Assembly: GCA_001189345.1 (NCBI GenBank)
Contig: LFKV01000023.1
Span: 124,001-188,000 of the forward strand
DNA length: 64,000 nt
Direction of reading: 5' to 3'
Origin: Candidatus Paraburkholderia kirkii
GTDB lineage: Bacteria > Pseudomonadota > Gammaproteobacteria > Burkholderiales > Burkholderiaceae
The stretch's first letter is position 1. Each line of letters opens with the position of its first letter. The notes beneath the pieces were generated by a model. That model was given only the letters and a program-made list of their open reading frames with translations. It searched no databases and was not told the origin of the DNA. The position numbers and the translations under genes are program-made. Below, piece after piece: positions 1 to 64,000 of the stretch.

Positions 1-1335
1 GAGCTGCTCGTCACCTTGCGCACCGGCCTGCTGTTCATCACGCACGACCGCGCGTTCCTCGATCGCGTGGCAACGCGCATCGTCGAGCTGGATCGCGGAC
101 GCCTGCTGTCGTACCCCGGCAACTTCACCGCATATCAGACGCGCAAGGCCCAGCAGCTCGAAGTCGAGAAAGTCGAGCAGGAGAAGTTCAACAAGCTGCT
201 CGCGCAGGAGGAAGTGTGGATTCGCAAGGGCGTCGAAGCGCGGCGCACGCGCAGCGTCGGGCGTATCGCGCGGCTGGTCGAGATGCGCCGCGAGCGCGCA
301 GAACGACGCAACGTGCAGGGCAATGTCAGGCTCCATGTCGGGCAGGGCGAGAAGTCCGGCAAGATCGTCGCCGAGCTGACCGACGTGACGAAGCGCTACG
401 GCGAGCGCACCATCGTCGACCGCTTCACGGCCACCGTGATGCGCGGCGACAAGATCGGCCTTGTCGGGCCGAACGGCGCGGGCAAGACGACACTGCTGAA
501 GCTCATCCTCGGCGAGCTGCAGCCCGACGAAGGCCGCGTGCGCATCGGCACCAACATTCAGGCCGCATACTTTGATCAGATGCGCGCGCAGCTCGATCTC
601 GACAAGTCGCTCGCCGACACCATCAGCCCGGGCAGCGAATGGGTCGAAGTGAACGGCGTGAAGAAGCACATGATGAGCTATCTCGGCGACTTCCTGTTCG
701 CACCCGAACGCGCGCGCTCGCCGGTGCGCTCGCTGTCGGGCGGCGAGCGCAATCGCCTCCTGCTCGCGCGGCTCTTCGCGCGGCCCGCAAACGTCCTCGT
801 GCTCGACGAGCCGACCAACGACCTCGACATCCCCACGCTCGAACTGCTCGAGGAGCTGCTCGCGGATTACGAAGGCACCGTGTTGCTCGTGAGCCACGAC
901 CGCGCGTTCCTGGACAACGTCGTGACCTCGGTGTTCGCGGCGGAAGGCGGCGGCAGGTGGCGCGAATACGTCGGCGGCTTCTCCGACTGGCAGGTTCAGC
1001 GCGAACGTTCGGAGCGTATCGCCGAGGAAGCGGCGCGTCAGAGCGCGAAGGAAGCGCCGCGCGACGACGCGCCCAAGGAAAGCGCGGCGGGCCGCAACGC
1101 GCAGCGCACCGTGAAGCTCTCGTTCAAGGAGCAGCGCGAACTGGAGGCGCTGCCGGCGCGCATCGCCGAGCTCGAGGAGGAGCAGAAGGCGATCGGCGCG
1201 CAGCTCGAGGACGGCTCGATCTTCGCGAGGGACGCGAAGGAAGGCGCGCGGCTCTCGGAGCGGTACGCGGCGATCGAAGAGGAGTTGCTCGTCGCGCTCG
1301 AGCGCTGGGAAGCGCTGGAAGCGAAGCGCGGGTAA
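1..1335 (+). CDS. uup: ABC-F ATPase Uup, 5' end outside the window
   Basis: Soluble ABC-F protein with two ATPase domains and no membrane part; the family acts on ribosomes, and Uup has also been tied to precise excision of transposons. The frame is open from base 1, so the start and most of the first ATPase domain lie upstream; the window opens at the first-domain H-loop (FITHDRAFLD). The second domain is complete: Walker A GPNGAGKTT (about 468-494), signature LSGGERNR (about 733-756), Walker B LVLDEPTNDLD (about 796-828) and H-loop VSHDRAFLD. The last ~90 residues are charged and heptad-like, which fits the C-terminal coiled-coil DNA-binding domain that marks Uup among ABC-F proteins. No disruption is seen. 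Confidence 0.9.
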   Translation, partial: ELLVTLRTGLLFITHDRAFLDRVATRIVELDRGRLLSYPGNFTAYQTRKAQQLEVEKVEQEKFNKLLAQEEVWIRKGVEARRTRSVGRIARLVEMRRERAERRNVQGNVRLHVGQGEKSGKIVAELTDVTKRYGERTIVDRFTATVMRGDKIGLVGPNGAGKTTLLKLILGELQPDEGRVRIGTNIQAAYFDQMRAQLDLDKSLADTISPGSEWVEVNGVKKHMMSYLGDFLFAPERARSPVRSLSGGERNRLLLARLFARPANVLVLDEPTNDLDIPTLELLEELLADYEGTVLLVSHDRAFLDNVVTSVFAAEGGGRWREYVGGFSDWQVQRERSERIAEEAARQSAKEAPRDDAPKESAAGRNAQRTVKLSFKEQRELEALPARIAELEEEQKAIGAQLEDGSIFARDAKEGARLSERYAAIEEELLVALERWEALEAKRG

Positions 1336-1566
1336 GCGCCCGGCCGGTCGCGCGCAACGACCATTTTATGCTCCCGAGGTGGCGCGGCGAGCGAAAACCG
1401 CTATTCTCTCAGCGCGGCCGGGGGCGACGGACAGGGCCAGAGCCTTGCCCGACGCGCCTTCGGCCAGGCAAATCGTCAAGCAGGATCCAGGCATTCGACG
1501 GCATTTCGGGCGTTACGCCGTGACATGTTCCCGCGAGGACGCCCGACGCCGGATCAACGTTCAACT

Positions 1567-3606
1567 ATGTCCACGAAAAAATCCAGCCCAATGGCCACAG
1601 GCACGGAACGAGGCAGGCGCACGGTCATGAGCGCCAAGGCGGCCGGCTACAGCGAAGCATCGATCAAGGTGCTGAAGGGCCTCGAGCCCGTCAAGCAGCG
1701 TCCCGACATGTACACGCGCACGGAAAATCCGCTGCACATCATTCAGGAAGTCATCGACAACGCTTCGGACGAAGCGCTCGGCGGCTTTGGCAAGCAGATC
1801 ACCGTGACCGTGCATGCGGACAACTCCGTCTCCGTCGAGGACGACGGGCGCGGCATTCCCTTCGGCCTGCATCCGGAGGAGGGCGTGCCGGTCGTCGAGA
1901 TCGTGTTCACGCGGCTGCACGCGGGCGGCAAGTTCGACAAGGCCGCCGGCGGCGCCTATACGTTCTCGGGCGGCCTGCACGGCGTCGGCGTCTCGGTGAC
2001 CAACGCGCTCGCCACGCGCCTCGAAGTGACGGTCTGGCGCGACAACAAGGTCGCGCAGCTCGCGTTCTCCAACAGCGACGTCGTCGAGGCGCTCACGACG
2101 CGCGCGGCCGAACGTGGCGCAAAGAAGAGCGGCACGCGCGTGCGCGCCTGGCCGAATCCGAAGTACTTCGACTCCGCCAATCTGCCGCTCGGCGAACTGC
2201 AGCGCCTCTTGCGCTCGAAGGCGGTGCTGCTGCCGGGCGTCGAAGTGGTGCTCGTGATCGAGAAAACCGGCGAGCGTCAGAGCTGGAAATACGAAGACGG
2301 CCTGCGCGGCTATCTGCTCGAAGGCATGGGCGGCAGCGAGCTGCTGATTCCGCTCTTCGAAGGCGAGCGCTATGCGGAAAGCTCGCGCAACACCGAGGAA
2401 ACCTTCGCGGAAGGCGAGGGTGCGTCGTGGGTCGTCGCGTGGAGCGAGGAAGGCCCGCTGCTGCGCGAATCGTACGTGAACCTCATTCCGACGCCCGCGG
2501 GCGGCACGCACGAATCCGGCCTGCGCGACGGTCTGTTCCAAGCGGTCAAGAACTTCGTCGAGATCCACAATCTGCAGCCGAAGGGTGTGAAGCTGCTCGC
2601 GGAAGATGTGTTCGCGCGCGTGTCGTTCATGCTGTCGGCGAAGGTGCTCGATCCGCAGTTCCAGGGGCAGATCAAGGAGCGTCTCAACAGCCGCGACGCC
2701 GTAAAGCTCGTGTCGTCGTTCTCGCGGCCGGCACTGGAGTTGTGGCTGAACCAGCACGTCGAGTACGGCAGGAAGCTCGCGGAACTCGTGATCCGTCAGG
2801 CGCAGGCGCGCACGCGCACCGGCCAGAAGGTCGAGAAGAAGAAGAGCTCGGGCGTGGCCGTGCTGCCCGGCAAGTTGACCGATTGCGAATCGACGGACAT
2901 CGCCCGCAACGAGCTCTTTCTCGTCGAGGGCGATTCCGCGGGCGGCTCCGCAAAGATGGGCCGCGACAAGGAGTTCCAGGCCATCCTGCCGCTACGCGGC
3001 AAGGTGCTGAACACGTGGGAGACGGAACGCGACCGCCTCTTCGCGAACAACGAAGTGCACGACATCGCCGTGGCGATCGGCGTCGATCCGCATGGTCCGG
3101 ACGATCAGATCGACATCTCGAACCTGCGCTACGGCAAGATCTGCATCCTGTCGGATGCGGACGTCGACGGCGCGCACATTCAGGTGCTCCTGCTCACGCT
3201 CTTCTTCAAGCACTTCCCGCAGCTGATCGAGCGCGGCCATGTCTGCGTCGCGCGCCCGCCGCTGTTTCGCGTCGACGCGCCCGCGCGCGGCAAGAAGCCC
3301 GCGCAGAAGCTCTACGCGCTCGACGAGGGCGAGCTCGAGGCGATCCTCGACAAGCTGCGCAAGGACGGCGTGCGCGAATCGCAATGGACGATCAGCCGCT
3401 TCAAGGGCTTGGGCGAAATGAGCGCGGAACAGCTCTGGGACACGACCATGAACCCCGATACGCGCCGTCTTTTGCCGGTCAGCCTGGGCGATCTCGGCTT
3501 CGATCTCACCGTGTCGCGCATGACGATGCTGATGGGCAAGGGTGAAGCGGCGTCGCGCCGCAACTGGCTCGAAGAGAAGGGCAACGAGGTCGAAGCCGAC
3601 ATTTGA
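1567..3606 (+). CDS. parE: DNA topoisomerase IV subunit B
   Basis: ATPase subunit of topoisomerase IV, which decatenates daughter chromosomes with ParC. The GHKL ATPase shows EVIDNASDEAL and the lid YTFSGGLHGVG; the TOPRIM domain shows EGDSAGGSAK and DADVDGAHI; the C-terminus has the usual SRFKGLGEM block. I chose the ATG at 1567 (MSTKK), the start form usual for the Burkholderia protein; an upstream ATG at 1525 adds 14 unlikely residues. parC follows after 32 bp. Oddity: residue 47 is Asp in KQRPDMYTRT, where the GyrB/ParE family almost always has Gly (RPGMY). Otherwise full length (679 aa) and intact. Confidence 0.95.
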   Translation: MSTKKSSPMATGTERGRRTVMSAKAAGYSEASIKVLKGLEPVKQRPDMYTRTENPLHIIQEVIDNASDEALGGFGKQITVTVHADNSVSVEDDGRGIPFGLHPEEGVPVVEIVFTRLHAGGKFDKAAGGAYTFSGGLHGVGVSVTNALATRLEVTVWRDNKVAQLAFSNSDVVEALTTRAAERGAKKSGTRVRAWPNPKYFDSANLPLGELQRLLRSKAVLLPGVEVVLVIEKTGERQSWKYEDGLRGYLLEGMGGSELLIPLFEGERYAESSRNTEETFAEGEGASWVVAWSEEGPLLRESYVNLIPTPAGGTHESGLRDGLFQAVKNFVEIHNLQPKGVKLLAEDVFARVSFMLSAKVLDPQFQGQIKERLNSRDAVKLVSSFSRPALELWLNQHVEYGRKLAELVIRQAQARTRTGQKVEKKKSSGVAVLPGKLTDCESTDIARNELFLVEGDSAGGSAKMGRDKEFQAILPLRGKVLNTWETERDRLFANNEVHDIAVAIGVDPHGPDDQIDISNLRYGKICILSDADVDGAHIQVLLLTLFFKHFPQLIERGHVCVARPPLFRVDAPARGKKPAQKLYALDEGELEAILDKLRKDGVRESQWTISRFKGLGEMSAEQLWDTTMNPDTRRLLPVSLGDLGFDLTVSRMTMLMGKGEAASRRNWLEEKGNEVEADI

Positions 3607-3638
3607 GCTCGACTTAAGCAACGCACAACGGATATTCG

Positions 3639-5957
3639 ATGGGAATCACAGACGATCTCTTCGCCGAACAGACCGCACCGGACGGCGAACAACTGACGCT
3701 CGGCGACTACGCCGAACGCGCGTATCTCGACTACGCAGTGAGCGTGGTCAAGGGCCGCGCCTTACCGGATGTGTGCGACGGACAGAAGCCTGTGCAGCGC
3801 CGCATCCTGTACGCGATGAACGAGATGGGCTTGTCGAACAACGCCAAGCCGGTGAAATCGGCGCGCGTGGTCGGCGACGTGCTGGGTAAATATCACCCGC
3901 ACGGCGATCAGTCCGCGTACGACGCGCTCGTGCGCCTCACGCAGGATTTCTCGATGCGCTATCCGCTCATCGACGGTCAGGGCAACTTCGGTTCGCGCGA
4001 CGGCGACGGCGCCGCGGCCATGCGATACACCGAAGCGCGCCTGACGTCGATCGCGCGTCTCCTGCTCGACGAAATCGATCAGGGCACGGTCGACTTCATG
4101 CCGAACTACGACGGCTCGTTCGAGGAGCCGAAGCTCTTGCCCGCGCGCTTGCCGTTCCTGCTGCTGAACGGGGCGTCGGGCATCGCGGTGGGTCTCGCGA
4201 CGGAGATTCCGTCGCACAACCTGCGTGAAGTCGCGCAGGCCGCCGTCGCGATGATCCGCGATCCGAAGATCGGCCACGCGGGTCTGATGGAAAAGGTGCC
4301 CGGACCGGATTTCCCCGGCGGCGGTCAGATCATCTCGTCGCCCACGGAAATCTCGGCGGCCTACGAGACCGGCCGCGGCAGCCTCAAGGTGCGCGCGCGC
4401 TGGAAGATCGAGGAGCTGGCGCGCGGGCAGTGGCAGGTCGTCATCACGGAGCTGCCGCCCGGCGTATCGAGCCAGAAGGTCCTCGAGGAAATCGAAGAAC
4501 TCACCAATCCGAAGATCAAGCTCGGCAAGAAGACGCTCACGCCCGAGCAGGTGCAGACCAAGCAGTCGATTCTCGGCCTGCTCGACGCCGTGCGCGACGA
4601 GTCCGGCAAGGGCGCGCCCGTGCGTCTCGTGTTCGAGCCGAAGTCGAGCCGCATCGATCAGACCGAGTTCGTCAACTCGCTGCTCGCGCACACGAGCCTC
4701 GAATCGAACGCGACCATCAACCTCGTGATGATCGGTTCGGACGGGCATCCGCGTCAGAAGGGCATCGTCGAGATCCTGCACGAGTGGATCGGCTTCCGCT
4801 TCGTCACGGTGACGCGGCGCACGCAGCATCGCCTTGGCAAGGTCAATGACCGCATCCATATTCTCGAAGGGCGGATAATCGTCTTCCTGAATATCGACGA
4901 AGTCATCCGTATCATCCGCGAGTCCGACGAGCCGAAGCAGGCGCTGATCGCGCGCTTCAACCTCTCCGACCGGCAGGCGGAGGACATCCTCGAAATCCAG
5001 CTGCGTCAACTGGCGCGGCTGGAGGCGATCAAGATCGAGCAGGAGCTGAAGGACCTGGGCGAAGAAAAGGCCAAGCTCGAAGAGCTGCTCAACAGCGACG
5101 CCGCGATGAAGCGCCTGCTCATCCGGGAAATCGAAGCCGACGCCAAGCAGTACGGCGACGACCGCCGCACGCTGATCCAGCAGGAAAAGCGTGCGACGTT
5201 CGAGGCGCGCGTCGTCGACGAGCCGGTGACAGTTGTCGTGTCGCAGAAGGGCTGGGTGCGCGCGCTGAAGGGCCACGGGCTCGATCTGGCGGGCTTCACG
5301 TTCAAGCAGGGCGACGGTCTCTATGCGGCGTTCCAGGCGCGCACGCCGGATTCGCTCGTCGCGTGGAGCAGCAAGGGGCGCGTGTATTCGGTGCCGGTGG
5401 CGTCGCTGCCGGGCGGGCGCGGCGACGGCGTGCCGGTGACGTCGTTGATCGAGCTCGAATCGGGCACGCATCTGCTGCATTACTTCGCGGCGAACGCGGA
5501 GCAACCGCTGCTGCTGGCGTCGAGCAACGGCTTTGGCTTCATTGCCAAGCTGGGCGACATGATTAGCCGTCAGAAGGCGGGCAAGGCGTTCATGACGATC
5601 GACGAAGGCGCGGCGCCGCTCGCGCCGATGCCCGTGCTGCCCGGCGCGACCTATGTCGCGTGCCTGTCGAGCGCGGGGCGCCTGCTCGTCTTCGGCATGG
5701 ACGAGATGAAGACGCTCTCGGGCGGCGGTCGCGGCGTCACGCTGATGACGCTCGACGCTAAGGAAACGCTGCGCCAGGCGCTCGCGATCGATGCGCGCGG
5801 CGTCGTGATGATCGGCACCGGACGCGGCAGCAAGGTGAAGGACGAGAAGCTCACGGGCTCGCAGTTGCAGCTGCATCTCGGCAAGCGCGCAAGGAAAGGG
5901 CGCGCGCCGGACTCCTCGTTGAAGATGACGGATTTGCGGCCGGTTTTCGAGGAGTGA
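3639..5957 (+). CDS. parC: DNA topoisomerase IV subunit A
   Basis: DNA breakage-reunion subunit of topoisomerase IV, 772 aa, partner of ParE encoded just upstream. The winged-helix domain has the [13 protein letters not shown] segment (the quinolone-determining region, with Gln where E. coli ParC has Ser80) and [11 protein letters not shown] with catalytic Tyr at residue 130. The coiled coil ([14 protein letters not shown]) and the C-terminal beta-pinwheel repeats follow. The frame is clean over 2.3 kb. It ends 58 bp before a strong hairpin terminator, so parE-parC form a closed two-gene unit. Confidence 0.95.
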
Positions 5958-6015
5958 AGGCGTAACTTCGGTGAGGCGATGCCGATATAACGGCATCGTG
6001 CGTGGGGACATCATC

Positions 6016-6058
6016 AAGAGAAACGCCTCGTCGCGATGTGCGACGAGGCGTTTCTCTT
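6016..6058. terminator. bidirectional hairpin terminator after parC
   Basis: A perfect 19-bp inverted repeat (6016-6034 with 6040-6058, 5-nt loop). The arms begin with AAGAGAAACG and end with TTTCTCTT, giving A/T-rich outer ends on both strands. Confidence 0.85.
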
Positions 6059-6157
6059 TGTGTTTATCCCTGGCACGTTGGAACTGATGAGCGGTGTCTC
6101 AGCCGAATGTCCAAACTTTAATCAGTCAACGAAAACGAAGTCAGATCGGAAACATAA

Positions 6158-6614
6158 ATGAACAAAGCCATCGAAGCCGCGCTCTTTCTGCACTTGCTCG
6201 GCGTAGCCGTATGGATAGGCGGGATGGTCTTCGCGCATTTCTGCCTGCGACTCGCGCTCGGCGATCTCGCGCCCCAGTTGCGCCTGCCGCTGTGGGAATC
6301 GGTCTTCACGCGCTTCTTCAACTGGGTCGCGGGCGCGGTGCTCGTGATCCTGCTCACGGGCGGCCCTGCTCATGCAGTTCGGCGGCGGTCACGCGGTGTG
6401 GCCGCTGCATGCGATGGCCGAACTCGGCATCGTGATGATGCTCATCTTCGGACACATCCGCTTTGCCGTGTTTCCGCGCATTCGCCGTGCGGTGCAGACG
6501 CAGAACTGGCCGGACGGGGCGAGGGCGGTCGGAATGGTGAGAAGGCTCGTCGTGATCAATCTCGTGCTCGGTGTCGTGACCATCGGCAGGGCTGTGCTGT
6601 CGCGCGGGCTCTGA
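6158..6614 (+). pseudogene. CopD-like small membrane protein, frameshifted
   Basis: Four-helix integral membrane protein of the CopD/DUF type. The N-terminal frame reads MNKAIEAALFLHLLGVAVWI and continues through a second helix to LVILLTGG; the rest (LLMQFGGGHAVWPLHAMAEL, then GIVMMLIFGHIRFAVFPRIR and RLVVINLVLGVVTIG) is in another frame. The shift lies near 6360-6372 in a G/C-rich run. Together the frames give about 150 residues, the normal size for such proteins. The function of these small members is not established. Family assignment is by helix pattern and conserved His residues only. Confidence 0.6.
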
Positions 6615-6665
6615 TCCCGGCGCTCACCCCGAGCGCGTTCGCCTGCGCGAACGCCATTGCTTCCA

Positions 6666-7189
6666 TCACCCGCCGCGTTCGTCGCTGAGCGCGGTGCTGG
6701 ATTCGCGTCCCGCATTCCTGCGCACGCGCGGCGACTGCCCACGCGGCCAGCCGCACGCGCCGAAGCAATCGAGCAGCGCCTGCACACCGTCCGCCGGCAC
6801 GGGCCGCGAGAACAGAAAGCCTTGCGCTTCCACCGGCCCCAGCGCCGCGAGCCGCCGCGATCTGCTCCTCCCGTCTCGACCGTCGAGATCAGATCGAAGT
6901 TGTCGGGCGACTTCTCGTACTCGTACTTGACGAAGCGCGTGATCTGGTCGACCTGGTGAATCGCCTTGATGGTGTGCTGCTCGAGCGCCGATAAAAGGAT
7001 CGCGGCGGAGGCCATCGACTCGTGCGTCGTCGCCTCGCGTTCGACCGACAGCCGCGCGAAGATCACCGCCCACAGCAGCGCCAGCACGAAGGTGCCGAGT
7101 ATCGGAATCGCCAGCAGCGCGCGCCGCCGCCGCGCCGATGGGGCGCCGAGCAGGGTGTCGGTGGCGGCGTGCGAGCGCGTCCGCTTCAT
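6666..7189 (-). pseudogene. sensor-EAL c-di-GMP phosphodiesterase, internally deleted remnant
   Basis: The N-terminus (ATG at 7189, MKRTRSHAATD) has a membrane helix (LLAIPILGTFVLALLWAVIF) and the start of a periplasmic sensor (HQVDQITRFVKYEYEKSPDN). After about 105 residues it jumps to the far C-terminus of an EAL domain: VET, RLAALGPVEAQGFLFSRPVP and ADGVQALLDC. Everything between, including any GGDEF and the EAL catalytic motif, is missing, and the two parts are in different frames (shift near 6870). The junction lies at the VET codons. This is a dead gene left by a deletion of probably 1-2 kb. Confidence 0.7.
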
Positions 7190-7603
7190 GGCGCGTCCTG
7201 CGGCGCAGGATCGTGTGGCGCCGGGCGTGCTGCGAACTGCGCGAGGTGTATAAAGCGATGCATGTTCTGAGGCGTGCGGCCGAAACGAGTGACTATACCG
7301 TGCGTGGCGCGCAATGGATGATCGGCGGATATGTGGTCCAGAACCCGATCCACGTCGATACGGGCCGCAACGGCCGTTCGGCGATCCCTGTTGCGCAGCC
7401 GCGCCCGTCCCCGCCATGAGCGTCGCGGCGAGCGCTCGGTCTCTTCAGAAGCATACGTTTGCGCTGCGGCGCACGCCATCGATGCGAACCGCGACTGATT
7501 TCCGATCCCCGACTGTTCAGATATTAGCGAAGGCTCGGGGTTTAAGAAAGGGGCGGCATGTGGGGTATACGCGTGGCCCGGACGGCGCGCGCGGGTCACT
7601 GTT
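7190..7603. other. no gene recognised
   Basis: About 410 bp between two decayed genes. Open frames here are short, overlap on both strands and show no family features. I see no hairpin terminator or RNA gene. Confidence 0.5.
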
Positions 7604-8490
7604 TCAAATACCGAACGTGCCGTCGACGACGGTAACCGACTGGCCGCCGATCCACACCGGCGCGCCGCTCGCTTCATCGTCGTAAGTGATGCTCACGCGC
7701 CCGTCGCGGCCGAGCGCCGTGCCCTGGCGCACGGTGAACGAAGCGCCGGGCCGCCTGCCCTGCGCGCTCAGGAGCATGGCGAGCGCCGCGTTCGCGCTGC
7801 CCGTGACCGGATCCTCGATGTTCTCCGTCAGCAGGATCCACGCGCAGCTCGAACGTCGCCGGCCCGCCGGGCGCATGCGGCCCGTAGACCGCGATGCCGT
7901 GCGTGCCCGTTTCCGCGATCAGCACCGCGAACGATTCGCGTGCCTGGCCGTGCAGCGACATCGCGAGACAGTGCGCGGTGTCCCGCATGCGCACGACGAG
8001 CCAGGGCGCGCCGTTGTTCACGGCCGCGGGCGGGGCGCTGAAATCGATTACGGCGGCGCCGAGCGCGGCGGCAAGGCGTTCGTTCTGCTCGTCCGTCAGC
8101 GGCACGATGCATGCTGGCGGCGAACGCCCACTCGCCGTCGGCGCGCTCCGCGAGCGCGACCAGCCCGACGCCGCATTCCTGCACGAGCCGACCGGGCGTC
8201 CTGGGCGTGTAGCCGCCGCTGTCGATAAGCGCATACGCGCTGCCGAGCGTCGGATGGCCCGCGAACGGCAGCTCGACTGCGATCGTGAAGATGCGCACCC
8301 GATAGTCGGCGCGCGGATCGGTCGGTGGCAGGAGGAACGCGGTCTCCGACAGATTGATCCAGCGTGCGATTTCCTGCATGCGCTTGGTGGAAAGACCTTC
8401 GGCGCCGAAGATCACGGTGAGCGGATTGCCCTTGAACGGAACGGCAGTGAAGACGTCGACCTGCTTGAACTGAACGGTGCGTATGGTCAT
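7604..8490 (-). pseudogene. PhzF-family isomerase, two frameshifts
   Basis: PhzF-like proteins have a diaminopimelate-epimerase fold; most members have no known substrate. Start at 8490 (MTIRTVQFKQVDVFTAVPFK). The reading passes through three frames: GNPLTVIFGAEGLSTKRMQE...LPFAGHPTLGSAYAL, then LTDEQNERLAAALGAAVIDF...GIAVYGPHAPGG, then ENIEDPVTGSANAALAMLLS to the end at 7604. Breaks lie near 8105-8125 and 7830-7850. The diagnostic PFAGHP and EDPVTGSA motifs survive, so decay looks recent. Confidence 0.85.
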
Positions 8491-8517
8491 GACTGTTCCC
8501 CGAGTTCGTTGAAGGCG

Positions 8518-8550
8518 CAAAAAAACCCGACGCGCGGACGCGCCGGGTTT
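8518..8550 (-). terminator. terminator of ridA
   Basis: On the minus strand a GC-rich hairpin (arms AACCCGGCGCG and CGCGTCGGGTT) is followed by a run of seven T. It lies about 25 bp after the ridA stop and just before phzF, so ridA is transcribed alone. Confidence 0.75.
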
Positions 8551-8573
8551 CGCTTGCGGCGATGAAGACGCGC

Positions 8574-9035
8574 TTACGCGACTTCCGCGATCAGCTCGAT
8601 CTCGACGCACGCGCCGAGCGGAATCTGCGCGACGCCGAACGCGGAGCGCGCATGCTTGCCCGCGTCGCCGAAGACTTCCGCGATCAGCTCGGACGCGCCG
8701 TTCGTCACGATGTGCTGCTCGGTGAAATCGGGCGTCGAGTTCACGAGGCTCATCACCTTGACGATGCGCTTCACCTTGTTGAGGTCGCCGACGTGCGCAT
8801 GCAGCGTCGCGATCAGGTCGATGGCCACGTTGCGCGCGGCGGCCTTGCCTTCTTCCGTGGCAATGCTGGCGCCGAGCTTGCCGACGTGCACCTTGCCGTC
8901 CTTCTTCGCGATGTGTCCCGACAGGTACACGGTGTTGCCGCTTTGCGCGCTCATCACGTAAGCGGCGGCGGGCGCGCCCGCCGCGGGAAGTTCGATGCCG
9001 AGTTCCTTCAGCTTGTCATACACGTTGGATGCCAT
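8574..9035 (-). CDS. RidA-family protein (YjgF/YER057c/UK114)
   Basis: RidA proteins hydrolyse reactive enamine/imine intermediates made by PLP enzymes. Start at 9035 (MASNVYDKLKELGIELP) is set by AGGAG six bases upstream; the longer ATG at 9068 has no such site. The family core is present: YVMSAQSGNTVYLSGHIAKK, NVAIDLIATLHAHVGDLNKV and a Pro-Leu-Gly-Ala-Cys-Val-Glu-Ile-Glu ending. At 153 aa it belongs to the longer RidA subgroup. The adjacent gene is a PLP aminotransferase. It is the only intact gene between 6.1 and 14.2 kb. Confidence 0.9.
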   Translation of the reverse strand: MASNVYDKLKELGIELPAAGAPAAAYVMSAQSGNTVYLSGHIAKKDGKVHVGKLGASIATEEGKAAARNVAIDLIATLHAHVGDLNKVKRIVKVMSLVNSTPDFTEQHIVTNGASELIAEVFGDAGKHARSAFGVAQIPLGACVEIELIAEVA

Positions 9036-9083
9036 CGGTTGCTCCTGTGACTGGATGAAAGGGCGCATGCGCGCCCCGAGGAA

Positions 9084-10248
9084 TCAGATGCTCGCGCGAA
9101 TCAGTGCGCCGAGCCGGGCCGCGCCTTCGTCGATCGTCGCGGACGGCACCGTCACGAACGACAGGCGCATCGTATTGTGTTCCGGCTCGTTCGCGAAGAA
9201 CGGGCCGCCCGGCACGAAGGCTACGTTCTGCGCGATGGACTGCTCGAGGAGCTTCATCGAGTCGACGTGCTTCGGCAGCTTCACCCACACGAACATGCCG
9301 CCTTCCGGCCGGTTCCATTCGACTCCGGCGGGCATGTAACGTTCCAGCGCGTCGAGCATCGCCTGGCACTGGTCACGATAGAGCGCGCGGATGGTCGGCA
9401 CGTGCCGGTCGAGGAAGCCGTCCTTCACCACCTCGTACACGATGCGCTGCGTAAGGCTCGGCGTGTGCAGGTCGGTCGCCTACTTGGCCTGCACGAGCTT
9501 GAAGTGCAGTTCCTCGGGCGCGATGATGTAGCCCACGCGCAGGCCGGGCGCCAGCACCTTCGAGAACGAGCCGAGGTGCACGATGTGATCCGGCGCCATC
9601 GAGAGCAGCGGCGCGCCGGCGTAGTCGAGCGCGCCGTAGGGGTCGTCCTCGATCACCGGGAACGCCGCCTTCTGCGCGAACGCGGCGAGCGCACGGCGGC
9701 GCTCGAGCGGCAGGCGGGCCGGTCGGGTTCTGGAAGTTGGGCTGCGCGTAGAGCAGGCGCGCGTTCGCCGTGAGCGCGGCGTCGAGGCTTTCGGGAATGA
9801 GGCCGGATTCGTCCGTCGGCACCTGCGCGTACTGCGGCTCGAAGAGCGAGAACGACTGCAGTGCGCCGAGGTACGTCGGCGTCTCGACGAGCACGCGGTT
9901 GCCCGGATCGACGAGCGTCTTGCCCAGCAGATCCAGCGCCTGCTGCGAGCCGGTCGTGATGAGCACCTGCGTCAGACGGATAGGCGCGCCGCGACCCACG
10001 CGCAGCGGCATGAAGCCTTCGGTGGCGCTGTAATGGAGCGCCGCCGAGGGCTGGTCGCGCAGGATGCGCTCCGAGGCATGGCGCATTTCCTCGACGGGAA
10101 ACGTGGCGGGCGAGGGCAGGCCGCCCGCGAAGGAAATGACCTCCGGCCGCTCCGTGACCTTCAGGATTTCGCGAATCGCCGAACTGGTGAGCTTGCGTGC
10201 GCGTTCGGAAAGTTGCCATAGCGTGGCGCGGAGATCGGCTTGCTTCAT
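9084..10248 (-). pseudogene. PLP-dependent aminotransferase (class I/II, 2-aminoadipate type), broken
   Basis: Start at 10248 (MKQADLRATLWQLSERARKL). Clear fold-type I features: VISFAGGLPSPATFP, LITTGSQQALDLLGKTLVDP, YAQPNFQNPTG, then in another frame PVIEDDPYGALDYAG and SFSKVLAPGLRVGY with the PLP lysine. The end reads MRLSFVTVPSATIDEGAARL. Lesions: a frameshift near 9715-9722; an in-frame TAG at 9480-9482 (VQAK-stop-ATDLHT, normally a sense codon); and an apparent short in-frame loss at LRVGRGAPIRLTQ, where relatives have about a dozen more residues. Likely substrate branched or aromatic amino acids, not determinable here. Confidence 0.9.
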
Positions 10249-10354
10249 GAAATGCCTCGGTTGTCTCTGGGGTTGTGTCTTGCGCGGCGCGGGCCGCGTG
10301 CCTTCGATTCCGGGCCGACGAGTGACGGCAGACGGCAATTATCGCGCGAGCGCG

Positions 10355-11273
10355 TCATCTTGCGTGCGTCGTGCGGGCGGCGCCTGGCGCGACGACCGCT
10401 TGCGGTGGCGCGGGACCCACGGCGGCCTTGTGGCCCAGCACGACCGTCACGATGACGGCGGCCGCATAGAGCCACGTCGATGCGCTCACGTGCTCGCCGA
10501 AGAAGAGCGCGGAAAACGCCATCGTGAAGAAGATCTGCAGCAACTGCACTTGCCCGACCCGGGCGATGCCGCCCATCGCGAGCCCGGCGTACCACGCGAA
10601 AAAGCCGATGAACTGCGAGAACAGCGTCACGTAGCCGAACGCGAGCCAGGTCTTGAGCGCGAGCGGCCCGGGATGCGCCGCGTGATGCGCCCAGGCGAGC
10701 CAGCCGACGGGCAGCAGGAGAAACGGCGCGGAGAACACGAGCGCCCAGCAGATTACCTGCCAGCCGCCCTCTGACGCGCGGAGCCGCGCGCCTTCCGCGT
10801 AGCCGAGCGCGCCGATGCCGACCGCGACGAGCACCAGCAGATCGCCCGCCTGCAGCGCGAACGCGACGACGATCGCGCTGCCCCGCCAGCGCGCTCGCCC
10901 AGAACGCCTTCGACGGCCGCTCGTGCGAGAGCCACGCGGCATACACGGCGACGCACAGCGGCTGCAGACCGTTGACGACCGCGCCGTGCGACGCGGACAC
11001 GGTCTTCATGGCCCACGCGGAAAACACCGGAAACGCGATGATAACGCCCAGCGCGACCACCGCGAGGCTCTTGACCTGCGGCCACGTCGGCAGCGTCTCG
11101 CGCCGCCAGGCGAGCAGGGTGGCGGCCGGAACCGCCGCGACGAGCGCGCGCCCGAGTCCGTTCAGGAGCGGATGCACCTCCGCGACGACGATGCGCGTCA
11201 TCGGCAGCGTCAGGCTGAAAATGACGACGCCGATCAGGCCCAGCAGCATGCCTTCGGTTTCGCGGGTCTTCAT
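10355..11273 (-). pseudogene. EamA/DMT-family metabolite exporter, frameshifted
   Basis: Ten-helix drug/metabolite transporter. The first half starts at 11273 (MKTRETEGMLLGLIGVVIFS) and runs to AVYAAWLSHERPSKAFWASA; the second half is in another frame (IVVAFALQAGDLLVLVAVGI to AAAVIVTVVLGHKAA). The shift is near 10880-10900. LPMTR and GLGRALVAA are typical of the group. It sits head-to-tail with the aminotransferase and the glyoxalase-like gene and near a divergent MocR gene, a common arrangement for amino-acid-type exporters. Confidence 0.85.
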
Positions 11274-11307
11274 CGTGAGGCGTCTCCTTTTTGCCGGCGC
11301 GCGGGCG

Positions 11308-12080
11308 TCAACCGGATGTGTCGGGTGAATCGGGTTGCGTCGCTGCGGGTTCTTCCGGCGTGTCCGCCTTCCTCGCGCGCCGGCGTTCCGCCGATTCGCC
11401 GAGCGTGAGCACGGCGCCGTCCGGCAGATCGAACTGCGCGACGAGCACCGGCGCGCCCGAGGTCGCCTGCACGCGTATCAGATGCGATTTCCGAGCCACG
11501 CGAGTTGCTCGGAAATCGCCGCCGCTTCCGGATGAAATCCCATCAGCGAGCGCAGCGCGATGCCCGCCTCCGGAAGCGCACCGCTCGGATGACGCGGCGT
11601 GTCCCACTGGATCAGCGAGGGCAGCACGCCGTCTCCGGCGCCTCGCCACGCGGGGAATGCGCCGTCGTCGGGCACGGTCAGGCCCCACGTATTGCCGCCG
11701 CGCGGCATCGCCGCGACCGGCGCGATGCGCTCGGGATACTGCTCGCGCCAGCGGACGAGGGACTTCGGCCGGCCCACGCGCGCGACCCAGTGCACGAGTT
11801 GCGGGCCGTGCTCTTCGAGACGGCGCTGCATGGCCGGATCGTCGAGCGCGAAAAGGCGCGGACGGGGCAATTCCGCGGCCGCCGCGAGCGGATCGATCGC
11901 AATCACCTCCAGATACGCGCCGCCCCACAGATTCAGGAGCCGGTTGTGCGTGCGCATCAGCGGATGCGCGCCGCCCGGCACGGTCTCCACGCCGAGTTTC
12001 CCGGCGACGAATTGCGCGCCTTCTTCCAGCGTTCGGGCGGCGATCACGAGGTGATCGAGTTTGAGTCGATATTCGGTCAT
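11308..12080 (-). pseudogene. glyoxalase-like (VOC superfamily) protein, frameshifted
   Basis: Start at 12080 (MTEYRLKLDHLVIAARTLEE). Matches the Glyoxalase_3-like pattern: LDHLVIAARTLEEG, then THNRLLNLWGGAYLEVIAID and a LIQWDTPRHPSG block. The main frame stops at 11478 after AWLGNRI; the true C-terminus (LIRVQATSGAPVLVAQFDLP, then DGAVLTLGES) is in another frame and ends at 11308, so a base was gained or lost near 11485. Divergent from the MocR regulator, 179 bp away. Confidence 0.75.
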
Positions 12081-12182
12081 GACTGGCGCGGAGAAACGAA
12101 TAAGGGCTGATAGCATAACGCTTCCTGCCCGCGCTTCGAGCAGCCCGAAAGCAGAATGTAGCTGCTATCACCATAACAGTAA

Positions 12183-12213
12183 CGGTACAATCAGCCCAAT
12201 ACTATTCGGTACA
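12183..12213. promoter_or_regulatory. direct repeats CGGTACA, candidate MocR operator
   Basis: Two copies of CGGTACA (12183-12189 and 12207-12213) in the same orientation, 24 bp apart, in the divergent region between the MocR gene and the glyoxalase-like gene. MocR/PdxR-type regulators typically bind spaced direct repeats in such positions. Assignment by position and pattern only. Confidence 0.5.
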
Positions 12214-12259
12214 GTTTCCCGCAGCGCCGGAAGGCGCCCGCCGAACTTCGGAGGTCCGC

Positions 12260-13707
12260 ATGTCCGTACCGCTCGACCAGATTCCCGCCCCGCACGACGC
12301 CGCGCAGCTCACGCTCGTCGATCAACTGGTGCAATGGGGGCGTCGCCGCATCGACGAGCGCGTGTTCCGTCCCGGCATACGCATGCCGTCGATCCGCAAG
12401 CTCGCGCTCGACAAGGGCGTGTCGCGCTTCACGATCGTCGAGGCGTACGAGCGGCTCGTCACCCACGGCTATCTCGATTCGCGGCACGGTTCCGGCTTCT
12501 ACGTGCGCGAGCGCATCGGACCCGCGCTGGTCGCCAAGGGCGAGGCGCCCGCCGCCGCGGAGCGCGAGCCGGTGCAGAACGCCATCGACGTGGTCTGGCT
12601 GCTGCGCAACATGCTGCATATGTCCAGCCCGGAAAAGGGGCCGGGTCTCGGTTATCTGCCGGGCTGCTGGCTCGACGGCGAGTTCATCACGAACGCGCTG
12701 CGCTCGCTGTCGCGCCAGAGCGGCGCGCAGATGCTCGGCTTCGGCACGCCGCAAGGCTTTCTCCCGCTGCGCCAGCCGTTGCAGACGCGTCTGGAGGAGC
12801 TGGAGATCGGCGCATCGGCGACGCGGCAGATCGTGCTCGTGTCGGGCATCACGCAGGCGATCGACCTGATCGCGCGACTCTACGTGAAGCCCGGCGATGC
12901 GGTGATCGTCGGCGATCCGGCGTGGTTCCAGATGTTCGGCCGTTTCGCGTCGCAGGGCGCCCGGCTCGTCGGCATGCCGTACACGCCGGACGGCCCCGAT
13001 CTGGACGCGCTGGAGACGCTCGTCGCGACCTGGCAGCCGAAGATGCTGATCATCAACTCGGTCCTGCAGAACCCGACCGGCACGTCGCTCACCGCCGCGC
13101 AGGCGTACCGCATCCTGCAGCTCGCGCAGGAATACGACTTCATCGTCGTCGAGGACGACGTCTACGGCGATCTCTGTCCGGCGGGCTTTCCCGCCACGCG
13201 GCTCGCATCGCTCGACCAGCTCAAGCGCGTGATCTTCCTGGGCAGTTTCTCGAAGACGCTCGCGGTGAATCTGCGCGTGGGCTATGTCGCGGTGTCCGCC
13301 GATGTGGCGAAGGCGCTCGCCGACCAGAAGATGCTCGCCAGCATGACGAGTCCGGAGCTCAACGAGCGCGTCGTCTACAAGGTGTTGACCGAAGGCCATT
13401 ACCGGCGTCACGTCGAGCGGCTGCGCGCGCGTCTCGACGGCGTGCGCGAGAAGACCGCCCGCATGCTGGAAAAGACCGGCTTGAGGCTGTTCGCGACGCC
13501 CTCGGCGGGCATGTTCCTGTGGGCCGACGCGGGTGTCGATTCCGACGGCCTCGCGGCGGCCGGACACGAAGCGGGGTTTCTGCTGACGCCCGCAGCCTGT
13601 TCTCGCCGCATCAGTCGCCGACGACCTGGATGCGCTTCAACGTCGCCAATTGTGGCGATCCGGCGCTGTCGAACTGTCTGGAAAGCGCCTCGCGGCGCAG
13701 CGCCTAG
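12260..13707 (+). pseudogene. MocR-type GntR/aminotransferase regulator, C-terminal frameshift
   Basis: Start at 12260 behind GGAGG. The N-terminal winged helix (GIRMPSIRKLALDKGVSRFT, EAYERLVTHGYLDSRHGSGF) is joined by a linker to a fold-type I aminotransferase domain (LVSGITQAIDLIARLYVKPG, NSVLQNPTGTSL, VVEDDVYGDL, LGSFSKTLAVNLRVGY with the PLP lysine). These regulators sense PLP or its amino-acid adducts. Near 13590 the frame breaks: the proper ending SLFSPHQSPTTWMRFNVANC is in another frame and ends at 13707. Only the last ~40 residues are affected, so some function may remain. Confidence 0.85.
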
Positions 13708-14243
13708 CGTGCGCGTCCGGGCAGGTTGCGCCGCTCGGACGGTGCGCGGATGAAGTCCGCGAGCACGGTCGCGAAGAACGCGAGCGCCCCTGGCATGTGC
13801 CGGTAGCGGTGCTCGTAGAGTCGGTTTTGCCCGCCGCAGAACCTGAGCGCGAAATAGTCCGCGAGCAGGTTGCCCTGCGCCTCCATGTTGTAATCGGAAA
13901 AGCGCTTGCCCTCGGCGAGCGTGTAGGCGTAGCGCAGCCCGACCGGGTAGCCGAGCTGGAACTGCCAGACGTGCGTCATCTCGTAAATGAACCACATGCG
14001 TTCGCCGAGGTCGCAGGCTGAGAAGTCGTCCCGAAAGCAGCCGCGCGGAAAATACAGGTTGCCGTTCGGCGCCATCGCCGTGCGCGGCGGCTGTAGGCCG
14101 AACGGGAAATATCCGCAGGTGTAGACCGAGACCTTCGAATAGTCGATCGCGTCCCCGAACACGAGCTGGGCCATCGCGGTTTCGCTGCGCGTGAGGGGCC
14201 GGGCATGACGGCCGCGTCTTGGCAGGAAGGGCATCGCCGTCAT
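13704..14243 (-). CDS. vgr-related protein with altered HExxH-like motif
   Basis: Conserved Burkholderia protein of the kind often labelled 'vgr related protein'. The readable part runs from about MAQLVFGDAIDYSKVSVYTC to the stop at 13704, with LYFPRGCFRDDFSACDLGER and MEAQGNLLADYFALRF. Relatives carry HEMTHVWQ, an HExxH metal motif; here it reads YEMTHVWQ, with Tyr (TAC) for the first His, one transition from CAC. Start uncertain (14243 used; 14273 possible). The 5' end lies 55 bp from the htpG heat-shock promoter on the other strand. Function unknown. Confidence 0.6.
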   Translation of the reverse strand: MTAMPFLPRRGRHARPLTRSETAMAQLVFGDAIDYSKVSVYTCGYFPFGLQPPRTAMAPNGNLYFPRGCFRDDFSACDLGERMWFIYEMTHVWQFQLGYPVGLRYAYTLAEGKRFSDYNMEAQGNLLADYFALRFCGGQNRLYEHRYRHMPGALAFFATVLADFIRAPSERRNLPGRAR

Positions 14244-14297
14244 GGAGCGTGGACTGTGGTTCGGGAAACGCATGTTAACCGAGCGCGGCGGCCGGCT

Positions 14298-14326
14298 CTT
14301 GAAAAGCGCCCGGCCGGCCTCATCTT
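14298..14326 (+). promoter_or_regulatory. sigma32 heat-shock promoter of htpG
   Basis: CTTGAAA (14298-14304), 13-bp spacer, CCTCATCTT (14318-14326), close to the E. coli sigma32 pattern CTTGAAA-N11..16-CCCCATNTA. It lies 75 bp upstream of the htpG ATG. Confidence 0.8.
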
Positions 14327-14400
14327 GCACGAGCTGACCGCGCGGGCCGCGCGCGGCGGACTGAATTGCACCAACGAAATCAACACAAGAGAACCCGACC

Positions 14401-16305
14401 ATGGCGCAAGAAACCATGAGCTTTCAGGCGGAAGTGAAGCAGCTTCTGCACCTGATGATCGATTCGCTCTACAGCAACAAGGAAATTTTCCTTCGTGAGC
14501 TGATTTCCAACGCATCGGACGCCGCCGACAAGCTGCGCTTCGAAGCCATCGAGAACGACGCGCTTTACGAGAGCGATCCGGACCTGCGCATCCGCGTGTC
14601 GCTCGACAAGGCGGCGCGCACCGTCACCATCGACGACAACGGCATCGGCATGAGTCGTGACGAAGCCATTGCACATCTAGGCACCATCGCGCATTCGGGC
14701 ACCAAGAAATTCTTCTCGAAGCTCTCAGGCGACCAGCAAAAGGACGCCGCGCTCATCGGCCAGTTCGGGGTAGGGTTCTATTCGGGCTTCATCGTCGCGG
14801 ACAAGATCACCGTCGAAACGCGTCGCGCCGGCTTGCCGGCGAGCCAGGGCGTGCGCTGGACGAGCGCGGGCGAGGGCGATTTCGAGGTCGAGGACATCGA
14901 GCGCGCGCAACGCGGCACAACCATCACGCTGCACCTGCGTCCAGACGAGGACGAGCTGCTCTCCACATACAAGCTCAAGTCGATCATCCAGAAGTACTCG
15001 GATCACGTCGCGCTGCCTATCCTGATGAAAAAGGAAGAGTGGGACGCCGAGAAGAGCGAGATGGTCACGAAGGACGAAGACGAGACCGTCAACCAGGCGA
15101 GCGCGCTGTGGACGCGTCCGAAGAGCGACATCAGCGACGAGCAGTACAGGCAGTTCTATCAGCACATTTCGCACGACCACGATGATCCGCTCGCGTGGAC
15201 GCACAACCGCGTCGAGGGCCGCAGCGAGTACACGCAACTGCTGTACGTGCCCAAGCACACGCCGTTCGACCTGTGGAACCGCGAGCATCGCGGCGGCCTC
15301 AAGCTGTATGTGAAGCGCGTGTTCATCATGGACGACGCCGAGCAGCTGCTGCCCGCGTATCTGCGCTTCGTGAAGGGCGTGGTCGATTCCGCCGATCTGC
15401 CGCTCAACGTGTCGCGCGAAATCCTGCAGGAAAGCCGCGACGTGAAGGCGATCCGCGAAGGCGTGACCAAGCGCGTGCTGTCGATGCTCGAGGATCTCGC
15501 GACGTCGTCCGCCGAAGCCACGGATGACGCCGAGAAGCAGAAGTATGCGACCTTCTGGGGCGAGTTCGGCCAGGTGCTGAAGGAAGGCATCGGCGAGGAC
15601 TTCAGCAATCGCGAGCGCATTGCGAAGCTCGTGCGGTTCGCCTCGACGCGCAACGACAGCGACGAGCAGAACATGTCGCTCGCTGATTACGTCGCGCGCA
15701 TGAAGCCCGAGCAGACGAAGATCTACTACGTCACGGCCGACAGCTGGCAGGCCGCGAAGAACAGCCCGCATCTCGAAGTGTTCCGCAAGAAAGGCGTCGA
15801 GGTGCTGCTGCTGACGGATCGCGTCGACGAGTGGATGCTGTCGTTCCTGAACGAGTTCGATGGCAAGCCCCTGCAGAGCGTGGCGCGCGGTGACCTCGAC
15901 CTCGGCGCGCTCAACGACGAGGAAAAGCAACAGCAGGAGAAGGTCGGCGAGGAGATGAAGCCGCTCATCGAGAAGATGAAGGAAGCGCTCGAAGGCAAGG
16001 CGAAGGACGTGCGCCTGACGTTCCGTTTGACGGATTCGCCGAGCTGTCTCGTCGCGGACGAAGGCGACATGAGCGGCTATCTGCAACACATGCTGAAGGC
16101 GGCGGGCCAGAAGGCGCCGGAGATGCAGCCGATTCTGGAAGTCAATCCGGAGCATCCGCTGGTGAAGGCACTGAATGCCGATAACGCCAACTTCGCGGAC
16201 TGGTGTCATCTGCTCTTCGATCAGGCGATGCTGGCCGAAGGCGGTTCGCTGGACGATCCGGCGAGCTTCGTTAAGCGGACGAACGCGCTGTTGCTGGCGC
16301 GTTGA
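14401..16305 (+). CDS. htpG: chaperone HtpG (Hsp90)
   Basis: Cytosolic Hsp90 chaperone, 634 aa, full length and unbroken. The GHKL ATPase domain holds [37 protein letters not shown] and [11 protein letters not shown]; the middle domain has [17 protein letters not shown] with its catalytic Arg; the C-terminal dimerisation domain is complete. Start at 14401 ([11 protein letters not shown]). Preceded by a sigma32-type promoter and followed by a strong terminator, so it is a single-gene heat-shock unit. Confidence 0.96.
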
Positions 16306-16330
16306 CCTCCGCGCCAGGTTGTTTGACAGA

Positions 16331-16367
16331 CGCGCTGCCGGGGCTCACCCCGGCAGCGCGTTTTTTT
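16331..16367. terminator. terminator of htpG
   Basis: A 13-bp perfect hairpin (CGCGCTGCCGGGG with its complement, loop CTCA) followed by seven T on the plus strand. Confidence 0.9.
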
Positions 16368-16623
16368 ATTTGACCTTCCGGTCCTTGTTGGACTGCGCCA
16401 GTACCGATGCGGCGAGAGTCTTGGTTTCCTTGGAATATTTCGGACTGTGCAGTACTTCGCTCGCCTTGTGCTCCATTTCGGCGCTCGTTTGCTTCCTGGT
16501 ATGTGACTGCGATGGCGCGGAAGCCGCGAGACTCCTGGCGATTCCGGACGCTTTGGGATCGCGCAGCGTTTCCGCCGCCAGATGCGCCACCTTTTTTGAT
16601 GTCTGTTTCTTGTTTTCGGACAT
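16366..16623 (-). CDS. small basic hypothetical protein
   Basis: 85 residues, Lys/Ser/Ala-rich, no signal peptide or membrane segment. Start at 16623 (MSENKKQTSKKVAHLAAETL) has AGAGG about eight bases upstream. Two similar halves are visible: KKVAHLAAETLRDPKASGIA with ARSLAASAPSQS, and MEHKASEVLHSPKYSKETKT with LAASVLAQS, suggesting an internal duplication of a helical unit. Not recognised as a named family. Convergent with htpG, sharing its terminator region. Confidence 0.65.
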   Translation of the reverse strand: MSENKKQTSKKVAHLAAETLRDPKASGIARSLAASAPSQSHTRKQTSAEMEHKASEVLHSPKYSKETKTLAASVLAQSNKDRKVK

Positions 16624-16780
16624 TCGTTAGCCTCTCAGTGATTTGCCAGTGTTCTCGCCTGGCATGCGCGCGGCTGCGAGCACCAAGCACGACCGACACG
16701 ACAGTCTGTGCCGATCAAGGCGCTGGCTCCATACGAATGATCCTAACCGCCGACATCAAAGCGCCTTGAGCGCACGGCAC

Positions 16781-16816
16781 AGCGCGCGACAGGCGACCAG
16801 TCGCCTGTCGCGCGCT
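16781..16816. repeat. perfect 17-bp inverted repeat in the 3' end of the TPR gene
   Basis: Arms 16781-16797 and 16800-16816 with a 2-nt loop. It encodes the region around GDWSPV and coincides with the C-terminal frameshift. No T run follows, so it is not a standard terminator. Confidence 0.8.
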
Positions 16817-17881
16817 GTCTGAAAAGGCGCGCGGTCGGATACCACGGATTGTCGGAGCGTCCGGTCATCCAGCGCCAGTCGGCCTGCGCCGGCAGCATGA
16901 CCCATACTGGATTGCCGAGCGCACCCGCGAGATGGGACACCGACGTATCGATCGTCACGACCAGATCCAGCGATTCGATCGCGGCCGCGGTCGCGTCGAA
17001 GCTGTCCAGTTGCGCGTCGAGCCGGTTGATCGGCCAGCGGCCGGCGCAGTCGTCGAGTTGCGCCGTGGCCGGGCCTTTCTGCAACGAGAACCACGCGATG
17101 CCGGGGATGTCCGCGAGCGGAAGAAGGATGTCGAGGGGAATCGATCTGAAGCGGTCGAGGTGGTGAGCGAGGTTGCCCGCCCACACGAGGCCGATCCTGC
17201 GGCGCTCGCCCGCTGCCTCGCCGAGCCGCTCGCGCCATGCTCGGGTGAGACTCGCATCGGCCGACAGATAAGGCGCGGTTGCTGGAATCGCATCGTCTTT
17301 CAGGCGATGGGGCACGCTTATTACGGGGCAGTAATATCCGTCCCGGGGTGTCTCCGTGATCGCGCGGTCGATGCCGTCGGCGCGTGCGAGAAGCGAGGCA
17401 ACCGCTTCGCTTGCCCATACGTCGACGGTCGCGCCCATCGCGCGCAGCACGCTTGCGTATCGAATGAACTGAAACTGGTCGCCCGCGCCTTGTTCGCGCA
17501 TCAGGACGATCCGCTTGCCGGAGAGCGGCTCGCCTCGCCATTCCGGTATGTCGAGCGAAGGATAGCCGCCCGATTCGCTACCCGACTTGCGGAATTCGTA
17601 CAGCGCCCAGCCCGGGCGGTAATTGCCGCGCCGCAGCTCCGACATGCCCAGAAGCTTGTTCGCATCGGCGATATCCGGCTTGAGCCGGATGGCGCGACGC
17701 AGGTGTTCGTCCGCTTCGTCGTATCGCGCGAGGCAGGTCAGTATGAAGCCGATGTTGTTGCTGTTGCGCACGGCGTAGCTGTCCGGCGCGAGTTCGAGTG
17801 CGCGTCGATAGCAGGGGAGCGCATCTTCGAACCGCAGTTGCGATCCGATCGTGACGGCGAGGCCGAACATCGCGCGAAGGT

Positions 17882-18639
17882 TGTCCGGTTCGCGCCTCAC
17901 TGCTTCCCGGAAGATTGCTTCTGCTTCCGTGTGACGCCCGATCGCGTTGAGCATCTGCCCCTGGCCGAGCAGCGCGCGCATGTCGTTCGGCGCGATACCT
18001 CGCGCCCGCTGAAACGCGGAAAGCGCCTCTCGCGGCTCCCCCAGCGCCTCCAGCAAGTCAGCGCTCGCGAGTGCGGCTTCGAGCAGTTGCGGATTCAGTT
18101 CGAGCGCGCGCGAAATGCGGCATCGCGTCTTCGCCTCGGCCCGCGTCGCGCATTGCGTTGCCGAGATTGCAATGCAGCCGCGGATTGTGCGGCGCGCATT
18201 GAACGGCTTTCTCGAACCAATGCGCTGCGTCTTCGTAATCGCGCAGCATGAGCGCTGCGATGTCCGGTTCGCGCCTCACTGCTTCCCGGAAGATTGCTTC
18301 TGCTTCCGTGTGACGCCCGATCGCGTTGAGCATCTGCCCCTGGCCGAGCAGCGCGCGCATGTCGTTCGGCGCGATACCTCGCGCCCGCTGAAACGCGGAA
18401 AGCGCCTCTCGCGGCTCCCCCAGCGCCTCCAGCAAGTCAGCGCTCGCGAGTGCGGCTTCGAGCAGTTGCGGATTCAGTTCGAGCGCGCGCGAAATGCGGC
18501 ATCGCGTCTTCGCCTCGGCCCGCGTCGCGCATTGCGTTGCCGAGATTGCAATGCAGCCGCGGATTGTGCGGCGCGCATTGAACGGCTTTCTCGAACCAAT
18601 GCGCTGCGTCTTCGTAATCGCGCAGCATGAGCGCTGCGA
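17882..18639. repeat. exact tandem duplication, 2 x 379 bp
   Basis: Copy 1 is 17882-18260 and copy 2 is 18261-18639; I compared them line by line and see no difference. The unit is flanked by a TG microhomology (18261-18262 and 18640-18641 share it partly) and is 126 codons plus 1 base long, so it shifts the host frame. Identity implies a very recent event or an assembly artefact. Confidence 0.9.
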
Positions 18640-19040
18640 TGGCGCGATCGTTCAGGCAATCCGGATTGTCCGGCGCAAGCGCAAGAGCGGCTTCGAAGCG
18701 TTCGATGGCACGTTCCGGGTTCTTCTGCTGAACGTGCAGGCGTCCGAGCGAACAGAGCCGCTCCGCTTCGGAGGGAAGCGCGGTCAGGGTAGCGAGGTGG
18801 GCGAGTTCGTTCGGATCGAACTGATGGAGCGTAGGCGCGGATTCGGCCGAGGGAATGGAGAGCGTTTCTGCGGTCACGACAGCGAAGGGGGGAAGTGTGC
18901 GCGGCTGCGGAGGCATCAGGACGGGTGATCGAATACGCGCAGAGCCACATTTTAGGGGGTTCATTCAGAATAGGCGGGTGAGTCTGATCGGTCCATGCGA
19001 CGTTTCCTACTTATTTGGACGGCGGGCCTCGACACACCTT

Positions 19041-19046
19041 TATAAT
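19041..19046 (+). promoter_or_regulatory. consensus -10 box directly before ubiC
   Basis: TATAAT ends 7 bp before the ubiC ATG at 19054, so transcription would begin at or next to the start codon. A TTGGAC at 19015-19020 is a possible -35 but at a long 20-bp spacing. Confidence 0.55.
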
Positions 19047-19053
19047 CGGCGCC

Positions 19054-19695
19054 ATGCTGACGCCCAACGATCCGACCGACGCCCACTGGCGCGTCATCCC
19101 GCTTCCATCGCTCACCGACGCTCAAAAAGACTGGCTCACGCGAGGCGGTTCGCTGACCGCGCACTTGCGCACGCTCGGCGCGGTGACGGTCGAGGTCACG
19201 CGCGAGGCCGTCGACCTCTCCTGGCAGGACGAAGCGCGCGCGCTCGGCGTCACGCCGCGCGCGCCCGTGTGGGTGCGCGAAGTCGCGCTGAAAGTGGACG
19301 GCGTGCCGTTCGTCGTCGCGCACAGCATCGTCGCGCTCGAGTACAGCACGGGCGTCTGGCAGTCGATGCGCCGTCTGCGCACGCGTCCGCTGGCGGAGCT
19401 GCTCTATAGCGACAGCAGCGTATCGCGCTCGGCGCTCGCGAGCCGCCGGCTCACGGCGCGGCATCCGCTTCATCGGCTCGCATCGGAGCAGGCGAGTGAC
19501 ACCGGGCATGCGCTCGTCGCGCGACGCTCGGTGTTTCAGCGGCACGGCGCCCCGCTCATGGTCACGGAATGCATGCTCGATGCGCTGTGGGACACGCTTG
19601 CCGCGATGCACGGTCCGCGCCGGCACGACCATGCGCGCTCATGCGCGCACCTGAGCTCGCACGCGAAGCGCGTCGCGCACGGCGAGGCCAGATGA
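19054..19695 (+). CDS. ubiC: chorismate pyruvate-lyase
   Basis: Converts chorismate to 4-hydroxybenzoate and pyruvate, the first committed step of ubiquinone synthesis. N-terminus [20 protein letters not shown] then [13 protein letters not shown] is typical of the beta-proteobacterial enzyme, so the start at 19054 cannot be far wrong. The C-terminal half has [20 protein letters not shown]. 213 aa, intact. It overlaps the next gene by 4 bp (ATGA) and appears to begin an operon of three overlapping genes. Confidence 0.85.
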
Positions 19696-20198
19696 AGCTC
19701 GCCGGACTCGCGCCGGTCGGCAACGAGGCGACGCACACGCTCATCCTCGGCAGCTTTCCGGGCGTCGCCTCGCTCGCGGCGACACAGTACTACGCGCATC
19801 CGCGCAATCAGTTCTGGCGCCTCGTCGGCGCGGCCGTCGGCGAACCCTTGCACGAACTCGCCTACGACGAGCGCCTCGCGCGGCTCGTCGCCCACGGCAT
19901 CGGCCTGTGGGACGTGCTCGCCGCATGCGAGCGCAAGGGCAGTCTCGACAGCGCGATCCGCAACGCTGCGCTCAACGATTTCGCCGCATTCCGCTCGCGC
20001 TTTCCGAAGCTGCGCAGGGTGTGCTTCAACGGCAAGACTTCCGGCCGATTCGCGCCGGTCATCGCCGCCGCGGGCTACGCGACGCTCCTGCTGCCGTCCT
20101 CGAGCGCGGCGAATGCTATTCTCTCGTTCGATCAAAAATTGCGCTTCTGGCGCGACATCCTCACACATGACGACTCTGATCAAGCGCGCGTCCGCTGA
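19692..20198 (+). CDS. DNA-deoxyinosine glycosylase (hypoxanthine-DNA glycosylase, UDG superfamily)
   Basis: Base-excision repair enzyme of the uracil-DNA glycosylase superfamily, acting on deaminated adenine (hypoxanthine). Signature [20 protein letters not shown], then [18 protein letters not shown] and [20 protein letters not shown] with the second active-site loop. Start at 19692 in the ATGA overlap with ubiC. 168 aa, intact. Its C-terminus overlaps the start of the following SpeE-like gene. Confidence 0.85.
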
Positions 20199-21066
20199 AG
20201 CACGCGCGTTCGGCCGCAAGAAAGAAAGCAACCGGCAAAAGCGCGGCGCGCGCGAACGCGACGACGAACTCGCGAACGCCACGTGCATCGATGCGCCCCG
20301 CAAGCCGCGCTTCGCTCCCGTGACGTTCTCGGAAGAGGGCGGGGTGCGCTACCTGCACTTCGGCACCGAATGGGTGCAAGGCGCGATGCGGCTGAAGAAG
20401 CCCGACCACATCGAGCTCGAATACGCGCAGCAGATGATGGCGTGGCTGCTGTTCATCGAAACGCCCGCGCGGATCGTGCAGCTCGGCCTGGGCGCGGCGG
20501 CGCTCACCAAGTTCTGCCATCGCTTCCTGAAGCGCGCGAAAGTGGAAGCGGTCGAGCTGAATCCGGCGGTCATGATCGCCGCGCGCGCGATGTTCGACCT
20601 GCCCTACGACGACGCGCGCCTTACCGTCACCGAGCGCGACGCCTGGGAGTTCGTCAACGATCGCATGAACCACGGCACGATCGGCGCGTTGCAGATCGAT
20701 CTCTACGACGCCACCGCGCGCGGCCCTGTGCTCGACAGCGTGTCGTTCTATCGAGCCTGCCGCGCGTGTCTCGCGCCGCAGGCGGGCGTCGTCACGATCA
20801 ACCTATTCGGCGATCATCCGAGCTTCGTGCGCAACATGCGTCACCTGAACGAAGCGTTCGACCAGCGCGTGATCGCCTTGCCGGAAGTGCACGACGGCAA
20901 TCGCGTCGCGATCGCCTTCGCCGGTCCCGCGCTCGACGTCCCGTTCGCCGCGCTCGAGGCGCGGGCAAAGCTGATCGAGGCGCAGCTCGGCCTGCCCGCG
21001 CGCAAGTGGGTCAAGGGCCTCGCCGAAAGCGCGGGTACGGCGTCGAGCGGTTCGTTCGCGATCTAG
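20167..21066 (+). CDS. SpeE-like (spermidine synthase fold) methyltransferase-type protein
   Basis: Rossmann-fold protein of the spermidine-synthase group: HIELEYAQQMMAWLLFIETP, IVQLGLGAAALTKFCHRFLK, VEAVELNPAVMIAARAMFDL and QIDLYDATARGPVLDS. The basic N-terminus (KKESNRQKRGARERDDE) is unusual for classical SpeE, and the polyamine-binding residues cannot be confirmed, so substrate is unknown. Start at 20167 inside the previous gene. 299 aa, intact. Confidence 0.8.
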   Translation: MTTLIKRASAEARAFGRKKESNRQKRGARERDDELANATCIDAPRKPRFAPVTFSEEGGVRYLHFGTEWVQGAMRLKKPDHIELEYAQQMMAWLLFIETPARIVQLGLGAAALTKFCHRFLKRAKVEAVELNPAVMIAARAMFDLPYDDARLTVTERDAWEFVNDRMNHGTIGALQIDLYDATARGPVLDSVSFYRACRACLAPQAGVVTINLFGDHPSFVRNMRHLNEAFDQRVIALPEVHDGNRVAIAFAGPALDVPFAALEARAKLIEAQLGLPARKWVKGLAESAGTASSGSFAI

Positions 21067-21129
21067 CTGCTCCGCACCGGGCCAGGGCCGGAACGAGGGT
21101 CCTGACATACTTACATATTCCTTTCAAAT

Positions 21130-21156
21130 CAGGGGGGTAGTCGGGATTCCCCCCTG
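21130..21156. repeat. GC-rich inverted repeat upstream of DUF3311
   Basis: CAGGGGGG (21130-21137) and CCCCCCTG (21149-21156) form an 8-bp stem with an 11-nt loop. It could end transcription from the SpeE-like gene or sit in the leader of the next gene; there is no T run. Confidence 0.45.
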
Positions 21157-21291
21157 CTTGACTGGCTTTTAAGGGTCATACACTCCCTCTGTTATTTTGG
21201 GGCGCTTTCAGCGGCATGTCTACCCGACAACAACCGGCGTTCCGCCGGGCTCGCAATAACTAAGCGAATCAAAACAAAGAGGAGACCGTTC

Positions 21292-21660
21292 ATGGCTCAC
21301 GAAGCTGCGACCGGCACCGGACAACCGCGCAACAAGCATTGGCTTTGGCTTCTGATCCTTCCCTGGATCGGTGTAGTATGGGTGCCGTTTTACAACAAGA
21401 TCGAGCTCGTTCTGTGGGGCTTTCCGTACTTCTACTGGTATCAGCTGCTCTGGGTGCTGATCAGCACGGTCATCACCGCCATCGTCTATAAGAAGACCAA
21501 GGCGCTGCTGGGCCGGCCCCCGCAAAAGCCGGACATGCGCGATGGTTCAGCCTTCGCGCCGCATGAAGCGCAACACCGCGTCGACGATCATCTCGCGATG
21601 CCGCGCCCGCGAGCGCGGCCCCGACGGATCGCGCCCGAACGCGGCGCCCCACGTGTATGA
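21292..21660 (+). CDS. DUF3311 small membrane protein, C-terminus run-on
   Basis: Two membrane helices typical of DUF3311: HWLWLLILPWIGVVWVPFYN and YFYWYQLLWVLISTVITAIV followed by YKKTKA. RBS GAGGAG (21279-21284) with a 7-bp gap sets the start. DUF3311 genes usually precede a sodium:solute symporter gene and are believed to work with it; here no symporter follows. The last ~45 residues (after about GRPPQKP) are low-quality sequence antisense to the TetR gene, so the native stop and the symporter were probably lost in a deletion. Confidence 0.75.
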   Translation: MAHEAATGTGQPRNKHWLWLLILPWIGVVWVPFYNKIELVLWGFPYFYWYQLLWVLISTVITAIVYKKTKALLGRPPQKPDMRDGSAFAPHEAQHRVDDHLAMPRPRARPRRIAPERGAPRV

Positions 21661-22250
21661 CGGTTCGCCACACGATGGAAGCAGAATGAGCTGATCATCA
21701 GATGCAGATCGATCAGGTCGACGTCGGCGCGAAACTTCCCCGCCTCGACCCCGCGCGCGATGAGATCCTCGATGGTTTTCACAACCGTCGAATTGCGCGT
21801 CTTGAAGGTCTTCGATTGCTCGATGTACTTCGCGGCGTGAATATTCACGATCGTCACGAGGCGCACGAAATCGCGATGCTTGTCGTGATAGTCGAACGTG
21901 AAGCCGACGAACTCGCGCAACGCTTCTTCCGGCTCCATCTCCGCGAGCTGCAACTCCTGCTCGAGCGCGCGGATGTCGCCGTAGACCTGCTCCAGCACCA
22001 CCTCGTACATCCCTTCCTTGCTGCCGAAGTAGTAGTACAACATGCGCTTCGTGGTGTTAGTGCGCTCCGCGATGGCGTCGACGCGCGCGCCCGCGAGTCC
22101 CATCGCCGAAAATTCCTGCGTGGCGATGTCCAGAATGTTCCGCTTGGTCTCCTCAGGATCGTACTTGCGCCGCCCTTCCGCTATGGTCGACGAGGGCGCA
22201 GTACTAGCGGCCTTGTTTCCTTTTTTCATTTTTCTGTCTAAGAACGGCAT
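21547..22250 (-). pseudogene. TetR-family regulator with late frameshift
   Basis: Start at 22250 or 22229. The DNA-binding domain is complete: ETKRNILDIATQEFSAMGLA, GARVDAIAERTNTTKRMLYY and YFGSKEGMYEVVLEQVY. The ligand domain follows to SSFCFHRVANRHT; then a base is lost near 21650 and the proper ending (GRDPSGPRSRARHREMIVDA, VLRFMRREG) is in another frame, ending at 21547. Only the last ~30 residues are altered. Confidence 0.8.
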
Positions 22251-22358
22251 TGAAAGTCGATTATAGCACGGGCATTATAGGCATCCTTGCCGTGCGCGGC
22301 ATTCATTTCATGCGGATTCACCTATAATTTTTGCTCCCCTCATACTGACACGAATCCG

Positions 22359-22758
22359 ATGCGCATCAAGCGTTCGAACCTTCTCGCCGCCGCCATGGCT
22401 GCATGGTGCCTGTGCGCGGCGGCGCAAACCGCGCTGCCGCCGGGTCATCCTTCCTCGAAGCAGTCGATGGCCGCCGAGGGCGTGATGACGAGCGCCAACA
22501 TCGCGCGCAGCGCGGCGGACGTGTGTCATATCGATGCCGCGAAGATCGCGCGCTTCAAGGACGCGGTCCGCGCGAACTTATCCCGACGCACCCGATTTCG
22601 ACGGCGAATGTAAGCTCGGTCTCGCACAGGCGCAGCCGACCGTCGATCGCTTCGACAAGCTGAATACGAGCAATCCCGCGGAGTACCGGAAGGAAATCGG
22701 CGAGGCGTACCCCGCGCTCGACCGCGGCATCGACGAAGTGACGGGGTCGAAAAACTAG
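22359..22758 (+). pseudogene. small secreted hypothetical protein, frameshifted
   Basis: Start at 22359 (MRIKRSNLLAAAMAAWCLCA) with a signal peptide and likely cleavage after AAAQ. The first frame runs to FKDAVRANL; the second carries YPDAPDFDGECKLGLAQAQP and a C-terminal GSKN at 22758. The shift is near 22577. Two Cys (VCHID, GECKL) may pair in the periplasm. Not recognised as a named family. Confidence 0.65.
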
Positions 22759-22767
22759 CCGCCGCGC

Positions 22768-24015
22768 TCACGCGTCCTTGCGCTGGCTTTCCTCGTAGTG
22801 CGCGCGCTTCTCGGTTGTACATCACGGCGTCGGCGCGTTGCAGCATCGCTTCGAGACGCTCGCCGTCGATCGCGGTAGCCGCGCCCATCGCGAAAGAAAG
22901 CGGCATGCCCGAATAGAACTGGTTGTTCACTTCGAGCAACTGGCGAATGCTGTCCATCACCGCCTCGCCGCCGCGCTCGTCCGTGCCCGGCAGCAACCAC
23001 GAATTCGTCTCCGCCGATGCGCGCCACCTGGAACGGCTTTCCACCGCCTTGCCGAGCACTTCGCCCGCGCGGCGCAGGAGCGCGTCGCCGGCGGCGTGGC
23101 CCAGCTGGTCGTTCACCGCCTTCAGGCCGTTCACGTCGACCGCGATCGCCGTCACCGGGAATGGCCCCTTGCGCTCGAGGCGATTGATCTCGTCGATGTA
23201 AAACGAGCGGTTCTTTTCTTAAGCTTCGTGAGCACGTCGTGCTTGCCGAGGAATTCCAGATACGCCTCGGCCTTCTTGCGCGCGGTGATGTCCGTCAGCG
23301 CGACGAGCACGAGATCCCAGCGCGCATCATGCCCCGGGAACACCGAGAACTGCAGATGCACGTGCACCTCGTTGCCTTCCAGCGAATAGTTGAGCACCTC
23401 GCGCTGATGGAAGAGCTTGCCTTCCCACAGGTCGATCAATTGCTCCTGGAAATGCTGCTGCATGTCGTCGCGGAAGACGTCGGGCAGACGCGAGAGCAGC
23501 GTCGCCTTGTCGGGCGCGGCGAACATGCGCAGGGTATGCTGATTCACGTCGAGCACGTGAATCTCCTGCATGCATCGCTCGACGAATTCCGGGTGCACGT
23601 TGGTGAAGGTGCGAAAGTCGATGATGCCGCGCTCGCGCAGGTCGTCGAGCAGCGCCTTCACGGAGCTGAAGTCCTCCACCCATAGCGACACCGGCGAATG
23701 CTCGAAGAGCCCGCGTGCATAGAGCTCGCTCGCGGCGGCCGTGCGTCGGACGGCTTCGAGCTCGGTGATGTCCTCGATGGTGACGAGCACGCGGCTCCAC
23801 GTGTCCTCGTGGCCCGGCAGGATGACGGCCTTGAGCAGCACGTCGAGCCGCTTGCCGTCGAGCGTGTAGTTGACCGTCTGGCTGACGAATTGCAGCTTGC
23901 CGGACCACAGCTGATCCAGTTCGTCGACGTGAGTCGTGAGCATGTCGTCGCGGAACACGCGGTCGAGATTCTGCACGAGATAGTCGACGTCCTTCGCGTT
24001 GAAGAGCTTCGGCGT
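22768..24015 (-). pseudogene. PAS-PAS-GGDEF diguanylate cyclase, truncated and multiply frameshifted
   Basis: The 5' end is missing: upstream of KLFNAKDVDYLVQNLDRVFR the frame meets a TAG at 24016-24018. Two PAS repeats follow (DTWSRVLVTIEDITELEAVR; DARWDLVLVALTDITARKKA), then a GGDEF domain spread over several frames: GKHDVLTKL, VTAIAVDVNGLKAVNDQLGH, ARIGGDEFVV, FYSGMPLSFAMGAATAIDGE and EKRAHYEESQRKDA ending at 22768. Breaks near 23220, 23045, 23000 and 22815. Once a c-di-GMP synthase; certainly inactive. Confidence 0.85.
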
Positions 24016-24289
24016 CTACTGCCGGTTCAACCGACGGCGCGCCCCGCGGCCGCGGCGTTCGCGCTCATGCCGCATATCGGAGGCAGATGCTACACTCGGC
24101 TGGCTACGCCCTCGCTGCGCTCGCGGCTTGCGCGCGAGGCGCGCCCCGCTATGCGTCACGATGCGCGGCACGCGACGCCCGGGCACGTTTGCTGCGCCCG
24201 GGCACGTGTCCGGGCAAGCCGCCGCAAGCCGTTCCGATGCCGCGTGCCGGGCCGCATCCATCCACATCGCTACAGGAGGCATGACTCTC

Positions 24290-24794
24290 ATGGCTGATTT
24301 CCGCATCTGGTACGACGAATTTCCGGCGAACGGCTTCATGACGCGCGCCCAGGAATTCGACCAGCAGGCTTTCGGCGGCTCGGGCGAGAACATTTCTCCG
24401 GCGCTGCATGGGAAGATCCGCCCGCCGAAACCCGTAGTCTCGCGCTCACCGTCTACGATCCGGACGCGCCCACCGGCAGCGGCTTCTGGCACTGGATCGT
24501 CGTCAACATTCCGCCCGACGTGCGCTCGCTGCCGCGCAACGCGGGCAACGCGGGGACGGCAGCCTCCTGCCGCAAGGCGCACTGCAGCTGCGCAACGACT
24601 ACGGCACGGTCGGGTTCGGCGGCGCGGCGCCGCCGCGCGGCGACAAGCCGCATCGCTACATCTTCCGCATCCATGCGCTCTCCGCGGAGAACCTGCCGCT
24701 CGATGTGAACACGACCAACGCGGTGGCGCGCTTCATGACGCACCTGAACGAGATCGATTCGGCGACCTACACCGGCTTGTACGAGCTGAAGTAA
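24290..24794 (+). pseudogene. YbhB/YbcL-type (PEBP fold) protein, two frameshifts
   Basis: Start at 24290 ([20 protein letters not shown]) with AGGAGG (24274-24279) at a 10-bp distance; the ATG at 24281 is too close to it. Frames joined: [14 protein letters not shown], then [20 protein letters not shown] with the PEBP DPDAP/HW motif, then [27 protein letters not shown]-like [18 protein letters not shown] and TYTGLYELK. Breaks near 24410 and 24555. Family proteins are Raf-kinase-inhibitor-like with no fixed bacterial role. Confidence 0.8.
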
Positions 24795-24907
24795 GCGCAA
24801 GTACACGGCGCGGCCCGGAACCGGCCGCGCCCCTCCCGGCAACCGGCGTACAAGCAATTTGAAACCGGCGCGTCATACAATGCGCCGCCGCCACTTTCCG
24901 CCCATCG

Positions 24908-26272
24908 ATGGATTCCGAACAAGGTCTGCCGCTACCCCAGCGATACTGGGCCATTGCAGTCGTCGCGCTCGGCATCACGCTCGCGGTGCTCGACGGCGCC
25001 ATCGCCAACGTCGCGCTGCCCACCATCGCGCGCAATCTGAACGCCTCGCCCGCCGACTCCATCTGGGTCGTCAACGCGTATCAGCTGGCCATCACCATTT
25101 CGCTCCTGCCGCTCGCCTCGCTCGGCGACCGCATCGGCTACCGGCGCGTATACATGGCAGGCCTCGCGCTCTTCACAGTGTCTTCGCTCGCGTGCGCGCT
25201 GTCCGGCTCGCTCACCGCGCTCACTGTCGCGCGCGTCGTGCAGGGCTTCGGCGCGGCGGGCATCATGAGCGTCCACACGGCGCTCGTGCGCATCATCTAT
25301 CCGCACGACCAGCTTGGGCGCGGTGTGGCCATCAACGCGACGGTCGTCGCCATCTCCTCGGTGATCGGGCCCACGATCGCCTCCAGCGTGCTCGCCGTCG
25401 CGCCCTGGCCGTGGCTTTTCGCGATCAACGTGCCGATCGGCCTCGCCGCCTTCGCGATCGGCTGGTCGTCGGTGCCGCGCACGCCCGGGCATCGGCAGCC
25501 CTACGACTACGTCAGCGCGATCATGAACGCGCTCTTCTTCGGCATCGCGATCGTCGCGGTGGACGGTATCGGGCATGGCGAGCATCGGCCCTGGCTGATC
25601 GGCGAGATCGTCGCGACCGCGGTCATCGGCTACTTCTTCGTGCGGCGGCAGCTGACGCAAAGCGCGCCGCTCCTGCCGGTCGACCTGATGCGCATTCCCG
25701 TGTTCGCGCTGTCGGTCGGCGCTTCGGTGTGCTCGTTCTGCGCGCAGATGCTCGCGTTCGTTTCGCTGCCGTTCCTGCTGCAAGATGGCTTTGGCATGAG
25801 CCAGGTCCAGACCGGCTTCCTAATGACGCCGTGGCCGCTCGTCATCGTATTCGTCGCGCCGGTATCGGGCGTGCTCGCGGACCGCTATTCCGCCGGTCTT
25901 CTGGGCGGCATCGGGCTCGCGATCCTCACTCTCGGGCTCGTTCTGCTCGCGACCGTCGGCGCGCATCCGGGCACGCTCGACATCGCCTGTCGCATGGCCG
26001 TATGCGGCCTCGGCTTCGGCCTGTTTCAATCGCCGAACAATCGTCAGATGCTCTCCTCGGCGCCGCGGCATCGCAGCGGCGGCGCGAGCGGCATGCTCGG
26101 CACCGCGCGTCTCACCGGGCAGACGCTAGGCGCCGCGCTGGTCGCGCTGATCTTCGGCGTCGCCCCGAAAAGCGGCGCGACGATCGCGCTCGCGGTCGCG
26201 GCGGCATTCGCGGCGGCGGCCGTCGTCAGCATGCTGAGGCTGACAGGCAAGCGCGGCGTCGAGCCGGCCTGA
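24908..26272 (+). CDS. MFS efflux transporter (DHA2-like)
   Basis: 454-residue inner-membrane transporter with clean reading frame. First helix WAIAVVALGITLAVLDGAIA with the DGAIANVALPTIARNL motif seen in drug:H+ antiporters; motif A GDRIGYRR between helices 2 and 3; antiporter motif C region AISSVIGPTIASSVLA. About 13-14 helices. Substrate unknown. No RBS of note; no operon partner. The next gene starts 115 bp later behind its own sigma54-type promoter. Confidence 0.85.
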   Translation: MDSEQGLPLPQRYWAIAVVALGITLAVLDGAIANVALPTIARNLNASPADSIWVVNAYQLAITISLLPLASLGDRIGYRRVYMAGLALFTVSSLACALSGSLTALTVARVVQGFGAAGIMSVHTALVRIIYPHDQLGRGVAINATVVAISSVIGPTIASSVLAVAPWPWLFAINVPIGLAAFAIGWSSVPRTPGHRQPYDYVSAIMNALFFGIAIVAVDGIGHGEHRPWLIGEIVATAVIGYFFVRRQLTQSAPLLPVDLMRIPVFALSVGASVCSFCAQMLAFVSLPFLLQDGFGMSQVQTGFLMTPWPLVIVFVAPVSGVLADRYSAGLLGGIGLAILTLGLVLLATVGAHPGTLDIACRMAVCGLGFGLFQSPNNRQMLSSAPRHRSGGASGMLGTARLTGQTLGAALVALIFGVAPKSGATIALAVAAAFAAAAVVSMLRLTGKRGVEPA

Positions 26273-26308
26273 CGCCGCGTGCCATCTCCGGCCGCCCCGC
26301 CATGCTCT

Positions 26309-26324
26309 GGGCACACCCCTTGCT
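26309..26324 (+). promoter_or_regulatory. sigma54 (-24/-12) promoter before the DJ-1/PfpI gene
   Basis: GGGCACACCCCTTGCT: GGCAC, five bases, TTGC, with the required GG-N10-GC spacing. One base off TGGCAC at the first position. It ends 64 bp before the ATG at 26388. Confidence 0.65.
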
Positions 26325-26387
26325 GAAACTTCGGGCATGGATTCCGCAGACGCGGAAGCTTCGAAACCAATCACAAGGAGTTTATTC

Positions 26388-26932
26388 ATGGCCATTTCCC
26401 TCCACGGCTGCAAGGTCGCGATTCTCGCGGTCGACGGCTTCGAGCAGGCCGAACTCGTCGAGCCGCAGCGCGCGCTCACGCAAGCCGGCGCGCACGTGGA
26501 TATCGTCTCGCGGAAGCCCGGCCAGATTCAGGGTTTCAAGCATGTCGACAAGGGCGACGTCGACGTCACGCTCGACGCGGCCGATGCCACCGACTACGAC
26601 GACGCGCTCGTGCTGCCGGGCGGCGTCGTGAACGGCAATGCGATCCGGCTCGATGCGAAGGCGCAGAGCTTCGTCAAGGAAGCCGACGAAGCGAAGAAGC
26701 CCATCGCCGTGATCTGCCATGGCGGCTGGCTGCCGATCTCGGCGGGCATCGTCGCGGGCCGCACGATGACGAGTTGGCCGAGCCTGCAGGACGACGTGCG
26801 CAATGCCGGCGGAACCTGGGTCGATCGGAAGTGCAGATCGACGGCAATCTCATCACGAGCCGCAAGCCCGACGATCTGCCGGTCTTCAACCACGCGCTGA
26901 TCGAGGCGCTGGGCAAGGCACGCGCGGCCTGA
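26388..26932 (+). pseudogene. DJ-1/PfpI-family protein, late frameshift
   Basis: Start at 26388 (MAISLHGCKVAILAVDGFEQ), AAGGAG 7 bp upstream. PfpI-type core: LVEPQRALTQAGAHVDIVSR, YDDALVLPGGVVNGNAIRLD, and the nucleophile elbow PIAVICHGGW with its Cys. Near 26826 the frame shifts; the proper end (QIDGNLITSRKPDDLPVFNH, ALIEALGKARAA) stops at 26932. The catalytic core is upstream of the break. The family includes stress-induced glyoxalase III/deglycase-like enzymes. First gene of a run of four before a terminator. Confidence 0.85.
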
Positions 26933-27016
26933 GCCGCGTGCCGTCATGCCGCGCGAAACCGGAGCCAGGCCGATGCCGGGATGCCCTTTCCCCCTGCCGA
27001 AGTCGAAGAGTCGCGC

Positions 27017-27560
27017 ATGCGCGCAATCGCGCTCCTGCTCGCCGCCAGCGCACCGTTCGCGCAGGCGCAAACCGGAGACGCCGCCCGCGCCGAGGTGGCG
27101 CAGTCCGCGCAGTCGCAGAAGCTCTCGGCGATGGACCAGCAGTTCCTGGAAGGACGCCGGGCAGGCCGGCGCCACCGAGATCGCGGCGAGCAAGCTCGCC
27201 CTCACGCATGCGAGCGACCGTCGGACGAAGGAATTCGCACAGCGAATGATCGTCGATCACACGAGGCTCGCGCGCAATCTCGACGTGCTCGCCAAGCGCC
27301 ACGGCATCACGGCGCCGCCCGCCGCGGATACGTCCGTGATCGGCAGCCTGCAAAATCTCCAGGGCGCGGAGTTCGACAGGGCCTATATTGAGAAGGTGGC
27401 GATCGGCGGCCATCAGAAGGCGTCGAGCTGTTCAGGAAGGAAAGCAAGAGTGGGCAACGACACCGCTCTCAAAGCAGCGGCGAACAAGGCCCTGCCGGTC
27501 ATCGGCCACCACTACGAGATGGCACGGCAACTCGCCGGGTCGACGAAGGCTGCGTCATGA
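27017..27560 (+). pseudogene. DUF4142 secreted protein, frameshifted
   Basis: Start at 27017 (MRAIALLLAASAPFAQAQTG), a signal peptide. The mature part has the ferritin-like helical DUF4142 pattern: AGATEIAASKLALTHASDRR, TKEFAQRMIVDHTRLARNLD, then LKAAANKALPVIGHHYEMAR. Shifts lie near 27148 and a compensating pair near 27421-27452 (VELFRKESKSG is out of frame). Periplasmic, role unknown; common in stress-related gene clusters. Confidence 0.8.
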
Positions 27561-27619
27561 ACATCGCGAACGTCGCGGGGCGCGCCGCCGCTTCCCGTCC
27601 CGCTTATGAGGACTCGACC

Positions 27620-27907
27620 ATGCACATCACGTTTGCAGACGAATCCCCCGTGTATGACGGCGACGATCTCGCGGTCCACTTCGCCGCGCTCGTCGACGGC
27701 GAGCCGGTCGTGTGCTCGATCACCGCCGAGGCGCTCGAAGATCATTTCGGCGCGCGATCGCCGCGCGAAGAGGACATGCTCGATGCCTTCGCGAGCGGCG
27801 CGGCGCGCATCCGCGCAGTTTGCGCCGAAGCGCTCGACGAGAGCGGCGGCCAGCCCGTCGTGCTGAGAAGCGGTTTGTTCCGCGTCGCCGGCCTGGAGCC
27901 CGAGTAA
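27620..27907 (+). CDS. DUF1488-family protein
   Basis: 96 residues from the ATG at 27620 (MHITFADESPVYDGDDLAVH), preceded by GAGGA at the usual distance. Contains AALVDGEPVVCSITAEALED and SGAARIRAVCAEALDESGGQ, the DUF1488 layout. Soluble, no known function. Intact. Lies between DUF4142 and the glycine-zipper gene, all on the same strand. Confidence 0.8.
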   Translation: MHITFADESPVYDGDDLAVHFAALVDGEPVVCSITAEALEDHFGARSPREEDMLDAFASGAARIRAVCAEALDESGGQPVVLRSGLFRVAGLEPE

Positions 27908-27965
27908 GCGGGCTTGCCACGCATCGCGACGAACCCATGCAACCCAAAGTCAACGAGGAGGAAAC

Positions 27966-28538
27966 ATGTCACTGATCATTGCAGGCAGATTTCAGACTTT
28001 CCCTGCCGCCGAATCGGCAGCCCAGCGTCTGTTCGCGCGCGGCTTCGTCGAAGAAGACGTGACGCTCTTCTTCGTCAATCCGAGCGGGCAGCACGCGCGA
28101 TATCCGGTCGGCGGCGATGTCAGCACCGATCCGGGCGCGAGCGGCGCGCCCAAGGGCGCCGGCAAGGGCGTGACGATCGGCGTGGTCATCGGCGCCGTGG
28201 TGGGAGCAGCGGTCTTCGCCGTCTTTCACGCGCCGCTGCTCGTCTCGGTGATCGCGGCCGGCGTCGGCGCGTATGTCGGATCGCTCGTCGGCGCGATGTC
28301 GCATACGAACAAGCCGAAGGCGGTGTCGCATGCCCAGGAGCCCGCGCGGCACGCCGGCGTGCTGGTCGCGGTGCATGTTTCACCCGAGACGCAGGAGCCG
28401 GCCGCAACGGTGCTGCGCGAGGCGGGCGGCATGGATATCGAGCGCGCATCGGGCCGCTGGAAGCAAGGCCGCTGGAGCGACTTCGATCCGCTTCAGCCGC
28501 CGCATCCCGTCAGCGAGTACGTGCATACGCGCGCCTAG
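27966..28538 (+). CDS. glycine-zipper membrane stress protein (YflT/DUF1269-like)
   Basis: 190 residues; RBS GGAGG just before the ATG. An N-terminal ferredoxin-like part (MSLIIAGRFQTFPAAESAAQ, RLFARGFVEEDVTLFFVNPS) resembles the general-stress 17M/YflT domain. It is followed by a Gly-zipper membrane segment (GVTIGVVIGAVVGAAVFAVF, VIAAGVGAYVGSLVGAM) and a C-terminal repeat of the soluble fold (AGVLVAVHVSPETQEPAATV). Probably an envelope stress protein. Ends just before a terminator, closing the four-gene run from 26388. Confidence 0.75.
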   Translation: MSLIIAGRFQTFPAAESAAQRLFARGFVEEDVTLFFVNPSGQHARYPVGGDVSTDPGASGAPKGAGKGVTIGVVIGAVVGAAVFAVFHAPLLVSVIAAGVGAYVGSLVGAMSHTNKPKAVSHAQEPARHAGVLVAVHVSPETQEPAATVLREAGGMDIERASGRWKQGRWSDFDPLQPPHPVSEYVHTRA

Positions 28539-28858
28539 CTCGCCTTCGGCACTTCAATAAGGAAACGCCCGCATACGCGGGCGTTTTCGCTTCCGGCCTT
28601 GCCCGGATCAGACCCAGAGCGCATGAGCGCGAGGAGGACGCAGTTCGCCCGGATGCCGCAATCGGCAGGCAGGACACGCATCTTTTTCGCACCGGGCGCG
28701 GGCGGTTCGCAGAGCCGTCCGTCGCTCGCGCGCGACGACTGTGCCGGCCGCGCGTCATTGCCGACGACGTGCTGGCGGACCTGCACGGTGAGCGCCGAGG
28801 CGACGATTGCCACGAGGACCAGAAACTCGCGATTCGCGAGGCGGTTGAAGTATTTCAC
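28535..28858 (-). CDS. small hypothetical membrane-anchored protein, GTG start
   Basis: Start GTG at 28858 with AGGAG about six bases upstream, and a consensus sigma54 promoter at 28923-28938. The N-terminus VKYFNRLANREFLVLVAIVA with SALTVQVRQ is a single membrane helix; the rest is Arg/Ser-rich with Cys residues. The frame as written runs through a terminator to 28535; the true stop may be earlier (a TGA near 28612 in another frame), so the last ~25 residues are doubtful. Family not recognised. Confidence 0.5.
   Translation of the reverse strand: MKYFNRLANREFLVLVAIVASALTVQVRQHVVGNDARPAQSSRASDGRLCEPPAPGAKKMRVLPADCGIRANCVLLALMRSGSDPGKAGSENARVCGRFLIEVPKAS
28561..28590 (+). terminator. terminator of the DJ-1 to glycine-zipper run
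   Basis: AAACGCCCGC (28563-28572), 4-nt loop, GCGGGCGTTT (28577-28586) followed by TT. 24 bp after the glycine-zipper stop. Confidence 0.8.
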
Positions 28859-28922
28859 TGCATTCTCCTGTTGCCGTGTTCGCGCGATCTCGATCCGGAC
28901 GCGCCTGTAGTGCTGCATCGAG

Positions 28923-28938
28923 AGCAAGTCGCGTGCCC
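28923..28938 (-). promoter_or_regulatory. sigma54 promoter before the small GTG-start gene
   Basis: Minus strand: GGGCACGCGACTTGCT; GGCAC-N5-TTGC exact, GG-N10-GC spacing correct. 65 bp upstream of the GTG at 28858. Its presence supports that gene being real. Confidence 0.65.
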
Positions 28939-28985
28939 TCGTCCCTCCGACGGCGCCCCAATCGGCCGATGCGGCGTGTCCACGC

Positions 28986-29000
28986 TGGCACGCCGCATGC
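28986..29000 (+). promoter_or_regulatory. sigma54 promoter (near match) before the PA2169-like gene
   Basis: TGGCACGCCGCATGC: perfect TGGCACG -24 element and GG-N10-GC spacing, with ATGC for TTGC at -12. 75 bp before the ATG at 29075; divergent from the site at 28923-28938. Confidence 0.55.
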
Positions 29001-29074
29001 GGAGGGAATCGGCGAGCCGCGTCCCGCAGGGAGGCAGCGAGGTGGCAATGTGGAAATCAAAAAGGAGGTGTTAC

Positions 29075-29527
29075 ATGAGCACGAACGTCGTATCCGTACT
29101 CAACGATCTCGTCGAAACCTCGAAGGACGGAGAGAAGGGCTTTCTGAAGGCAGCCGAGGACACACGCGACCCCAGCCTCAAGCTGCTGTTCCAGAATCGC
29201 GCGGAGTCTTGCGCGCAAGGGGCGCGAGAACTGCAGGACATCGTTCAGCGCCTAGGCGGCAAGCCGGAGACCGGCGGCTCGATGGCGGGCGCGCTGCATC
29301 GCGGCTGGGTCGACGTGAAATCGGCCGTCAGCGGGCACAGCGATCATGCGATTCTCGCCGAGTGCGAGCGCGGCGAGGATGCCGCGAAGAAGAACTATCG
29401 CCAGGCGCTCGACAAGGATCTGCCAGCCGACGTCAGCGCCGTCGTGGAGCGCCAGTATCAAGGCGTGCTAGAGAATCACGACCGCATCCGGGATCTGCGC
29501 GATCAGTACGCGGCGGCGAAGTCGTGA
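29075..29527 (+). CDS. PA2169-family four-helix-bundle protein (DUF2383)
   Basis: 150 residues; AAGGAGG (29062-29068) sets the ATG at 29075. Ferritin-like helices: VVSVLNDLVETSKDGEKGFL, LLFQNRAESCAQGARELQDI, DHAILAECERGEDAAKKNYR and VVERQYQGVLENHDRIRDLR. PA2169-family proteins are stress-linked, cytosolic, function unknown. Intact, with its own sigma54-like promoter. Confidence 0.85.
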   Translation: MSTNVVSVLNDLVETSKDGEKGFLKAAEDTRDPSLKLLFQNRAESCAQGARELQDIVQRLGGKPETGGSMAGALHRGWVDVKSAVSGHSDHAILAECERGEDAAKKNYRQALDKDLPADVSAVVERQYQGVLENHDRIRDLRDQYAAAKS

Positions 29528-29562
29528 TGCGCTGAATCTCGCGGCTTCATAATCGCCGCGCA

Positions 29563-29595
29563 AAAAGACGAACGGCCGCGCATGCGGCCGTTCGT
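29563..29595 (-). terminator. terminator of the small secreted-protein gene
   Basis: ACGAACGGCCGC (29568-29579), loop GCAT, GCGGCCGTTCGT (29584-29595); AAAAAG on the plus side gives a T run on the minus strand. Lies between two convergent genes. Confidence 0.75.
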
Positions 29596-29630
29596 TCGTT
29601 GCAGGCCGGAGCCTGCGCACGGGCGGCTCC

Positions 29631-29868
29631 TTACTGCGGAGCGCCCTTGTCGTTGGTGCCGAGCGCCGAAAGCCGCGGCCGCGGCGGACGCGCCCTTGAG
29701 CTTGTGCGCCTTGTTCTGCTGGTGCAGATAGGTGCCCTTCTGCTTTTTCGCGTGCGCGCCAGCGGCCGCGCTCGCCGCGCCGGCCGCATCCGACGCCGCT
29801 TGCGCGAATGCAGCCGTGGAGAACGCCAGCGCGAGCGCGCCGATCAATGCCATCTTTTTCGTCTTCAT
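29631..29868 (-). pseudogene. small Ala-rich exported protein, frameshifted
   Basis: Start at 29868 behind AAGGAG. Signal peptide MKTKKMALIGALALAFSTAA (cleavage after FAQA), then Ala-rich sequence GAHAKKQKGTYLHQQNKAHK and LKGASAAAAAF. The main frame then drifts; the expected end SALGTNDKGAPQ with a stop at 29631 is in another frame (shift near 29668). About 78 residues. Small periplasmic proteins of this kind are common in Burkholderia; function unknown. Confidence 0.65.
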
Positions 29869-30192
29869 GAAGAGCTCCTTTTGTCGGGGCATCTGAACAT
29901 CGCGCGACGGCGCGTTCGCGAACCACCTGTGTAAGTACTGTCCTGAACGGTCGTACTTCGTTTTTAAGTTCGAAGTGCTGCGAGGTGATGCGCACTGCGT
30001 GAAGCATCATGCTTGAAGCTGCGACTCGAGCGCGTGACCCATCCGGCACGAACCACGACGCCCCATGCGAGAACCCGCGCTTCGTCCGATTCATTGCCGC
30101 TTCACGGCGAATCGTCGAACCCCACGCGGGTTCTGTCCTGCCGGCACTCGAGCGCGGCCCGCCGTGGCGAGCCGAGCATACGGACTATGCCA

Positions 30193-30537
30193 TTACTTGG
30201 CCGCAATTTTAAGATGGTTCTTCACGGAAGCAACGCCCGAGACGTTCGAGACGACTTCTTCCGCCGCGGTCTTGTCCTCCGCTGAGGGCACCGTGCGGTC
30301 AGCGACACCACGCCCGAGCGCGTCTTCACGTGGATGTGCGTGGACTTGACGTTCTTCGCGCCGAGGAGTTCGGCCCTGACCTTGGTCGTGATCGCGCCAT
30401 CATCGACCTTCTGGCCGATGGTCGTGCCGGAACCGCTGGTGGACGAGGCGGACTCGGTTTTGCGCGCTCACGTTCAGCGCGAACACGACACACGCGATAC
30501 CACCGGCTGCCTTCAGGATTTGAATCGTCTTTTTCAT
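30193..30537 (-). pseudogene. single-BON-domain exported protein, frameshifted
   Basis: Start at 30537 (MKKTIQILKAAGGIACVVFA), GGGAG upstream; signal peptide ends near VSAQ. The BON core is spread over frames: DDGAITTKVRAELLGAKNVK, VKTRSGVVSLT and the end AEDKTAAEEVVSNVSGVASV then KNHLKIAAK at 30193. Breaks near 30460 and 30285. BON proteins (OsmY type) are osmotic/envelope-stress proteins. A consensus sigma54 site lies 125 bp upstream. Confidence 0.8.
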
Positions 30538-30661
30538 GGCAATACTCCCATTTTTTCGATTCTGGTCTGGCGCGCCCCGGTCGCTTTTCGGATATGACCT
30601 GCGAGAGGCGGCTCTTCGATCACGTATCGCGCCGTAGCACGCGAAACGCACGGTTCCCTGC

Positions 30662-30676
30662 GCAATTTGCGTGCCG
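30662..30676 (-). promoter_or_regulatory. sigma54 promoter before the BON gene
   Basis: Minus strand: CGGCACGCAAATTGC; GGCACG-N4-TTGC exact with GG-N10-GC spacing. 125 bp upstream of the BON start. Confidence 0.6.
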
Positions 30677-30909
30677 GCGCGCTCCAGCGCGACCTTGGTC
30701 CGCGCGGCGAAACGGGGCTCTCACGCGAATCCGAAGAAATGATCGAGGTGAATTCAGGCGTTCGTCGGTGCTCGTGCGCCGGCCGGCGAAAGGCGCTGCG
30801 CTTTTGTCCGCGCTCGTGTAAAAGCTGCGTGAAAACGCGCCTCACGGACGCTCGACGAAAGGCAACGCGAAGGCAAAAAACGTAGACGCGACGCGTACTT
30901 GATGGACAT

Positions 30910-30925
30910 TGGCACAGCTGTTGCT
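30910..30925 (+). promoter_or_regulatory. sigma54 promoter before rpoN2
   Basis: TGGCACAGCTGTTGCT: perfect TGGCAC and TTGCT with correct spacing, 54 bp before the rpoN2 ATG. Suggests sigma54-dependent transcription of a sigma54 gene. Confidence 0.75.
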
Positions 30926-30979
30926 CTTTAGTCTTCAAGCCTGCCCACTACGTCTAGAACAATCGAGGATTAGCAAGCA

Positions 30980-32467
30980 ATGCCGCCTACACTCGAACTC
31001 CGCGCGAAGCAAAGCCTCGCGCTCACGCCGCGTCTTCAGCAGTCGGTTCGTCTTCTGCAACTCTCGTCACTGGAATTCCAGCAGGAACTGCGAAACGCGC
31101 TCGACACCAATCCTTTTCTCGAATACGATGAATCCCAGACCGAGGACAATGCGCTCGACGCCGACAACGGCAACTCGATGAGCGACGCCTCGCTCTCCGA
31201 TGTCGCCGATGGCGCCAAGGAAGCGCCGCTCGCATCCAAATCCGGCACGGAAGGCGAACAGAGCACCGATGCCGGCACGCGCGAGGATCCGGTGAGCGAG
31301 TTCTCGTCCGATCCGTTCGGCCGCGGCAGCGCGCGCAACAACAGCGACGGCGAAGGCACCGATCCCGCCGACTGGGTGCGCATCGAGCCGTCGCTGCATG
31401 AGACGCTGCACGACGCATTGCGCCTCTATCAGTTGAATGAGCGCGATCGCGCCCTGGCGCAGCTCATCATCGAGGCGCTCGACGACGACGGTTATCTGCG
31501 CCAGGAGCTGAGCGAACTCGCGGACGTGGTCGACATCGATCCCGCGCTCACCGAGGACGAACTCAACATCGCGCTCAAGCTCGTGCAGTCGCTCGACAAG
31601 CCGGGCGTCGGCGCGCGCAATCTCTCCGAGTGCCTGAGGCTGCAGCTCGAAGCGATCGACGAAGACACGCCGGGACGCGAGGTCGCGCTCGAGATCGTCG
31701 AGCATCATCTCGAGCGTCTTGCACGGCGCGAGCAGGCCGAGCTGCAGAAGAAGATCGGCTGCAGCGCGGATGAACTGCGCATCGCCTGCGCGCTCGTGCG
31801 CCGCCTCGATCCCAAGCCGGGCGAGAACTACGGCCAGAGCGAGGACAACTACGTGGTGCCGGACGTCATCGTGCGTCAGGTAAAGAAGCAGTGGATCGTC
31901 ACGATCAACCCTGCCGTGCTGCCGCGGGCGCGCATCCATCGCATGTATGCGGAGCTCTTCGTGCAGTCGGCGGGCGCGAGTCGCTCGCCGCTCGCGCAGC
32001 AACTGCAGGAAGCGCGCTGGCTGATCCGCAACGCGCAGCAGCGCTTCACGACGATTCAGCGCGTCGCCGAATGTATCGTGTCGCATCAGAAGGCGTTCTT
32101 CGACTACGGCGAAATCGCGCTCAAGCCGCTCGTGCTGCGCGACGTCGCCGACGAGCTCGGTCTGCACGAATCGACCATTTCGCGCGCCACGGGCAACAAG
32201 TACATGGCCACGCCGCGCGGCATCTTCGAGTTCAAGCATTTCTTCCCGCGCGAACTCAGCACGGAAAGCGGCGGAACGTGCTCAGCCGCGGCGGTGCGCG
32301 CACTGCTGAAGGAGATGATCGCGAAGGAGAACACGCGCGACCCGCTGTCCGACGTGAGTCTCGCGAAAATGCTCGCCGATCAGGGCGTGATCGTGGCGCG
32401 CCGCACGGTGGCGAAGTATCGCCATCTGATGAAGGTACCGCCCGCCGAGTTGCGCCGGCAGGCGTGA
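30980..32467 (+). CDS. rpoN2: RNA polymerase sigma-54 factor, second copy (RpoN2)
   Basis: 495-residue sigma54. Region I is Leu/Gln-rich (QSLALTPRLQQSVRLLQLSS), region II acidic and variable (about 45-120). Core-binding and helix-turn-helix parts follow (LRDVADELGLHESTISRATG), and the RpoN box ARRTVAKYR is at about 473-481. Intact. The usual rpoN1 neighbours (lptB upstream, hpf/ptsN downstream) are absent, so I call it the second copy found in many Burkholderia. It sits in a cluster of sigma54-promoter genes and has such a promoter itself. Confidence 0.92.
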   Translation: MPPTLELRAKQSLALTPRLQQSVRLLQLSSLEFQQELRNALDTNPFLEYDESQTEDNALDADNGNSMSDASLSDVADGAKEAPLASKSGTEGEQSTDAGTREDPVSEFSSDPFGRGSARNNSDGEGTDPADWVRIEPSLHETLHDALRLYQLNERDRALAQLIIEALDDDGYLRQELSELADVVDIDPALTEDELNIALKLVQSLDKPGVGARNLSECLRLQLEAIDEDTPGREVALEIVEHHLERLARREQAELQKKIGCSADELRIACALVRRLDPKPGENYGQSEDNYVVPDVIVRQVKKQWIVTINPAVLPRARIHRMYAELFVQSAGASRSPLAQQLQEARWLIRNAQQRFTTIQRVAECIVSHQKAFFDYGEIALKPLVLRDVADELGLHESTISRATGNKYMATPRGIFEFKHFFPRELSTESGGTCSAAAVRALLKEMIAKENTRDPLSDVSLAKMLADQGVIVARRTVAKYRHLMKVPPAELRRQA

Positions 32468-32494
32468 GGCGGCGCCCGCAGGCGCCTCGCTTTT
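32464..32494 (+). terminator. probable terminator of rpoN2
   Basis: GAGGCGGCGCCCGCAGGCGCCTC folds as an imperfect GC-rich hairpin followed by GCTTTT, directly at the stop codon. A second arm pair AGGCGCCTCGCTT / AAGCGAGGCGCCT (32480-32492 with 32527-32539) offers an alternative longer stem. Confidence 0.5.
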
Positions 32495-32689
32495 GCGCTT
32501 TCTGGCGCTCGGACGACGACCCGGTCAAGCGAGGCGCCTGAGCGACAGGGAGCGTAGCTCACAGGCCGTCCGTTCATTCGCGGACGGCTTTCTTTTTTCA
32601 AAAGATCTCTACTCGTGCGGCTCGTGCGATGTGGGATCGCCGCCTTGCAGACGAATAGCCGCATCATACGGATGACCTCGCTTGCCGGC

Positions 32690-32959
32690 TCGGTCCTGGT
32701 CAAGCCATCACGCGCGAGCGATGGCGGCTGGATCACGAACGTCGCCATATTGCCGATGTATTCCGTCCGCGAGAGGGTGTGCGACGGATGCGCGAAGGTG
32801 ATCGTGTATTTCGTGGGCTCACCGATGGCGTGCGTGCCGTCGAAGGCAAGGACGTCGGCGAGCACCGAACTCGGCGCTTGCGGCAATGTCGAGGTAATAG
32901 TGCCGGTGCAGCGATTGGTCGATCTCTTCGAGGCTGGCTCGGTATTCCGGCAAACTCAT
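32690..32959 (-). pseudogene. VgrG N-terminal remnant (type VI secretion spike)
   Basis: MSLPEYRASLEEIDQSLHRH then YYLDIAASA in one frame continues in another as LADVLAFDGTHAIGEPTKYT, ITFAHPSH and NMATFVIQPP. This is the first ~85 residues of a VgrG-type spike protein. The rest of the ~700-residue protein is gone; after VIQPPS the sequence is unrelated. Approximate limits. No other type VI genes are in the window, so this is a dead orphan. Confidence 0.6.
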
Positions 32960-33079
32960 CTTCGGTTGGAAAGGTGACGACCGTGTCACTGTATAGGTTC
33001 GTATGCCGAAATAAATTGACGACTGGCAGACGTCGAATGGAACGAGAGCGTGCGACACTCGCCTTGCCGCCACGTCAGA

Positions 33080-34005
33080 TCACGGAATCACCCGCGATGA
33101 ATCTTTTTGCCGATGCTCAACGCCAGCCCGATGCGTGCGCTTTCGCGCGGCCGTCGCCGAAAGTTCCGCGCCGAGGAGGAACACGGCGGCCGAGTAGTAG
33201 AGCCACATGAGGATGACCGCGAGCGACCCCGCCGCGCCGAACGTGTTCACCATGCCCGCGTGCGCGAGATAGAACGCGAAGAGCCGCTTGCCGCCTTCGA
33301 AGAACAGCGGCGACGGCGCCGAGCGCGGCGTCGCGCCAGAGCATGCGTGTGGTCGGCAGAAACTTGAGCAGCACCGTGAAGGCGATCGTCAGCACCGCGA
33401 GCGAGATCGCGCGCTGCGTGAGGCCCGAGAGCACGATGAACGGACTGCCGTCGCCGAGCGCCCAGTGGCCGAGTATCTCGACGAGCGCGTCGAGCACGAG
33501 CAGCACGGCGACGAGCAATCCCGCGCCCACCACCAGGCCGAACGACATCAGCCTCACGCGCAGCAGCGTGACGATGCTCTCGCGCGTGCTGACAGCCGGC
33601 GTCGGCCAGATGACGTTGAGCGCGCTATGCGGTCGCCGACGCGCCGATCAGCACGCCCGCGAGCGAAAGGATCGCCGTGCTGCGCGCGATGTCCGCATGC
33701 CACGCGTTCGCCACGATCGCCTCCAGCGCGTGCGCCGCATCCGCGCCCACGACGCCGCTGATCTCGTCGAAGAACCGCCCCTGGACGGCGTCGGCGCCGA
33801 AGAACACGCTCACCACCGAGATCACGATGACGAGCGTCGGCGCGAGCGAGAACGCGGCGAAGAACGCGATCGCCGCCGAGAACATCAGGCAGTGGTCCTG
33901 TGTCCATTGCGTGACCGGATCGACGATCCACGAGCGCCAGCCGAAACGCGAGGTGCGGCCCGAGGCAACCGGTGCCGAGGGAGTGCTTTGAACGTCCTGG
34001 TCCAT
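33080..34005 (-). pseudogene. YihY/BrkB-family inner-membrane protein, frameshifted
   Basis: Start at 34005 (MDQDVQSTPSAPVASGRTSR). Three frames: MFSAAIAFFAAFSLAPTLVI with FFGADAVQGRFFDEISGVVG; then MRLMSFGLVVGAGLLVAVLL and ISLAVLTIAFTVLLKFLPTT; then LFAFYLAHAGMVNTFGAAGS and WLYYSAAVFLLGAELSATAA, ending at 33080. Breaks near 33625 and 33310. Six-helix family of unknown transport role. Confidence 0.85.
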
Positions 34006-34072
34006 CGGGCGAAAAGCTTGAGCGCGGAAAAGTGTCGACCGCTGATGTTAGCCCGCGATGCGATACGCGTGT

Positions 34073-34107
34073 AAAAAGCGGCGCGCTCCGGATGGAGCGC
34101 GCCGCTT
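34073..34107 (-). terminator. terminator of the acidic small-protein gene
   Basis: Perfect 14-bp stem (34076-34089 with 34094-34107), loop GGAT, and a five-T run on the minus strand. Confidence 0.85.
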
Positions 34108-34131
34108 CGAAACTGCGCCGGGCGAGCCGTA

Positions 34132-34419
34132 TCAGGGCCGTTCCGCGCCGGGGTCGGCGTCCGGTTCCAGATGATTGTCGCCGTCCGCCGATGCCGCTTC
34201 GCCCGTGCCCGAGCGGTCCGTGTCGCTATTGAGTTCGCCTTCGGACTGGCCGAGAGCATGCGCATCGAGTTCGTCCTCGATGTCGCCCGGATAGCGCTTT
34301 TCGCCCTGCACGTCCGAGCCGCTGTCCGACGAGTCGCTCGGGCCGAGCGCGCCGGTGCCGTGTCCCTTGCCGTATTCCGCGCCGTCGTCTTCCGGTGGAT
34401 TCAATGTGCTTCCGCTCAT
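34132..34419 (-). CDS. small acidic hypothetical protein
   Basis: 95 residues, start at 34419 with GGAGG five bases away. Very acidic and Gly/Ser/Asp-rich (PPEDDGAEYGKGHGTGALGP, SDSSDSGSDVQGEKRYPGDI, EDELDAHALGQSEGELNSDT), no hydrophobic core, probably disordered. Seen widely in Burkholderia; function unknown. Intact, own terminator, and a sigma54-like site 35 bp upstream. Confidence 0.7.
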   Translation of the reverse strand: MSGSTLNPPEDDGAEYGKGHGTGALGPSDSSDSGSDVQGEKRYPGDIEDELDAHALGQSEGELNSDTDRSGTGEAASADGDNHLEPDADPGAERP

Positions 34420-34453
34420 CATGACCTCCTTCATTCGTGTCTATGACGAGTTC

Positions 34454-34468
34454 GCAAGTCCCGTTCCG
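34454..34468 (-). promoter_or_regulatory. possible sigma54 promoter before the acidic gene
   Basis: Minus strand: CGGAACGGGACTTGC; TTGC and GG-N10-GC kept, but the -24 element reads GGAAC rather than GGCAC. Confidence 0.4.
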
Positions 34469-34552
34469 CGGACGTGGGCCGATGCGCGCAAAAAAACCAC
34501 GCTTCTTGCGAAACGCGGGTCGATATACGTGACGGCGACGCGCTTCAGCGCT

Positions 34553-36004
34553 TCATGCCTTCGCCGCCGGCCGATTTGCTTCCGTCGCGCCCTTCTTCAC
34601 CGTCTTGACGGTCATTTCCGTGACCGAGGTCGCCGTCGCGACGCTGCGCAGATCCGACAGGAACGAATCGCGCCAGACCGAGAGATTGTTCTCGCGCAGC
34701 GGCACCATCATGTCGGCGTGACGCGCCTGCCGCTCGGCGAGCGGCATCGACAGCGCGCGCTCCAGCGCCTCGGACATCTGCGAGAGGTCGAACGGATTCA
34801 CGACGAGCGCGCCCGGCAGCTGATCTGCCGCGCCCGCGAACTGCGAGAGCACCAGCGCGCCCGGATCGGCCGGATCCTGCGAAGCGACGTATTCCTTCGC
34901 GACCAGATTCATGCCGTCGCGCAGCGGCGTCACGTAGCCCACCTGCGAGAGACGGAACAGCGCCATCAGCAGATTACGCTCGCACTTGCGGTTGAGATAC
35001 TGGATCGGCGTCCAGTCGAGTTGCGCGAAGCGCCCGTTGATGCGCCCCGCCTCGCCTTCCAGATTCTGGCGGATGCGCTGGTAGGTCTGCACGTCGGAGC
35101 GCGTCGGCGGCGCGATCTGCACGAGCGACACGCGGCCGTGCCAGCCCGGTGCGTTGAGGAGCAGCCGCTCGAACGCCTGGAAGCGTTCGACGAGTCCCTT
35201 GGAGTAATCGAGACGGTCGACGCTCATGATGAGCTTGCGCCCGCGCATGCTGTCGCGCAGGCTCTTCACCTGCTTGCGGTCGGAAAACTGCTCGGCCGAC
35301 TTGGCGATGGCGTCCGGATAGATGCCGATCGGGTACGCGCCGACCTTGAGCATGCGGCCGAATGCCTGCAGCATGCCGTCGTCACTGGCGTGGCCGCGGC
35401 CCGTGCGCTCCACGTAGTCGACGAACGACTGCTTGTCGCTCTCGGTCTGGAAGCCGACGACGTCGTACTGGCACATCGCCGCGATCAGCTCCTCGTGCGG
35501 CGGCACCGTGCGCACCATCTCCGGCACCGGAAACGGAATGTGCAGGAAAAAGCTAATCGGATTCGCGACGCCTAGCTTTCTCAGCTCGTGCGCGAACGGG
35601 AGCATGTGATAGTCGTGTACCCAGATGATGTCGTCGGGCTTGAGGAGCGTCTTCAGCTTCGCGGCGAGGCTCGCGTTGACGCGCATGTAGCCCGCGTACT
35701 CCTCGCGGTCGAAGCGCGAGAGGTCGTTGCGATAGTGAAAGGTCGGCCACAGCGTGGCGTTCGAGAAACCCCGGTAGTACTGGTCGTAATCGCGGCGCGT
35801 GAGCCCCACGGTCGCGTAGGTCACCTTGCCGTCCTTCTCGACGATGGGCGCGGCCGACTCGCCGACGATCTCGCCGCTCCACCCGAACCACACGCCCCCC
35901 GTCTCCTTGAGCGCGTCCAGCACGCCAATCGCGAGGCCGCCCGCGCTGGGCTTGCCTTCCTGGATCGGTGCGACGCGATTCGATACCACGATCAATCTGC
36001 TCAT
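34553..36004 (-). CDS. otsA: alpha,alpha-trehalose-phosphate synthase (UDP-forming)
   Basis: GT20 enzyme making trehalose-6-phosphate from UDP-glucose and glucose-6-phosphate; trehalose protects against osmotic and drying stress. 483 aa, clean frame. MSRLIVVSNRVAP, LAIGVLDALKETGGVWFGWS, IWVHDYHMLPFAHELRK, MSVDRLDYSKGLVERFQAFE, VTPLRDGMNLVAKEYVA and LSQFAGAADQL are the family's substrate-binding blocks. No otsB next to it. A consensus sigma54 promoter lies 55 bp upstream. Confidence 0.95.
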   Translation of the reverse strand: MSRLIVVSNRVAPIQEGKPSAGGLAIGVLDALKETGGVWFGWSGEIVGESAAPIVEKDGKVTYATVGLTRRDYDQYYRGFSNATLWPTFHYRNDLSRFDREEYAGYMRVNASLAAKLKTLLKPDDIIWVHDYHMLPFAHELRKLGVANPISFFLHIPFPVPEMVRTVPPHEELIAAMCQYDVVGFQTESDKQSFVDYVERTGRGHASDDGMLQAFGRMLKVGAYPIGIYPDAIAKSAEQFSDRKQVKSLRDSMRGRKLIMSVDRLDYSKGLVERFQAFERLLLNAPGWHGRVSLVQIAPPTRSDVQTYQRIRQNLEGEAGRINGRFAQLDWTPIQYLNRKCERNLLMALFRLSQVGYVTPLRDGMNLVAKEYVASQDPADPGALVLSQFAGAADQLPGALVVNPFDLSQMSEALERALSMPLAERQARHADMMVPLRENNLSVWRDSFLSDLRSVATATSVTEMTVKTVKKGATEANRPAAKA

Positions 36005-36058
36005 TACAGCATCACCCCATCAGTTGTCGTTGCATGCTCGAATTGGCGCTCAAGAGTA

Positions 36059-36074
36059 AGCAAAAGTTGTGCCA
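36059..36074 (-). promoter_or_regulatory. sigma54 promoter before otsA
   Basis: Minus strand: TGGCACAACTTTTGCT; perfect TGGCAC and TTGCT at the right spacing, 55 bp before the otsA ATG, nearly the same distance as for rpoN2. Confidence 0.75.
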
Positions 36075-36195
36075 TTTTGTTGCTATTCGTAAATAAAAAT
36101 ATGTATGCGGATGTTACGGCCGAACGAAAACACGCGACAACGACGCGTCGCGTAGAAATTTTTCTTCTTTTTCGCCGGTTGCGTGCCGGCAGGAA

Positions 36196-36431
36196 TCACG
36201 AGTCCTGCTCGGATCCGAGGTCGCGCTGGTAGTCGATTCCTTCGCGACGCACGCCCCCTGGTTATGCTCGCCGTCGGGCGGAACGCCAGGCGCGGGGCGG
36301 TTCTGGCCGGCCGGATCGTGATCGGCGGGCGGCGCGGACGCCGTCTGCGTGCCGACCGCCTTCGCGGCCTCGGCGCGCGCTTCGCTCTTGGAAGAATGAC
36401 GCGCGGAGCGTCGAAGTGCGGAATGCCTCAT
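36196..36431 (-). pseudogene. small hypothetical protein, frameshifted
   Basis: Start at 36431 (MRHSALRRSARHSSKSEARA), basic N-terminus then Pro/Asp-rich sequence (PPADHDPAGQNRPAPGVPPD). The expected end VRREGIDYQRDLGSEQDS with a stop at 36196 is in a different frame from the start (shift near 36255). No domain recognised. About 78 residues. Confidence 0.5.
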
Positions 36432-36671
36432 GGTGCCCAGAGAAGAAGGCCGTCGCGATAGTGACGTCGGCGGCGTCGGACCCATTGCGCTTCGATGAGC
36501 GTAGTTTCAGAAAATTCAGAAAAAAACGACCAGCGACAGCGCGTGTCGCCGGTCATTATTGCGTTATCCGTTTGTAATCTCTACGTCCGGGATGGAAACT
36601 TATTCAAACCTTGCACGAGTTCCGGGCATCGTCCAACGTCTGCCGTCCAGCGTCTTCCACCGCATCCTGCG

Positions 36672-36887
36672 TCAATGCACGTGCGGCATATCGCCCGGCC
36701 CCGGCGGCGGATCGCCGATCGGCTGCGACGGCGGCTCCGGCGGCTCCGGCGGCTCGCGCGTCGGATCCGGATTCGTGTCGGGCGGAATCGGCGTGGGCGG
36801 CGGCTGGTCGGGCGGCGTCACTGGCGGGTCCGGCGGCTGCGGCGTCTGGGCTTCGATACGGGCATGTTCGGAGGCGGAATCGGACAT
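36672..36887 (-). CDS. small proline-rich hypothetical protein
   Basis: 71 residues from 36887 (MSDSASEHARIEAQTPQPPD), AAGGAG upstream. Over a third Pro with PPT/PPD/EPPEPPEPP runs, no signal peptide; likely disordered. Proteins like this recur in Burkholderia near stress genes; function unknown. Repeated GGCGGCTCC units in the DNA make it slippage-prone, yet the frame is intact. Confidence 0.65.
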   Translation of the reverse strand: MSDSASEHARIEAQTPQPPDPPVTPPDQPPPTPIPPDTNPDPTREPPEPPEPPSQPIGDPPPGPGDMPHVH

Positions 36888-37130
36888 GACGGGCTCCTTG
36901 CGGTCTTGTGATCGTACATTCCCCACCTCGGCGCCGGCGCCTTCGCGCTACGCGCGGATGTCATCTCGGGGTGTCGCCTCACAGGCAGGCAGCAAGGGGC
37001 ATGCCCCCTCGGACTCTTCCGTTCCGTTTCCACCTATCACATTATCGGCGTAGAAAACGCGCCTGCCAATGAAAAATGCCTGCGCTCTTGCAAGCCGCAG
37101 ACGTCGATTTCGTCTAAAGATAGGCGAAGT

Positions 37131-38534
37131 TCAGTGACGTTCGCTGTCGGATTCGCTCACTTCCCCACTCTCTCCGACCGCCGCCTTGTGCGCGTCCTCG
37201 CCGTATTCGACGAGCCGGTTGTAGAGCGTTTTCAGGCTGATCCGGAGGATTTCCGCCGCACGCGTCTTCACGCCGCCGCACTGGTCGAGCGTCGCGAGAA
37301 TGAGCTGCCGGTCGGCCTGTGCGAGTGACGTGCCGAACGGAATCGTGACGGCCGTGCCCGCCGACGACTTCGAGAGCGAGATCTGCAGCGGCACCGTCGC
37401 CGTGCTGTCCGAATCGGATGCCGACATGATGTACGCGCGCTGCACGTAGTTCTTAAGCTCCCGCACGTTGCCGGGCCAGTTGTACGACGCCAGCATCTCG
37501 TGCACGGCGGGCGGGAACGCCTTTTTCGTGCCGTAGCGGTTGTTGAGCTCGTCGAGGAAGGCCTGCCCCAGCAACTCGACGTCCTTGCCCCGCTCGCGCA
37601 ACGGCGGCAGATTGATCGGGAACACGTTCAGGCGGTGATAGAGATCGAGGCGCAGCTTGCCCTCGAGCACCGCCTGCTCGGGATCGCGGTTGGTCGCGGC
37701 GATCAGGCGCACGTCCGTCTCGATTTCCTTGGTCGTGCCGACGCGCATGAACATGCCCGTCTCCAGCACGCGCAAGAGCTTCACCTGAAGCTCGATCGGC
37801 ATCTCGGTGATTTCGTCGAGGAACAGCGTGCCGCCGTTCGCGCGCTCGAAATAGCCCTTGTGCTGGCGATCCGCGCCCGTGAACGAGCCGCGCTCGTGCC
37901 CGAACATCTCCGATTCGATCAGGTTCGGCGAAATCGCCCCGCAGTTCACCACGATGAACGAATGCTTGCGGCGCAGACTGAGCTCGTGCAGCGTCTGCGC
38001 GGCGACTTCCTTGCCGGTGCCGGACTCGCCGATCAGCAGCACCGACGCGGCGGTCGGCGCCACGCGCCCGATCTGGTCGTAGACCGTCTGCATGGCGAGC
38101 GAATTGCCGAGCATCAGACCGAAGCGACCCATGCGGCGCAGTTCGCCGCGCAAGGTGCCGATCTCGGCCTTCAGGTCGCCGGCGCGCGGCAGGCGCGAAA
38201 GAATCGCCTTCACGCGCTGCATGTTGATCGGCTTGACCAGATAGTCGGCGGCGCCCATCTTGAGCGCGCTGACCGCGGATTCCACGGTGGCGTGACCGGT
38301 GATGACGATCACCTCGACGCCCGAGCGCGGGTCAAGGTCCTCGAACAGGTCGACGCCCGTGCCGTCGGGCAGCTTGAGATCGGTGAACACGACGTCCGGC
38401 GTCTGTCGCACGAGTTGAATGCGCGCCTCGCGCAAATCGCTGGCCGTGGCCGTCGTCAGTCCGTCTTCGCCGATGATCGCGGCTAGCGCCTCGCGGGTAC
38501 TGGGATCGTCATCGACAATCAATACGTGTGGCAT
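37131..38534 (-). CDS. NtrC-family sigma54 response regulator
   Basis: 467 aa from 38534 (MPHVLIVDDDPSTREALAAI). Receiver domain with phospho-acceptor Asp52 (FTDLKLPDGTG) and Lys in DYLVKP; AAA+ domain with Walker A GESGTGKE, the sigma54-contact loop as GSFTGA (a tolerated variant of GAFTGA) and GTLFLDEITEM; Fis-type helix-turn-helix at the end ([20 protein letters not shown]). No kinase gene adjoins. Being next to rpoN2, otsA and several sigma54 promoters, it is the best candidate activator of the island. Confidence 0.92.
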   Translation of the reverse strand: MPHVLIVDDDPSTREALAAIIGEDGLTTATASDLREARIQLVRQTPDVVFTDLKLPDGTGVDLFEDLDPRSGVEVIVITGHATVESAVSALKMGAADYLVKPINMQRVKAILSRLPRAGDLKAEIGTLRGELRRMGRFGLMLGNSLAMQTVYDQIGRVAPTAASVLLIGESGTGKEVAAQTLHELSLRRKHSFIVVNCGAISPNLIESEMFGHERGSFTGADRQHKGYFERANGGTLFLDEITEMPIELQVKLLRVLETGMFMRVGTTKEIETDVRLIAATNRDPEQAVLEGKLRLDLYHRLNVFPINLPPLRERGKDVELLGQAFLDELNNRYGTKKAFPPAVHEMLASYNWPGNVRELKNYVQRAYIMSASDSDSTATVPLQISLSKSSAGTAVTIPFGTSLAQADRQLILATLDQCGGVKTRAAEILRISLKTLYNRLVEYGEDAHKAAVGESGEVSESDSERH

Positions 38535-38890
38535 TGCGTCTCGAATTCTTCCAAAACGTTTCAGGATCACACGCCTGACATGGGCGTGGTCGTCTCTGTG
38601 CGGTCAGCGCCGCGCGGGCCGATGGAATTCACGGCGCGTCTGCCTCGATTCGCCGACGAGCCGGGAAATCCGTGAAAAATAAAAATAATTTCCGATGTTC
38701 TGCACGCTTGGCCTGAAACCGCCGTAAGTTTTTCCATTTACACAACTTATGGCAGATCCGCACTGATTATAAGCGTTTATCAAGATAAAAACGCACGCTG
38801 GTAAGCGTGCGTTTCATTGGCCGCATCGTCGAATATGCCAACTGGCCCGAGGCGTTCGCCCCGCCTTTCAGGCCCTTCGCGCCCGCGGTT
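38535..38890. other. intergenic region, no gene
   Basis: 356 bp upstream of the NtrC-type gene. The central part is AT-rich for this genome (AAAATAAAAATAATTT near 38676), suggesting promoter/IHF-type sequence. The right end holds a terminator for the small gene at 38891. No coding frame with family features. Confidence 0.5.
38786..38815 (-). terminator. terminator of the DUF883/small-gene unit
   Basis: AAACGCACGCT (38788-38798), 5-nt loop, AGCGTGCGTTT (38804-38814); T run on the minus strand. Confidence 0.75.
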
Positions 38891-39173
38891 TCAACTGCGC
38901 GGGAAATGCCACGCGTCGGCGGTGCCGCCGACCGCGCCATGCCCGTTGACGGCACGCGCGCCCGCGCCGCCGACGGCACGCGCGCCCGCGCCGCCGGCGA
39001 GCGTGAGCACCTTCCCGCCCTCGTCTTCCCAGCGGCTCAGGTCGCACGCCGCGCGTCGCCCCGCGGCGTCCTGCGATTGCACCCATTTCCAGGCAAGCAC
39101 GCTGCCGACTGCGAACAACGCGCCGAAGATTCCGATCGAGGGTCGTGCTATTTGTGTTCTCTCCCATGGTCAT
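38891..39173 (-). pseudogene. small membrane-anchored hypothetical protein, frameshifted
   Basis: Starts MTMGENTNSTT at 39173 (or 39167); the membrane helix IGIFGALFAVGSVLAWKW is in the next frame, followed by DLSRWEDEGGKVLTLAGGAG and ARAV repeats to the stop at 38891. A 24-bp tandem repeat encodes GGAGARAV twice. Lies downstream of DUF883 on the same strand, the position of YqjE/YqjK-type membrane partners in enterics, but the sequence is not clearly one of these. Confidence 0.5.
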
Positions 39174-39257
39174 GAAAATTCAAGACCGCCGCGAAGCGGC
39201 CGCCACCGCGATTTGCCGCGCCAGAGGCTAGAAACCGACAACCGACCGGCGAAGCAA

Positions 39258-39575
39258 TCATCGGGAAACCAGTAGACCCACCAGAAAGCCGACGCCGGCC
39301 GCAATGCCGAGCGACTGCCAGGGATTTTCCTTCACGTATTTCTCGGTGCAGTCGATGCCCGTGCGGTAACGGTTCTGCGCACTCGCCTGCGCATCTTCCA
39401 GCGCGACGCGGGCCGAATCGAGATGCTCGCGCAGCCGCGAGCGAAGCGCATCGACGCCCTCGCCCGGCAGCGACGCCGAGAGTCGCAGCAACTCCTCCGA
39501 ATCGTTCAGCAGCACCTTGATGTCTTCGATGATCTTTTGCTTGCCCAACGCAAGCTGGACAGTCGTCTGACTCAT
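39258..39575 (-). CDS. DUF883 (ElaB/YqjD-type) membrane-anchored protein
   Basis: 105 residues from 39575 (MSQTTVQLALGKQKIIEDIK). A long amphipathic helix (LRLSASLPGEGVDALRSRLR, ALEDAQASAQNRYRTGIDCT) leads to the diagnostic C-terminal anchor ENPWQSLGIAAGVGFLVGLL. E. coli relatives are ribosome-binding inner-membrane proteins of stationary phase. RBS GAGGA remains, but an IS5-type element starts 17 bp upstream and cuts the gene off from its former promoter. Confidence 0.85.
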   Translation of the reverse strand: MSQTTVQLALGKQKIIEDIKVLLNDSEELLRLSASLPGEGVDALRSRLREHLDSARVALEDAQASAQNRYRTGIDCTEKYVKENPWQSLGIAAGVGFLVGLLVSR

Positions 39576-39591
39576 GTAGGGAAGTCCTCGC

Positions 39592-40533
39592 CTAAGAGAC
39601 GGTTTCATAAAGGCTGTTGAGATTGCCGAAGAGTGTTCCAGCAGATCAAGCAACAACCGAGTTTGAGGAACGCTTCATGAATGTCCGCACGACGTTCGAA
39701 GCGAGTACGTAGACGGCGGAAGTTATGCAACCAGGCATGTGTACGTTCGACGACCCAACGGACTTTCCCAAGGCCGCTACCGTGCGGGTGACCGCGCCGC
39801 GCGATGCTGGTGGGAATGTTGCGCGCGTGAAGGAGGCACCGGTACTTGTCATGATCGTAACCGCGGTCGGCATAAACACAGCCAGGGCGACTCAGCGGCC
39901 GGCCGCGCACGCCGCCAATCGGTACGATGGCCTCGATCAACGGGATCAGTTGGGTGACGTCGTGACGATTGGCGCCGGTCAGGATTGCCGCGATCGGCGT
40001 ACCGTTGGCGTCGGTGGTGACGTGGTGCTTGGAACCGGGTCGTGCTCGGTCGGTGGGGTTCGGGCCAGTTTTTCGCCCGCCCCAACCGCACGAATCGACG
40101 ATGAGTCGACGACGACGCGGGAGAAGTCGATCTTCCCGGCCGCTCGTAGTTTCGCCAGCAGCAGTGCGTGCAGTCGATCCCACACGCCGGCTTGCTGCCA
40201 ATCGCGCAGCCTGCGCCAGCAACTGACGCCAGAGCCACATCCCATCTCCGCTGGCAGATCTCGCCACCGGATGCCGGTCTTCAGCACGAACAAGATGCCG
40301 GTCAGCGCAGCCCGATCCGGTACCGGCTTGCGGCCCGGATACTTGAAGCGGCGCGGCTTCGCTGGTGGTAGCAGTGGCTCGATCAGTGCCCACAGTTCGT
40401 CGTCGATGATTGGTTTGCCCATCTCCTCGATCCTGTTGTCACAACGATCGAGGTTAACAGGTTGCGTTACGGGTTAACAGCCCCTAAGACGGGTTAACAG
40501 CCCCTAAGAGATCTTTTTGAAACTACTTCTTAG
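39592..40533 (-). mobile_element. IS5-family insertion sequence (IS427-like group)
   Basis: 942 bp bounded by imperfect inverted repeats: CTAAGAGACGGTTTCATAAA at the left (39592-39611) and, inverted, CTAAGAAGTAGTTTCAAAAA at the right (40514-40533). Carries one transposase in two overlapping frames. A 20-bp unit (ACGGGTTAACAGCCCCTAAG) is repeated in tandem at 40469-40508 just inside the right end. It separates the DUF883 gene from a small upstream gene and its sigma54-like promoter. Confidence 0.85.
39605..40422 (-). CDS. IS5-family transposase, two frames joined by -1 frameshift
   Basis: OrfA starts at 40422 (MGKPIIDDELWALIEPLLPP) and has the DUF4096-type N-terminus and first catalytic Asp (VVVDSSSIRAVGAG). 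OrfB continues as GRKTGPNPTDRARPGSKHHV, with the second Asp (VYADRGYD) and Glu (VRWVVERTHAWLHNFRRL), to 39605. The frames meet at GCGAAAAAC near 40068, and the change is -1, as in programmed frameshifting of this IS group. So this may be an active element rather than a broken one. Confidence 0.85.
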
Positions 40534-40651
40534 TGGGATCCATGCGTACGAGGCCGATGCGAACCGGCGCGTGCGCGTGGAGCGCGCGGGCCCGTCGCAC
40601 GGGCTTCGTGCGCTCGTGCGCGGCGGCGTCCAAATCGAAGAAATCGTCCAT
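40523..40651 (-). CDS. small hypothetical gene, 3' end inside the IS
   Basis: 42 residues from 40651 (MDDFFDLDAAAHERTKPVRR, then ARALHAHAPVRIGLVRMDPT). The stop codon TAG (40523-40525) is in the terminal repeat of the IS, so the last codons are supplied by the element and the native end may differ. A sigma54-like promoter lies 91 bp upstream. Before the insertion it was probably the first gene of a unit with DUF883. Confidence 0.5.
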   Translation of the reverse strand: MDDFFDLDAAAHERTKPVRRARALHAHAPVRIGLVRMDPTKK

Positions 40652-40741
40652 GGTGCCCTTGCCTCTCTCGCCCGTCCTCGTGTCTGCGCCGTTGATACAG
40701 GTTGCCGGCGGTACTTTCGAATCAGCTTCGGCAACCATCAC

Positions 40742-40756
40742 GCAGCTTTCATGCCA
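40742..40756 (-). promoter_or_regulatory. possible sigma54 promoter before the IS-interrupted unit
   Basis: Minus strand: TGGCATGAAAGCTGC; GG-N10-GC spacing kept, one mismatch in each element (GGCAT, CTGC). Confidence 0.45.
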
Positions 40757-41228
40757 CCATCGGTTACTCGCGAGCGGGAACTATTCGTGCGAGCCAGCAC
40801 GCAATGCCATTGCATCGAATGGGCTGTGGAGCGGGTAACAATTACGCCGTCGCCTTGTAAATTCCCGGCGTGCGCGGCGAACCTTTCCGGCTGCGCGCGC
40901 CGCGCCTTACGCCGGGCGAACGGTTGATCGCGCCGCGTCGCGGGCGCGCATTGCCGCAAGGTCGTCGCGAATGGTTAAATAGCGTTTATGAGACAGGCTC
41001 GTTTGCAACGATCCGGCCGCGCCGGGCAGACGATCCTGAACCGACACACGCAACCCGGGAGAGCGGCTCGCGGGCCGCGCGCACGGACGCGTCGCATGCC
41101 GTGCGCGCGGTGATTCGCTATTGCGCCGCTTGCGGGCGCCGGCCTGCCGCTACGGGTCTTCGCCGACGCGCACCGAAAACCGCCGCCCGCCCATCACATT
41201 CGCAAGTACTCAGGACAATTCAGGACAT
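40757..41228. other. intergenic region, no gene
   Basis: About 470 bp. Open frames here have no family features. It includes an AT-richer stretch near 40976-41000 that may hold the promoter of the following regulator; no consensus boxes I would commit to. Confidence 0.45.
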
Positions 41229-42295
41229 ATGGCGTCAACCGATCTGGATCCGCCGCCCGTCGCGGTCGGCGATACCCCGGCGCAGAAAAACGCAACGCGG
41301 GAGAAGTGCCAGGCTTGAAGTCTTATGGGCTGCTCTACGGCTCCTCGCCCGTGATGCAGGAGCTGTATGCGCAGATCGAGCGCGTCGCCGCGACCGATGC
41401 GACCGCGCTCATCATCGGCGAGTCGGGGACCGGCAAGGAGCTCGCCGCCCGCACCATCCACGATCAGAGCGCGCGCAAGGACGGGCCGTTCATCGCGGTG
41501 AACTGCGGCGCGATTCCCGACAATCTCATCGAGGCCGAGCTCTTCGGTCACGAGAAAGGCAGCTTCACGGGTGCAGTGCAGGGGCGAATCGGCTATTTCG
41601 AGCACGCGAACGGCGGCACCCTCTTTCTCGACGAAGTGACCGAGATGTCGCCGGTGCGGCAGGTCAAGCTCCTGCGGGCGCTCGAGACGGGCACGTTCTT
41701 TCGCGTCGGCGGCAACGATCTCATCAGCTCGGACATGCGCGTGATCGCGGCGACCAATCGGGATCCCGTCGCGGCCGTCAAGGAAAACGGCTTGCGCGAG
41801 GATCTGATGTATCGCCTGGCTGTGTTTCCGCTGCGCGCGCCGCCGCTGCGCGAGCGCGATTCGGACCGCGAGCTGCTCGCGCAGCATTTCCTCGCCGAGA
41901 TGAACGCGCAGGAAGGCACGAGCAAGGCGTTCAGCAAGCGCGTGCTCGACGTGCTGCGCACCTATTCGTGGCCCGGCAACGTGCGCGAGCTGAAGAACAC
42001 AGTCTATCGCGCGTTCATTCTCGCGGAGAAGACGGTGGAGATCGCGCATCCGCATCTCGCGTCGCGCGTGAAGAAGCCGGTCACGCAGGGCGACGCGATG
42101 AACGTCTGGGTCGGCACGCCGCTCGCCGATGCGCAGAAGCAGATCATCCTCGGCACGCTCAAGCACTGCGGCGGCGACAAGCGGCGCGCGGCGAAGGCGC
42201 TCGGCGTGAGCCTCAAGACCCTGTACAACCGCCTCGGCGCCTACGAAAACGAAGACACCGAAGCAGGCGAGACCCCGCAGAACAACGAAAGCTGA
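41229..42295 (+). pseudogene. sigma54 enhancer-binding protein without receiver domain, N-terminal frameshift
   Basis: The native start is probably ATG 41229 ([20 protein letters not shown]), but that frame stops just after NATREKCQA. The next frame carries the complete AAA+ and DNA-binding parts: [20 protein letters not shown], Walker [30 protein letters not shown] and Fis helix [20 protein letters not shown]. The break near 41305 is in the short linker; translation could restart close to 41318, so activity may survive. No receiver domain, so it is likely constitutive or controlled by another protein. Confidence 0.85.
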
Positions 42296-42602
42296 CGCGC
42301 CTGCCGGCCGGCTCATCCGCACGATATCGAAGCGAACGTGCATCGTCGCGTTCGCTTTTCCTTGCCCGCGATCGATGCGAACGGCGCGCGTGGCGCCGCT
42401 CGCTTGCAATTTCTTGCAATTTTCACAGCCCGGTAATTAGAAGCTTGCTTCAAAATGCGCGAAGCTGCGAGACGGCTGAGCGTCGTCGTCGCATTGCCGG
42501 ACAGTCACCTGGCGGCGAAACCTCAAGCAGATTCGAGCACCTGAAAAGATTTGAGAACCCGATAGCAAGCGTCGGGAACCGGTAGACGAAGGAAAAAGCA
42601 AG
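42296..42602. other. intergenic region with terminator
   Basis: Contains AAGCGAACG (42330-42338), a 10-nt loop and CGTTCGCTT (42349-42357) followed by TTC, a plausible terminator of the enhancer-binding-protein gene. The rest holds no gene I can recognise. Confidence 0.6.
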
Positions 42603-43156
42603 GTGCAGATCTGGGTCCAAGGGCGTGCTCCGCGTGCCGCGACGCTCGCCGCGATCATCGCGGGCGTCGTCGCCTGCGCAAGCCTCACGGAATGCAACTC
42701 CCTCTATGGCGAAGGCGCGACGGCTGGCGCCGGTATCGCGGGCGCGGCGGTGGCCAACAGCGTCACCAGCAACGCGGCGGTCGCGACGGGCATCGGCCTT
42801 GGCGCGGTCGCGGCGGCCAAGGCCGGCGCAGTACACGCAGCGCGTCATCCATACCAACACGCAGGACCAGATCGCCTCCGTCGCCGGGCCGCTCGCGGTC
42901 GGCGCGGTCGCTCCGTGGAAGGTCGTGCACTCGATGCCGATCGAGGACGACGAAAAAGGCCGCGTAACCGTGAGCCGCACGATCAGCAGCGGCGTGCTCG
43001 ACTGCAAGGAGATCGTGTTCTCCGTCGACCGCGACGCCACCCAGGACCGCCCGGCCGACAGCGCCTTCTACGTAGCCTCCGTCTGCCGCGATGGCAACAA
43101 GTGGAAATGGGCCGTCGGCGGAACCCGCGGTCGAGCGGTGGGGAAGCTTGCAGTAA
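42603..43156 (+). pseudogene. exported Gly/Ala-rich protein, frameshifted
   Basis: GTG start at 42603; hydrophobic N-terminus LAAIIAGVVACASLTECNSL with Cys residues suggests a lipoprotein or exported protein. A Gly-zipper stretch GAGIAGAAVANSVTSNAAVA and TGIGLGAVAAAKAG follows. In another frame: QYTQRVIHTNTQDQIASVAG, VSRTISSGVLDCKEIVFSVD and SAFYVASVCRDGNKWKWAV, then EPAVERWGSLQ to a stop at 43156. Breaks near 42825 and 43112. Not recognised as a named family. Confidence 0.6.
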
Positions 43157-43177
43157 GCTCCGGTGGCTTCACCGTGG

Positions 43178-43215
43178 AAAGCGCCGTGTCCTCTGGGGGA
43201 CACGGCGCTTTTTTA
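43178..43215 (+). terminator. terminator of the exported-protein gene
   Basis: 14-bp stem (43178-43191 with 43198-43211) and six T on the plus strand; shared with the convergent hicB gene. Confidence 0.85.
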
Positions 43216-43620
43216 TCGGCTCAACCGTTCGCGATCGCCTCCAGCGCGACGCGCGAGAAACCCGCTGCGAGTCTCGTGGCGTGCTTCGACGTAACTGTCG
43301 ATCTTGTGCAGGACGAAACGCGGCAGGCTGATGTTGATGCGCTCCGGCCGCGAGTCGAGCTTCGACAGGTCGACTTCGACGAATGCCCAGATGGCGCCCT
43401 CGTAGTCGGGATTGCCGATGAGATCCTCGATCGATGACGCGGATAAGGAAACGTCCTGTCCCTCCTCGATCAGCAGCTCGACATGAGCGTAGATCGCTTC
43501 TCTTGTGTTCTTGATCGCATCATCGATCGTGTCGCCCCAGGAAAATGCGCCGGGAACGTCCGGCACGATCACGCTGTAGACGCTTTCTTCATCCTTGTGA
43601 ATTGCGATGGGGAACTCCAT
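43213..43620 (-). CDS. hicB: HicB-family antitoxin, probable C-terminal frameshift
   Basis: Partly degraded RNase-H-like HicB fold: FPIAIHKDEESVYSVIVPDV, PGAFSWGDTIDDAIKNTREA and AIYAHVELLIEEGQDVSLSA, then the DNA-binding part (RPERINISLPRFVLHKIDSY, VEARHETRSGFLAR). The usual ending after GFLAR is VALEAIANG, present in another frame with a stop at 43221; a GC pair seems lost in GCGCG. The DNA-binding core is upstream of the break, so the antitoxin may still work. Follows hicA by 13 bp. Confidence 0.85.
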   Translation of the reverse strand: MEFPIAIHKDEESVYSVIVPDVPGAFSWGDTIDDAIKNTREAIYAHVELLIEEGQDVSLSASSIEDLIGNPDYEGAIWAFVEVDLSKLDSRPERINISLPRFVLHKIDSYVEARHETRSGFLARRAGGDRERLSR

Positions 43621-43633
43621 TTCCTACTCTCCG

Positions 43634-43835
43634 TTACGAGTACAGCCGGTTGAGCATTCCAGCGCCTTTCAGGATGGCTCTGACCGTTCCGATCGACAGA
43701 TCCTTCTTCGGGTGCGGCACCGTCACACAGCGGCCTATGCCCGCCCCGGTGTTTGAATTGGTGATGACTGCCGGTAATGCGCACCAATTCCCAGTCATCA
43801 TCCAGAAGCATTCGTATCAAGCGCGATGAGTCCAT
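43634..43835 (-). pseudogene. hicA: HicA-family mRNA interferase toxin, frameshifted
   Basis: Start at 43835 (MDSSRLIRMLLDDDWELVRI) with GGAGA upstream. The double-stranded-RNA-binding-like fold shows TGSHHQFKH with the catalytic His; the remainder, GRCVTVPHPKKDLSIGTVRA and ILKGAGMLNRLYS with a stop at 43634, is in another frame (shift near 43745). Toxin lost, antitoxin mostly kept: the expected order of decay for a toxin-antitoxin pair. Confidence 0.85.
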
Positions 43836-43848
43836 CTCGTCTCCGAAT

Positions 43849-43877
43849 GCTCCGTGTGTAATCCTTACACACGGAGC
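43849..43877. promoter_or_regulatory. hicAB operator, 13-bp perfect palindrome
   Basis: GCTCCGTGTGTAA (43849-43861), 3-bp centre, TTACACACGGAGC (43865-43877), ending 14 bp before the hicA ATG. On the minus strand a TTGAAG near 43887 and TAAGGA at 16-bp spacing could be the -35/-10, so the palindrome would cover the -10. HicB-type antitoxins autoregulate through such sites. Confidence 0.75.
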
Positions 43878-43951
43878 GATGATCTTCAAGACTAGAACGT
43901 TACGGCGCGTCGCGTTCCGGCGACAGTCGGTCGAATGGCCGGCCCCAAATG

Positions 43952-43989
43952 AAAAAGCGCGGCTCCCGTTCCCGGGAAAACCGCGCTTC
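43952..43989 (-). terminator. terminator of the ABC transporter unit
   Basis: AAGCGCGG (43955-43962) pairs with CCGCGCTT (43981-43988) around a GC-rich inner hairpin; T run on the minus strand, 24 bp after the ATPase stop. Confidence 0.7.
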
Positions 43990-44012
43990 GCGCCCGATTC
44001 GGACGAAGACCG

Positions 44013-45368
44013 TCAAGCCTCCACATCCTCCAGGCTCAGCATTTCCGTCTGATCGTTATACGAGAAGATCTCACCATAGCGCCCCCAGTCGATGACCGCG
44101 TCGAGTGTCTCCTGCGCGGCCTTGTCGGAGAGGAAATCTTCCAGTTCCTGCTCGAAGCGCACCCGCGGCGCGCGATGCCCCAACCGCTCGTTGAGCACCT
44201 TCTTGATCCGCGCGGCTAGCGGCACGTGCCACAGCAGATGCTCCGCGAACATCATCTTGCGCTCCTGCGTGCCGAACTCGGCGAATACGCGCGCCTGCGG
44301 CGTGAGGAAAATGTCGCCCTCGCGCACGTCGGCGAAACCGAGGTGCTGCAGCACTTCCGCGATCGGGAACAGTTCGTCCACCTCGAGATGCAGCGTGCGC
44401 GCGATTTCCGGCATGTCCGCGCGGCCGTGATACGGCTCGGCGGCGAGCGTTTCGATGAGACCCGCCATTAGGTTGGTCGACACTGACGGCAGCCAGCTGC
44501 CGAGCTCGAGCCCCTTCTTCTTCGCCTCGTCCATCTGGCGCGCGGTCATCTTCGCGTAGATGTCGTCGACGAGGCGCCGGAACGCCGGGTCCAGACGATT
44601 GCGGGGATGCTTGAACGGCACCTTGATCTCCGCCATCACGCGGCCCGGATTCGACGACAGCACGAGAATGCGGTCGCACATGAAGACCGCTTCCTCGATG
44701 TTGTGCGTGACGATCAGCACCGACTTGATTGGCAGGCGCCCTTGCGTCCACAGATCGAGCAGATCGGTGCGCAGGTTCTCCGCGGTCAGCACGTCGAGCG
44801 CGGAGAACGGTTCGTCCATGAGCAAGAGCGTCGGATCGACGACCAGCGCCCGCGCGAAGCCCACGCGCTGGCGCATGCCACCCGACAGCTCGCGCGGATA
44901 GGCGTTCTCGAAGCCGTCGAGACCGATCAGGTCGATCGCCGCCAGCGCGCGCTCGCGCCGCTCGCGCGCGCCGACGCCCTGCGCTTCCAGACCGGCTTCC
45001 ACGTTCTGCAGCACGGTCAGCCACGGAAACAGCGCGAAGGTCTGAAACACCATGGCGACACCCTTCGCGGGGCCCTGCAACGGCCCGTTCAGATAGGTGA
45101 CCTCGCCCGCCGTCGGCTCGATCAGCCCGGCGATGATGCGCAACAGCGTCGACTTGCCCGAGCCCGAGCGCCCGAGCAAACCGACGATCTCCCCTTCGCG
45201 CAAGGCGAGGTCCGCATCGTCGAGCACGAGCAGTTCGCCCTGCGTCTTGTTAAAGCCGCGGCTCACGTTCTGCACGTGCAGGATTTCGGCGCCGAGACGC
45301 GGCGGCGTGCCTTGCGGGCGCTGCAAGCCTTGCGCGGCGGACGTCTGCGTAGTTTTCAGGTTCTGCAT
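44013..45368 (-). CDS. nitrate/sulfonate-type ABC transporter ATPase with AAA-associated domain
   Basis: 451 aa, full and clean. ATPase domain: Walker A GLLGRSGSGKST, signature LSGGMRQRVGFARAL, Walker B LLLMDEPFSALD and H-loop IVTHNIEEAVF, the NrtD/SsuB/TauB pattern. The C-terminal ~170 residues (MPEIARTLHLEVDELFPIAE, VLQHLGFADVREGDIFLTPQ) are the 'AAA-associated C-terminal' domain found on such ATPases. Partner of the fused permease directly upstream; no periplasmic binding protein in the unit. Substrate unknown. Confidence 0.9.
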   Translation of the reverse strand: MQNLKTTQTSAAQGLQRPQGTPPRLGAEILHVQNVSRGFNKTQGELLVLDDADLALREGEIVGLLGRSGSGKSTLLRIIAGLIEPTAGEVTYLNGPLQGPAKGVAMVFQTFALFPWLTVLQNVEAGLEAQGVGARERRERALAAIDLIGLDGFENAYPRELSGGMRQRVGFARALVVDPTLLLMDEPFSALDVLTAENLRTDLLDLWTQGRLPIKSVLIVTHNIEEAVFMCDRILVLSSNPGRVMAEIKVPFKHPRNRLDPAFRRLVDDIYAKMTARQMDEAKKKGLELGSWLPSVSTNLMAGLIETLAAEPYHGRADMPEIARTLHLEVDELFPIAEVLQHLGFADVREGDIFLTPQARVFAEFGTQERKMMFAEHLLWHVPLAARIKKVLNERLGHRAPRVRFEQELEDFLSDKAAQETLDAVIDWGRYGEIFSYNDQTEMLSLEDVEA

Positions 45369-45380
45369 CGGAACTCGTCC

Positions 45381-47144
45381 TCAATCCAGCCGGAGTCTTG
45401 CTTCGGCGTAGGCGTATAGCGGGCGCCACAACAGTCGGTTGAACAGCGTGACGAACAGCGACATCACGGCGATGCCGAGAATGATTTTCGGGTAGTCGCC
45501 CGCAGCGGTCGTCTGGGCGATGTAGGCGCCGAGGCCGTGCGCGACGACCTCCGTCTTGCCCCACGACACCGCCTCAGCGACGATGCTCGCGTTCCACGCG
45601 CCGCCCGAAGCGGTGATCGCCCCGGTGATGTAGTAAGGGAAAATGCCCGGCAGCATGCACTTCTTCCACCACTGCCAGCCGCGAATCTGGAAGTTGGTCG
45701 CGGCCTCGCGGTAATCGTTGGGATAGGACGACGCCCCCGCGATCACATTGAAGAGGATATACCACTGCGTGCCGAGCACGATGAGCGGCGAGAGCCAGAT
45801 GTCCGGGTTCAGGTTCCAGCGCACGATCACCACGACGAACACTGGAAACAGCAGGTTCGCCGGAAAGGCGGCAAGAAACTGGGCGAGCGGCTGGATCTTC
45901 TCGGCGAGCGCCGGACGCAGGCCGATCATCACGCCGATCGGCACCCACACCACCGACGCGATCGCGATCAGCACGACCACGCGCAGCAGCGTGATGAAGC
46001 CGAGCACGAACACATGGCCGACTTCGCCCCAGGTGACGCCCGTCGACACGAACGACACCACCTTCCACACGACGAACACAGTGATCAGCAGCACGGCCGT
46101 GCCCCAGAGGATATCGCCCGTACGCGTGGACGGCACCTTCGCGCGCAGCGGCAGCCCGACGTTCTCGAACGCGCCTTGCAGCGACGGCAGCTTGATCGGC
46201 ACGCGCGCCGCCTTGGCGAGAATCCAGCCCGCCGGCACCAGCAGCCGATGGATCAGGCGCGTGCGGCGGATCAGGTCGAGCAGCCAGGAAGACGGCTCGT
46301 TCCCCGAGCTCGTGAACTCCATGCGGAACTTGTCGGCCCACGCGACGAGCGGGCGGAACATCAGCTGGTCGTAGGCGAGGATGACGACTGTCATCGCGAG
46401 GATCACCCAGCCGATCGCGCTCAGATTGCGCTCGCCGATGGCGGTGGCCAAATAGGCGCCCACGCCCGGCAGTACGATCGTGCGGTTACCCACAGTGATC
46501 GCCTCGGACGCGACCATGAAGAACCAGCCGCCCGACATCGACATCATCATGTTCCAGATGAGGCCGGGCATCGAGAACGGCACTTCGAGCTTCCAGAAGC
46601 GCTGCCAGTTGGTGAGGTGAAAACCGCGCGAGACTTCGTCCAGATCGCGCGGCACCGTGCGCAGCGACTGGTAGAAGCTGAAGGTCATGTTCCACGCCTG
46701 GCTCGTGAAGATCGCGAAGATCGCGGCGCACTCCGCGCCGATCACGCGCCCGGGGAACAGCGCGAGAAAGAAGGTGACCGTAAACGAGATGTAGCCGAGC
46801 ACCGGCACCGACTGGAGGATGTCAAGGATCGGCACGAGCACGATCGACGCGCGCCGGCTCTTCGCCGCGAGCGTGCCGTAGATCAGCGTGAAGATCAGCG
46901 ACGCGACCATCGCCAGCAGCATGCGCAAGGTCGTGCGCAACGCGTACTCGGGGAGATTCGCGGGGTCGAGCGAGATCGCCTGGCTCTGCAGCGTCGAGAT
47001 CGGCGCCAGCGTCTCGTGAAAACCGACGGCGGCGAGCGCGATCATGCAGATGATCATCGGGAACGCGACGAAATCCCAGCGGTTGGGCAGGAGCCGCCAG
47101 GCCGACGCATTCGCCGTGCGATTCAGATTGAAGCCAAATTCCAT
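45381..47144 (-). CDS. ABC transporter permease, two permease domains fused
   Basis: 587 aa from 47144 (MEFGFNLNRTANASAWRLLP). Two binding-protein-dependent permease domains in tandem: the first has the EAA-type loop DEVSRGFHLTNWQRFWKLEV then PFSMPGLIWNMMMSMSGGWF; the second has REAATNFQIRGWQWWKKCML then PGIFPYYITGAITASGGAWN. About 12 helices. This fused permease with the AAA-associated ATPase is a recurring anion-type importer in beta-proteobacteria. Intact. Confidence 0.9.
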   Translation of the reverse strand: MEFGFNLNRTANASAWRLLPNRWDFVAFPMIICMIALAAVGFHETLAPISTLQSQAISLDPANLPEYALRTTLRMLLAMVASLIFTLIYGTLAAKSRRASIVLVPILDILQSVPVLGYISFTVTFFLALFPGRVIGAECAAIFAIFTSQAWNMTFSFYQSLRTVPRDLDEVSRGFHLTNWQRFWKLEVPFSMPGLIWNMMMSMSGGWFFMVASEAITVGNRTIVLPGVGAYLATAIGERNLSAIGWVILAMTVVILAYDQLMFRPLVAWADKFRMEFTSSGNEPSSWLLDLIRRTRLIHRLLVPAGWILAKAARVPIKLPSLQGAFENVGLPLRAKVPSTRTGDILWGTAVLLITVFVVWKVVSFVSTGVTWGEVGHVFVLGFITLLRVVVLIAIASVVWVPIGVMIGLRPALAEKIQPLAQFLAAFPANLLFPVFVVVIVRWNLNPDIWLSPLIVLGTQWYILFNVIAGASSYPNDYREAATNFQIRGWQWWKKCMLPGIFPYYITGAITASGGAWNASIVAEAVSWGKTEVVAHGLGAYIAQTTAAGDYPKIILGIAVMSLFVTLFNRLLWRPLYAYAEARLRLD

Positions 47145-47878
47145 GCAAGGCCCTCCCCGTAAGGCTTTATTCCGACCGCGCGAGCGCGGGATATTGCTTG
47201 AGACGGCAAACGACCGTCCGGCGGGCAAGCAGCCTCTGCCCGGAACAGCCACATGCCTAACGCACGCGGCCATCAAAACGACGACACGATCAGCACGAAA
47301 ACGGCGCCAGGCAGTCGCCGCATCGAACATCGAAGGTTGTCCGTGCTGAACCGAGCGACACTACACCAACCGCCGTGACAGGCACAACCTCAAGGCGCTC
47401 GCGCGCGCCATTCGTGCGACGTTTCTGTTGCTCTTCGGCACGGCAAAGGCAAAATGAAGGGGCGGCCTGCGTCGAGTGTGATCGACGCCCGCGCGCTTTC
47501 GCACCCTTTCAGTTCGGTTTCAGCGAGGCCGGGCCACGCGGTGAGGCGAGCAGCGCGGTCGGCGTCGTGCGTCGCTTATGTTGGATGCACGTCGTCCGGC
47601 GCAACAAGGCGCTTGATGGGCGGCAAAAAACATCGTCCAATCTTGGCTTATCATGAACAATAAAACGAGCGCCGATGCGATGCGTGACGCCAGATCCGAG
47701 CCGGAAGACCGCCTGTGCCCCGTCCGCCGCCCCGGCGCGCGAGTGAGCCACGCGGCAGCAGACATCATGCGCTGCAAGCCGCGCGCCTGCCTTGCAGGGT
47801 TCGGCCAACCGGGTTCGCACGAGCGGCGCGGCGCGCGCCGCTCGTGTGCGGCGTAACTTTCAATCCGGCCCGAGATCG
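47145..47878. other. 734 bp without a recognisable gene
   Basis: Divergent control region of the ABC unit and the diguanylate cyclase. Frames present are short or overlap others and show no family features. It is longer than normal for this genome and may hold an eroded gene. Confidence 0.45.
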
Positions 47879-49571
47879 ATGAACAAGCCCATCCTGCACC
47901 GTGTGATCGCGACGCTCGGCCTCGCGGTGCTGGCGTTCACGTGCTGGATTGCCGCCGGCTGGCTGTCGGACCGAATGGTACAACGGTACAATAGGAGATG
48001 ACGGCGACGGTGCGCACCGAGCGCCAGATGGCGGCGTCGATCGTCGACAACATGGCGCAGATCATCGCGAGCGATCTGGCGATGTCGCGCGCCATTCCCG
48101 CCACGCTCGCGCAGATGGACCTCATGCAGCGCGCCCTGGCGAAATCGCGGAATTATGCCTCGAAGCCGGGCGCGACGGAACTCGAAATGGGGTTCGCGCC
48201 CCGCGCTCGAAAAGGTGAATCGCTTCCTGCACGAGGCCCAGGGCTTCTCGGGCCTCGACTCGATCTGGCTCGTCAACGACAAGGGCTACTGCATTGCGTC
48301 GAGCAACACCAATGACGAGAGCAGCTTCATCGGCTACGACATGAGCGGGCGCGCCTACGTCTCGCGCGCGCTGTTCGGCGGCTTCGTCGAGATGTACGGC
48401 GTGGGACGGGTCTCCGGCAAGCCGGGCATCTTCATCGCGGCGCCCGCCTACGAGGACGGCTTTCGGCTTTCTCGTCGGCGCGGTGATCGCCAAGATGAGC
48501 ATCGACCGGCTGCGGCACTGGGTGTCGCGCGCCGGCACCTTCGTGACCGACGAGAATGGCGTTGTCGTGATGGCGCACGACGGCCGGCTCGAATATCAGG
48601 CGATGCCCGATGCGCCCGTCGCGCGCATGACGGAGCGCGAGCGCGTCGAGCATTACCGGCGCGAGTCGTTTCCGGAACTGCGCATATCGCACATCGGCGA
48701 GCAGATGCGCGCCTCCGAGCACTGGCTCGCGCCCGCGCTGGCGCAGACCTTCTATGCCGCCAACGGCAGCGGCGTGCCCTCACTCTACGACGAGCGCACC
48801 GGCCTGAACTCGGGCCTTTCGGCGCATATCGTCCATCCGCTCACGAGCTGGCCGGAAATCAGCCGCAACCATAGCCGCCGCGACCGCTTCCTCGTGTTCC
48901 TGACGATGCTGGGCGTCGTGACGCTCGCCATCGTGATCGCGACGTCGTACTCGCGCGAGCGGCGCCTGCACCGCGCGACGCGCGATCTCGCCGAGCAATT
49001 GCAATCGGCCAATACGCTGCTTTCGGCGGAGGCACGCCACGACGCGCTGACGGGCGCCCTGTCGCGGCGCTACTTCCTCGACACGCTGCGTCACGAAGTG
49101 GAGCTCGCGCGTTCGGTCGGCATGCCGCTTTCGGTCGCGATCGCGGATCTCGATCACTTCAAGCAGATCAATGACCGCTTCGGCCATGCATCCGGCGACC
49201 GGGCGCTGGAGCATTTCGTCGAGGTGTGCCGCGCGCAGCTTCGTCCGAGCGATGCGATCGGCCGGCTCGGCGGCGAGGAGTTCGGCATTCTCCTGCCGCA
49301 AACCGCGCTCGCCGATGCGCAAGCCATGCTGGAGCGGCTGCGCAAGCGCTTTCATCACGAGCACTGCGCGCATCTGCCCGAGGACGCGGCGCTGTCGGTC
49401 AGCATCGGCATCACCGAACTCGCGTCCGACGACGCGCCCGAATGGATCCTCTCCCGCGCCGATCTGGCGCTCTACGAGGCGAAATCGCGCGGGCGAGACC
49501 GCAGCGAGGTGCGCCCCGCCGATCCGGCGTCGCCCGCGCGGCATCCGGAAAACTCGCTCGCAGGCAGGTAA
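47879..49571 (+). pseudogene. membrane-bound Cache-GGDEF diguanylate cyclase, three frameshifts
   Basis: Starts MNKPILHRVIATLGLAVLAF at 47879. The periplasmic sensor of dCache type is spread over frames (IVDNMAQIIASDLAMSRAIP; GLDSIWLVNDKGYCIASSNT, IGYDMSGRAYVSRALFGGFV; RLRHWVSRAGTFVTDENGVV). After the second helix the GGDEF domain is intact: HDALTGALSRRYFLDTLRHE, inhibitory I-site RPSD, GRLGGEEFGILLP. Breaks near 47995, 48200 and 48465. The catalytic half alone (48483-49571) has no start signal I trust. Confidence 0.85.
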
Positions 49572-49706
49572 GGCCGGCGGCGGCCCTCGCCCTTCCTCAT
49601 TGCGCCCCGTCACTGCACGGTCATGCGCATGTCGCGACGCATGCGCATCCCGCAGGTATCATCGATGTTCGACATCGAATGCCGCTGGCCTCAATCGGAG
49701 GATTGC

Positions 49707-49970
49707 ATGAAGGGAAATCTGGTCATCGTGTGCCGCGATCAGGACGCTGAAACGTTCGACCACCTGCTCGCCGAGTATGGTTCGTTCCAGACGCGGCTCT
49801 CGTCGACGGCGTGGTTCCTGAAGATCGACCTCGCACCCGAGGTGATCCAGGACGAGATCCTCTCGCGTCTCGGGAAGTACACGACGCATTACATCTTCGA
49901 GGCGTCGACGGTGACGTATAACACGGTGGACAGCGAAGCGGCGTCGGCGCTCGAAACGCTGTTCGACTGA
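49707..49970 (+). CDS. small Cas2/SinR-like fold protein (tentative)
   Basis: 87 residues from 49707 (MKGNLVIVCRDQDAETFDHL), GGAGG-like sequence upstream. Pattern: short beta strand, LLAEYGSFQTRLSSTAWFLK, helix APEVIQDEILSRLGKYTTHY, strand IFEASTVTYNTVDS. This resembles the stand-alone Cas2-like 'SinR' proteins (double-split ferredoxin fold) rather than true Cas2; there is no CRISPR or other cas gene nearby. Intact. Function unknown. Confidence 0.55.
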   Translation: MKGNLVIVCRDQDAETFDHLLAEYGSFQTRLSSTAWFLKIDLAPEVIQDEILSRLGKYTTHYIFEASTVTYNTVDSEAASALETLFD

Positions 49971-49986
49971 GCGCCGGCGCGCGCGG

Positions 49987-50014
49987 CAAAAAGCGCGCCG
50001 TTACAGGGCGCGCT
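49987..50014 (-). terminator. terminator overlapping the kinase stop
   Basis: AGCGCGCC (49992-49999) pairs with GGCGCGCT (50007-50014); T run on the minus strand. The TAA of the kinase frame (50001-50003) is in the loop. Confidence 0.7.
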
Positions 50015-51336
50015 CTTCCTGCTGCGGGCGGCGCGGCGTTCGGCCGCTGGCCGCGTGGCGACGTCGAAGGGAAAGGTCATTTCCACCTGCAGGCCGCCGT
50101 CGGGGCGATTGCCGATCTCGCATTCGCCGCCCGCGCGCCGCGCCAGGCGCTCGACGATGGCGGAGCCCCAGCCCGCTGTGGCCGCTGCCGCCGCGCGCCG
50201 GGTCGAGCCGCACGAACGGCCGGCTCGCCTTGATGAGATTGTCCGGCGCGATGCCCTTGCCGTGATCCGACACCCGCAGCACCCAGCCATTGGCGCCGTG
50301 CCGCGTCTCGACGATGATCGGCGGCGCGCCGTACGCATGCGCGTTGTCGAACAGGTTCGAAAGGATGCGGTCCAGCGTCGCCGCGGGTAGCGCGAAGGTG
50401 GGCCCGGCCTCGAGGCTCAGGCGCACCGGCTCGGCCGCCGGCGACACCGCCTGGTACGCCCGCGCGACGCGCTCGCACTGTTGATCCACCGCGACGGGCT
50501 CGCTGCCGTCCGGACGGTCGTGCGCAAACACCAGGAATTGATCAACGATATGCGCCCTCGAACCGACGTCGCGCACGACGCCGTCGCGCATCTTGCCGTC
50601 GTCCATCATCTCGGCGCGCAGGCGCAGGTGCGCGAGCGGCGTCTTCAGGTCGTGCGCGACACCCGCGAGCATCACGGCGCGGTCGTTCTCGGTCTGCGAG
50701 ACTTCGCGCACCATCTGATTGAAGCCGTGCGTCAGCTGCCGCAGCTCGCGCGGGCCGCGCTCGGGCACGATCGGCGTGGGCTGGCCGCGCCCGAAGCGCT
50801 GCACGGCCTGCGCCAGCGCGCGCAGCGGAGATTGCAGCTGCCATGCGCCGAACAGCGCGGCGAGCACGGTGGTAGAGAAGATCAACGCGAGCCATACGAG
50901 CATGCGATCGCGCGAGCGCGGCGGCCGCAGCGGCTACACCGGCACGACGATCCAGCCGGCATCCTTCGCGCCGTGCACCCACACGCTCGGCGGTCCGCCA
51001 GGCTCGTTCAGGCGCACGTCGGTGCCATCGGGCAGGCGGTCCTTCAGATCCTCGACGAAGCGCTGCAGCGGCGGCATGCCCTCGTCGGGCGCCCTGGACA
51101 CTTCGGCGCTGCCGAGGGCGACGCCGCACGCGCGGCGGCAAGAGCTGATCCGGCGTATTGGCGATGTGCTGGCGCACCGCCTCGACGAGAAACACGGCTT
51201 CCTCGACGGCAAAGCGCGTCTGCACGTTGTCCCGCTCGAAGAGGATGATCGCGAACCACGCGACATGCGACAGCACCAGCATGCCGATGACGATGACGAC
51301 CAGCCGCCCGAACAGCGTATCAATTGCCCGGCGCAT
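50001..51336 (-). pseudogene. EnvZ/CpxA-type sensor histidine kinase, broken
   Basis: Start at 51336 (MRRAIDTLFGRLVVIVIGML). Periplasmic part in two frames, an in-frame TAG at 50934-50936 (VPV-stop-PLRPP), then the second helix and HAMP (LVWLALIFSTTVLAALFGAW), the phospho-acceptor His in VAHDLKTPLAHLRLR, N-box NLFDNAHAYG and G1 box DHGKGIAPDN. The G2 box GLGSAIVERLA is in another frame (shift near 50170). Overlaps the regulator gene upstream, as in normal two-gene units. Confidence 0.85.
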
Positions 51337-52043
51337 TTTGCTCGCCATCCGGCACGAACACCTAGCCGCGCCCCCGTACCGTCTGGATGAAGCGCGGCGC
51401 CGACGGATCGGTTTCCAGGATGCGCCGCAGGCGCCACACCTGCACGTCGATGCCGCGGTCGGTGCCATCGTACTCCGGGCCGTGCAGCAGTTCGAGCAGG
51501 CGCTCGCGCGTGAGCGTGCGCATGGGGTTGTTCACGAAGATCTTGAGCAGCGCGAATTCGCTGCCGGAAAGCGTGAGCGGGCGATCGTCCTGCTGCAGCG
51601 TGCGCGACTGGAAATCCAAGCGGAAGCGGCCGAACGAATACGGCTCGCGCTGCTCGAGCGCGGCGGACAGGATCGTGCGGCGGCGGCACAGCACGGCCTG
51701 CACGCGCGCGAGCAGCTCGCGCGGGTTGAACGGCTTGCCGAGGTAGTCGTCCGCGCCCAGCTCCAGGCCGACGATGCGGTCCACGTCGTCCGCACGGGCG
51801 GTCAGCATGATGACGGGGATGTCGTCGCCGGATGCGCGCAGTTGCTTGAGCGCGGTCAGGCCGTCGACGCCCGACATCATCAGATCGAGCACGATCCAGG
51901 TCGGGACGCTCGCGTTCGATGTGACGTTCGAGTCCACCGGCGTCATGCAGCACCGATACCTCGATGCCCTGCCGGACCAGATAGTCGCGCAGAAGGTCGC
52001 GCAGTTCGGCGTCGTCGTCGACGACAAGTATTTGCGTAGTCAT
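51320..52043 (-). pseudogene. OmpR-family response regulator, frameshift plus amber codon
   Basis: Start at 52043 (MTTQILVVDDDAELRDLLRD). A shift near 51910 separates the N-terminus from IVLDLMMSGVDGLTALKQLR with the phospho-acceptor Asp. The winged-helix domain follows (LTLSGSEFALLKIFVNNPMR, VQVWRLRRILETDPSAPRFI). QTVRGRG is followed by TAG (51362-51364) where relatives have Tyr, then VFVPDGEQNAPGN to a TGA at 51320. Partner of the broken kinase. Confidence 0.85.
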
Positions 52044-52099
52044 GGGATGGAGTTTAGCGCGTGAGTCAGGCGGGATCGGCGGCATCCGCTCCGCAAAGG

Positions 52100-52164
52100 G
52101 TTACGGGGTGTTACGACGAAAGCAGCATGTAAACCGGCGTAACAAGCATCGCCCGTGCCGTAAC
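52100..52164. promoter_or_regulatory. CpxR-like repeats between the regulator and the Spy-like gene
   Basis: GTTAC-N5-GTTAC (52100-52114) and GTAAA-N5-GTAAC (52129-52143), plus GTAAC at 52160-52164. Repeats 10 bp apart are typical for OmpR-family dimers; E. coli CpxR uses GTAAA-N5-GTAAA. The two pairs point in opposite directions, fitting the two divergent genes. Confidence 0.6.
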
Positions 52165-52289
52165 ACGGGCGGCTTCCGGAGCCTCTACGCTGTGTCTCAC
52201 CGACAAGCGCAAGACCACGACGGGCTTTCCGGAAGCCATCGGCCGCGGCCTCGCGTTTCGGCTTCGACAATCAATAGGGGAGTATCACG

Positions 52290-52724
52290 ATGTCCAAGCA
52301 ATACCGCATTCTCACTGCCGCCGCCGCTGCAATCGCGCTGACCTTCGGCGCCTCGCACGCCGCCACCAACGACGCGCCGCCTCCGCCGCCCGCGGGCGCG
52401 CCGGCCATGATGGGCGGCCACGGCGGTCCGGACGGGCATCGCATGGAAATGCGCATGCAGAAGCAACTGGACCAGCTGCACGGCCAGTTGAACCTCAACG
52501 CCGACCAGGAAAAACTCTGGCGGACGACGCTCACCACGATGAAGCAGAACCATCAGGCGATGCGCGAGAGCCACAAGCAGATGCGCGAGCAGTTCAAGTC
52601 GATGGAGAGCCAGCCGATTCTCGTCTCGAGCGTGACCTTCGAGATGTCCTCGATCTTCGCGGCGTCGCCGGCACCAAGCGCCTCGCCGTTCACGGTCACC
52701 GTGCCGCGCGCCACGTGCACGTAG
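52290..52724 (+). pseudogene. Spy/CpxP-like periplasmic protein (LTXXQ type), 3' end lost in a deletion fusion
   Basis: Start at 52290 (MSKQYRILTAAAAAIALTFG), signal peptide ending near ASHA. Mature part: Pro/Gly-rich then MRMQKQLDQLHGQLNLNADQ, EKLWRTTLTTMKQNHQAMRE, typical of Spy-type chaperones. After about KQMREQFKSMES (~52610) the sequence is the antisense of the pirin gene, so the native C-terminus is gone. Divergent from the two-component pair across CpxR-like repeats, as expected for its target. Confidence 0.75.
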
Positions 52725-53269
52725 ACGCGACGGCCCGCCGGCACGTCGAAGTTCGCACGCTCGTCGCCGTCGAAGAGGCCCGCGAAGATGCGCGTGTTCG
52801 CGCCGATTTTCACCGATCCTTCCGCGCCCTCGGGCGATGCGATCACGCGCAGGCGGCCGCGCTTCTCCTCGCTGCCGAAGCGCTTTTCCTCGTAGCCCGG
52901 CGCATCCGGAATGATCCAGATCTGCAGGAAGTACGCGGTTTCCATCGGCGATCCGTTGAACTCGCTGTGACGCACGCCGGTGCCCGCGCTCATGCGCTGC
53001 ACGTCGCCGGGACGAATCGTCGAGCCGTTGCCCATGCTGTCGCGGTGCGCGAGCGCGCCTTCGAGCACGTAGCTCACGATTTCCATGTCGCGGTGACCGT
53101 GCGCGCCAAAGCCCTGGCCGCCCGCCACGCGGTCTTCGTTGATGACGCGCAGCGCGCCGAAGTGCATGTGCTCCGGATCGTAGTAGTCCGCGAAGGAGAA
53201 GCTGTGATACGAGTCGAGCCAGCCGTGGTTGGCGTGACCCCGTTCTTTGCTGCGACGAATTTCGAACAT
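52553..53269 (-). pseudogene. pirin-family protein, C-terminus replaced by deletion fusion
   Basis: Cupin protein; family members include quercetinases and regulators. MFEIRRSKERGHANHGWLDS, HSFSFADYYDPEHMHFGALR, FGAHGHRDMEIVSYVLEGAL with the metal-binding His/Glu, and QRMSAGTGVRHSEFNGSPME are intact. The second cupin runs to KIEDISKVTLE, after which the last ~25 residues are antisense of the Spy-like gene and unlike the usual hydrophobic LLFDLP-type ending. The metal site is intact. Confidence 0.85.
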
Positions 53270-53816
53270 GATGTTTGCTCCCGCCCAAGGCGTTGATTTG
53301 CTATGGACAGAATGTAAGGACGCAGCCTCCCCTGAACAACGCGCGCCGCGGCATTACATCGTTCCGCCCATGCAGGTAATCGGACGCTTCCGGCTCCGCG
53401 CCCGCGCGCCGGCCGGGTTCGGGTAGAATACTGCGCTTTTCGGGATGGTGACGGGTTGCGGCCGCCCGCGAGCCGCTCGCGCGATGCGCGGGGCGCCGGG
53501 AAATTCGAGAAAAAGCGAGCCGGCGACGGCGCACCGACTGCCCGGCTGCAGGGTTAGCAGCAACGGTGGCCCGCAATTTTGGCCATCTAGAATACGGTCC
53601 GCCGGCCACGAAACCAGAAAAGCAAGAAAGGGCCGGGAAGGACAGCCGATCACGCGGGGCAAGGCGCCATCGACTGAGGAGAGACATGAACACATTCGCA
53701 TCGCGCGCTGCGCCGTCATCCACGGTCGCGGCCGCTGGAACGCAACGCGCGAACGACCGCCGCGCGCCGCGCTCACCGCATTCCATGCACGTTAGGCACC
53801 TTACCAAGGAATCACC
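53270..53816. other. 547 bp upstream of hisQ; binding-protein gene apparently missing
   Basis: A TAGAAT at 53587 could be a -10. GAGGAGAG (53676-53683) precedes an ATG at 53686 whose frame (MNTFASRAAPSSTVAAAGTQ) runs only to 53841, into hisQ. In related operons a periplasmic binding protein is encoded here; this may be the leftover of its start. No other gene seen. Confidence 0.5.
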
Positions 53817-54500
53817 ATGTTGCAAGGCTACAGTCCGCTGATCCTCGCGGGCACCTGGCAGACCGTCAAGCTGGCGGTGCTGTCGCTCGCGTTCGCCTTC
53901 GTGATCGGTCTGATCGGCGCGGCGGCGAAACTGTCGAAAAACCGCCTGGCGTCGGGTGTGGGCACCGTCTACACGACGCTCATCCGCGGCGTGCCGGATC
54001 TCGTGCTGATGCTGCTGCTCTTCTACAGCATACAGATCTGGCTCAATCAGCTGACCGACCTGCTCGACCTGGACCAGATCGACATCGACCCCTTCCTCGC
54101 CGGCATTCTCGTGCTGGGCTTCATTTACGGCGCGTATTTCACCGAAACCTTCCGCGGCGCGTTCCTCTCGGTGCCGCGCGGCCAGCTCGAAGCGGGCGCG
54201 GCCTACGGCATGACGCCCTGGCAGACCTTCTCGCGAATCATGTTCCCGCAGATGATGCGCTTCGCGCTGCCCGGCATCGGCAACAATTGGCAGGTGATGG
54301 TCAAGGCGACGGCGCTCGTCTCGATCATCGGCCTGGCGGACGTGGTCAAGGCCTCGCAGGATGCGGGCAAGGGCACGCTGCGTTTCTTCTTCACGCTGCT
54401 CGCGGGCGCGATCTATCTCGCGATCACCACGATCTCGAATCTCGTGCTGATCTGGCTGGAGCGGCGCTATTCCATCGGCGTGCGCAAGGCTGACCTATAA
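53817..54500 (+). CDS. hisQ: basic amino acid ABC transporter permease HisQ-like
   Basis: 227 aa, five helices. TYPE: GTWQTVKLAVLSLAFAFVIG at the N-terminus, the coupling loop LEAGAAYGMTPWQTFSRIMF PQ-type EAA motif, and GNNWQVMVKATALVSIIGLA. Works as a heterodimer with HisM and the HisP ATPase to import histidine/lysine/arginine-type amino acids. Intact; hisM follows after 15 bp. Specificity is inferred from family only. Confidence 0.85.
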   Translation: MLQGYSPLILAGTWQTVKLAVLSLAFAFVIGLIGAAAKLSKNRLASGVGTVYTTLIRGVPDLVLMLLLFYSIQIWLNQLTDLLDLDQIDIDPFLAGILVLGFIYGAYFTETFRGAFLSVPRGQLEAGAAYGMTPWQTFSRIMFPQMMRFALPGIGNNWQVMVKATALVSIIGLADVVKASQDAGKGTLRFFFTLLAGAIYLAITTISNLVLIWLERRYSIGVRKADL

Positions 54501-54515
54501 AGAGCGGCGGAACTC

Positions 54516-55229
54516 ATGATCGAAATCATCCAGGAATACTGGAAGAACTACCTCTTCACCGACGGCTACCGCATCACCGGTCTCGCGATCACGATGTGGC
54601 TGCTGGTCGTCTCCATCGGCCTGGGCTTTTGTCTTTCGGTGCCGCTCGCGGTGGCGCGCGTGTCGAAGAACAAGCTGCTCTCGCGTGCCGTCTGGCTCTA
54701 TACGTATGTCTTCCGGGGCACGCCGCTCTACGTGCAGCTGCTGCTCTGCTATACGGGTCTGTACAGTCTGCAGGTCGTGCGCGATCACGTGTTGCTGAAT
54801 GAATTCTTCCGCAACGGCATGAACTGCACACTGCTCGCGTTCACGCTGAACACTTGCGCGTACACCACCGAAATCTTCGCCGGCGCGATCAAGGCGACGC
54901 CCTACGGCGAGATCGAGGCCGCGCGCGCCTACGGCATGTCTTCCTTCACGCTGTATCGCCGGGTGATCCTGCCGTCGGCGCTGCGCCGCGCGCTGCCATA
55001 CTACAGCAACGAAGTCATTCTTATGCTGCACGCCACGACCGTCGCGTTCACGGCGACCGTGCCGGACATCCTCAAGATCGCGCGCGACGTGAACTCGGCG
55101 ACGTATCAGTCGTTCCAGGCGTTTGGCATCGCCGCCCTGCTCTATCTCTGCATTTCGTTCGCGCTCGTGTGGCTGTTCCGCCGCGCCGAGCATCGCTGGC
55201 TGGCGTACCTGCGGCCGCAAGGCAAATAA
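54516..55229 (+). CDS. hisM: basic amino acid ABC transporter permease HisM-like
   Basis: 237 aa. RITGLAITMWLLVVSIGLGF, TYVFRGTPLYVQLLLCYTGL, the EAA loop IEAARAYGMSSFTLYRRVIL and LPYYSNEVILMLHATTVAFT are as in HisM/ArtM. Second permease half of the transporter with the upstream gene; the ATPase gene follows after 24 bp. Intact. Confidence 0.85.
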   Translation: MIEIIQEYWKNYLFTDGYRITGLAITMWLLVVSIGLGFCLSVPLAVARVSKNKLLSRAVWLYTYVFRGTPLYVQLLLCYTGLYSLQVVRDHVLLNEFFRNGMNCTLLAFTLNTCAYTTEIFAGAIKATPYGEIEAARAYGMSSFTLYRRVILPSALRRALPYYSNEVILMLHATTVAFTATVPDILKIARDVNSATYQSFQAFGIAALLYLCISFALVWLFRRAEHRWLAYLRPQGK

Positions 55230-55253
55230 GTCCATCGCAGGCCAAGGACCTTC

Positions 55254-56060
55254 ATGAATTCCCAGATGCACAAGCTTTTCGTCGACGACATTCACAAGCA
55301 GTACGGCAGCAACGAAGTTCTAAAAGGCGTCTCGCTCAAGGCGAAAGCCGGGGACGTGATCAGCATCATCGGCTCGTCGGGCTCGGGCAAGAGCACGATG
55401 CTGCGCTGTATCAACTTCCTGGAGCAGCCGAATCAGGGGCGCATCTTCGTGGACGGCGACGAGGTCCGCACGATGAAGGACAAGACCGGCGCGCTCAAGG
55501 TCGCGGACCCGAAGCAGCTGCGGCAGATGCGCTCGAAGCTCTCGATGGTGTTCCAGCATTTCAATTTGTGGTCGCACATGAACGTGCTGGAGAACGTGAT
55601 CGAGGCGCCCGTCAACGTGCTCGGGCTCTCGAAGAAGGAAGCCGAGAAGCGCGCGCGTACCTATTTCGAGAAGGTCGGCCTGGCGCCGCGCCTGGAGAAG
55701 CAGTATCCGTCGCATCTGTCGGGCGGTCAGCAGCAGCGCGTGGCCATTGCGCGCGCGCTCGCGATGCATCCCGACATCATGCTCTTCGACGAGCCGACTT
55801 CCGCGCTCGACCCCGAACTCGTCGGCGAAGTGCTGAAGGTGATGCAGACGCTCGCCGAGGAAGGGCGCATGATAATCGTCGTCACGCACGAGATGGCGTT
55901 CGCGCGCAACGTGTCGAACCACGTGGTGTTTCTGCATCAGGGGCGCATCGAGGAGGAAGGCCATCCCGAAGCAGTGTTCGGCAACACGAAGAGCGACCTG
56001 TTACCCTGGAACGTCGCTCCTGTGTTGCCCGCCTCCGCGCACATCGATTCGATTCGCTAG
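55254..56060 (+). CDS. hisP: basic amino acid ABC transporter ATPase HisP-like
   Basis: 268 aa. Walker [15 protein letters not shown]-loop [12 protein letters not shown], signature [16 protein letters not shown], Walker [15 protein letters not shown] and H-loop [10 protein letters not shown]. Energises HisQM. Oddity: after EAVFGNTKS the usual RLKQFL-type ending is replaced by an unrelated Pro/Ala-rich tail ([20 protein letters not shown]), suggesting a late frameshift or deletion that spares all motifs. Confidence 0.88.
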
Positions 56061-56158
56061 CAGCGCCGCCTTCAAAGGTCAATGTCGACCCTCGACGGTA
56101 TTGATCGAGCGCTTACGGAAATTCCGGGCTTTTGTTCATCCTGCAAACGGCAAGGCAA

Positions 56159-57718
56159 TCAATGCGCCGCCGATGCCGCCGCCGCTGAATCTCCCCCGCC
56201 CGACCGCTCGGGCCGCGTGATCCAGATCAGCACGATCAGCGCGACGAAAATCCCCGCCGAGATATAGAACATGTCGTTCACGCCGAGCTGCGCCGCCTGC
56301 TGCGTGGCCATGCTGTTGTAGAGCCCGACGGTCTGATCCTGCGACAAGCCGAGCGCGCCCATTTGCTGCATCGAGTTGGCGAAGACCGAATTGTACGAAT
56401 TCGCGCCTTCGACCAGCTGCGCGTGATGCACGATCGAGCGATGCTCCCAGGCCGTCGAGAAGATCGACGTACCGATGCCGCCGCACATGATCCGCACGAA
56501 GTTCGACAAGCCCGACGCCGCCGGAATCCGATGCCCCGGCAAGCCCGACAGCATGATCGACACGAGCGGGATGAAGAAGCCCGCCATGCCGATGCCCTGA
56601 ATCAGCGTTGGCACCGTGAGCGCCCAGGTATCGACGCCGGTCGTATAGCGCGAGCGCATCCAGAAACACAGCGCGAACACGAGGAACGCGGCGGTCGCGA
56701 TGTAGCGCAGATCCGTGCGCGGCAGGAACTTGCCGGTGAGCGGCGAGAGCAGGATCGCGAACAGGCCGACGGGCACCATCACGAGGCCGGCGTTCGTCGC
56801 CGTGTAGCCGATGTCGGTCTGCAGCCACAACGGCAGGAGCACGAGATTGCCGAAGTAGAGCCCGTAGCCGATGGAGAGCGCGATCGTGCCGCCCGTGAAA
56901 TTGCGCAGTTCGAACAGCGACAGATCCACGACCGGATGCTCCGCCGTCAGCTCCCACACGATGAAGAACGCAAAGGCGATCACCGCGATCAGCGCGAGCA
57001 CGACGATCGTCGTCGAGTTGAACCAGTCGAGGTCCTTGCCCTTGTCGAGCATGATCTGCAGCGGGCCGACCCAGATCACCAGCAGCGCGAGACCGACGGT
57101 GTCGATCGGCGCACGGCGGATCGCCGAGTCGCGGTCGCGGAAGATCGCGAACGTGGCGATCGCCGCCGCGATGCCGACCGGGATGTTCACGTAGAAGATC
57201 CACGGCCACGAGATGTTGTCGGAGATCCAGCCGCCGAGCACCGGGCCCGCGACCGGCGCGATCAGCGTGGTCATCGACCACATCGAGAGCGCCATCGGCG
57301 CCTTTTCGCGCGGATAGCTCGCGAGCAGGAGCGTCTGCGAGAGCGGGATCATCGGACCGGCCACCGCGCCCTGCAGCACGCGCGCAGCGAGCAGGAAGGG
57401 CAGGGTCGGCGCGAGGCCGCACAGCCACGACGCGATCACGAACAGGATGATCGAGCCGAGGAAGAGCCGCACCTGGCCGATGCGCTGTGTGAGCCAGCCC
57501 GTGAGCGGCACCGAGATCGCGTTGGCGACCGCGAACGACGTGATGACCCACGTACCCTGATCGGACGACACGCCCAGGTCGCCGGAGATCGACGGAATCG
57601 AGACGTTCGCGATCGACGTGTCGAGCACGTTCATGAACACCGAGAGCGACACGGCAACCGTCCCGATGACGAGCTTCGCGCCCGAAAGCGGCGGGTGAAC
57701 AACGTTTTGCTGAGACAT
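56159..57718 (-). CDS. emrB: EmrB-type MFS multidrug exporter (DHA2)
   Basis: 519 aa, 14 helices, clean frame. VAVSLSVFMNVLDTSIANVS, WVITSFAVANAISVPLTGWL, GWISDNISWPWIFYVNIPVG and IQGIGMAGFFIPLVSIML are typical of EmrB. Proton-driven pump that works with a membrane-fusion protein (EmrA) and an outer-membrane channel. Here both partners, encoded just upstream, are destroyed by one deletion, so the pump can at most act alone. Confidence 0.88.
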   Translation of the reverse strand: MSQQNVVHPPLSGAKLVIGTVAVSLSVFMNVLDTSIANVSIPSISGDLGVSSDQGTWVITSFAVANAISVPLTGWLTQRIGQVRLFLGSIILFVIASWLCGLAPTLPFLLAARVLQGAVAGPMIPLSQTLLLASYPREKAPMALSMWSMTTLIAPVAGPVLGGWISDNISWPWIFYVNIPVGIAAAIATFAIFRDRDSAIRRAPIDTVGLALLVIWVGPLQIMLDKGKDLDWFNSTTIVVLALIAVIAFAFFIVWELTAEHPVVDLSLFELRNFTGGTIALSIGYGLYFGNLVLLPLWLQTDIGYTATNAGLVMVPVGLFAILLSPLTGKFLPRTDLRYIATAAFLVFALCFWMRSRYTTGVDTWALTVPTLIQGIGMAGFFIPLVSIMLSGLPGHRIPAASGLSNFVRIMCGGIGTSIFSTAWEHRSIVHHAQLVEGANSYNSVFANSMQQMGALGLSQDQTVGLYNSMATQQAAQLGVNDMFYISAGIFVALIVLIWITRPERSGGGDSAAAASAAH

Positions 57719-57731
57719 GATTGCCGCGTGC

Positions 57732-58165
57732 TTACATCAGCTTCGCGGCGGAAGCGGACTTCGCGCCACGGCCGCCGGGCGACGACGTGCTCTGCGAGCC
57801 CGGGGCGGTGCCGGCGTTCTGCTGGATGATGCGCGCGATTTCCTGGTCGGCTTCGGCGCCGTACTTGTCGAACACGTTGGTCTGATAGACCGTGTTTTGC
57901 GCGTTGCCGAGCTCGCCGCCTTCCTCGTTCTTGATTGTCACGTCGACGTTCATCGGCAGGCCGATACGCAGCGGATGCTGCTGCAGTTCCTTCGGATCGA
58001 GCTCGATGCGCACCGGCAGGCGCTGCACGACCTTGATCCAGTTGCCCGTCGCGTTCTGCGCGGGCAGGAGCGAGAACGCCGAGCCCCTGCCGGCCGAGAA
58101 GCCGATCACCTTACCGTGAAACACGACGCCCGAGCCGTACAGATCGGCCGTCAGCTCGACCGGCT
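57732..58165 (-). pseudogene. emrA: EmrA membrane-fusion protein, C-terminal remnant
   Basis: The surviving part begins around QPVELTADLYGSGVVFHGKV and runs through GFSAGRGSAFSLLPAQNATG, NWIKVVQRLPVRIELDPKEL and QQHPLRIGLPMNVDVTIKNE to the stop. This is the last ~145 residues of a HlyD/EmrA protein; the N-terminal membrane helix and hairpin are deleted. emrB follows after 13 bp. Confidence 0.85.
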
Positions 58166-58393
58166 GGCGTCGCCGAACTGCTTCGCCCAGTCGAGCGCCG
58201 GCCACTGGCCGCCTTGCCCCGGCACGCTCTGCGTGGTCTCGAAGTTCTCGGGCGCGGCAATCTTCTTGTCGCTCGAAATGCCCGCGTAGTTCGCGCAGCC
58301 CGCGACCGCGACCGCGAGCGCCGCCGCGGCTGCGGCGACGGCGCTCTTCGCACGGCTCGGGCCGCGAAGCGCGGACAGGGAGTGGTGTTTCAT
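58151..58393 (-). pseudogene. NodT-type outer-membrane efflux lipoprotein, N-terminal remnant
   Basis: Start at 58393 (MKHHSLSALRGPSRAKSAVA). Signal sequence and lipobox AVAVAGCANYAG, then ISSDKKIAAPENFETTQSVP and WPALDWAKQFGDA, where it is cut and runs into EmrA sequence, stopping at 58151. About 80 of ~500 residues remain. Confidence 0.8.
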
Positions 58394-58428
58394 ATCTCGT
58401 TTCTTGAGATGAGAATTAAAGATGGACG

Positions 58429-59007
58429 TTGCAATCATTTTGTAGGCTTACGATGGCGAATTTGCTTGTCATCGCAATGACGTACTTGGCTTATCATTGC
58501 CGCCGAGCAACGAGGCGACGGACGGATCGCACGAGTTCGCCAGGATGCGCCGGAGCATGCTCTTGAGAAAATCGACTTCCTCGGGCGTGAAGCCCGCCAG
58601 CAGATGGTCGAGCACGCGCGTGAAGACGGCGGGAATCTTTTCCGCCGTCGCCTGGCCTTCGTCCGTGAGCGCGAGGCGCACCACGCGCCGGTCCTCCTCG
58701 CTGCGCACGCGCGAGAGAAGGCCGCGCTTCTCCAGCCGGTCGATCAGCCACGTGACCGCGCTCGCATCGATGCCGTATTCGCGGGCAATGTCGGCCGCCG
58801 TCAGGCACTTGCCGACCGCCAGCATGAACAGGATGCTTGCCTGCGTGCTCGTGATGCCCAGTTCGGAGGTCGTGTGCTGCGTGACCATGTTCCACATGGT
58901 CGAGCGCACCCGGCTCATCAGGTAGCCGACGCTCTCGGCGAGTACATAGTCGCCGATCGCCGCGGATTTCGGAGCGTCGCTCATGGGAATATTTATGCGA
59001 TTGCAAT
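58429..59007. promoter_or_regulatory. shared TTGCAATC-type motif in both promoters flanking marR
   Basis: TTGCAATC at 58429-58436 (promoter of the efflux genes) and ATTGCAAT, a palindrome, at 59000-59007 (upstream of marR). The shared core TTGCAAT on both sides of the regulator makes it a candidate MarR operator. Confidence 0.35.
58469..58984 (-). CDS. MarR-family regulator of the efflux operon
   Basis: 171 aa from 58984 (MSDAPKSAAIGDYVLAESVG). Winged helix: TSTQASILFMLAVGKCLTAA, DIAREYGIDASAVTWLIDRL and EKRGLLSRVRSEEDRRVVRL with the conserved DxRxxxL-type wing. First gene of the marR-lipoprotein-emrA-emrB unit and its likely repressor. Intact although its target operon is broken. Confidence 0.88.
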   Translation of the reverse strand: MSDAPKSAAIGDYVLAESVGYLMSRVRSTMWNMVTQHTTSELGITSTQASILFMLAVGKCLTAADIAREYGIDASAVTWLIDRLEKRGLLSRVRSEEDRRVVRLALTDEGQATAEKIPAVFTRVLDHLLAGFTPEEVDFLKSMLRRILANSCDPSVASLLGGNDKPSTSLR

Positions 59008-59294
59008 AGTTGACTAGGCATGGTTATGTTATAAGTAGGTGTTCCAGCGCCTGCAAGGATCTTTTCTGGAATCGCTTAACAATTGCCGGGCATCGGCCGC
59101 CGCAACGCGCGCGCAGAACTTGCGGGTTGAGTCCTATTGCAGGATGCGGACATCCACGCGTGCTACAATCTTCTGTTATTACCGCGCCGGGCCCGCAAAT
59201 TCATGCACGTCTGCATGATGGTTCAAGGGGGCTGCCGAGCCATGGAGCCTCGCAGAGGAGGCTCGCTCCGGCGGCGCACAACCAAGACACTTTT
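58985..59294 (+). promoter_or_regulatory. leader region of typA
   Basis: 310 bp between divergent marR and typA. TACAAT at 59164-59169 is a good -10 for typA, giving a leader of about 120 nt; no convincing -35 at 17 bp. GGAGGCTCGC lies near 59255. No gene seen. Confidence 0.45.
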
Positions 59295-61178
59295 ATGACT
59301 CGCGCCCTCCGCAATATCGCCATCATTGCCCACGTCGACCACGGCAAGACCACGCTCGTCGACCAGTTGCTTCGTCAGTCGGGCACGTTCCGGGAAAACC
59401 AGCAGGTCGCCGAGCGGGTCATGGACTCGAACGACATCGAAAAGGAACGCGGCATCACGATTCTGGCGAAGAACTGCGCCGTCGAATACGAAGGCACGCA
59501 CATCAACATCGTCGATACGCCGGGACACGCGGACTTCGGCGGCGAAGTGGAGCGCGTGCTATCGATGGTCGATTCCGTGCTGCTGCTCGTCGACGCCGTC
59601 GAAGGCCCGATGCCGCAGACGCGCTTCGTCACCAAGAAGGCGCTCGCGCTCGGCCTGAAGCCGATCGTCGTGATCAACAAGGTGGATCGCCCGGGCGCCC
59701 GCATCGACTGGGTGATCAACCAGACCTTCGATCTCTTCGACAAGCTCGGCGCGACCGAAGAGCAGCTCGACTTCCCGATCGTCTACGCGTCGGGCCTGAA
59801 CGGCTATGCGAGCCTCGATCCCGAAACGCGCGAAGGTACGATGCGCCCGCTCTTCGAGGCCATCCTCGAGCACGTGCCGGTGCGTCCGGCCGCCCCGGAC
59901 GGCCCGCTGCAGCTGCAGATCACCTCGCTCGACTACAACTCGTACGTCGGCCACATCGGCGTGGGCCGTGTCGCGCGCGGGCGCATCCGCCCGGGCATGG
60001 CGGTGGCCGTGCGCTCGGGTCCGGACGGCGCGATCCTCAATCGCAAGATCAATCAGGTGCTGTCCTTCCACGGCCTCGAGCGCGTGCAGGTGGAAGAGGC
60101 CCAGGCCGGCGACATCGTGCTGATCAACGGCATCGAGGAAATCGGCATCGGCGTGACGATCTGCTCGCCGGAGCAGCCCGACGCGCTGCCCATGATCACC
60201 GTCGACGAGCCGACGCTCACGATGAACTTCCTCGTGAACTCGTCGCCGCTCGCGGGCAAGGAGGGCAAGTTCGTCACGAGCCGCCAGATCCGCGACCGTC
60301 TGACGAAAGAGCTGAACCACAACGTCGCGCTGCGCGTGAAGGACACCGGCGACGAGACGACCTTCGAGGTGTCGGGCCGCGGCGAGCTGCACCTGACGAT
60401 TCTCGTCGAGAACATGCGCCGCGAAGGCTATGAGCTCGCGGTGTCGCGTCCGCGCGTGGTGGTGCAGGAGATCGACGGCGTGAAGCACGAGCCGTACGAG
60501 AACCTGACGGTCGATATCGAGGACCCGCACCAGGGCGGCGTGATGGAGGAGCTCGGCCGCCGCAAGGGTGAAATGCTCGACATGACCTCCGACGGCCGCG
60601 GCCGCACGCGTCTCGAGTACCGGATTTCGGCGCGCGGACTCATCGGCTTCCAGAGCGAGTTCCTGACGCTCACGCGCGGCACGGGCCTGATGAGACATAC
60701 GTTCGACTCGTATCAGCCGGTGAAGGACGGCTCGATCGGCGAGCGCCGCAACGGCGTGCTGATCTCGCAGGACGATGGCGCCGCCGTCGCCTATGCGCTG
60801 TGGAAGCTGCAGGATCGCGGCCGCATGTTCGTGTCGCCGGGCGATGCGCTCTATGAAGGCATGATCATCGGCATCCACAGCCGCGACAACGACCTCGTCG
60901 TGAATCCGATCAAGGGCAAGCAATTGACCAACGTGCGCGCGTCGGGCACCGACGAAGCCGTGCGCCTCGTGCCGCCGATCCAGCTCTCGCTGGAATACGC
61001 GGTCGAGTTCATCGACGACGACGAACTCGTAGAGGTCACGCCGCAGTCGATCCGTCTGCGCAAGCGTCATCTGAAGGAGCACGAGCGCCGCCGCGCGAGC
61101 CGAGAGGCCAGCGCCGAGCAAGCATCGGCCCGGATCAGCGAATCAAAAGCCCGCACATGCCTGTTGCACAAAGGATGA
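59295..61178 (+). CDS. typA: ribosome-associated GTPase TypA/BipA
   Basis: Translational GTPase of the EF-G family, acting in ribosome assembly and stress or cold adaptation. Start at 59295 ([20 protein letters not shown]). G1 [10 protein letters not shown]2 RGITI, G3 DTPGHADF, G4 NKVDRPGA are all present; domains II-V and the TypA-specific C-terminus ([13 protein letters not shown]) follow. 627 aa against a usual ~608: the tail after ASRE ([20 protein letters not shown]) looks like run-on past a lost stop, perhaps a one-base shift. Core intact. Confidence 0.92.
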
Positions 61179-61376
61179 CGAGGGCGGACGCATGCGGCGA
61201 TCGGTCATATGACAATGGGTTCTGTGCTATGCTTTTACGGTTAGCCGTCGCTTTTTAGGTCCTTCCAAGCAGACTTGATTCCTTGATTCGCGCAATCCGC
61301 TAAACGGTCAGGCCGTGGCGCGGAAGGTTTCGTAACCCGCACTTCCTCGAGAAACTCGAAGAAAGGTGAGCGTAAA

Positions 61377-64000
61377 ATGCTGAAGCAATTCCAGTCGAAC
61401 TCTTATCTGTTCGGCGGTAATGCTCCGTACGTCGAAGAGTTGTACGAGCAATATCTCGATAATCCCGCGTCAGTGCCCGAGACCTGGCGAGCCTACTTCG
61501 ACGCGTTGCAGAACGTGCCCGCCTCCGACGGCACGGCTCACAACGACGTGGCCCACGGCCCCATCGTCGAATCCTTCGCCCAGCGCGCGAAGGCCCATGC
61601 CTTCCTTCCTTGCGAAAGCACGGGTGATCTGACCACCGCGCGAAAGCAAGTCTACGTTCAATCCCTCATCGGCGCGTATCGCTTCCTCGGCACGCAATGG
61701 GCCAACCTCGATCCGCTCAAGCGCCGCGAGCGTCCCGCCATCCCCGAGCTCGAACCCGGCTTCTACGACTTCACCGAAGCCGACATGGACCAGGTGTTCA
61801 ACGCGACCAACCTGTACTTCGGTTTCGAGCAGGCGTCGCTGCGCAACATCGTCAAGGCGCTGCGCGACACCTACTGCGGCACGATCGGCGCCGAGTTCAT
61901 GTACATCAGCGATCCCGAGCAGAAGCGCTGGTGGAAGGAGCGGCTCGAGTCGATCCGCTCCACGCCGAACTTCTCGAACGAGAAGAAGAAGCACATCCTG
62001 AATCGCCTAACGGCCGCCGAAGGCCTCGAGCGCTTCCTGCACACCAAGTATGTCGGCCAGAAGCGCTTCTCGCTGGAAGGCGGCGAGAGCTTCATCGCGT
62101 CGATGGACGAAGTGGTCCGTCACGCGGGCGCGAACGGCGTGCAGGAAATCGTCATCGGCATGGCGCACCGCGGCCGTCTGAACGTGCTGGTCAACACGCT
62201 TGGCAAGATGCCGGCCGACCTCTTCGCCGAATTCGAAGGCAAGCATGTCGATGACCTGCCGGCCGGCGACGTGAAGTACCACAAGGGCTTCTCGTCGGAC
62301 GTCGCAACGGAAGGCGGCCCGGTTCACCTGTCGCTCGCGTTCAACCCGTCGCACCTGGAAATCGTGAACCCGGTGGTCGAGGGCTCGGCCAAGGCGCGCA
62401 TGGACCGCCGCGGCGACGAGGAAGGCCTGCAGGTGCTACCGGTGCAGATCCACGGCGACGCGGCCTTCGCGGGCCAGGGCGTCGTGATGGAAACGCTGAA
62501 CCTCGCGCAGACGCGCGGCTACGGCACGCACGGCACGCTGCACATCGTCATCAACAACCAGATCGGCTTCACCACGTCGGACCCGCGCGACTCGCGCTCG
62601 ACGCTGTACTGCTCGGACGTCGTCAAGATGATCGAGGCGCCGGTGCTGCACGTGAACGGCGACGATCCCGAAGCCGTCGTGCTCGCCACGCAGCTCGCGA
62701 TCGATTTCCGCACGAAGTTCCACAAGGACATGGTCGTCGACATCGTCTGCTTCCGCAAGCTGGGCCACAACGAGCAGGACACGCCGGCGGTCACGCAGCC
62801 GCTGATGTACAAGACCATCGCGAAGCACCCGGGCACGCGCGCGCTGTACGCCGAGAAGCTTGTGCAGCAGGGCGTTATCAAGGCGGAAGACGCCGATGAA
62901 ATGGTCAAGGCGTATCGCCAGGCGATGGACGAGGGTCATCACACCATCGACCCCGTGCTCTCGAACTACAAGAGCAAGTACGCGGTCGACTGGGTGCCGT
63001 TCCTGAACCGCAAGTGGACCGATGCAGCCGACACCGCCGTGCCGCTCGCGGAACTGAAGCGTCTCGCCGAGCGCATCACGACGATTCCCGAGAACTTCAA
63101 GCTGCATCCGCTCGTCGAGCGCGTGATCAACGATCGCCGCGCGATGGGCCGCGGCGAAGCCAAGCTCGACTGGGGCATGGGCGAGCACCTCGCGTTCGCG
63201 TCGCTGGTCGCATCGGGCTATGCCGTGCGCCTGACGGGCCAGGACTCGGGCCGCGGCACGTTCACGCACCGCCACACCGTGCTGCACGACCAGAACCGTG
63301 AACGCTGGAACGACGGCACCTACATTCCGCTGCAGAACATCGCGGAAGGCCAGGCCAAGTTCACGGTGATCGACTCCGTGCTGTCCGAGGAAGCGGTGCT
63401 CGGTTTCGAGTACGGCTATTCGACGGCCGAGCCGAACACCTTCGTCGCGTGGGAAGCGCAGTTCGGCGACTTCGTGAACGGCGCGCAGGTCGTGATCGAC
63501 CAGTTCATCTCGTCGGGCGAAGTGAAGTGGGGCCGCGTCTCCGGTCTCACGATGATGCTGCCGCACGGCTACGAAGGCCAGGGTCCGGAGCACTCGTCGG
63601 CGCGCATCGAGCGCTTCCTGCAACTGTGCGCGGACCACAACATGCAAGTGGTCCAGCCGACGACGCCGGCGCAGATCTTCCATCTGCTGCGCCGCCAGAT
63701 GATCCGCCTGTTCCGCAAGCCGCTGATCATCGCGACGCCGAAGTCGCTCCTGCGCCACAAGGAAGCGGTGTCGGATCTGTCGGAGCTGTCGAAGGGCTCG
63801 TTCCAGCCAGTCATCGGCGAAGTCGACGAAGCCATCGAGCCGAAGAAGGTCAAGCGCATGCTCGTGTGCTCGGGCCGCGTGTACTACGACCTGGTCGCGC
63901 ATCGCCGCGAAGCGAAGGCGAACGACGTCGCCATCGTGCGTATCGAGCAGCTGTATCCGTTCGCCCACAAGCAGTTCGACGCGGAAATCAAGAAGTACGA
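61377..64000 (+). CDS. sucA: 2-oxoglutarate dehydrogenase E1 component, 3' end outside the window
   Basis: Thiamine-diphosphate E1 of the 2-oxoglutarate dehydrogenase complex (TCA cycle). Start at 61377 (MLKQFQSNSYLFGGNAPYVE) behind GAAAGGTGA. I translated it by hand to the window edge: 874 codons, no stop. N-terminal E2-binding segment LYEQYLDNPASVPETWRAYF; active-site blocks VIGMAHRGRLNVLVN, AFNPSHLEIVNPVVEG, HGDAAFAGQGVVMETLNLAQ, IVINNQIGFTTSDPRDSRST, and C-terminal GQDSGRGTFTHRHTVLHDQN and MLPHGYEGQGPEHSSARIER. About 75-80 residues are missing beyond 64000; sucB-lpdA probably follow. Confidence 0.95.
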   Translation, partial: MLKQFQSNSYLFGGNAPYVEELYEQYLDNPASVPETWRAYFDALQNVPASDGTAHNDVAHGPIVESFAQRAKAHAFLPCESTGDLTTARKQVYVQSLIGAYRFLGTQWANLDPLKRRERPAIPELEPGFYDFTEADMDQVFNATNLYFGFEQASLRNIVKALRDTYCGTIGAEFMYISDPEQKRWWKERLESIRSTPNFSNEKKKHILNRLTAAEGLERFLHTKYVGQKRFSLEGGESFIASMDEVVRHAGANGVQEIVIGMAHRGRLNVLVNTLGKMPADLFAEFEGKHVDDLPAGDVKYHKGFSSDVATEGGPVHLSLAFNPSHLEIVNPVVEGSAKARMDRRGDEEGLQVLPVQIHGDAAFAGQGVVMETLNLAQTRGYGTHGTLHIVINNQIGFTTSDPRDSRSTLYCSDVVKMIEAPVLHVNGDDPEAVVLATQLAIDFRTKFHKDMVVDIVCFRKLGHNEQDTPAVTQPLMYKTIAKHPGTRALYAEKLVQQGVIKAEDADEMVKAYRQAMDEGHHTIDPVLSNYKSKYAVDWVPFLNRKWTDAADTAVPLAELKRLAERITTIPENFKLHPLVERVINDRRAMGRGEAKLDWGMGEHLAFASLVASGYAVRLTGQDSGRGTFTHRHTVLHDQNRERWNDGTYIPLQNIAEGQAKFTVIDSVLSEEAVLGFEYGYSTAEPNTFVAWEAQFGDFVNGAQVVIDQFISSGEVKWGRVSGLTMMLPHGYEGQGPEHSSARIERFLQLCADHNMQVVQPTTPAQIFHLLRRQMIRLFRKPLIIATPKSLLRHKEAVSDLSELSKGSFQPVIGEVDEAIEPKKVKRMLVCSGRVYYDLVAHRREAKANDVAIVRIEQLYPFAHKQFDAEIKKY

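Follow-up and report, generated by a model that had tools for sequence, protein, structure and literature searches.

What regulon, if any, surrounds the second sigma-54 gene of Candidatus Paraburkholderia kirkii? The window analysed here, a stretch of 64,000 nucleotides, carries rpoN2 among eight sites resembling the -24/-12 elements of sigma-54 promoters, and the original prediction read these as a local, RpoN2-driven regulon of stress-type genes. We consider it fairly probable (roughly 0.65) that the region from 26 to 43 kb is one island of a conserved sigma-54 stress regulon, with two neighbouring regulators, NtrC1 and EBP2, as its most likely activators and RpoN2 as its probable dedicated sigma factor.

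A cluster of sigma-54 sites around rpoN2

The exact motif GGCAC-N5-TTGC occurs five times in the 64 kb, with no further exact matches. These sites precede a DJ-1/PfpI family gene (site 26310..26323, + strand; gene 26388..26933, +, with Pfam PF01965 on its 5' part, 26388-26834), a small GTG-start gene (28924..28937, -; open reading frame 28535..28858, -, no Pfam match), a BON-type gene (30662..30675, -; 30190..30540, -), rpoN2 itself (30911..30924, +; 30980..32467, +) and otsA, encoding trehalose-6-phosphate synthase (36060..36073, -; 34553..36004, -; PF00982, and TIGR02400 above its cut-off). The BON-type gene was recognized from its translation and from the Paraburkholderia xenovorans gene in the same place (L104), which matches Pfam BON PF04972. 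Three near matches lie upstream of a DUF2383/PA2169-family four-helix-bundle protein (GGCAC-N5-ATGC, 28987..29000, +; gene 29075..29527, +; PF09537, TIGR02284), an acidic protein with no Pfam family (GGAAC-N5-TTGC, 34454..34467, -; 34132..34434, -) and a unit that includes a DUF883 (ElaB-like) gene (GGCAT-N5-CTGC, GGCATGAAAGCTGC, 40742..40755, -). An IS element (~39.6-40.5 kb) separates this last site from the DUF883 gene, the downstream part of the interrupted unit (39258..39575, -; PF05957, PF19029). All eight predicted sites were recovered, with coordinates within one base. A ninth, absent from the original prediction, lies upstream of a proline-rich small protein recognized from its translation (GGCAT-N5-TTGC, 36992..37005, -; gene 36675..36887, -). 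The DJ-1, BON-type, DUF4142 and YihY-type genes are frameshifted in the window.

The cluster is rare by chance, as had been proposed: 100 dinucleotide shuffles of the window gave a mean of 0.82 exact motifs and a maximum of 3. The genome-wide scan suggested as a check found 47 exact matches in 3.91 Mb, compared with 37 for the reversed control pattern, so that the genome-wide excess is slight; five of the 47 nevertheless fall within 9.8 kb here. At least five of 47 uniformly placed sites fell within such a span in 44 of 200,000 simulations (a chance of about 2e-4, with contigs joined as one line and the 9.8-kb length taken from the data). A looser 16-mer with up to two mismatches shows no excess in the window (23 observed, 24.2 expected), and the near matches were therefore judged by conservation only. 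The slight genome-wide excess and the behaviour of the 16-mer would fit a cluster that arose by chance or from the base composition of a GC-rich genome, an origin that the relatives argue strongly against.

Conservation of the sites in relatives

Among 80 named loci, which are related by descent so that counts are not independent events, the exact motif is kept at orthologous positions in a spacer-specific manner. The 42 Caballeronia loci hold 151 exact motifs, against 1 with an N4 spacer, 7 with N6, 2 reversed and 16 and 8 permuted; the 38 other loci hold 85, against 15, 5, 8, and 23 and 13, respectively. Twenty further loci of other genera contain 34 exact motifs and 5-8 of each control. These conservation data already contradict a chance or compositional origin of the cluster, which we regard as exceedingly improbable.

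Relaxed sites accompany seven gene sets in Caballeronia, at frequencies between 29 of 32 and 42 of 42 loci. The relaxed motif precedes the DJ-1/PfpI gene in 31/31 Caballeronia and 27/28 other loci, the DUF2383 gene in 38/38 and 29/32, the BON-type gene in 42/42 and 28/31, and rpoN2 in 41/42 and 38/38; within Caballeronia it also precedes the small GTG-start gene (29/32) and otsA (36/36), the latter having sites in other genera too. For the acidic protein, GG[CA]A[CT]-N5-TTGC is found in 34 of 35 Caballeronia loci and spacers of 4 and 6 in none of the 35, while for DUF883 GGCA[CT]-N5-NTGC is found at an upstream distance of 432-593 bp in 33 of 35 (counted without a spacer control). The alignment with relatives that had been proposed thus finds all eight sites kept, in at least 29 of 32 Caballeronia loci each, and bears out the three near matches. 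The ninth site is present in all eight usable named Caballeronia loci and in 12 of the 13 relatives with the gene, the thirteenth having GGAAT; no copy of the gene was detected in the remaining 11 of the 24 relatives. Conserved relaxed sites were not seen in Caballeronia loci before DUF1488, YihY or NtrC1, or immediately upstream of DUF883.

In unanchored alignments the sites stand out as conserved islands amid poorly conserved DNA. They lie just upstream of genes in the correct orientation, with GG and GC at a fixed 10-base separation and with spacers of 4 or 6 absent or rare at the targets. Conserved motif, fixed spacer, orthologous position and gene specificity together support the view that these sites behave as true sigma-54 promoters.

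Candidate activators NtrC1 and EBP2

Pfam searches confirmed that the window encodes RpoN2 and two sigma-54 activators. RpoN2 contains the AID, core-binding and DNA-binding domains with the RpoN box (PF00309, PF04963, PF04552; NF009118). NtrC1 (37131..38534, -) is an NtrC-type response regulator with receiver, AAA+ sigma-54 activator and Fis-type HTH domains (PF00072, PF00158, PF02954); EBP2 (41306..42295, +) has the AAA+ domain and Fis-type HTH without a receiver (PF00158, PF25601, PF02954). Both contain the GAFTGA-type loop of enhancer-binding proteins, in the form GSFTGA. In relatives (L062, L083) EBP2 begins with a short leader of about 26 residues that lies in another frame in this genome, so that its 5' end may be damaged here. 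Orthologues of NtrC1 from four further genera of the family share 84-91% identity with it, and pairwise dN/dS values of rpoN2, NtrC1, EBP2 and otsA against C. ptereochthonis are low (0.065-0.105).

The pair is kept beside otsA, and in several genera beside rpoN2. The genes for otsA, NtrC1 and EBP2 follow rpoN2 in five g41, two g29 and one g23 loci, and NtrC1 and EBP2 adjoin rpoN2 in three g40 and one g32 loci. In Paraburkholderia (g36), as in g24, they are located away from rpoN2, and all six Paraburkholderia loci keep them with otsA and its site as a separate unit. Judged by gene neighbourhood, NtrC1 and EBP2 are the best candidate activators of the regulon.

Targets beyond the island

A second island elsewhere in the genome carries conserved sites ahead of DUF3309 (22/23 loci), topoisomerase IB (20/24 loci) and glgA, which precedes TreS. 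The glgA site is the same in three of three genomes, with the TreS gene following in both loci that reach far enough. Furthermore, both intergenic sites of a divergent DUF4142/DUF1488 pair are present in the 10 of 10 loci nearest the query. Such targets indicate that the regulon is not local only: the island exists as predicted, but "local" describes only part of its reach. Sites at otsA and at the glgA-(TreS cluster) place two trehalose routes behind sigma-54 sites. The stress-type character of the targets stood, with otsA, BON, DJ-1, DUF2383 and similar families behind conserved sites. At DUF1328, a site was present in only 9 of 30 loci, and at katE GGCA[CT]-N5-TTGC was found in none of 20 Caballeronia upstream regions, with weaker forms in four.

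Several sigma-54 circuits with different activators might instead adjoin by chance, without a single stress regulon. Consistent with this, no shared enhancer dyad was found among 11 upstream sets; the one clearly conserved element is a block with an inverted repeat (30794..30829, from footprint alignments) that separates the BON promoter from that of rpoN2. It is a possible enhancer, and its TTTT-N14-AAAA pattern is present in 92% of the upstream regions from this position. However, DUF4142, DUF1488 and trehalose genes are not confined to a single sigma-54 locus; some genera have the islands joined and others have them apart, with the sites retained in either arrangement. We therefore consider independent circuits improbable, and favour a single regulon distributed over more than one island.

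RpoN2 or RpoN1 as the driver

That RpoN2 drives the regulon is favoured by the position of rpoN2 amid the sites and by its presence in 25 of 25 genus genomes examined. RpoN1 is encoded elsewhere in the genome, however, and the two proteins have the same RpoN box, ARRTVAKYR. Genome G124 has no detectable RpoN2, only an RpoN1-like match, yet keeps the otsA site, NtrC1 and EBP2, so that RpoN1 may serve. Across genera, the otsA site follows rpoN2 no better than it follows the activator pair. These observations qualify the RpoN2-driven part of the original prediction, and would be expected if real sigma-54 promoters were served mainly by RpoN1, with rpoN2 as a target or backup and NtrC1/EBP2 defining the regulon.

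As a group, six loci from RpoN2-less genomes retain 10 exact sites where the control patterns give 1-3, which also fits service by RpoN1; in eight loci with RpoN2 the figures are 20 and 0-1. The motif excess is milder in the RpoN2-less loci. Two individual targets mostly point the other way. The TTGC-type site of topoisomerase IB is present in 9 of 9 g36, g41 and g24 genomes with RpoN2 and in none of three g19 genomes without it, one of which has GGCAC-N5-GTGC, a form accepted elsewhere. Of eight genomes with RpoN2, six have the DUF2383 site, whereas none of four genomes without RpoN2 has it (within a 400-bp limit). The association has exceptions: the topoisomerase IB site is missing from 4 of 4 g27 genomes whose RpoN2 is 60-62% identical, and the DUF2383 site from both g24 genomes with RpoN2. 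In Ralstonia solanacearum, deletion of rpoN2 gave no visible phenotype in the published account, although the same account describes the two paralogues as not interchangeable (PMC4676750). On balance, service mainly by RpoN1 appears unlikely, though less so than independent circuits, and RpoN2 is retained as the probable dedicated sigma factor.

Discussion

The sites, their conservation, their spacer and gene specificity, the synteny and the wider target list are compatible with a mechanism that would operate in Caballeronia, Paraburkholderia and their kin. Sigma-54 polymerase would wait before the DJ-1, small GTG-start, DUF2383, BON and rpoN2 genes, likewise before those for the acidic protein, otsA, the proline-rich protein and the DUF883 unit, and elsewhere in the genome before DUF3309, topoisomerase IB, the glgA-(TreS cluster), DUF4142 and DUF1488. 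A stress signal (osmotic, stationary or host) might reach NtrC1, which with its partner EBP2 would activate these promoters, and RpoN2, acting at its own site, would provide positive feedback. Three elements of this mechanism are proposals: that the sigma factor used is specifically RpoN2, that NtrC1/EBP2 act as the activators, and the nature of the signal.

Elsewhere, otsA, DUF3309, DUF1328, DUF883, BON and DUF2383-type families belong to general stress regulons governed by RpoS, AlgU or EcfG, which are sigma-70-family factors. The target families are similar here, but the sites are of the sigma-54 type, which requires an AAA+ activator. Going further, the duplicated sigma-54 of Burkholderia sensu lato, together with NtrC1/EBP2 (perhaps as a mixed hexamer), may have taken over a general stress programme that includes both routes to trehalose, topoisomerase IB, and proteins of the envelope and of the small helical type. 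Such genes would then have come under an ATP-driven, enhancer-controlled sigma factor that switches on its own gene; we hold this broader proposal tentatively, at somewhat less than even odds.

Few functions have been assigned to the second RpoN of these genera in the accounts considered: katE, two amino-acid enzymes and a cited link to intracellular survival, or no phenotype. In Burkholderia pseudomallei RpoN2, likewise a second RpoN but located on the second chromosome, is linked to katE by mutant, qRT-PCR and activity stain, and CysM and HisA are also lower in the mutant; the target set proposed here was not seen in the passages considered from that account, and its katE target contrasts with the 20 Caballeronia upstream regions above (PMC4745423). 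The words trehalose, stress and osmotic are absent from the main text on R. solanacearum RpoN2 (PMC4676750). A plasmid-borne second RpoN in Bradyrhizobium sp. DOA9 is proposed to tune stress adaptation through a restricted regulon (PMC13207237), in a different group of organisms.

In the bean-bug symbiont Caballeronia insecticola, which has three otsA paralogues, ACDS08420 is the one reported as 12-fold induced in symbiotic cells, and otsA deletion as causing osmotic sensitivity; the main text contains no rpoN, sigma54 or promoter, and the regulator that it names is RpoS of Escherichia coli (PMC10100943). From locus-tag numbering, near the island otsA of genome G001, the induced gene is probably the island copy.

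The conserved, nameable target set makes the function of the second RpoN directly testable, and offers a candidate regulator for trehalose genes that are important in the Caballeronia insect symbiosis. It also suggests that stress programmes can come under another class of sigma factor: these soil and symbiotic bacteria, unlike better-known bacteria, may run theirs, with trehalose and small protective proteins, by sigma-54.

Conservation of the sigma-54 sites

All five exact copies of GGCAC-N5-TTGC in the 64-kb window lie within 26.3-36.1 kb, bearing out the original prediction of a cluster around rpoN2 (30980..32467, forward strand). Across the whole genome (3.91 Mb, 48 contigs) the exact motif occurs 47 times versus 37 for its reversed control, and when 47 sites were placed at random, a 9.8-kb stretch containing five arose in 44 of 200,000 trials. 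Relaxed forms of the motif show no excess in the window alone, and those counts are therefore not used as evidence.

Forty relatives were examined, 24 of them from the window's genus, Caballeronia; the closest named RpoN2 is that of Caballeronia ptereochthonis (95%). The rpoN2 loci of these 24 relatives (5.6-20 kb each) and the window, together 25 loci and 463 kb, hold 101 exact sites versus 5.6 expected at this genome's density. Another 80 named loci, whose species partly coincide with the first set, were counted with spacer-4, spacer-6, reversed and permuted forms of the motif as controls. The 42 from Caballeronia contain 151 exact sites versus 1-16 for the controls, and the remaining 38, mostly from Paraburkholderia, contain 85 versus 5-23, although the counts are not independent events because the loci share ancestry.

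Individual genes were then scored by the presence of GG[CT][AG][CT]-N5-[TAG]TGC within a fixed upstream interval in usable Caballeronia loci. This relaxed site precedes DJ-1 in 31/31 loci (exact in 30), the small GTG-start gene in 29/32 (9), DUF2383 in 38/38 (8), BON in 42/42 (38), rpoN2 in 41/42 (23), otsA in 36/36 (28) and a proline-rich gene in 8/8 (0), compared with 0-4 for spacers of 4 or 6 at these seven genes. The near matches of the original prediction are likewise conserved: besides DUF2383, the acidic protein matches the relaxed pattern in 8/35 loci and reaches 34/35 once GGAAC is allowed (spacers 4 and 6: 0/35), and the DUF883 unit carries a site 432-593 bp upstream in 33/35. In alignments made without anchoring, the -24/-12 elements are conspicuous amid poorly conserved DNA. 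We prefer these to a motif-anchored Caballeronia profile (motif 0.94-1.00, flanks 0.45-0.73), because the latter is biased, admitting only rows with the relaxed motif (29/32 for the GTG gene, for example), and its flank windows reach 0.81 at rpoN2 and 0.90 at otsA. The base preceding GG differs by target, being T at rpoN2, DUF883 and most DUF3309 sites and seldom T at DJ-1, BON and otsA.

Several island genes have no consistent site in Caballeronia and were ruled out as direct targets, namely NtrC1 (relaxed site in 0/35 loci), YihY (0/36), DUF1488 (1/36), the glycine-zipper gene (3/36) and the MFS gene (3/33). The DNA immediately upstream of DUF883 has a relaxed site in 1/35 loci, and EBP2 has a match in 14/36. 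The gene katE was also rejected: in B. pseudomallei it is a reported target of RpoN2 (PMC4745423), whereas GGCA[CT]-N5-TTGC occurs in 0/20 Caballeronia katE upstream regions, for which a simple rule set the starts and of which two span only ~200-330 bp. Weaker forms are present in four of the 20, one being GGTAC-N5-TTGC, 56 bp from the start.

Activators and gene order

The two sigma-54 activators differ in architecture. NtrC1 (37131-38534, reverse strand) has a receiver as well as an AAA+ sigma-54 domain and an HTH, and EBP2 (41306-42295, forward strand) is without a receiver. The EBP2 leader in two relatives (L062 and L083) is ~26 residues long, with no room for a receiver. At 41229-42295 of the window this leader is found in another frame, so the gene may be damaged at its 5' end here or may start at 41306.

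Orthologues of NtrC1 show 84-91% identity in Paraburkholderia (g36) and in the genera numbered g41, g29 and g24, and 72% in g40; in all 18 genomes concerned, NtrC1 has an EBP2-like neighbour no more than a few kb away. The order rpoN2, otsA, NtrC1, EBP2 is kept within 10.5 kb in g41 (5/5), g29 (2/2) and the g23 locus, with the GGCAC site of otsA at the same distance in 7/7 g41 and g29 loci. The g31 stretch shows otsA and NtrC1 and ends before the position of EBP2, g32 has NtrC1 and EBP2 without otsA, and in g40 (3/3) NtrC1 and EBP2 lie within 3 kb of rpoN2. Neither activator was seen near rpoN2 in g24, g27 and three Paraburkholderia stretches. The pair accompanies otsA away from rpoN2 in Paraburkholderia (6/6 loci) and g24 (2/2), each of these otsA genes having GGCAC or GGCAT-N5-TTGC 50-73 bases upstream of the aligned start. 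Topoisomerase IB lies 5-7 kb from rpoN2 in four of five Paraburkholderia genomes having the gene; in Caballeronia it is located elsewhere and mostly keeps its site. We read this as pieces of the regulon moving between places yet retaining their promoters.

Targets beyond the island

The 42 exact genomic sites outside the island were all screened by GC content at codon positions, which places many within likely coding sequence, and 18 were read for downstream open reading frames. Several of the latter precede stress-type genes, whose families were named by Pfam: divergent DUF4142 and DUF1488 (two families also represented in the island), DUF3309, DUF1328, topoisomerase IB, starch/glycogen synthase and Fe/Mn superoxide dismutase. 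The site is conserved at DUF3309 in 22/23 loci (19 GGCAC, 3 GGCAT), at topoisomerase IB in 20/24 (18 GGCAC, 2 GGCAT) and at DUF4142 in 17/28 inspected of 30 fetched; both divergent sites persist in the 10/10 DUF4142 intergenic regions nearest the query, the DUF1488 gene being named only in the window's genome. The glgA site is identical in 3/3 genomes read. Two of these loci extend far enough to show what lies downstream: a GlgE-like gene (our reading, with no NCBIfam match at the threshold used) and TreS, the latter named in the window's genome, with GlgB following in the other locus. DUF3309, topoisomerase IB and the glgA-(GlgE-like)-TreS cluster form a second sigma-54 island in locus L387 (4004-18892). 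The proposal of a local regulon thus stands as to clustering and falls as to confinement, since conserved sites also serve DUF3309, topoisomerase IB, glgA and DUF4142 elsewhere. DUF1328 was rejected as a general target, with a site in just 9/30 loci of a family with up to six members per genome.

Genes of sodB, transketolase, F420-type and 2Fe-2S oxidoreductase type lie near other genomic sites, with exact copies upstream of a superoxide dismutase gene (G000:C16:42043+, L155), a transketolase-like gene (G000:C23:30634-, L162) and an F420-type oxidoreductase (G000:C35:11740+, L169). The P. xenovorans island also contains a PRC-barrel gene with GGAAC-N5-TTGC upstream (L104, 2137-2703).

Which sigma-54 serves the sites

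The topoisomerase IB gene was present in 18 of 30 genomes searched. Its TTGC-type site occurs in 9/9 g36, g41 and g24 genomes with RpoN2, as GGAAC-N5-TTGC in 2/2 from g40, and in 0/4 from g27; in g19, which is without RpoN2, the TTGC site is found in 0/3, one of the three upstream regions carrying GGCAC-N5-GTGC, a form accepted at DUF2383. DUF2383 itself has a site in RpoN2-bearing genomes of g36 (5/5) and g29 (1/1) but not of g24 (0/2), and within 400 bp in 0/4 genomes without RpoN2, although G124 has GGCAT-N5-TTGC ~0.5 kb upstream. G124 (locus L394), a 4.1-Mb genome of the Paraburkholderia group with no detectable RpoN2, keeps NtrC1, EBP2 and otsA with a sigma-54 site.

Eight RpoN2-bearing loci hold 20 exact sites versus 0-1 for controls. 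Six loci without RpoN2 hold 10 versus 1-3, an excess that favours the alternative, in our view the less likely one, that the sites are real but served mainly by RpoN1, the sigma-54 encoded elsewhere in the genome. The original prediction of an RpoN2-driven regulon is therefore divided: use of the sites by sigma-54 is secure, and a role for RpoN2 specifically is only probable, given the otsA site of G124, the motif excess in RpoN2-less loci and an RpoN box common to both proteins. The best explanation, to which we assign a probability of about 0.65, is a conserved sigma-54 stress regulon activated by NtrC1 and EBP2, with RpoN2 as the probable sigma factor. Under this regulon model, a stress signal would reach NtrC1, NtrC1 and EBP2 would remodel sigma-54 polymerase at these promoters, and rpoN2 would feed back.

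No shared enhancer was found among palindromic 4- and 5-mers with gaps of 0-15 in 11 upstream sets against a mirror control, the sole clear excess being TTTT-N14-AAAA in BON/rpoN2. The one clear block is an inverted repeat at 30794-30829, lying between BON and rpoN2 where their promoters diverge; strongly conserved in Caballeronia, it has a weaker version in Paraburkholderia.

Specialised second RpoNs and sigma-54 regulons are already known, as described in the accessible parts of PMC13207237 and PMC4676750. No description of a sigma-54 stress regulon with this composition in Burkholderia sensu lato turned up in the open-access literature (subscription journals falling mostly outside it).

Genome erosion and symbiosis

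The rpoN2, NtrC1, otsA and DUF2383 frames remain open in this eroding genome, and dN/dS against C. ptereochthonis is 0.03-0.11 for these genes and the open part of EBP2, a pairwise estimate in which both branches count. Frameshifts interrupt DJ-1 (26388-26933), DUF4142 (27017-27559), a BON-type gene (30190-30540) and a YihY-type gene (33117-34005). The DJ-1 and BON promoters remain exact. The frameshifts are a sign of genome erosion, probably in a host-restricted symbiont, a lifestyle suggested by the small genome and its many broken genes. At ~39600-40500 an IS element with transposase frames has come between the DUF883 gene and the conserved sigma-54-like site upstream of it.

According to PMC10100943, one of three otsA paralogues (ACDS08420) is up 12-fold and treS 4-fold in symbiotic cells of C. 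insecticola, and mutation of otsA makes the cells sensitive to salt and to sucrose. Tag numbering would place ACDS08420 at ~0.85-0.94 Mb of a 3.0-Mb replicon. In G001, a genome that is probably C. insecticola, the island has rpoN2 at 0.896 Mb and an otsA with an exact site (L045). The paralogue raised 12-fold in the bean-bug gut is thus probably this island otsA, which lies behind an exact sigma-54 site.
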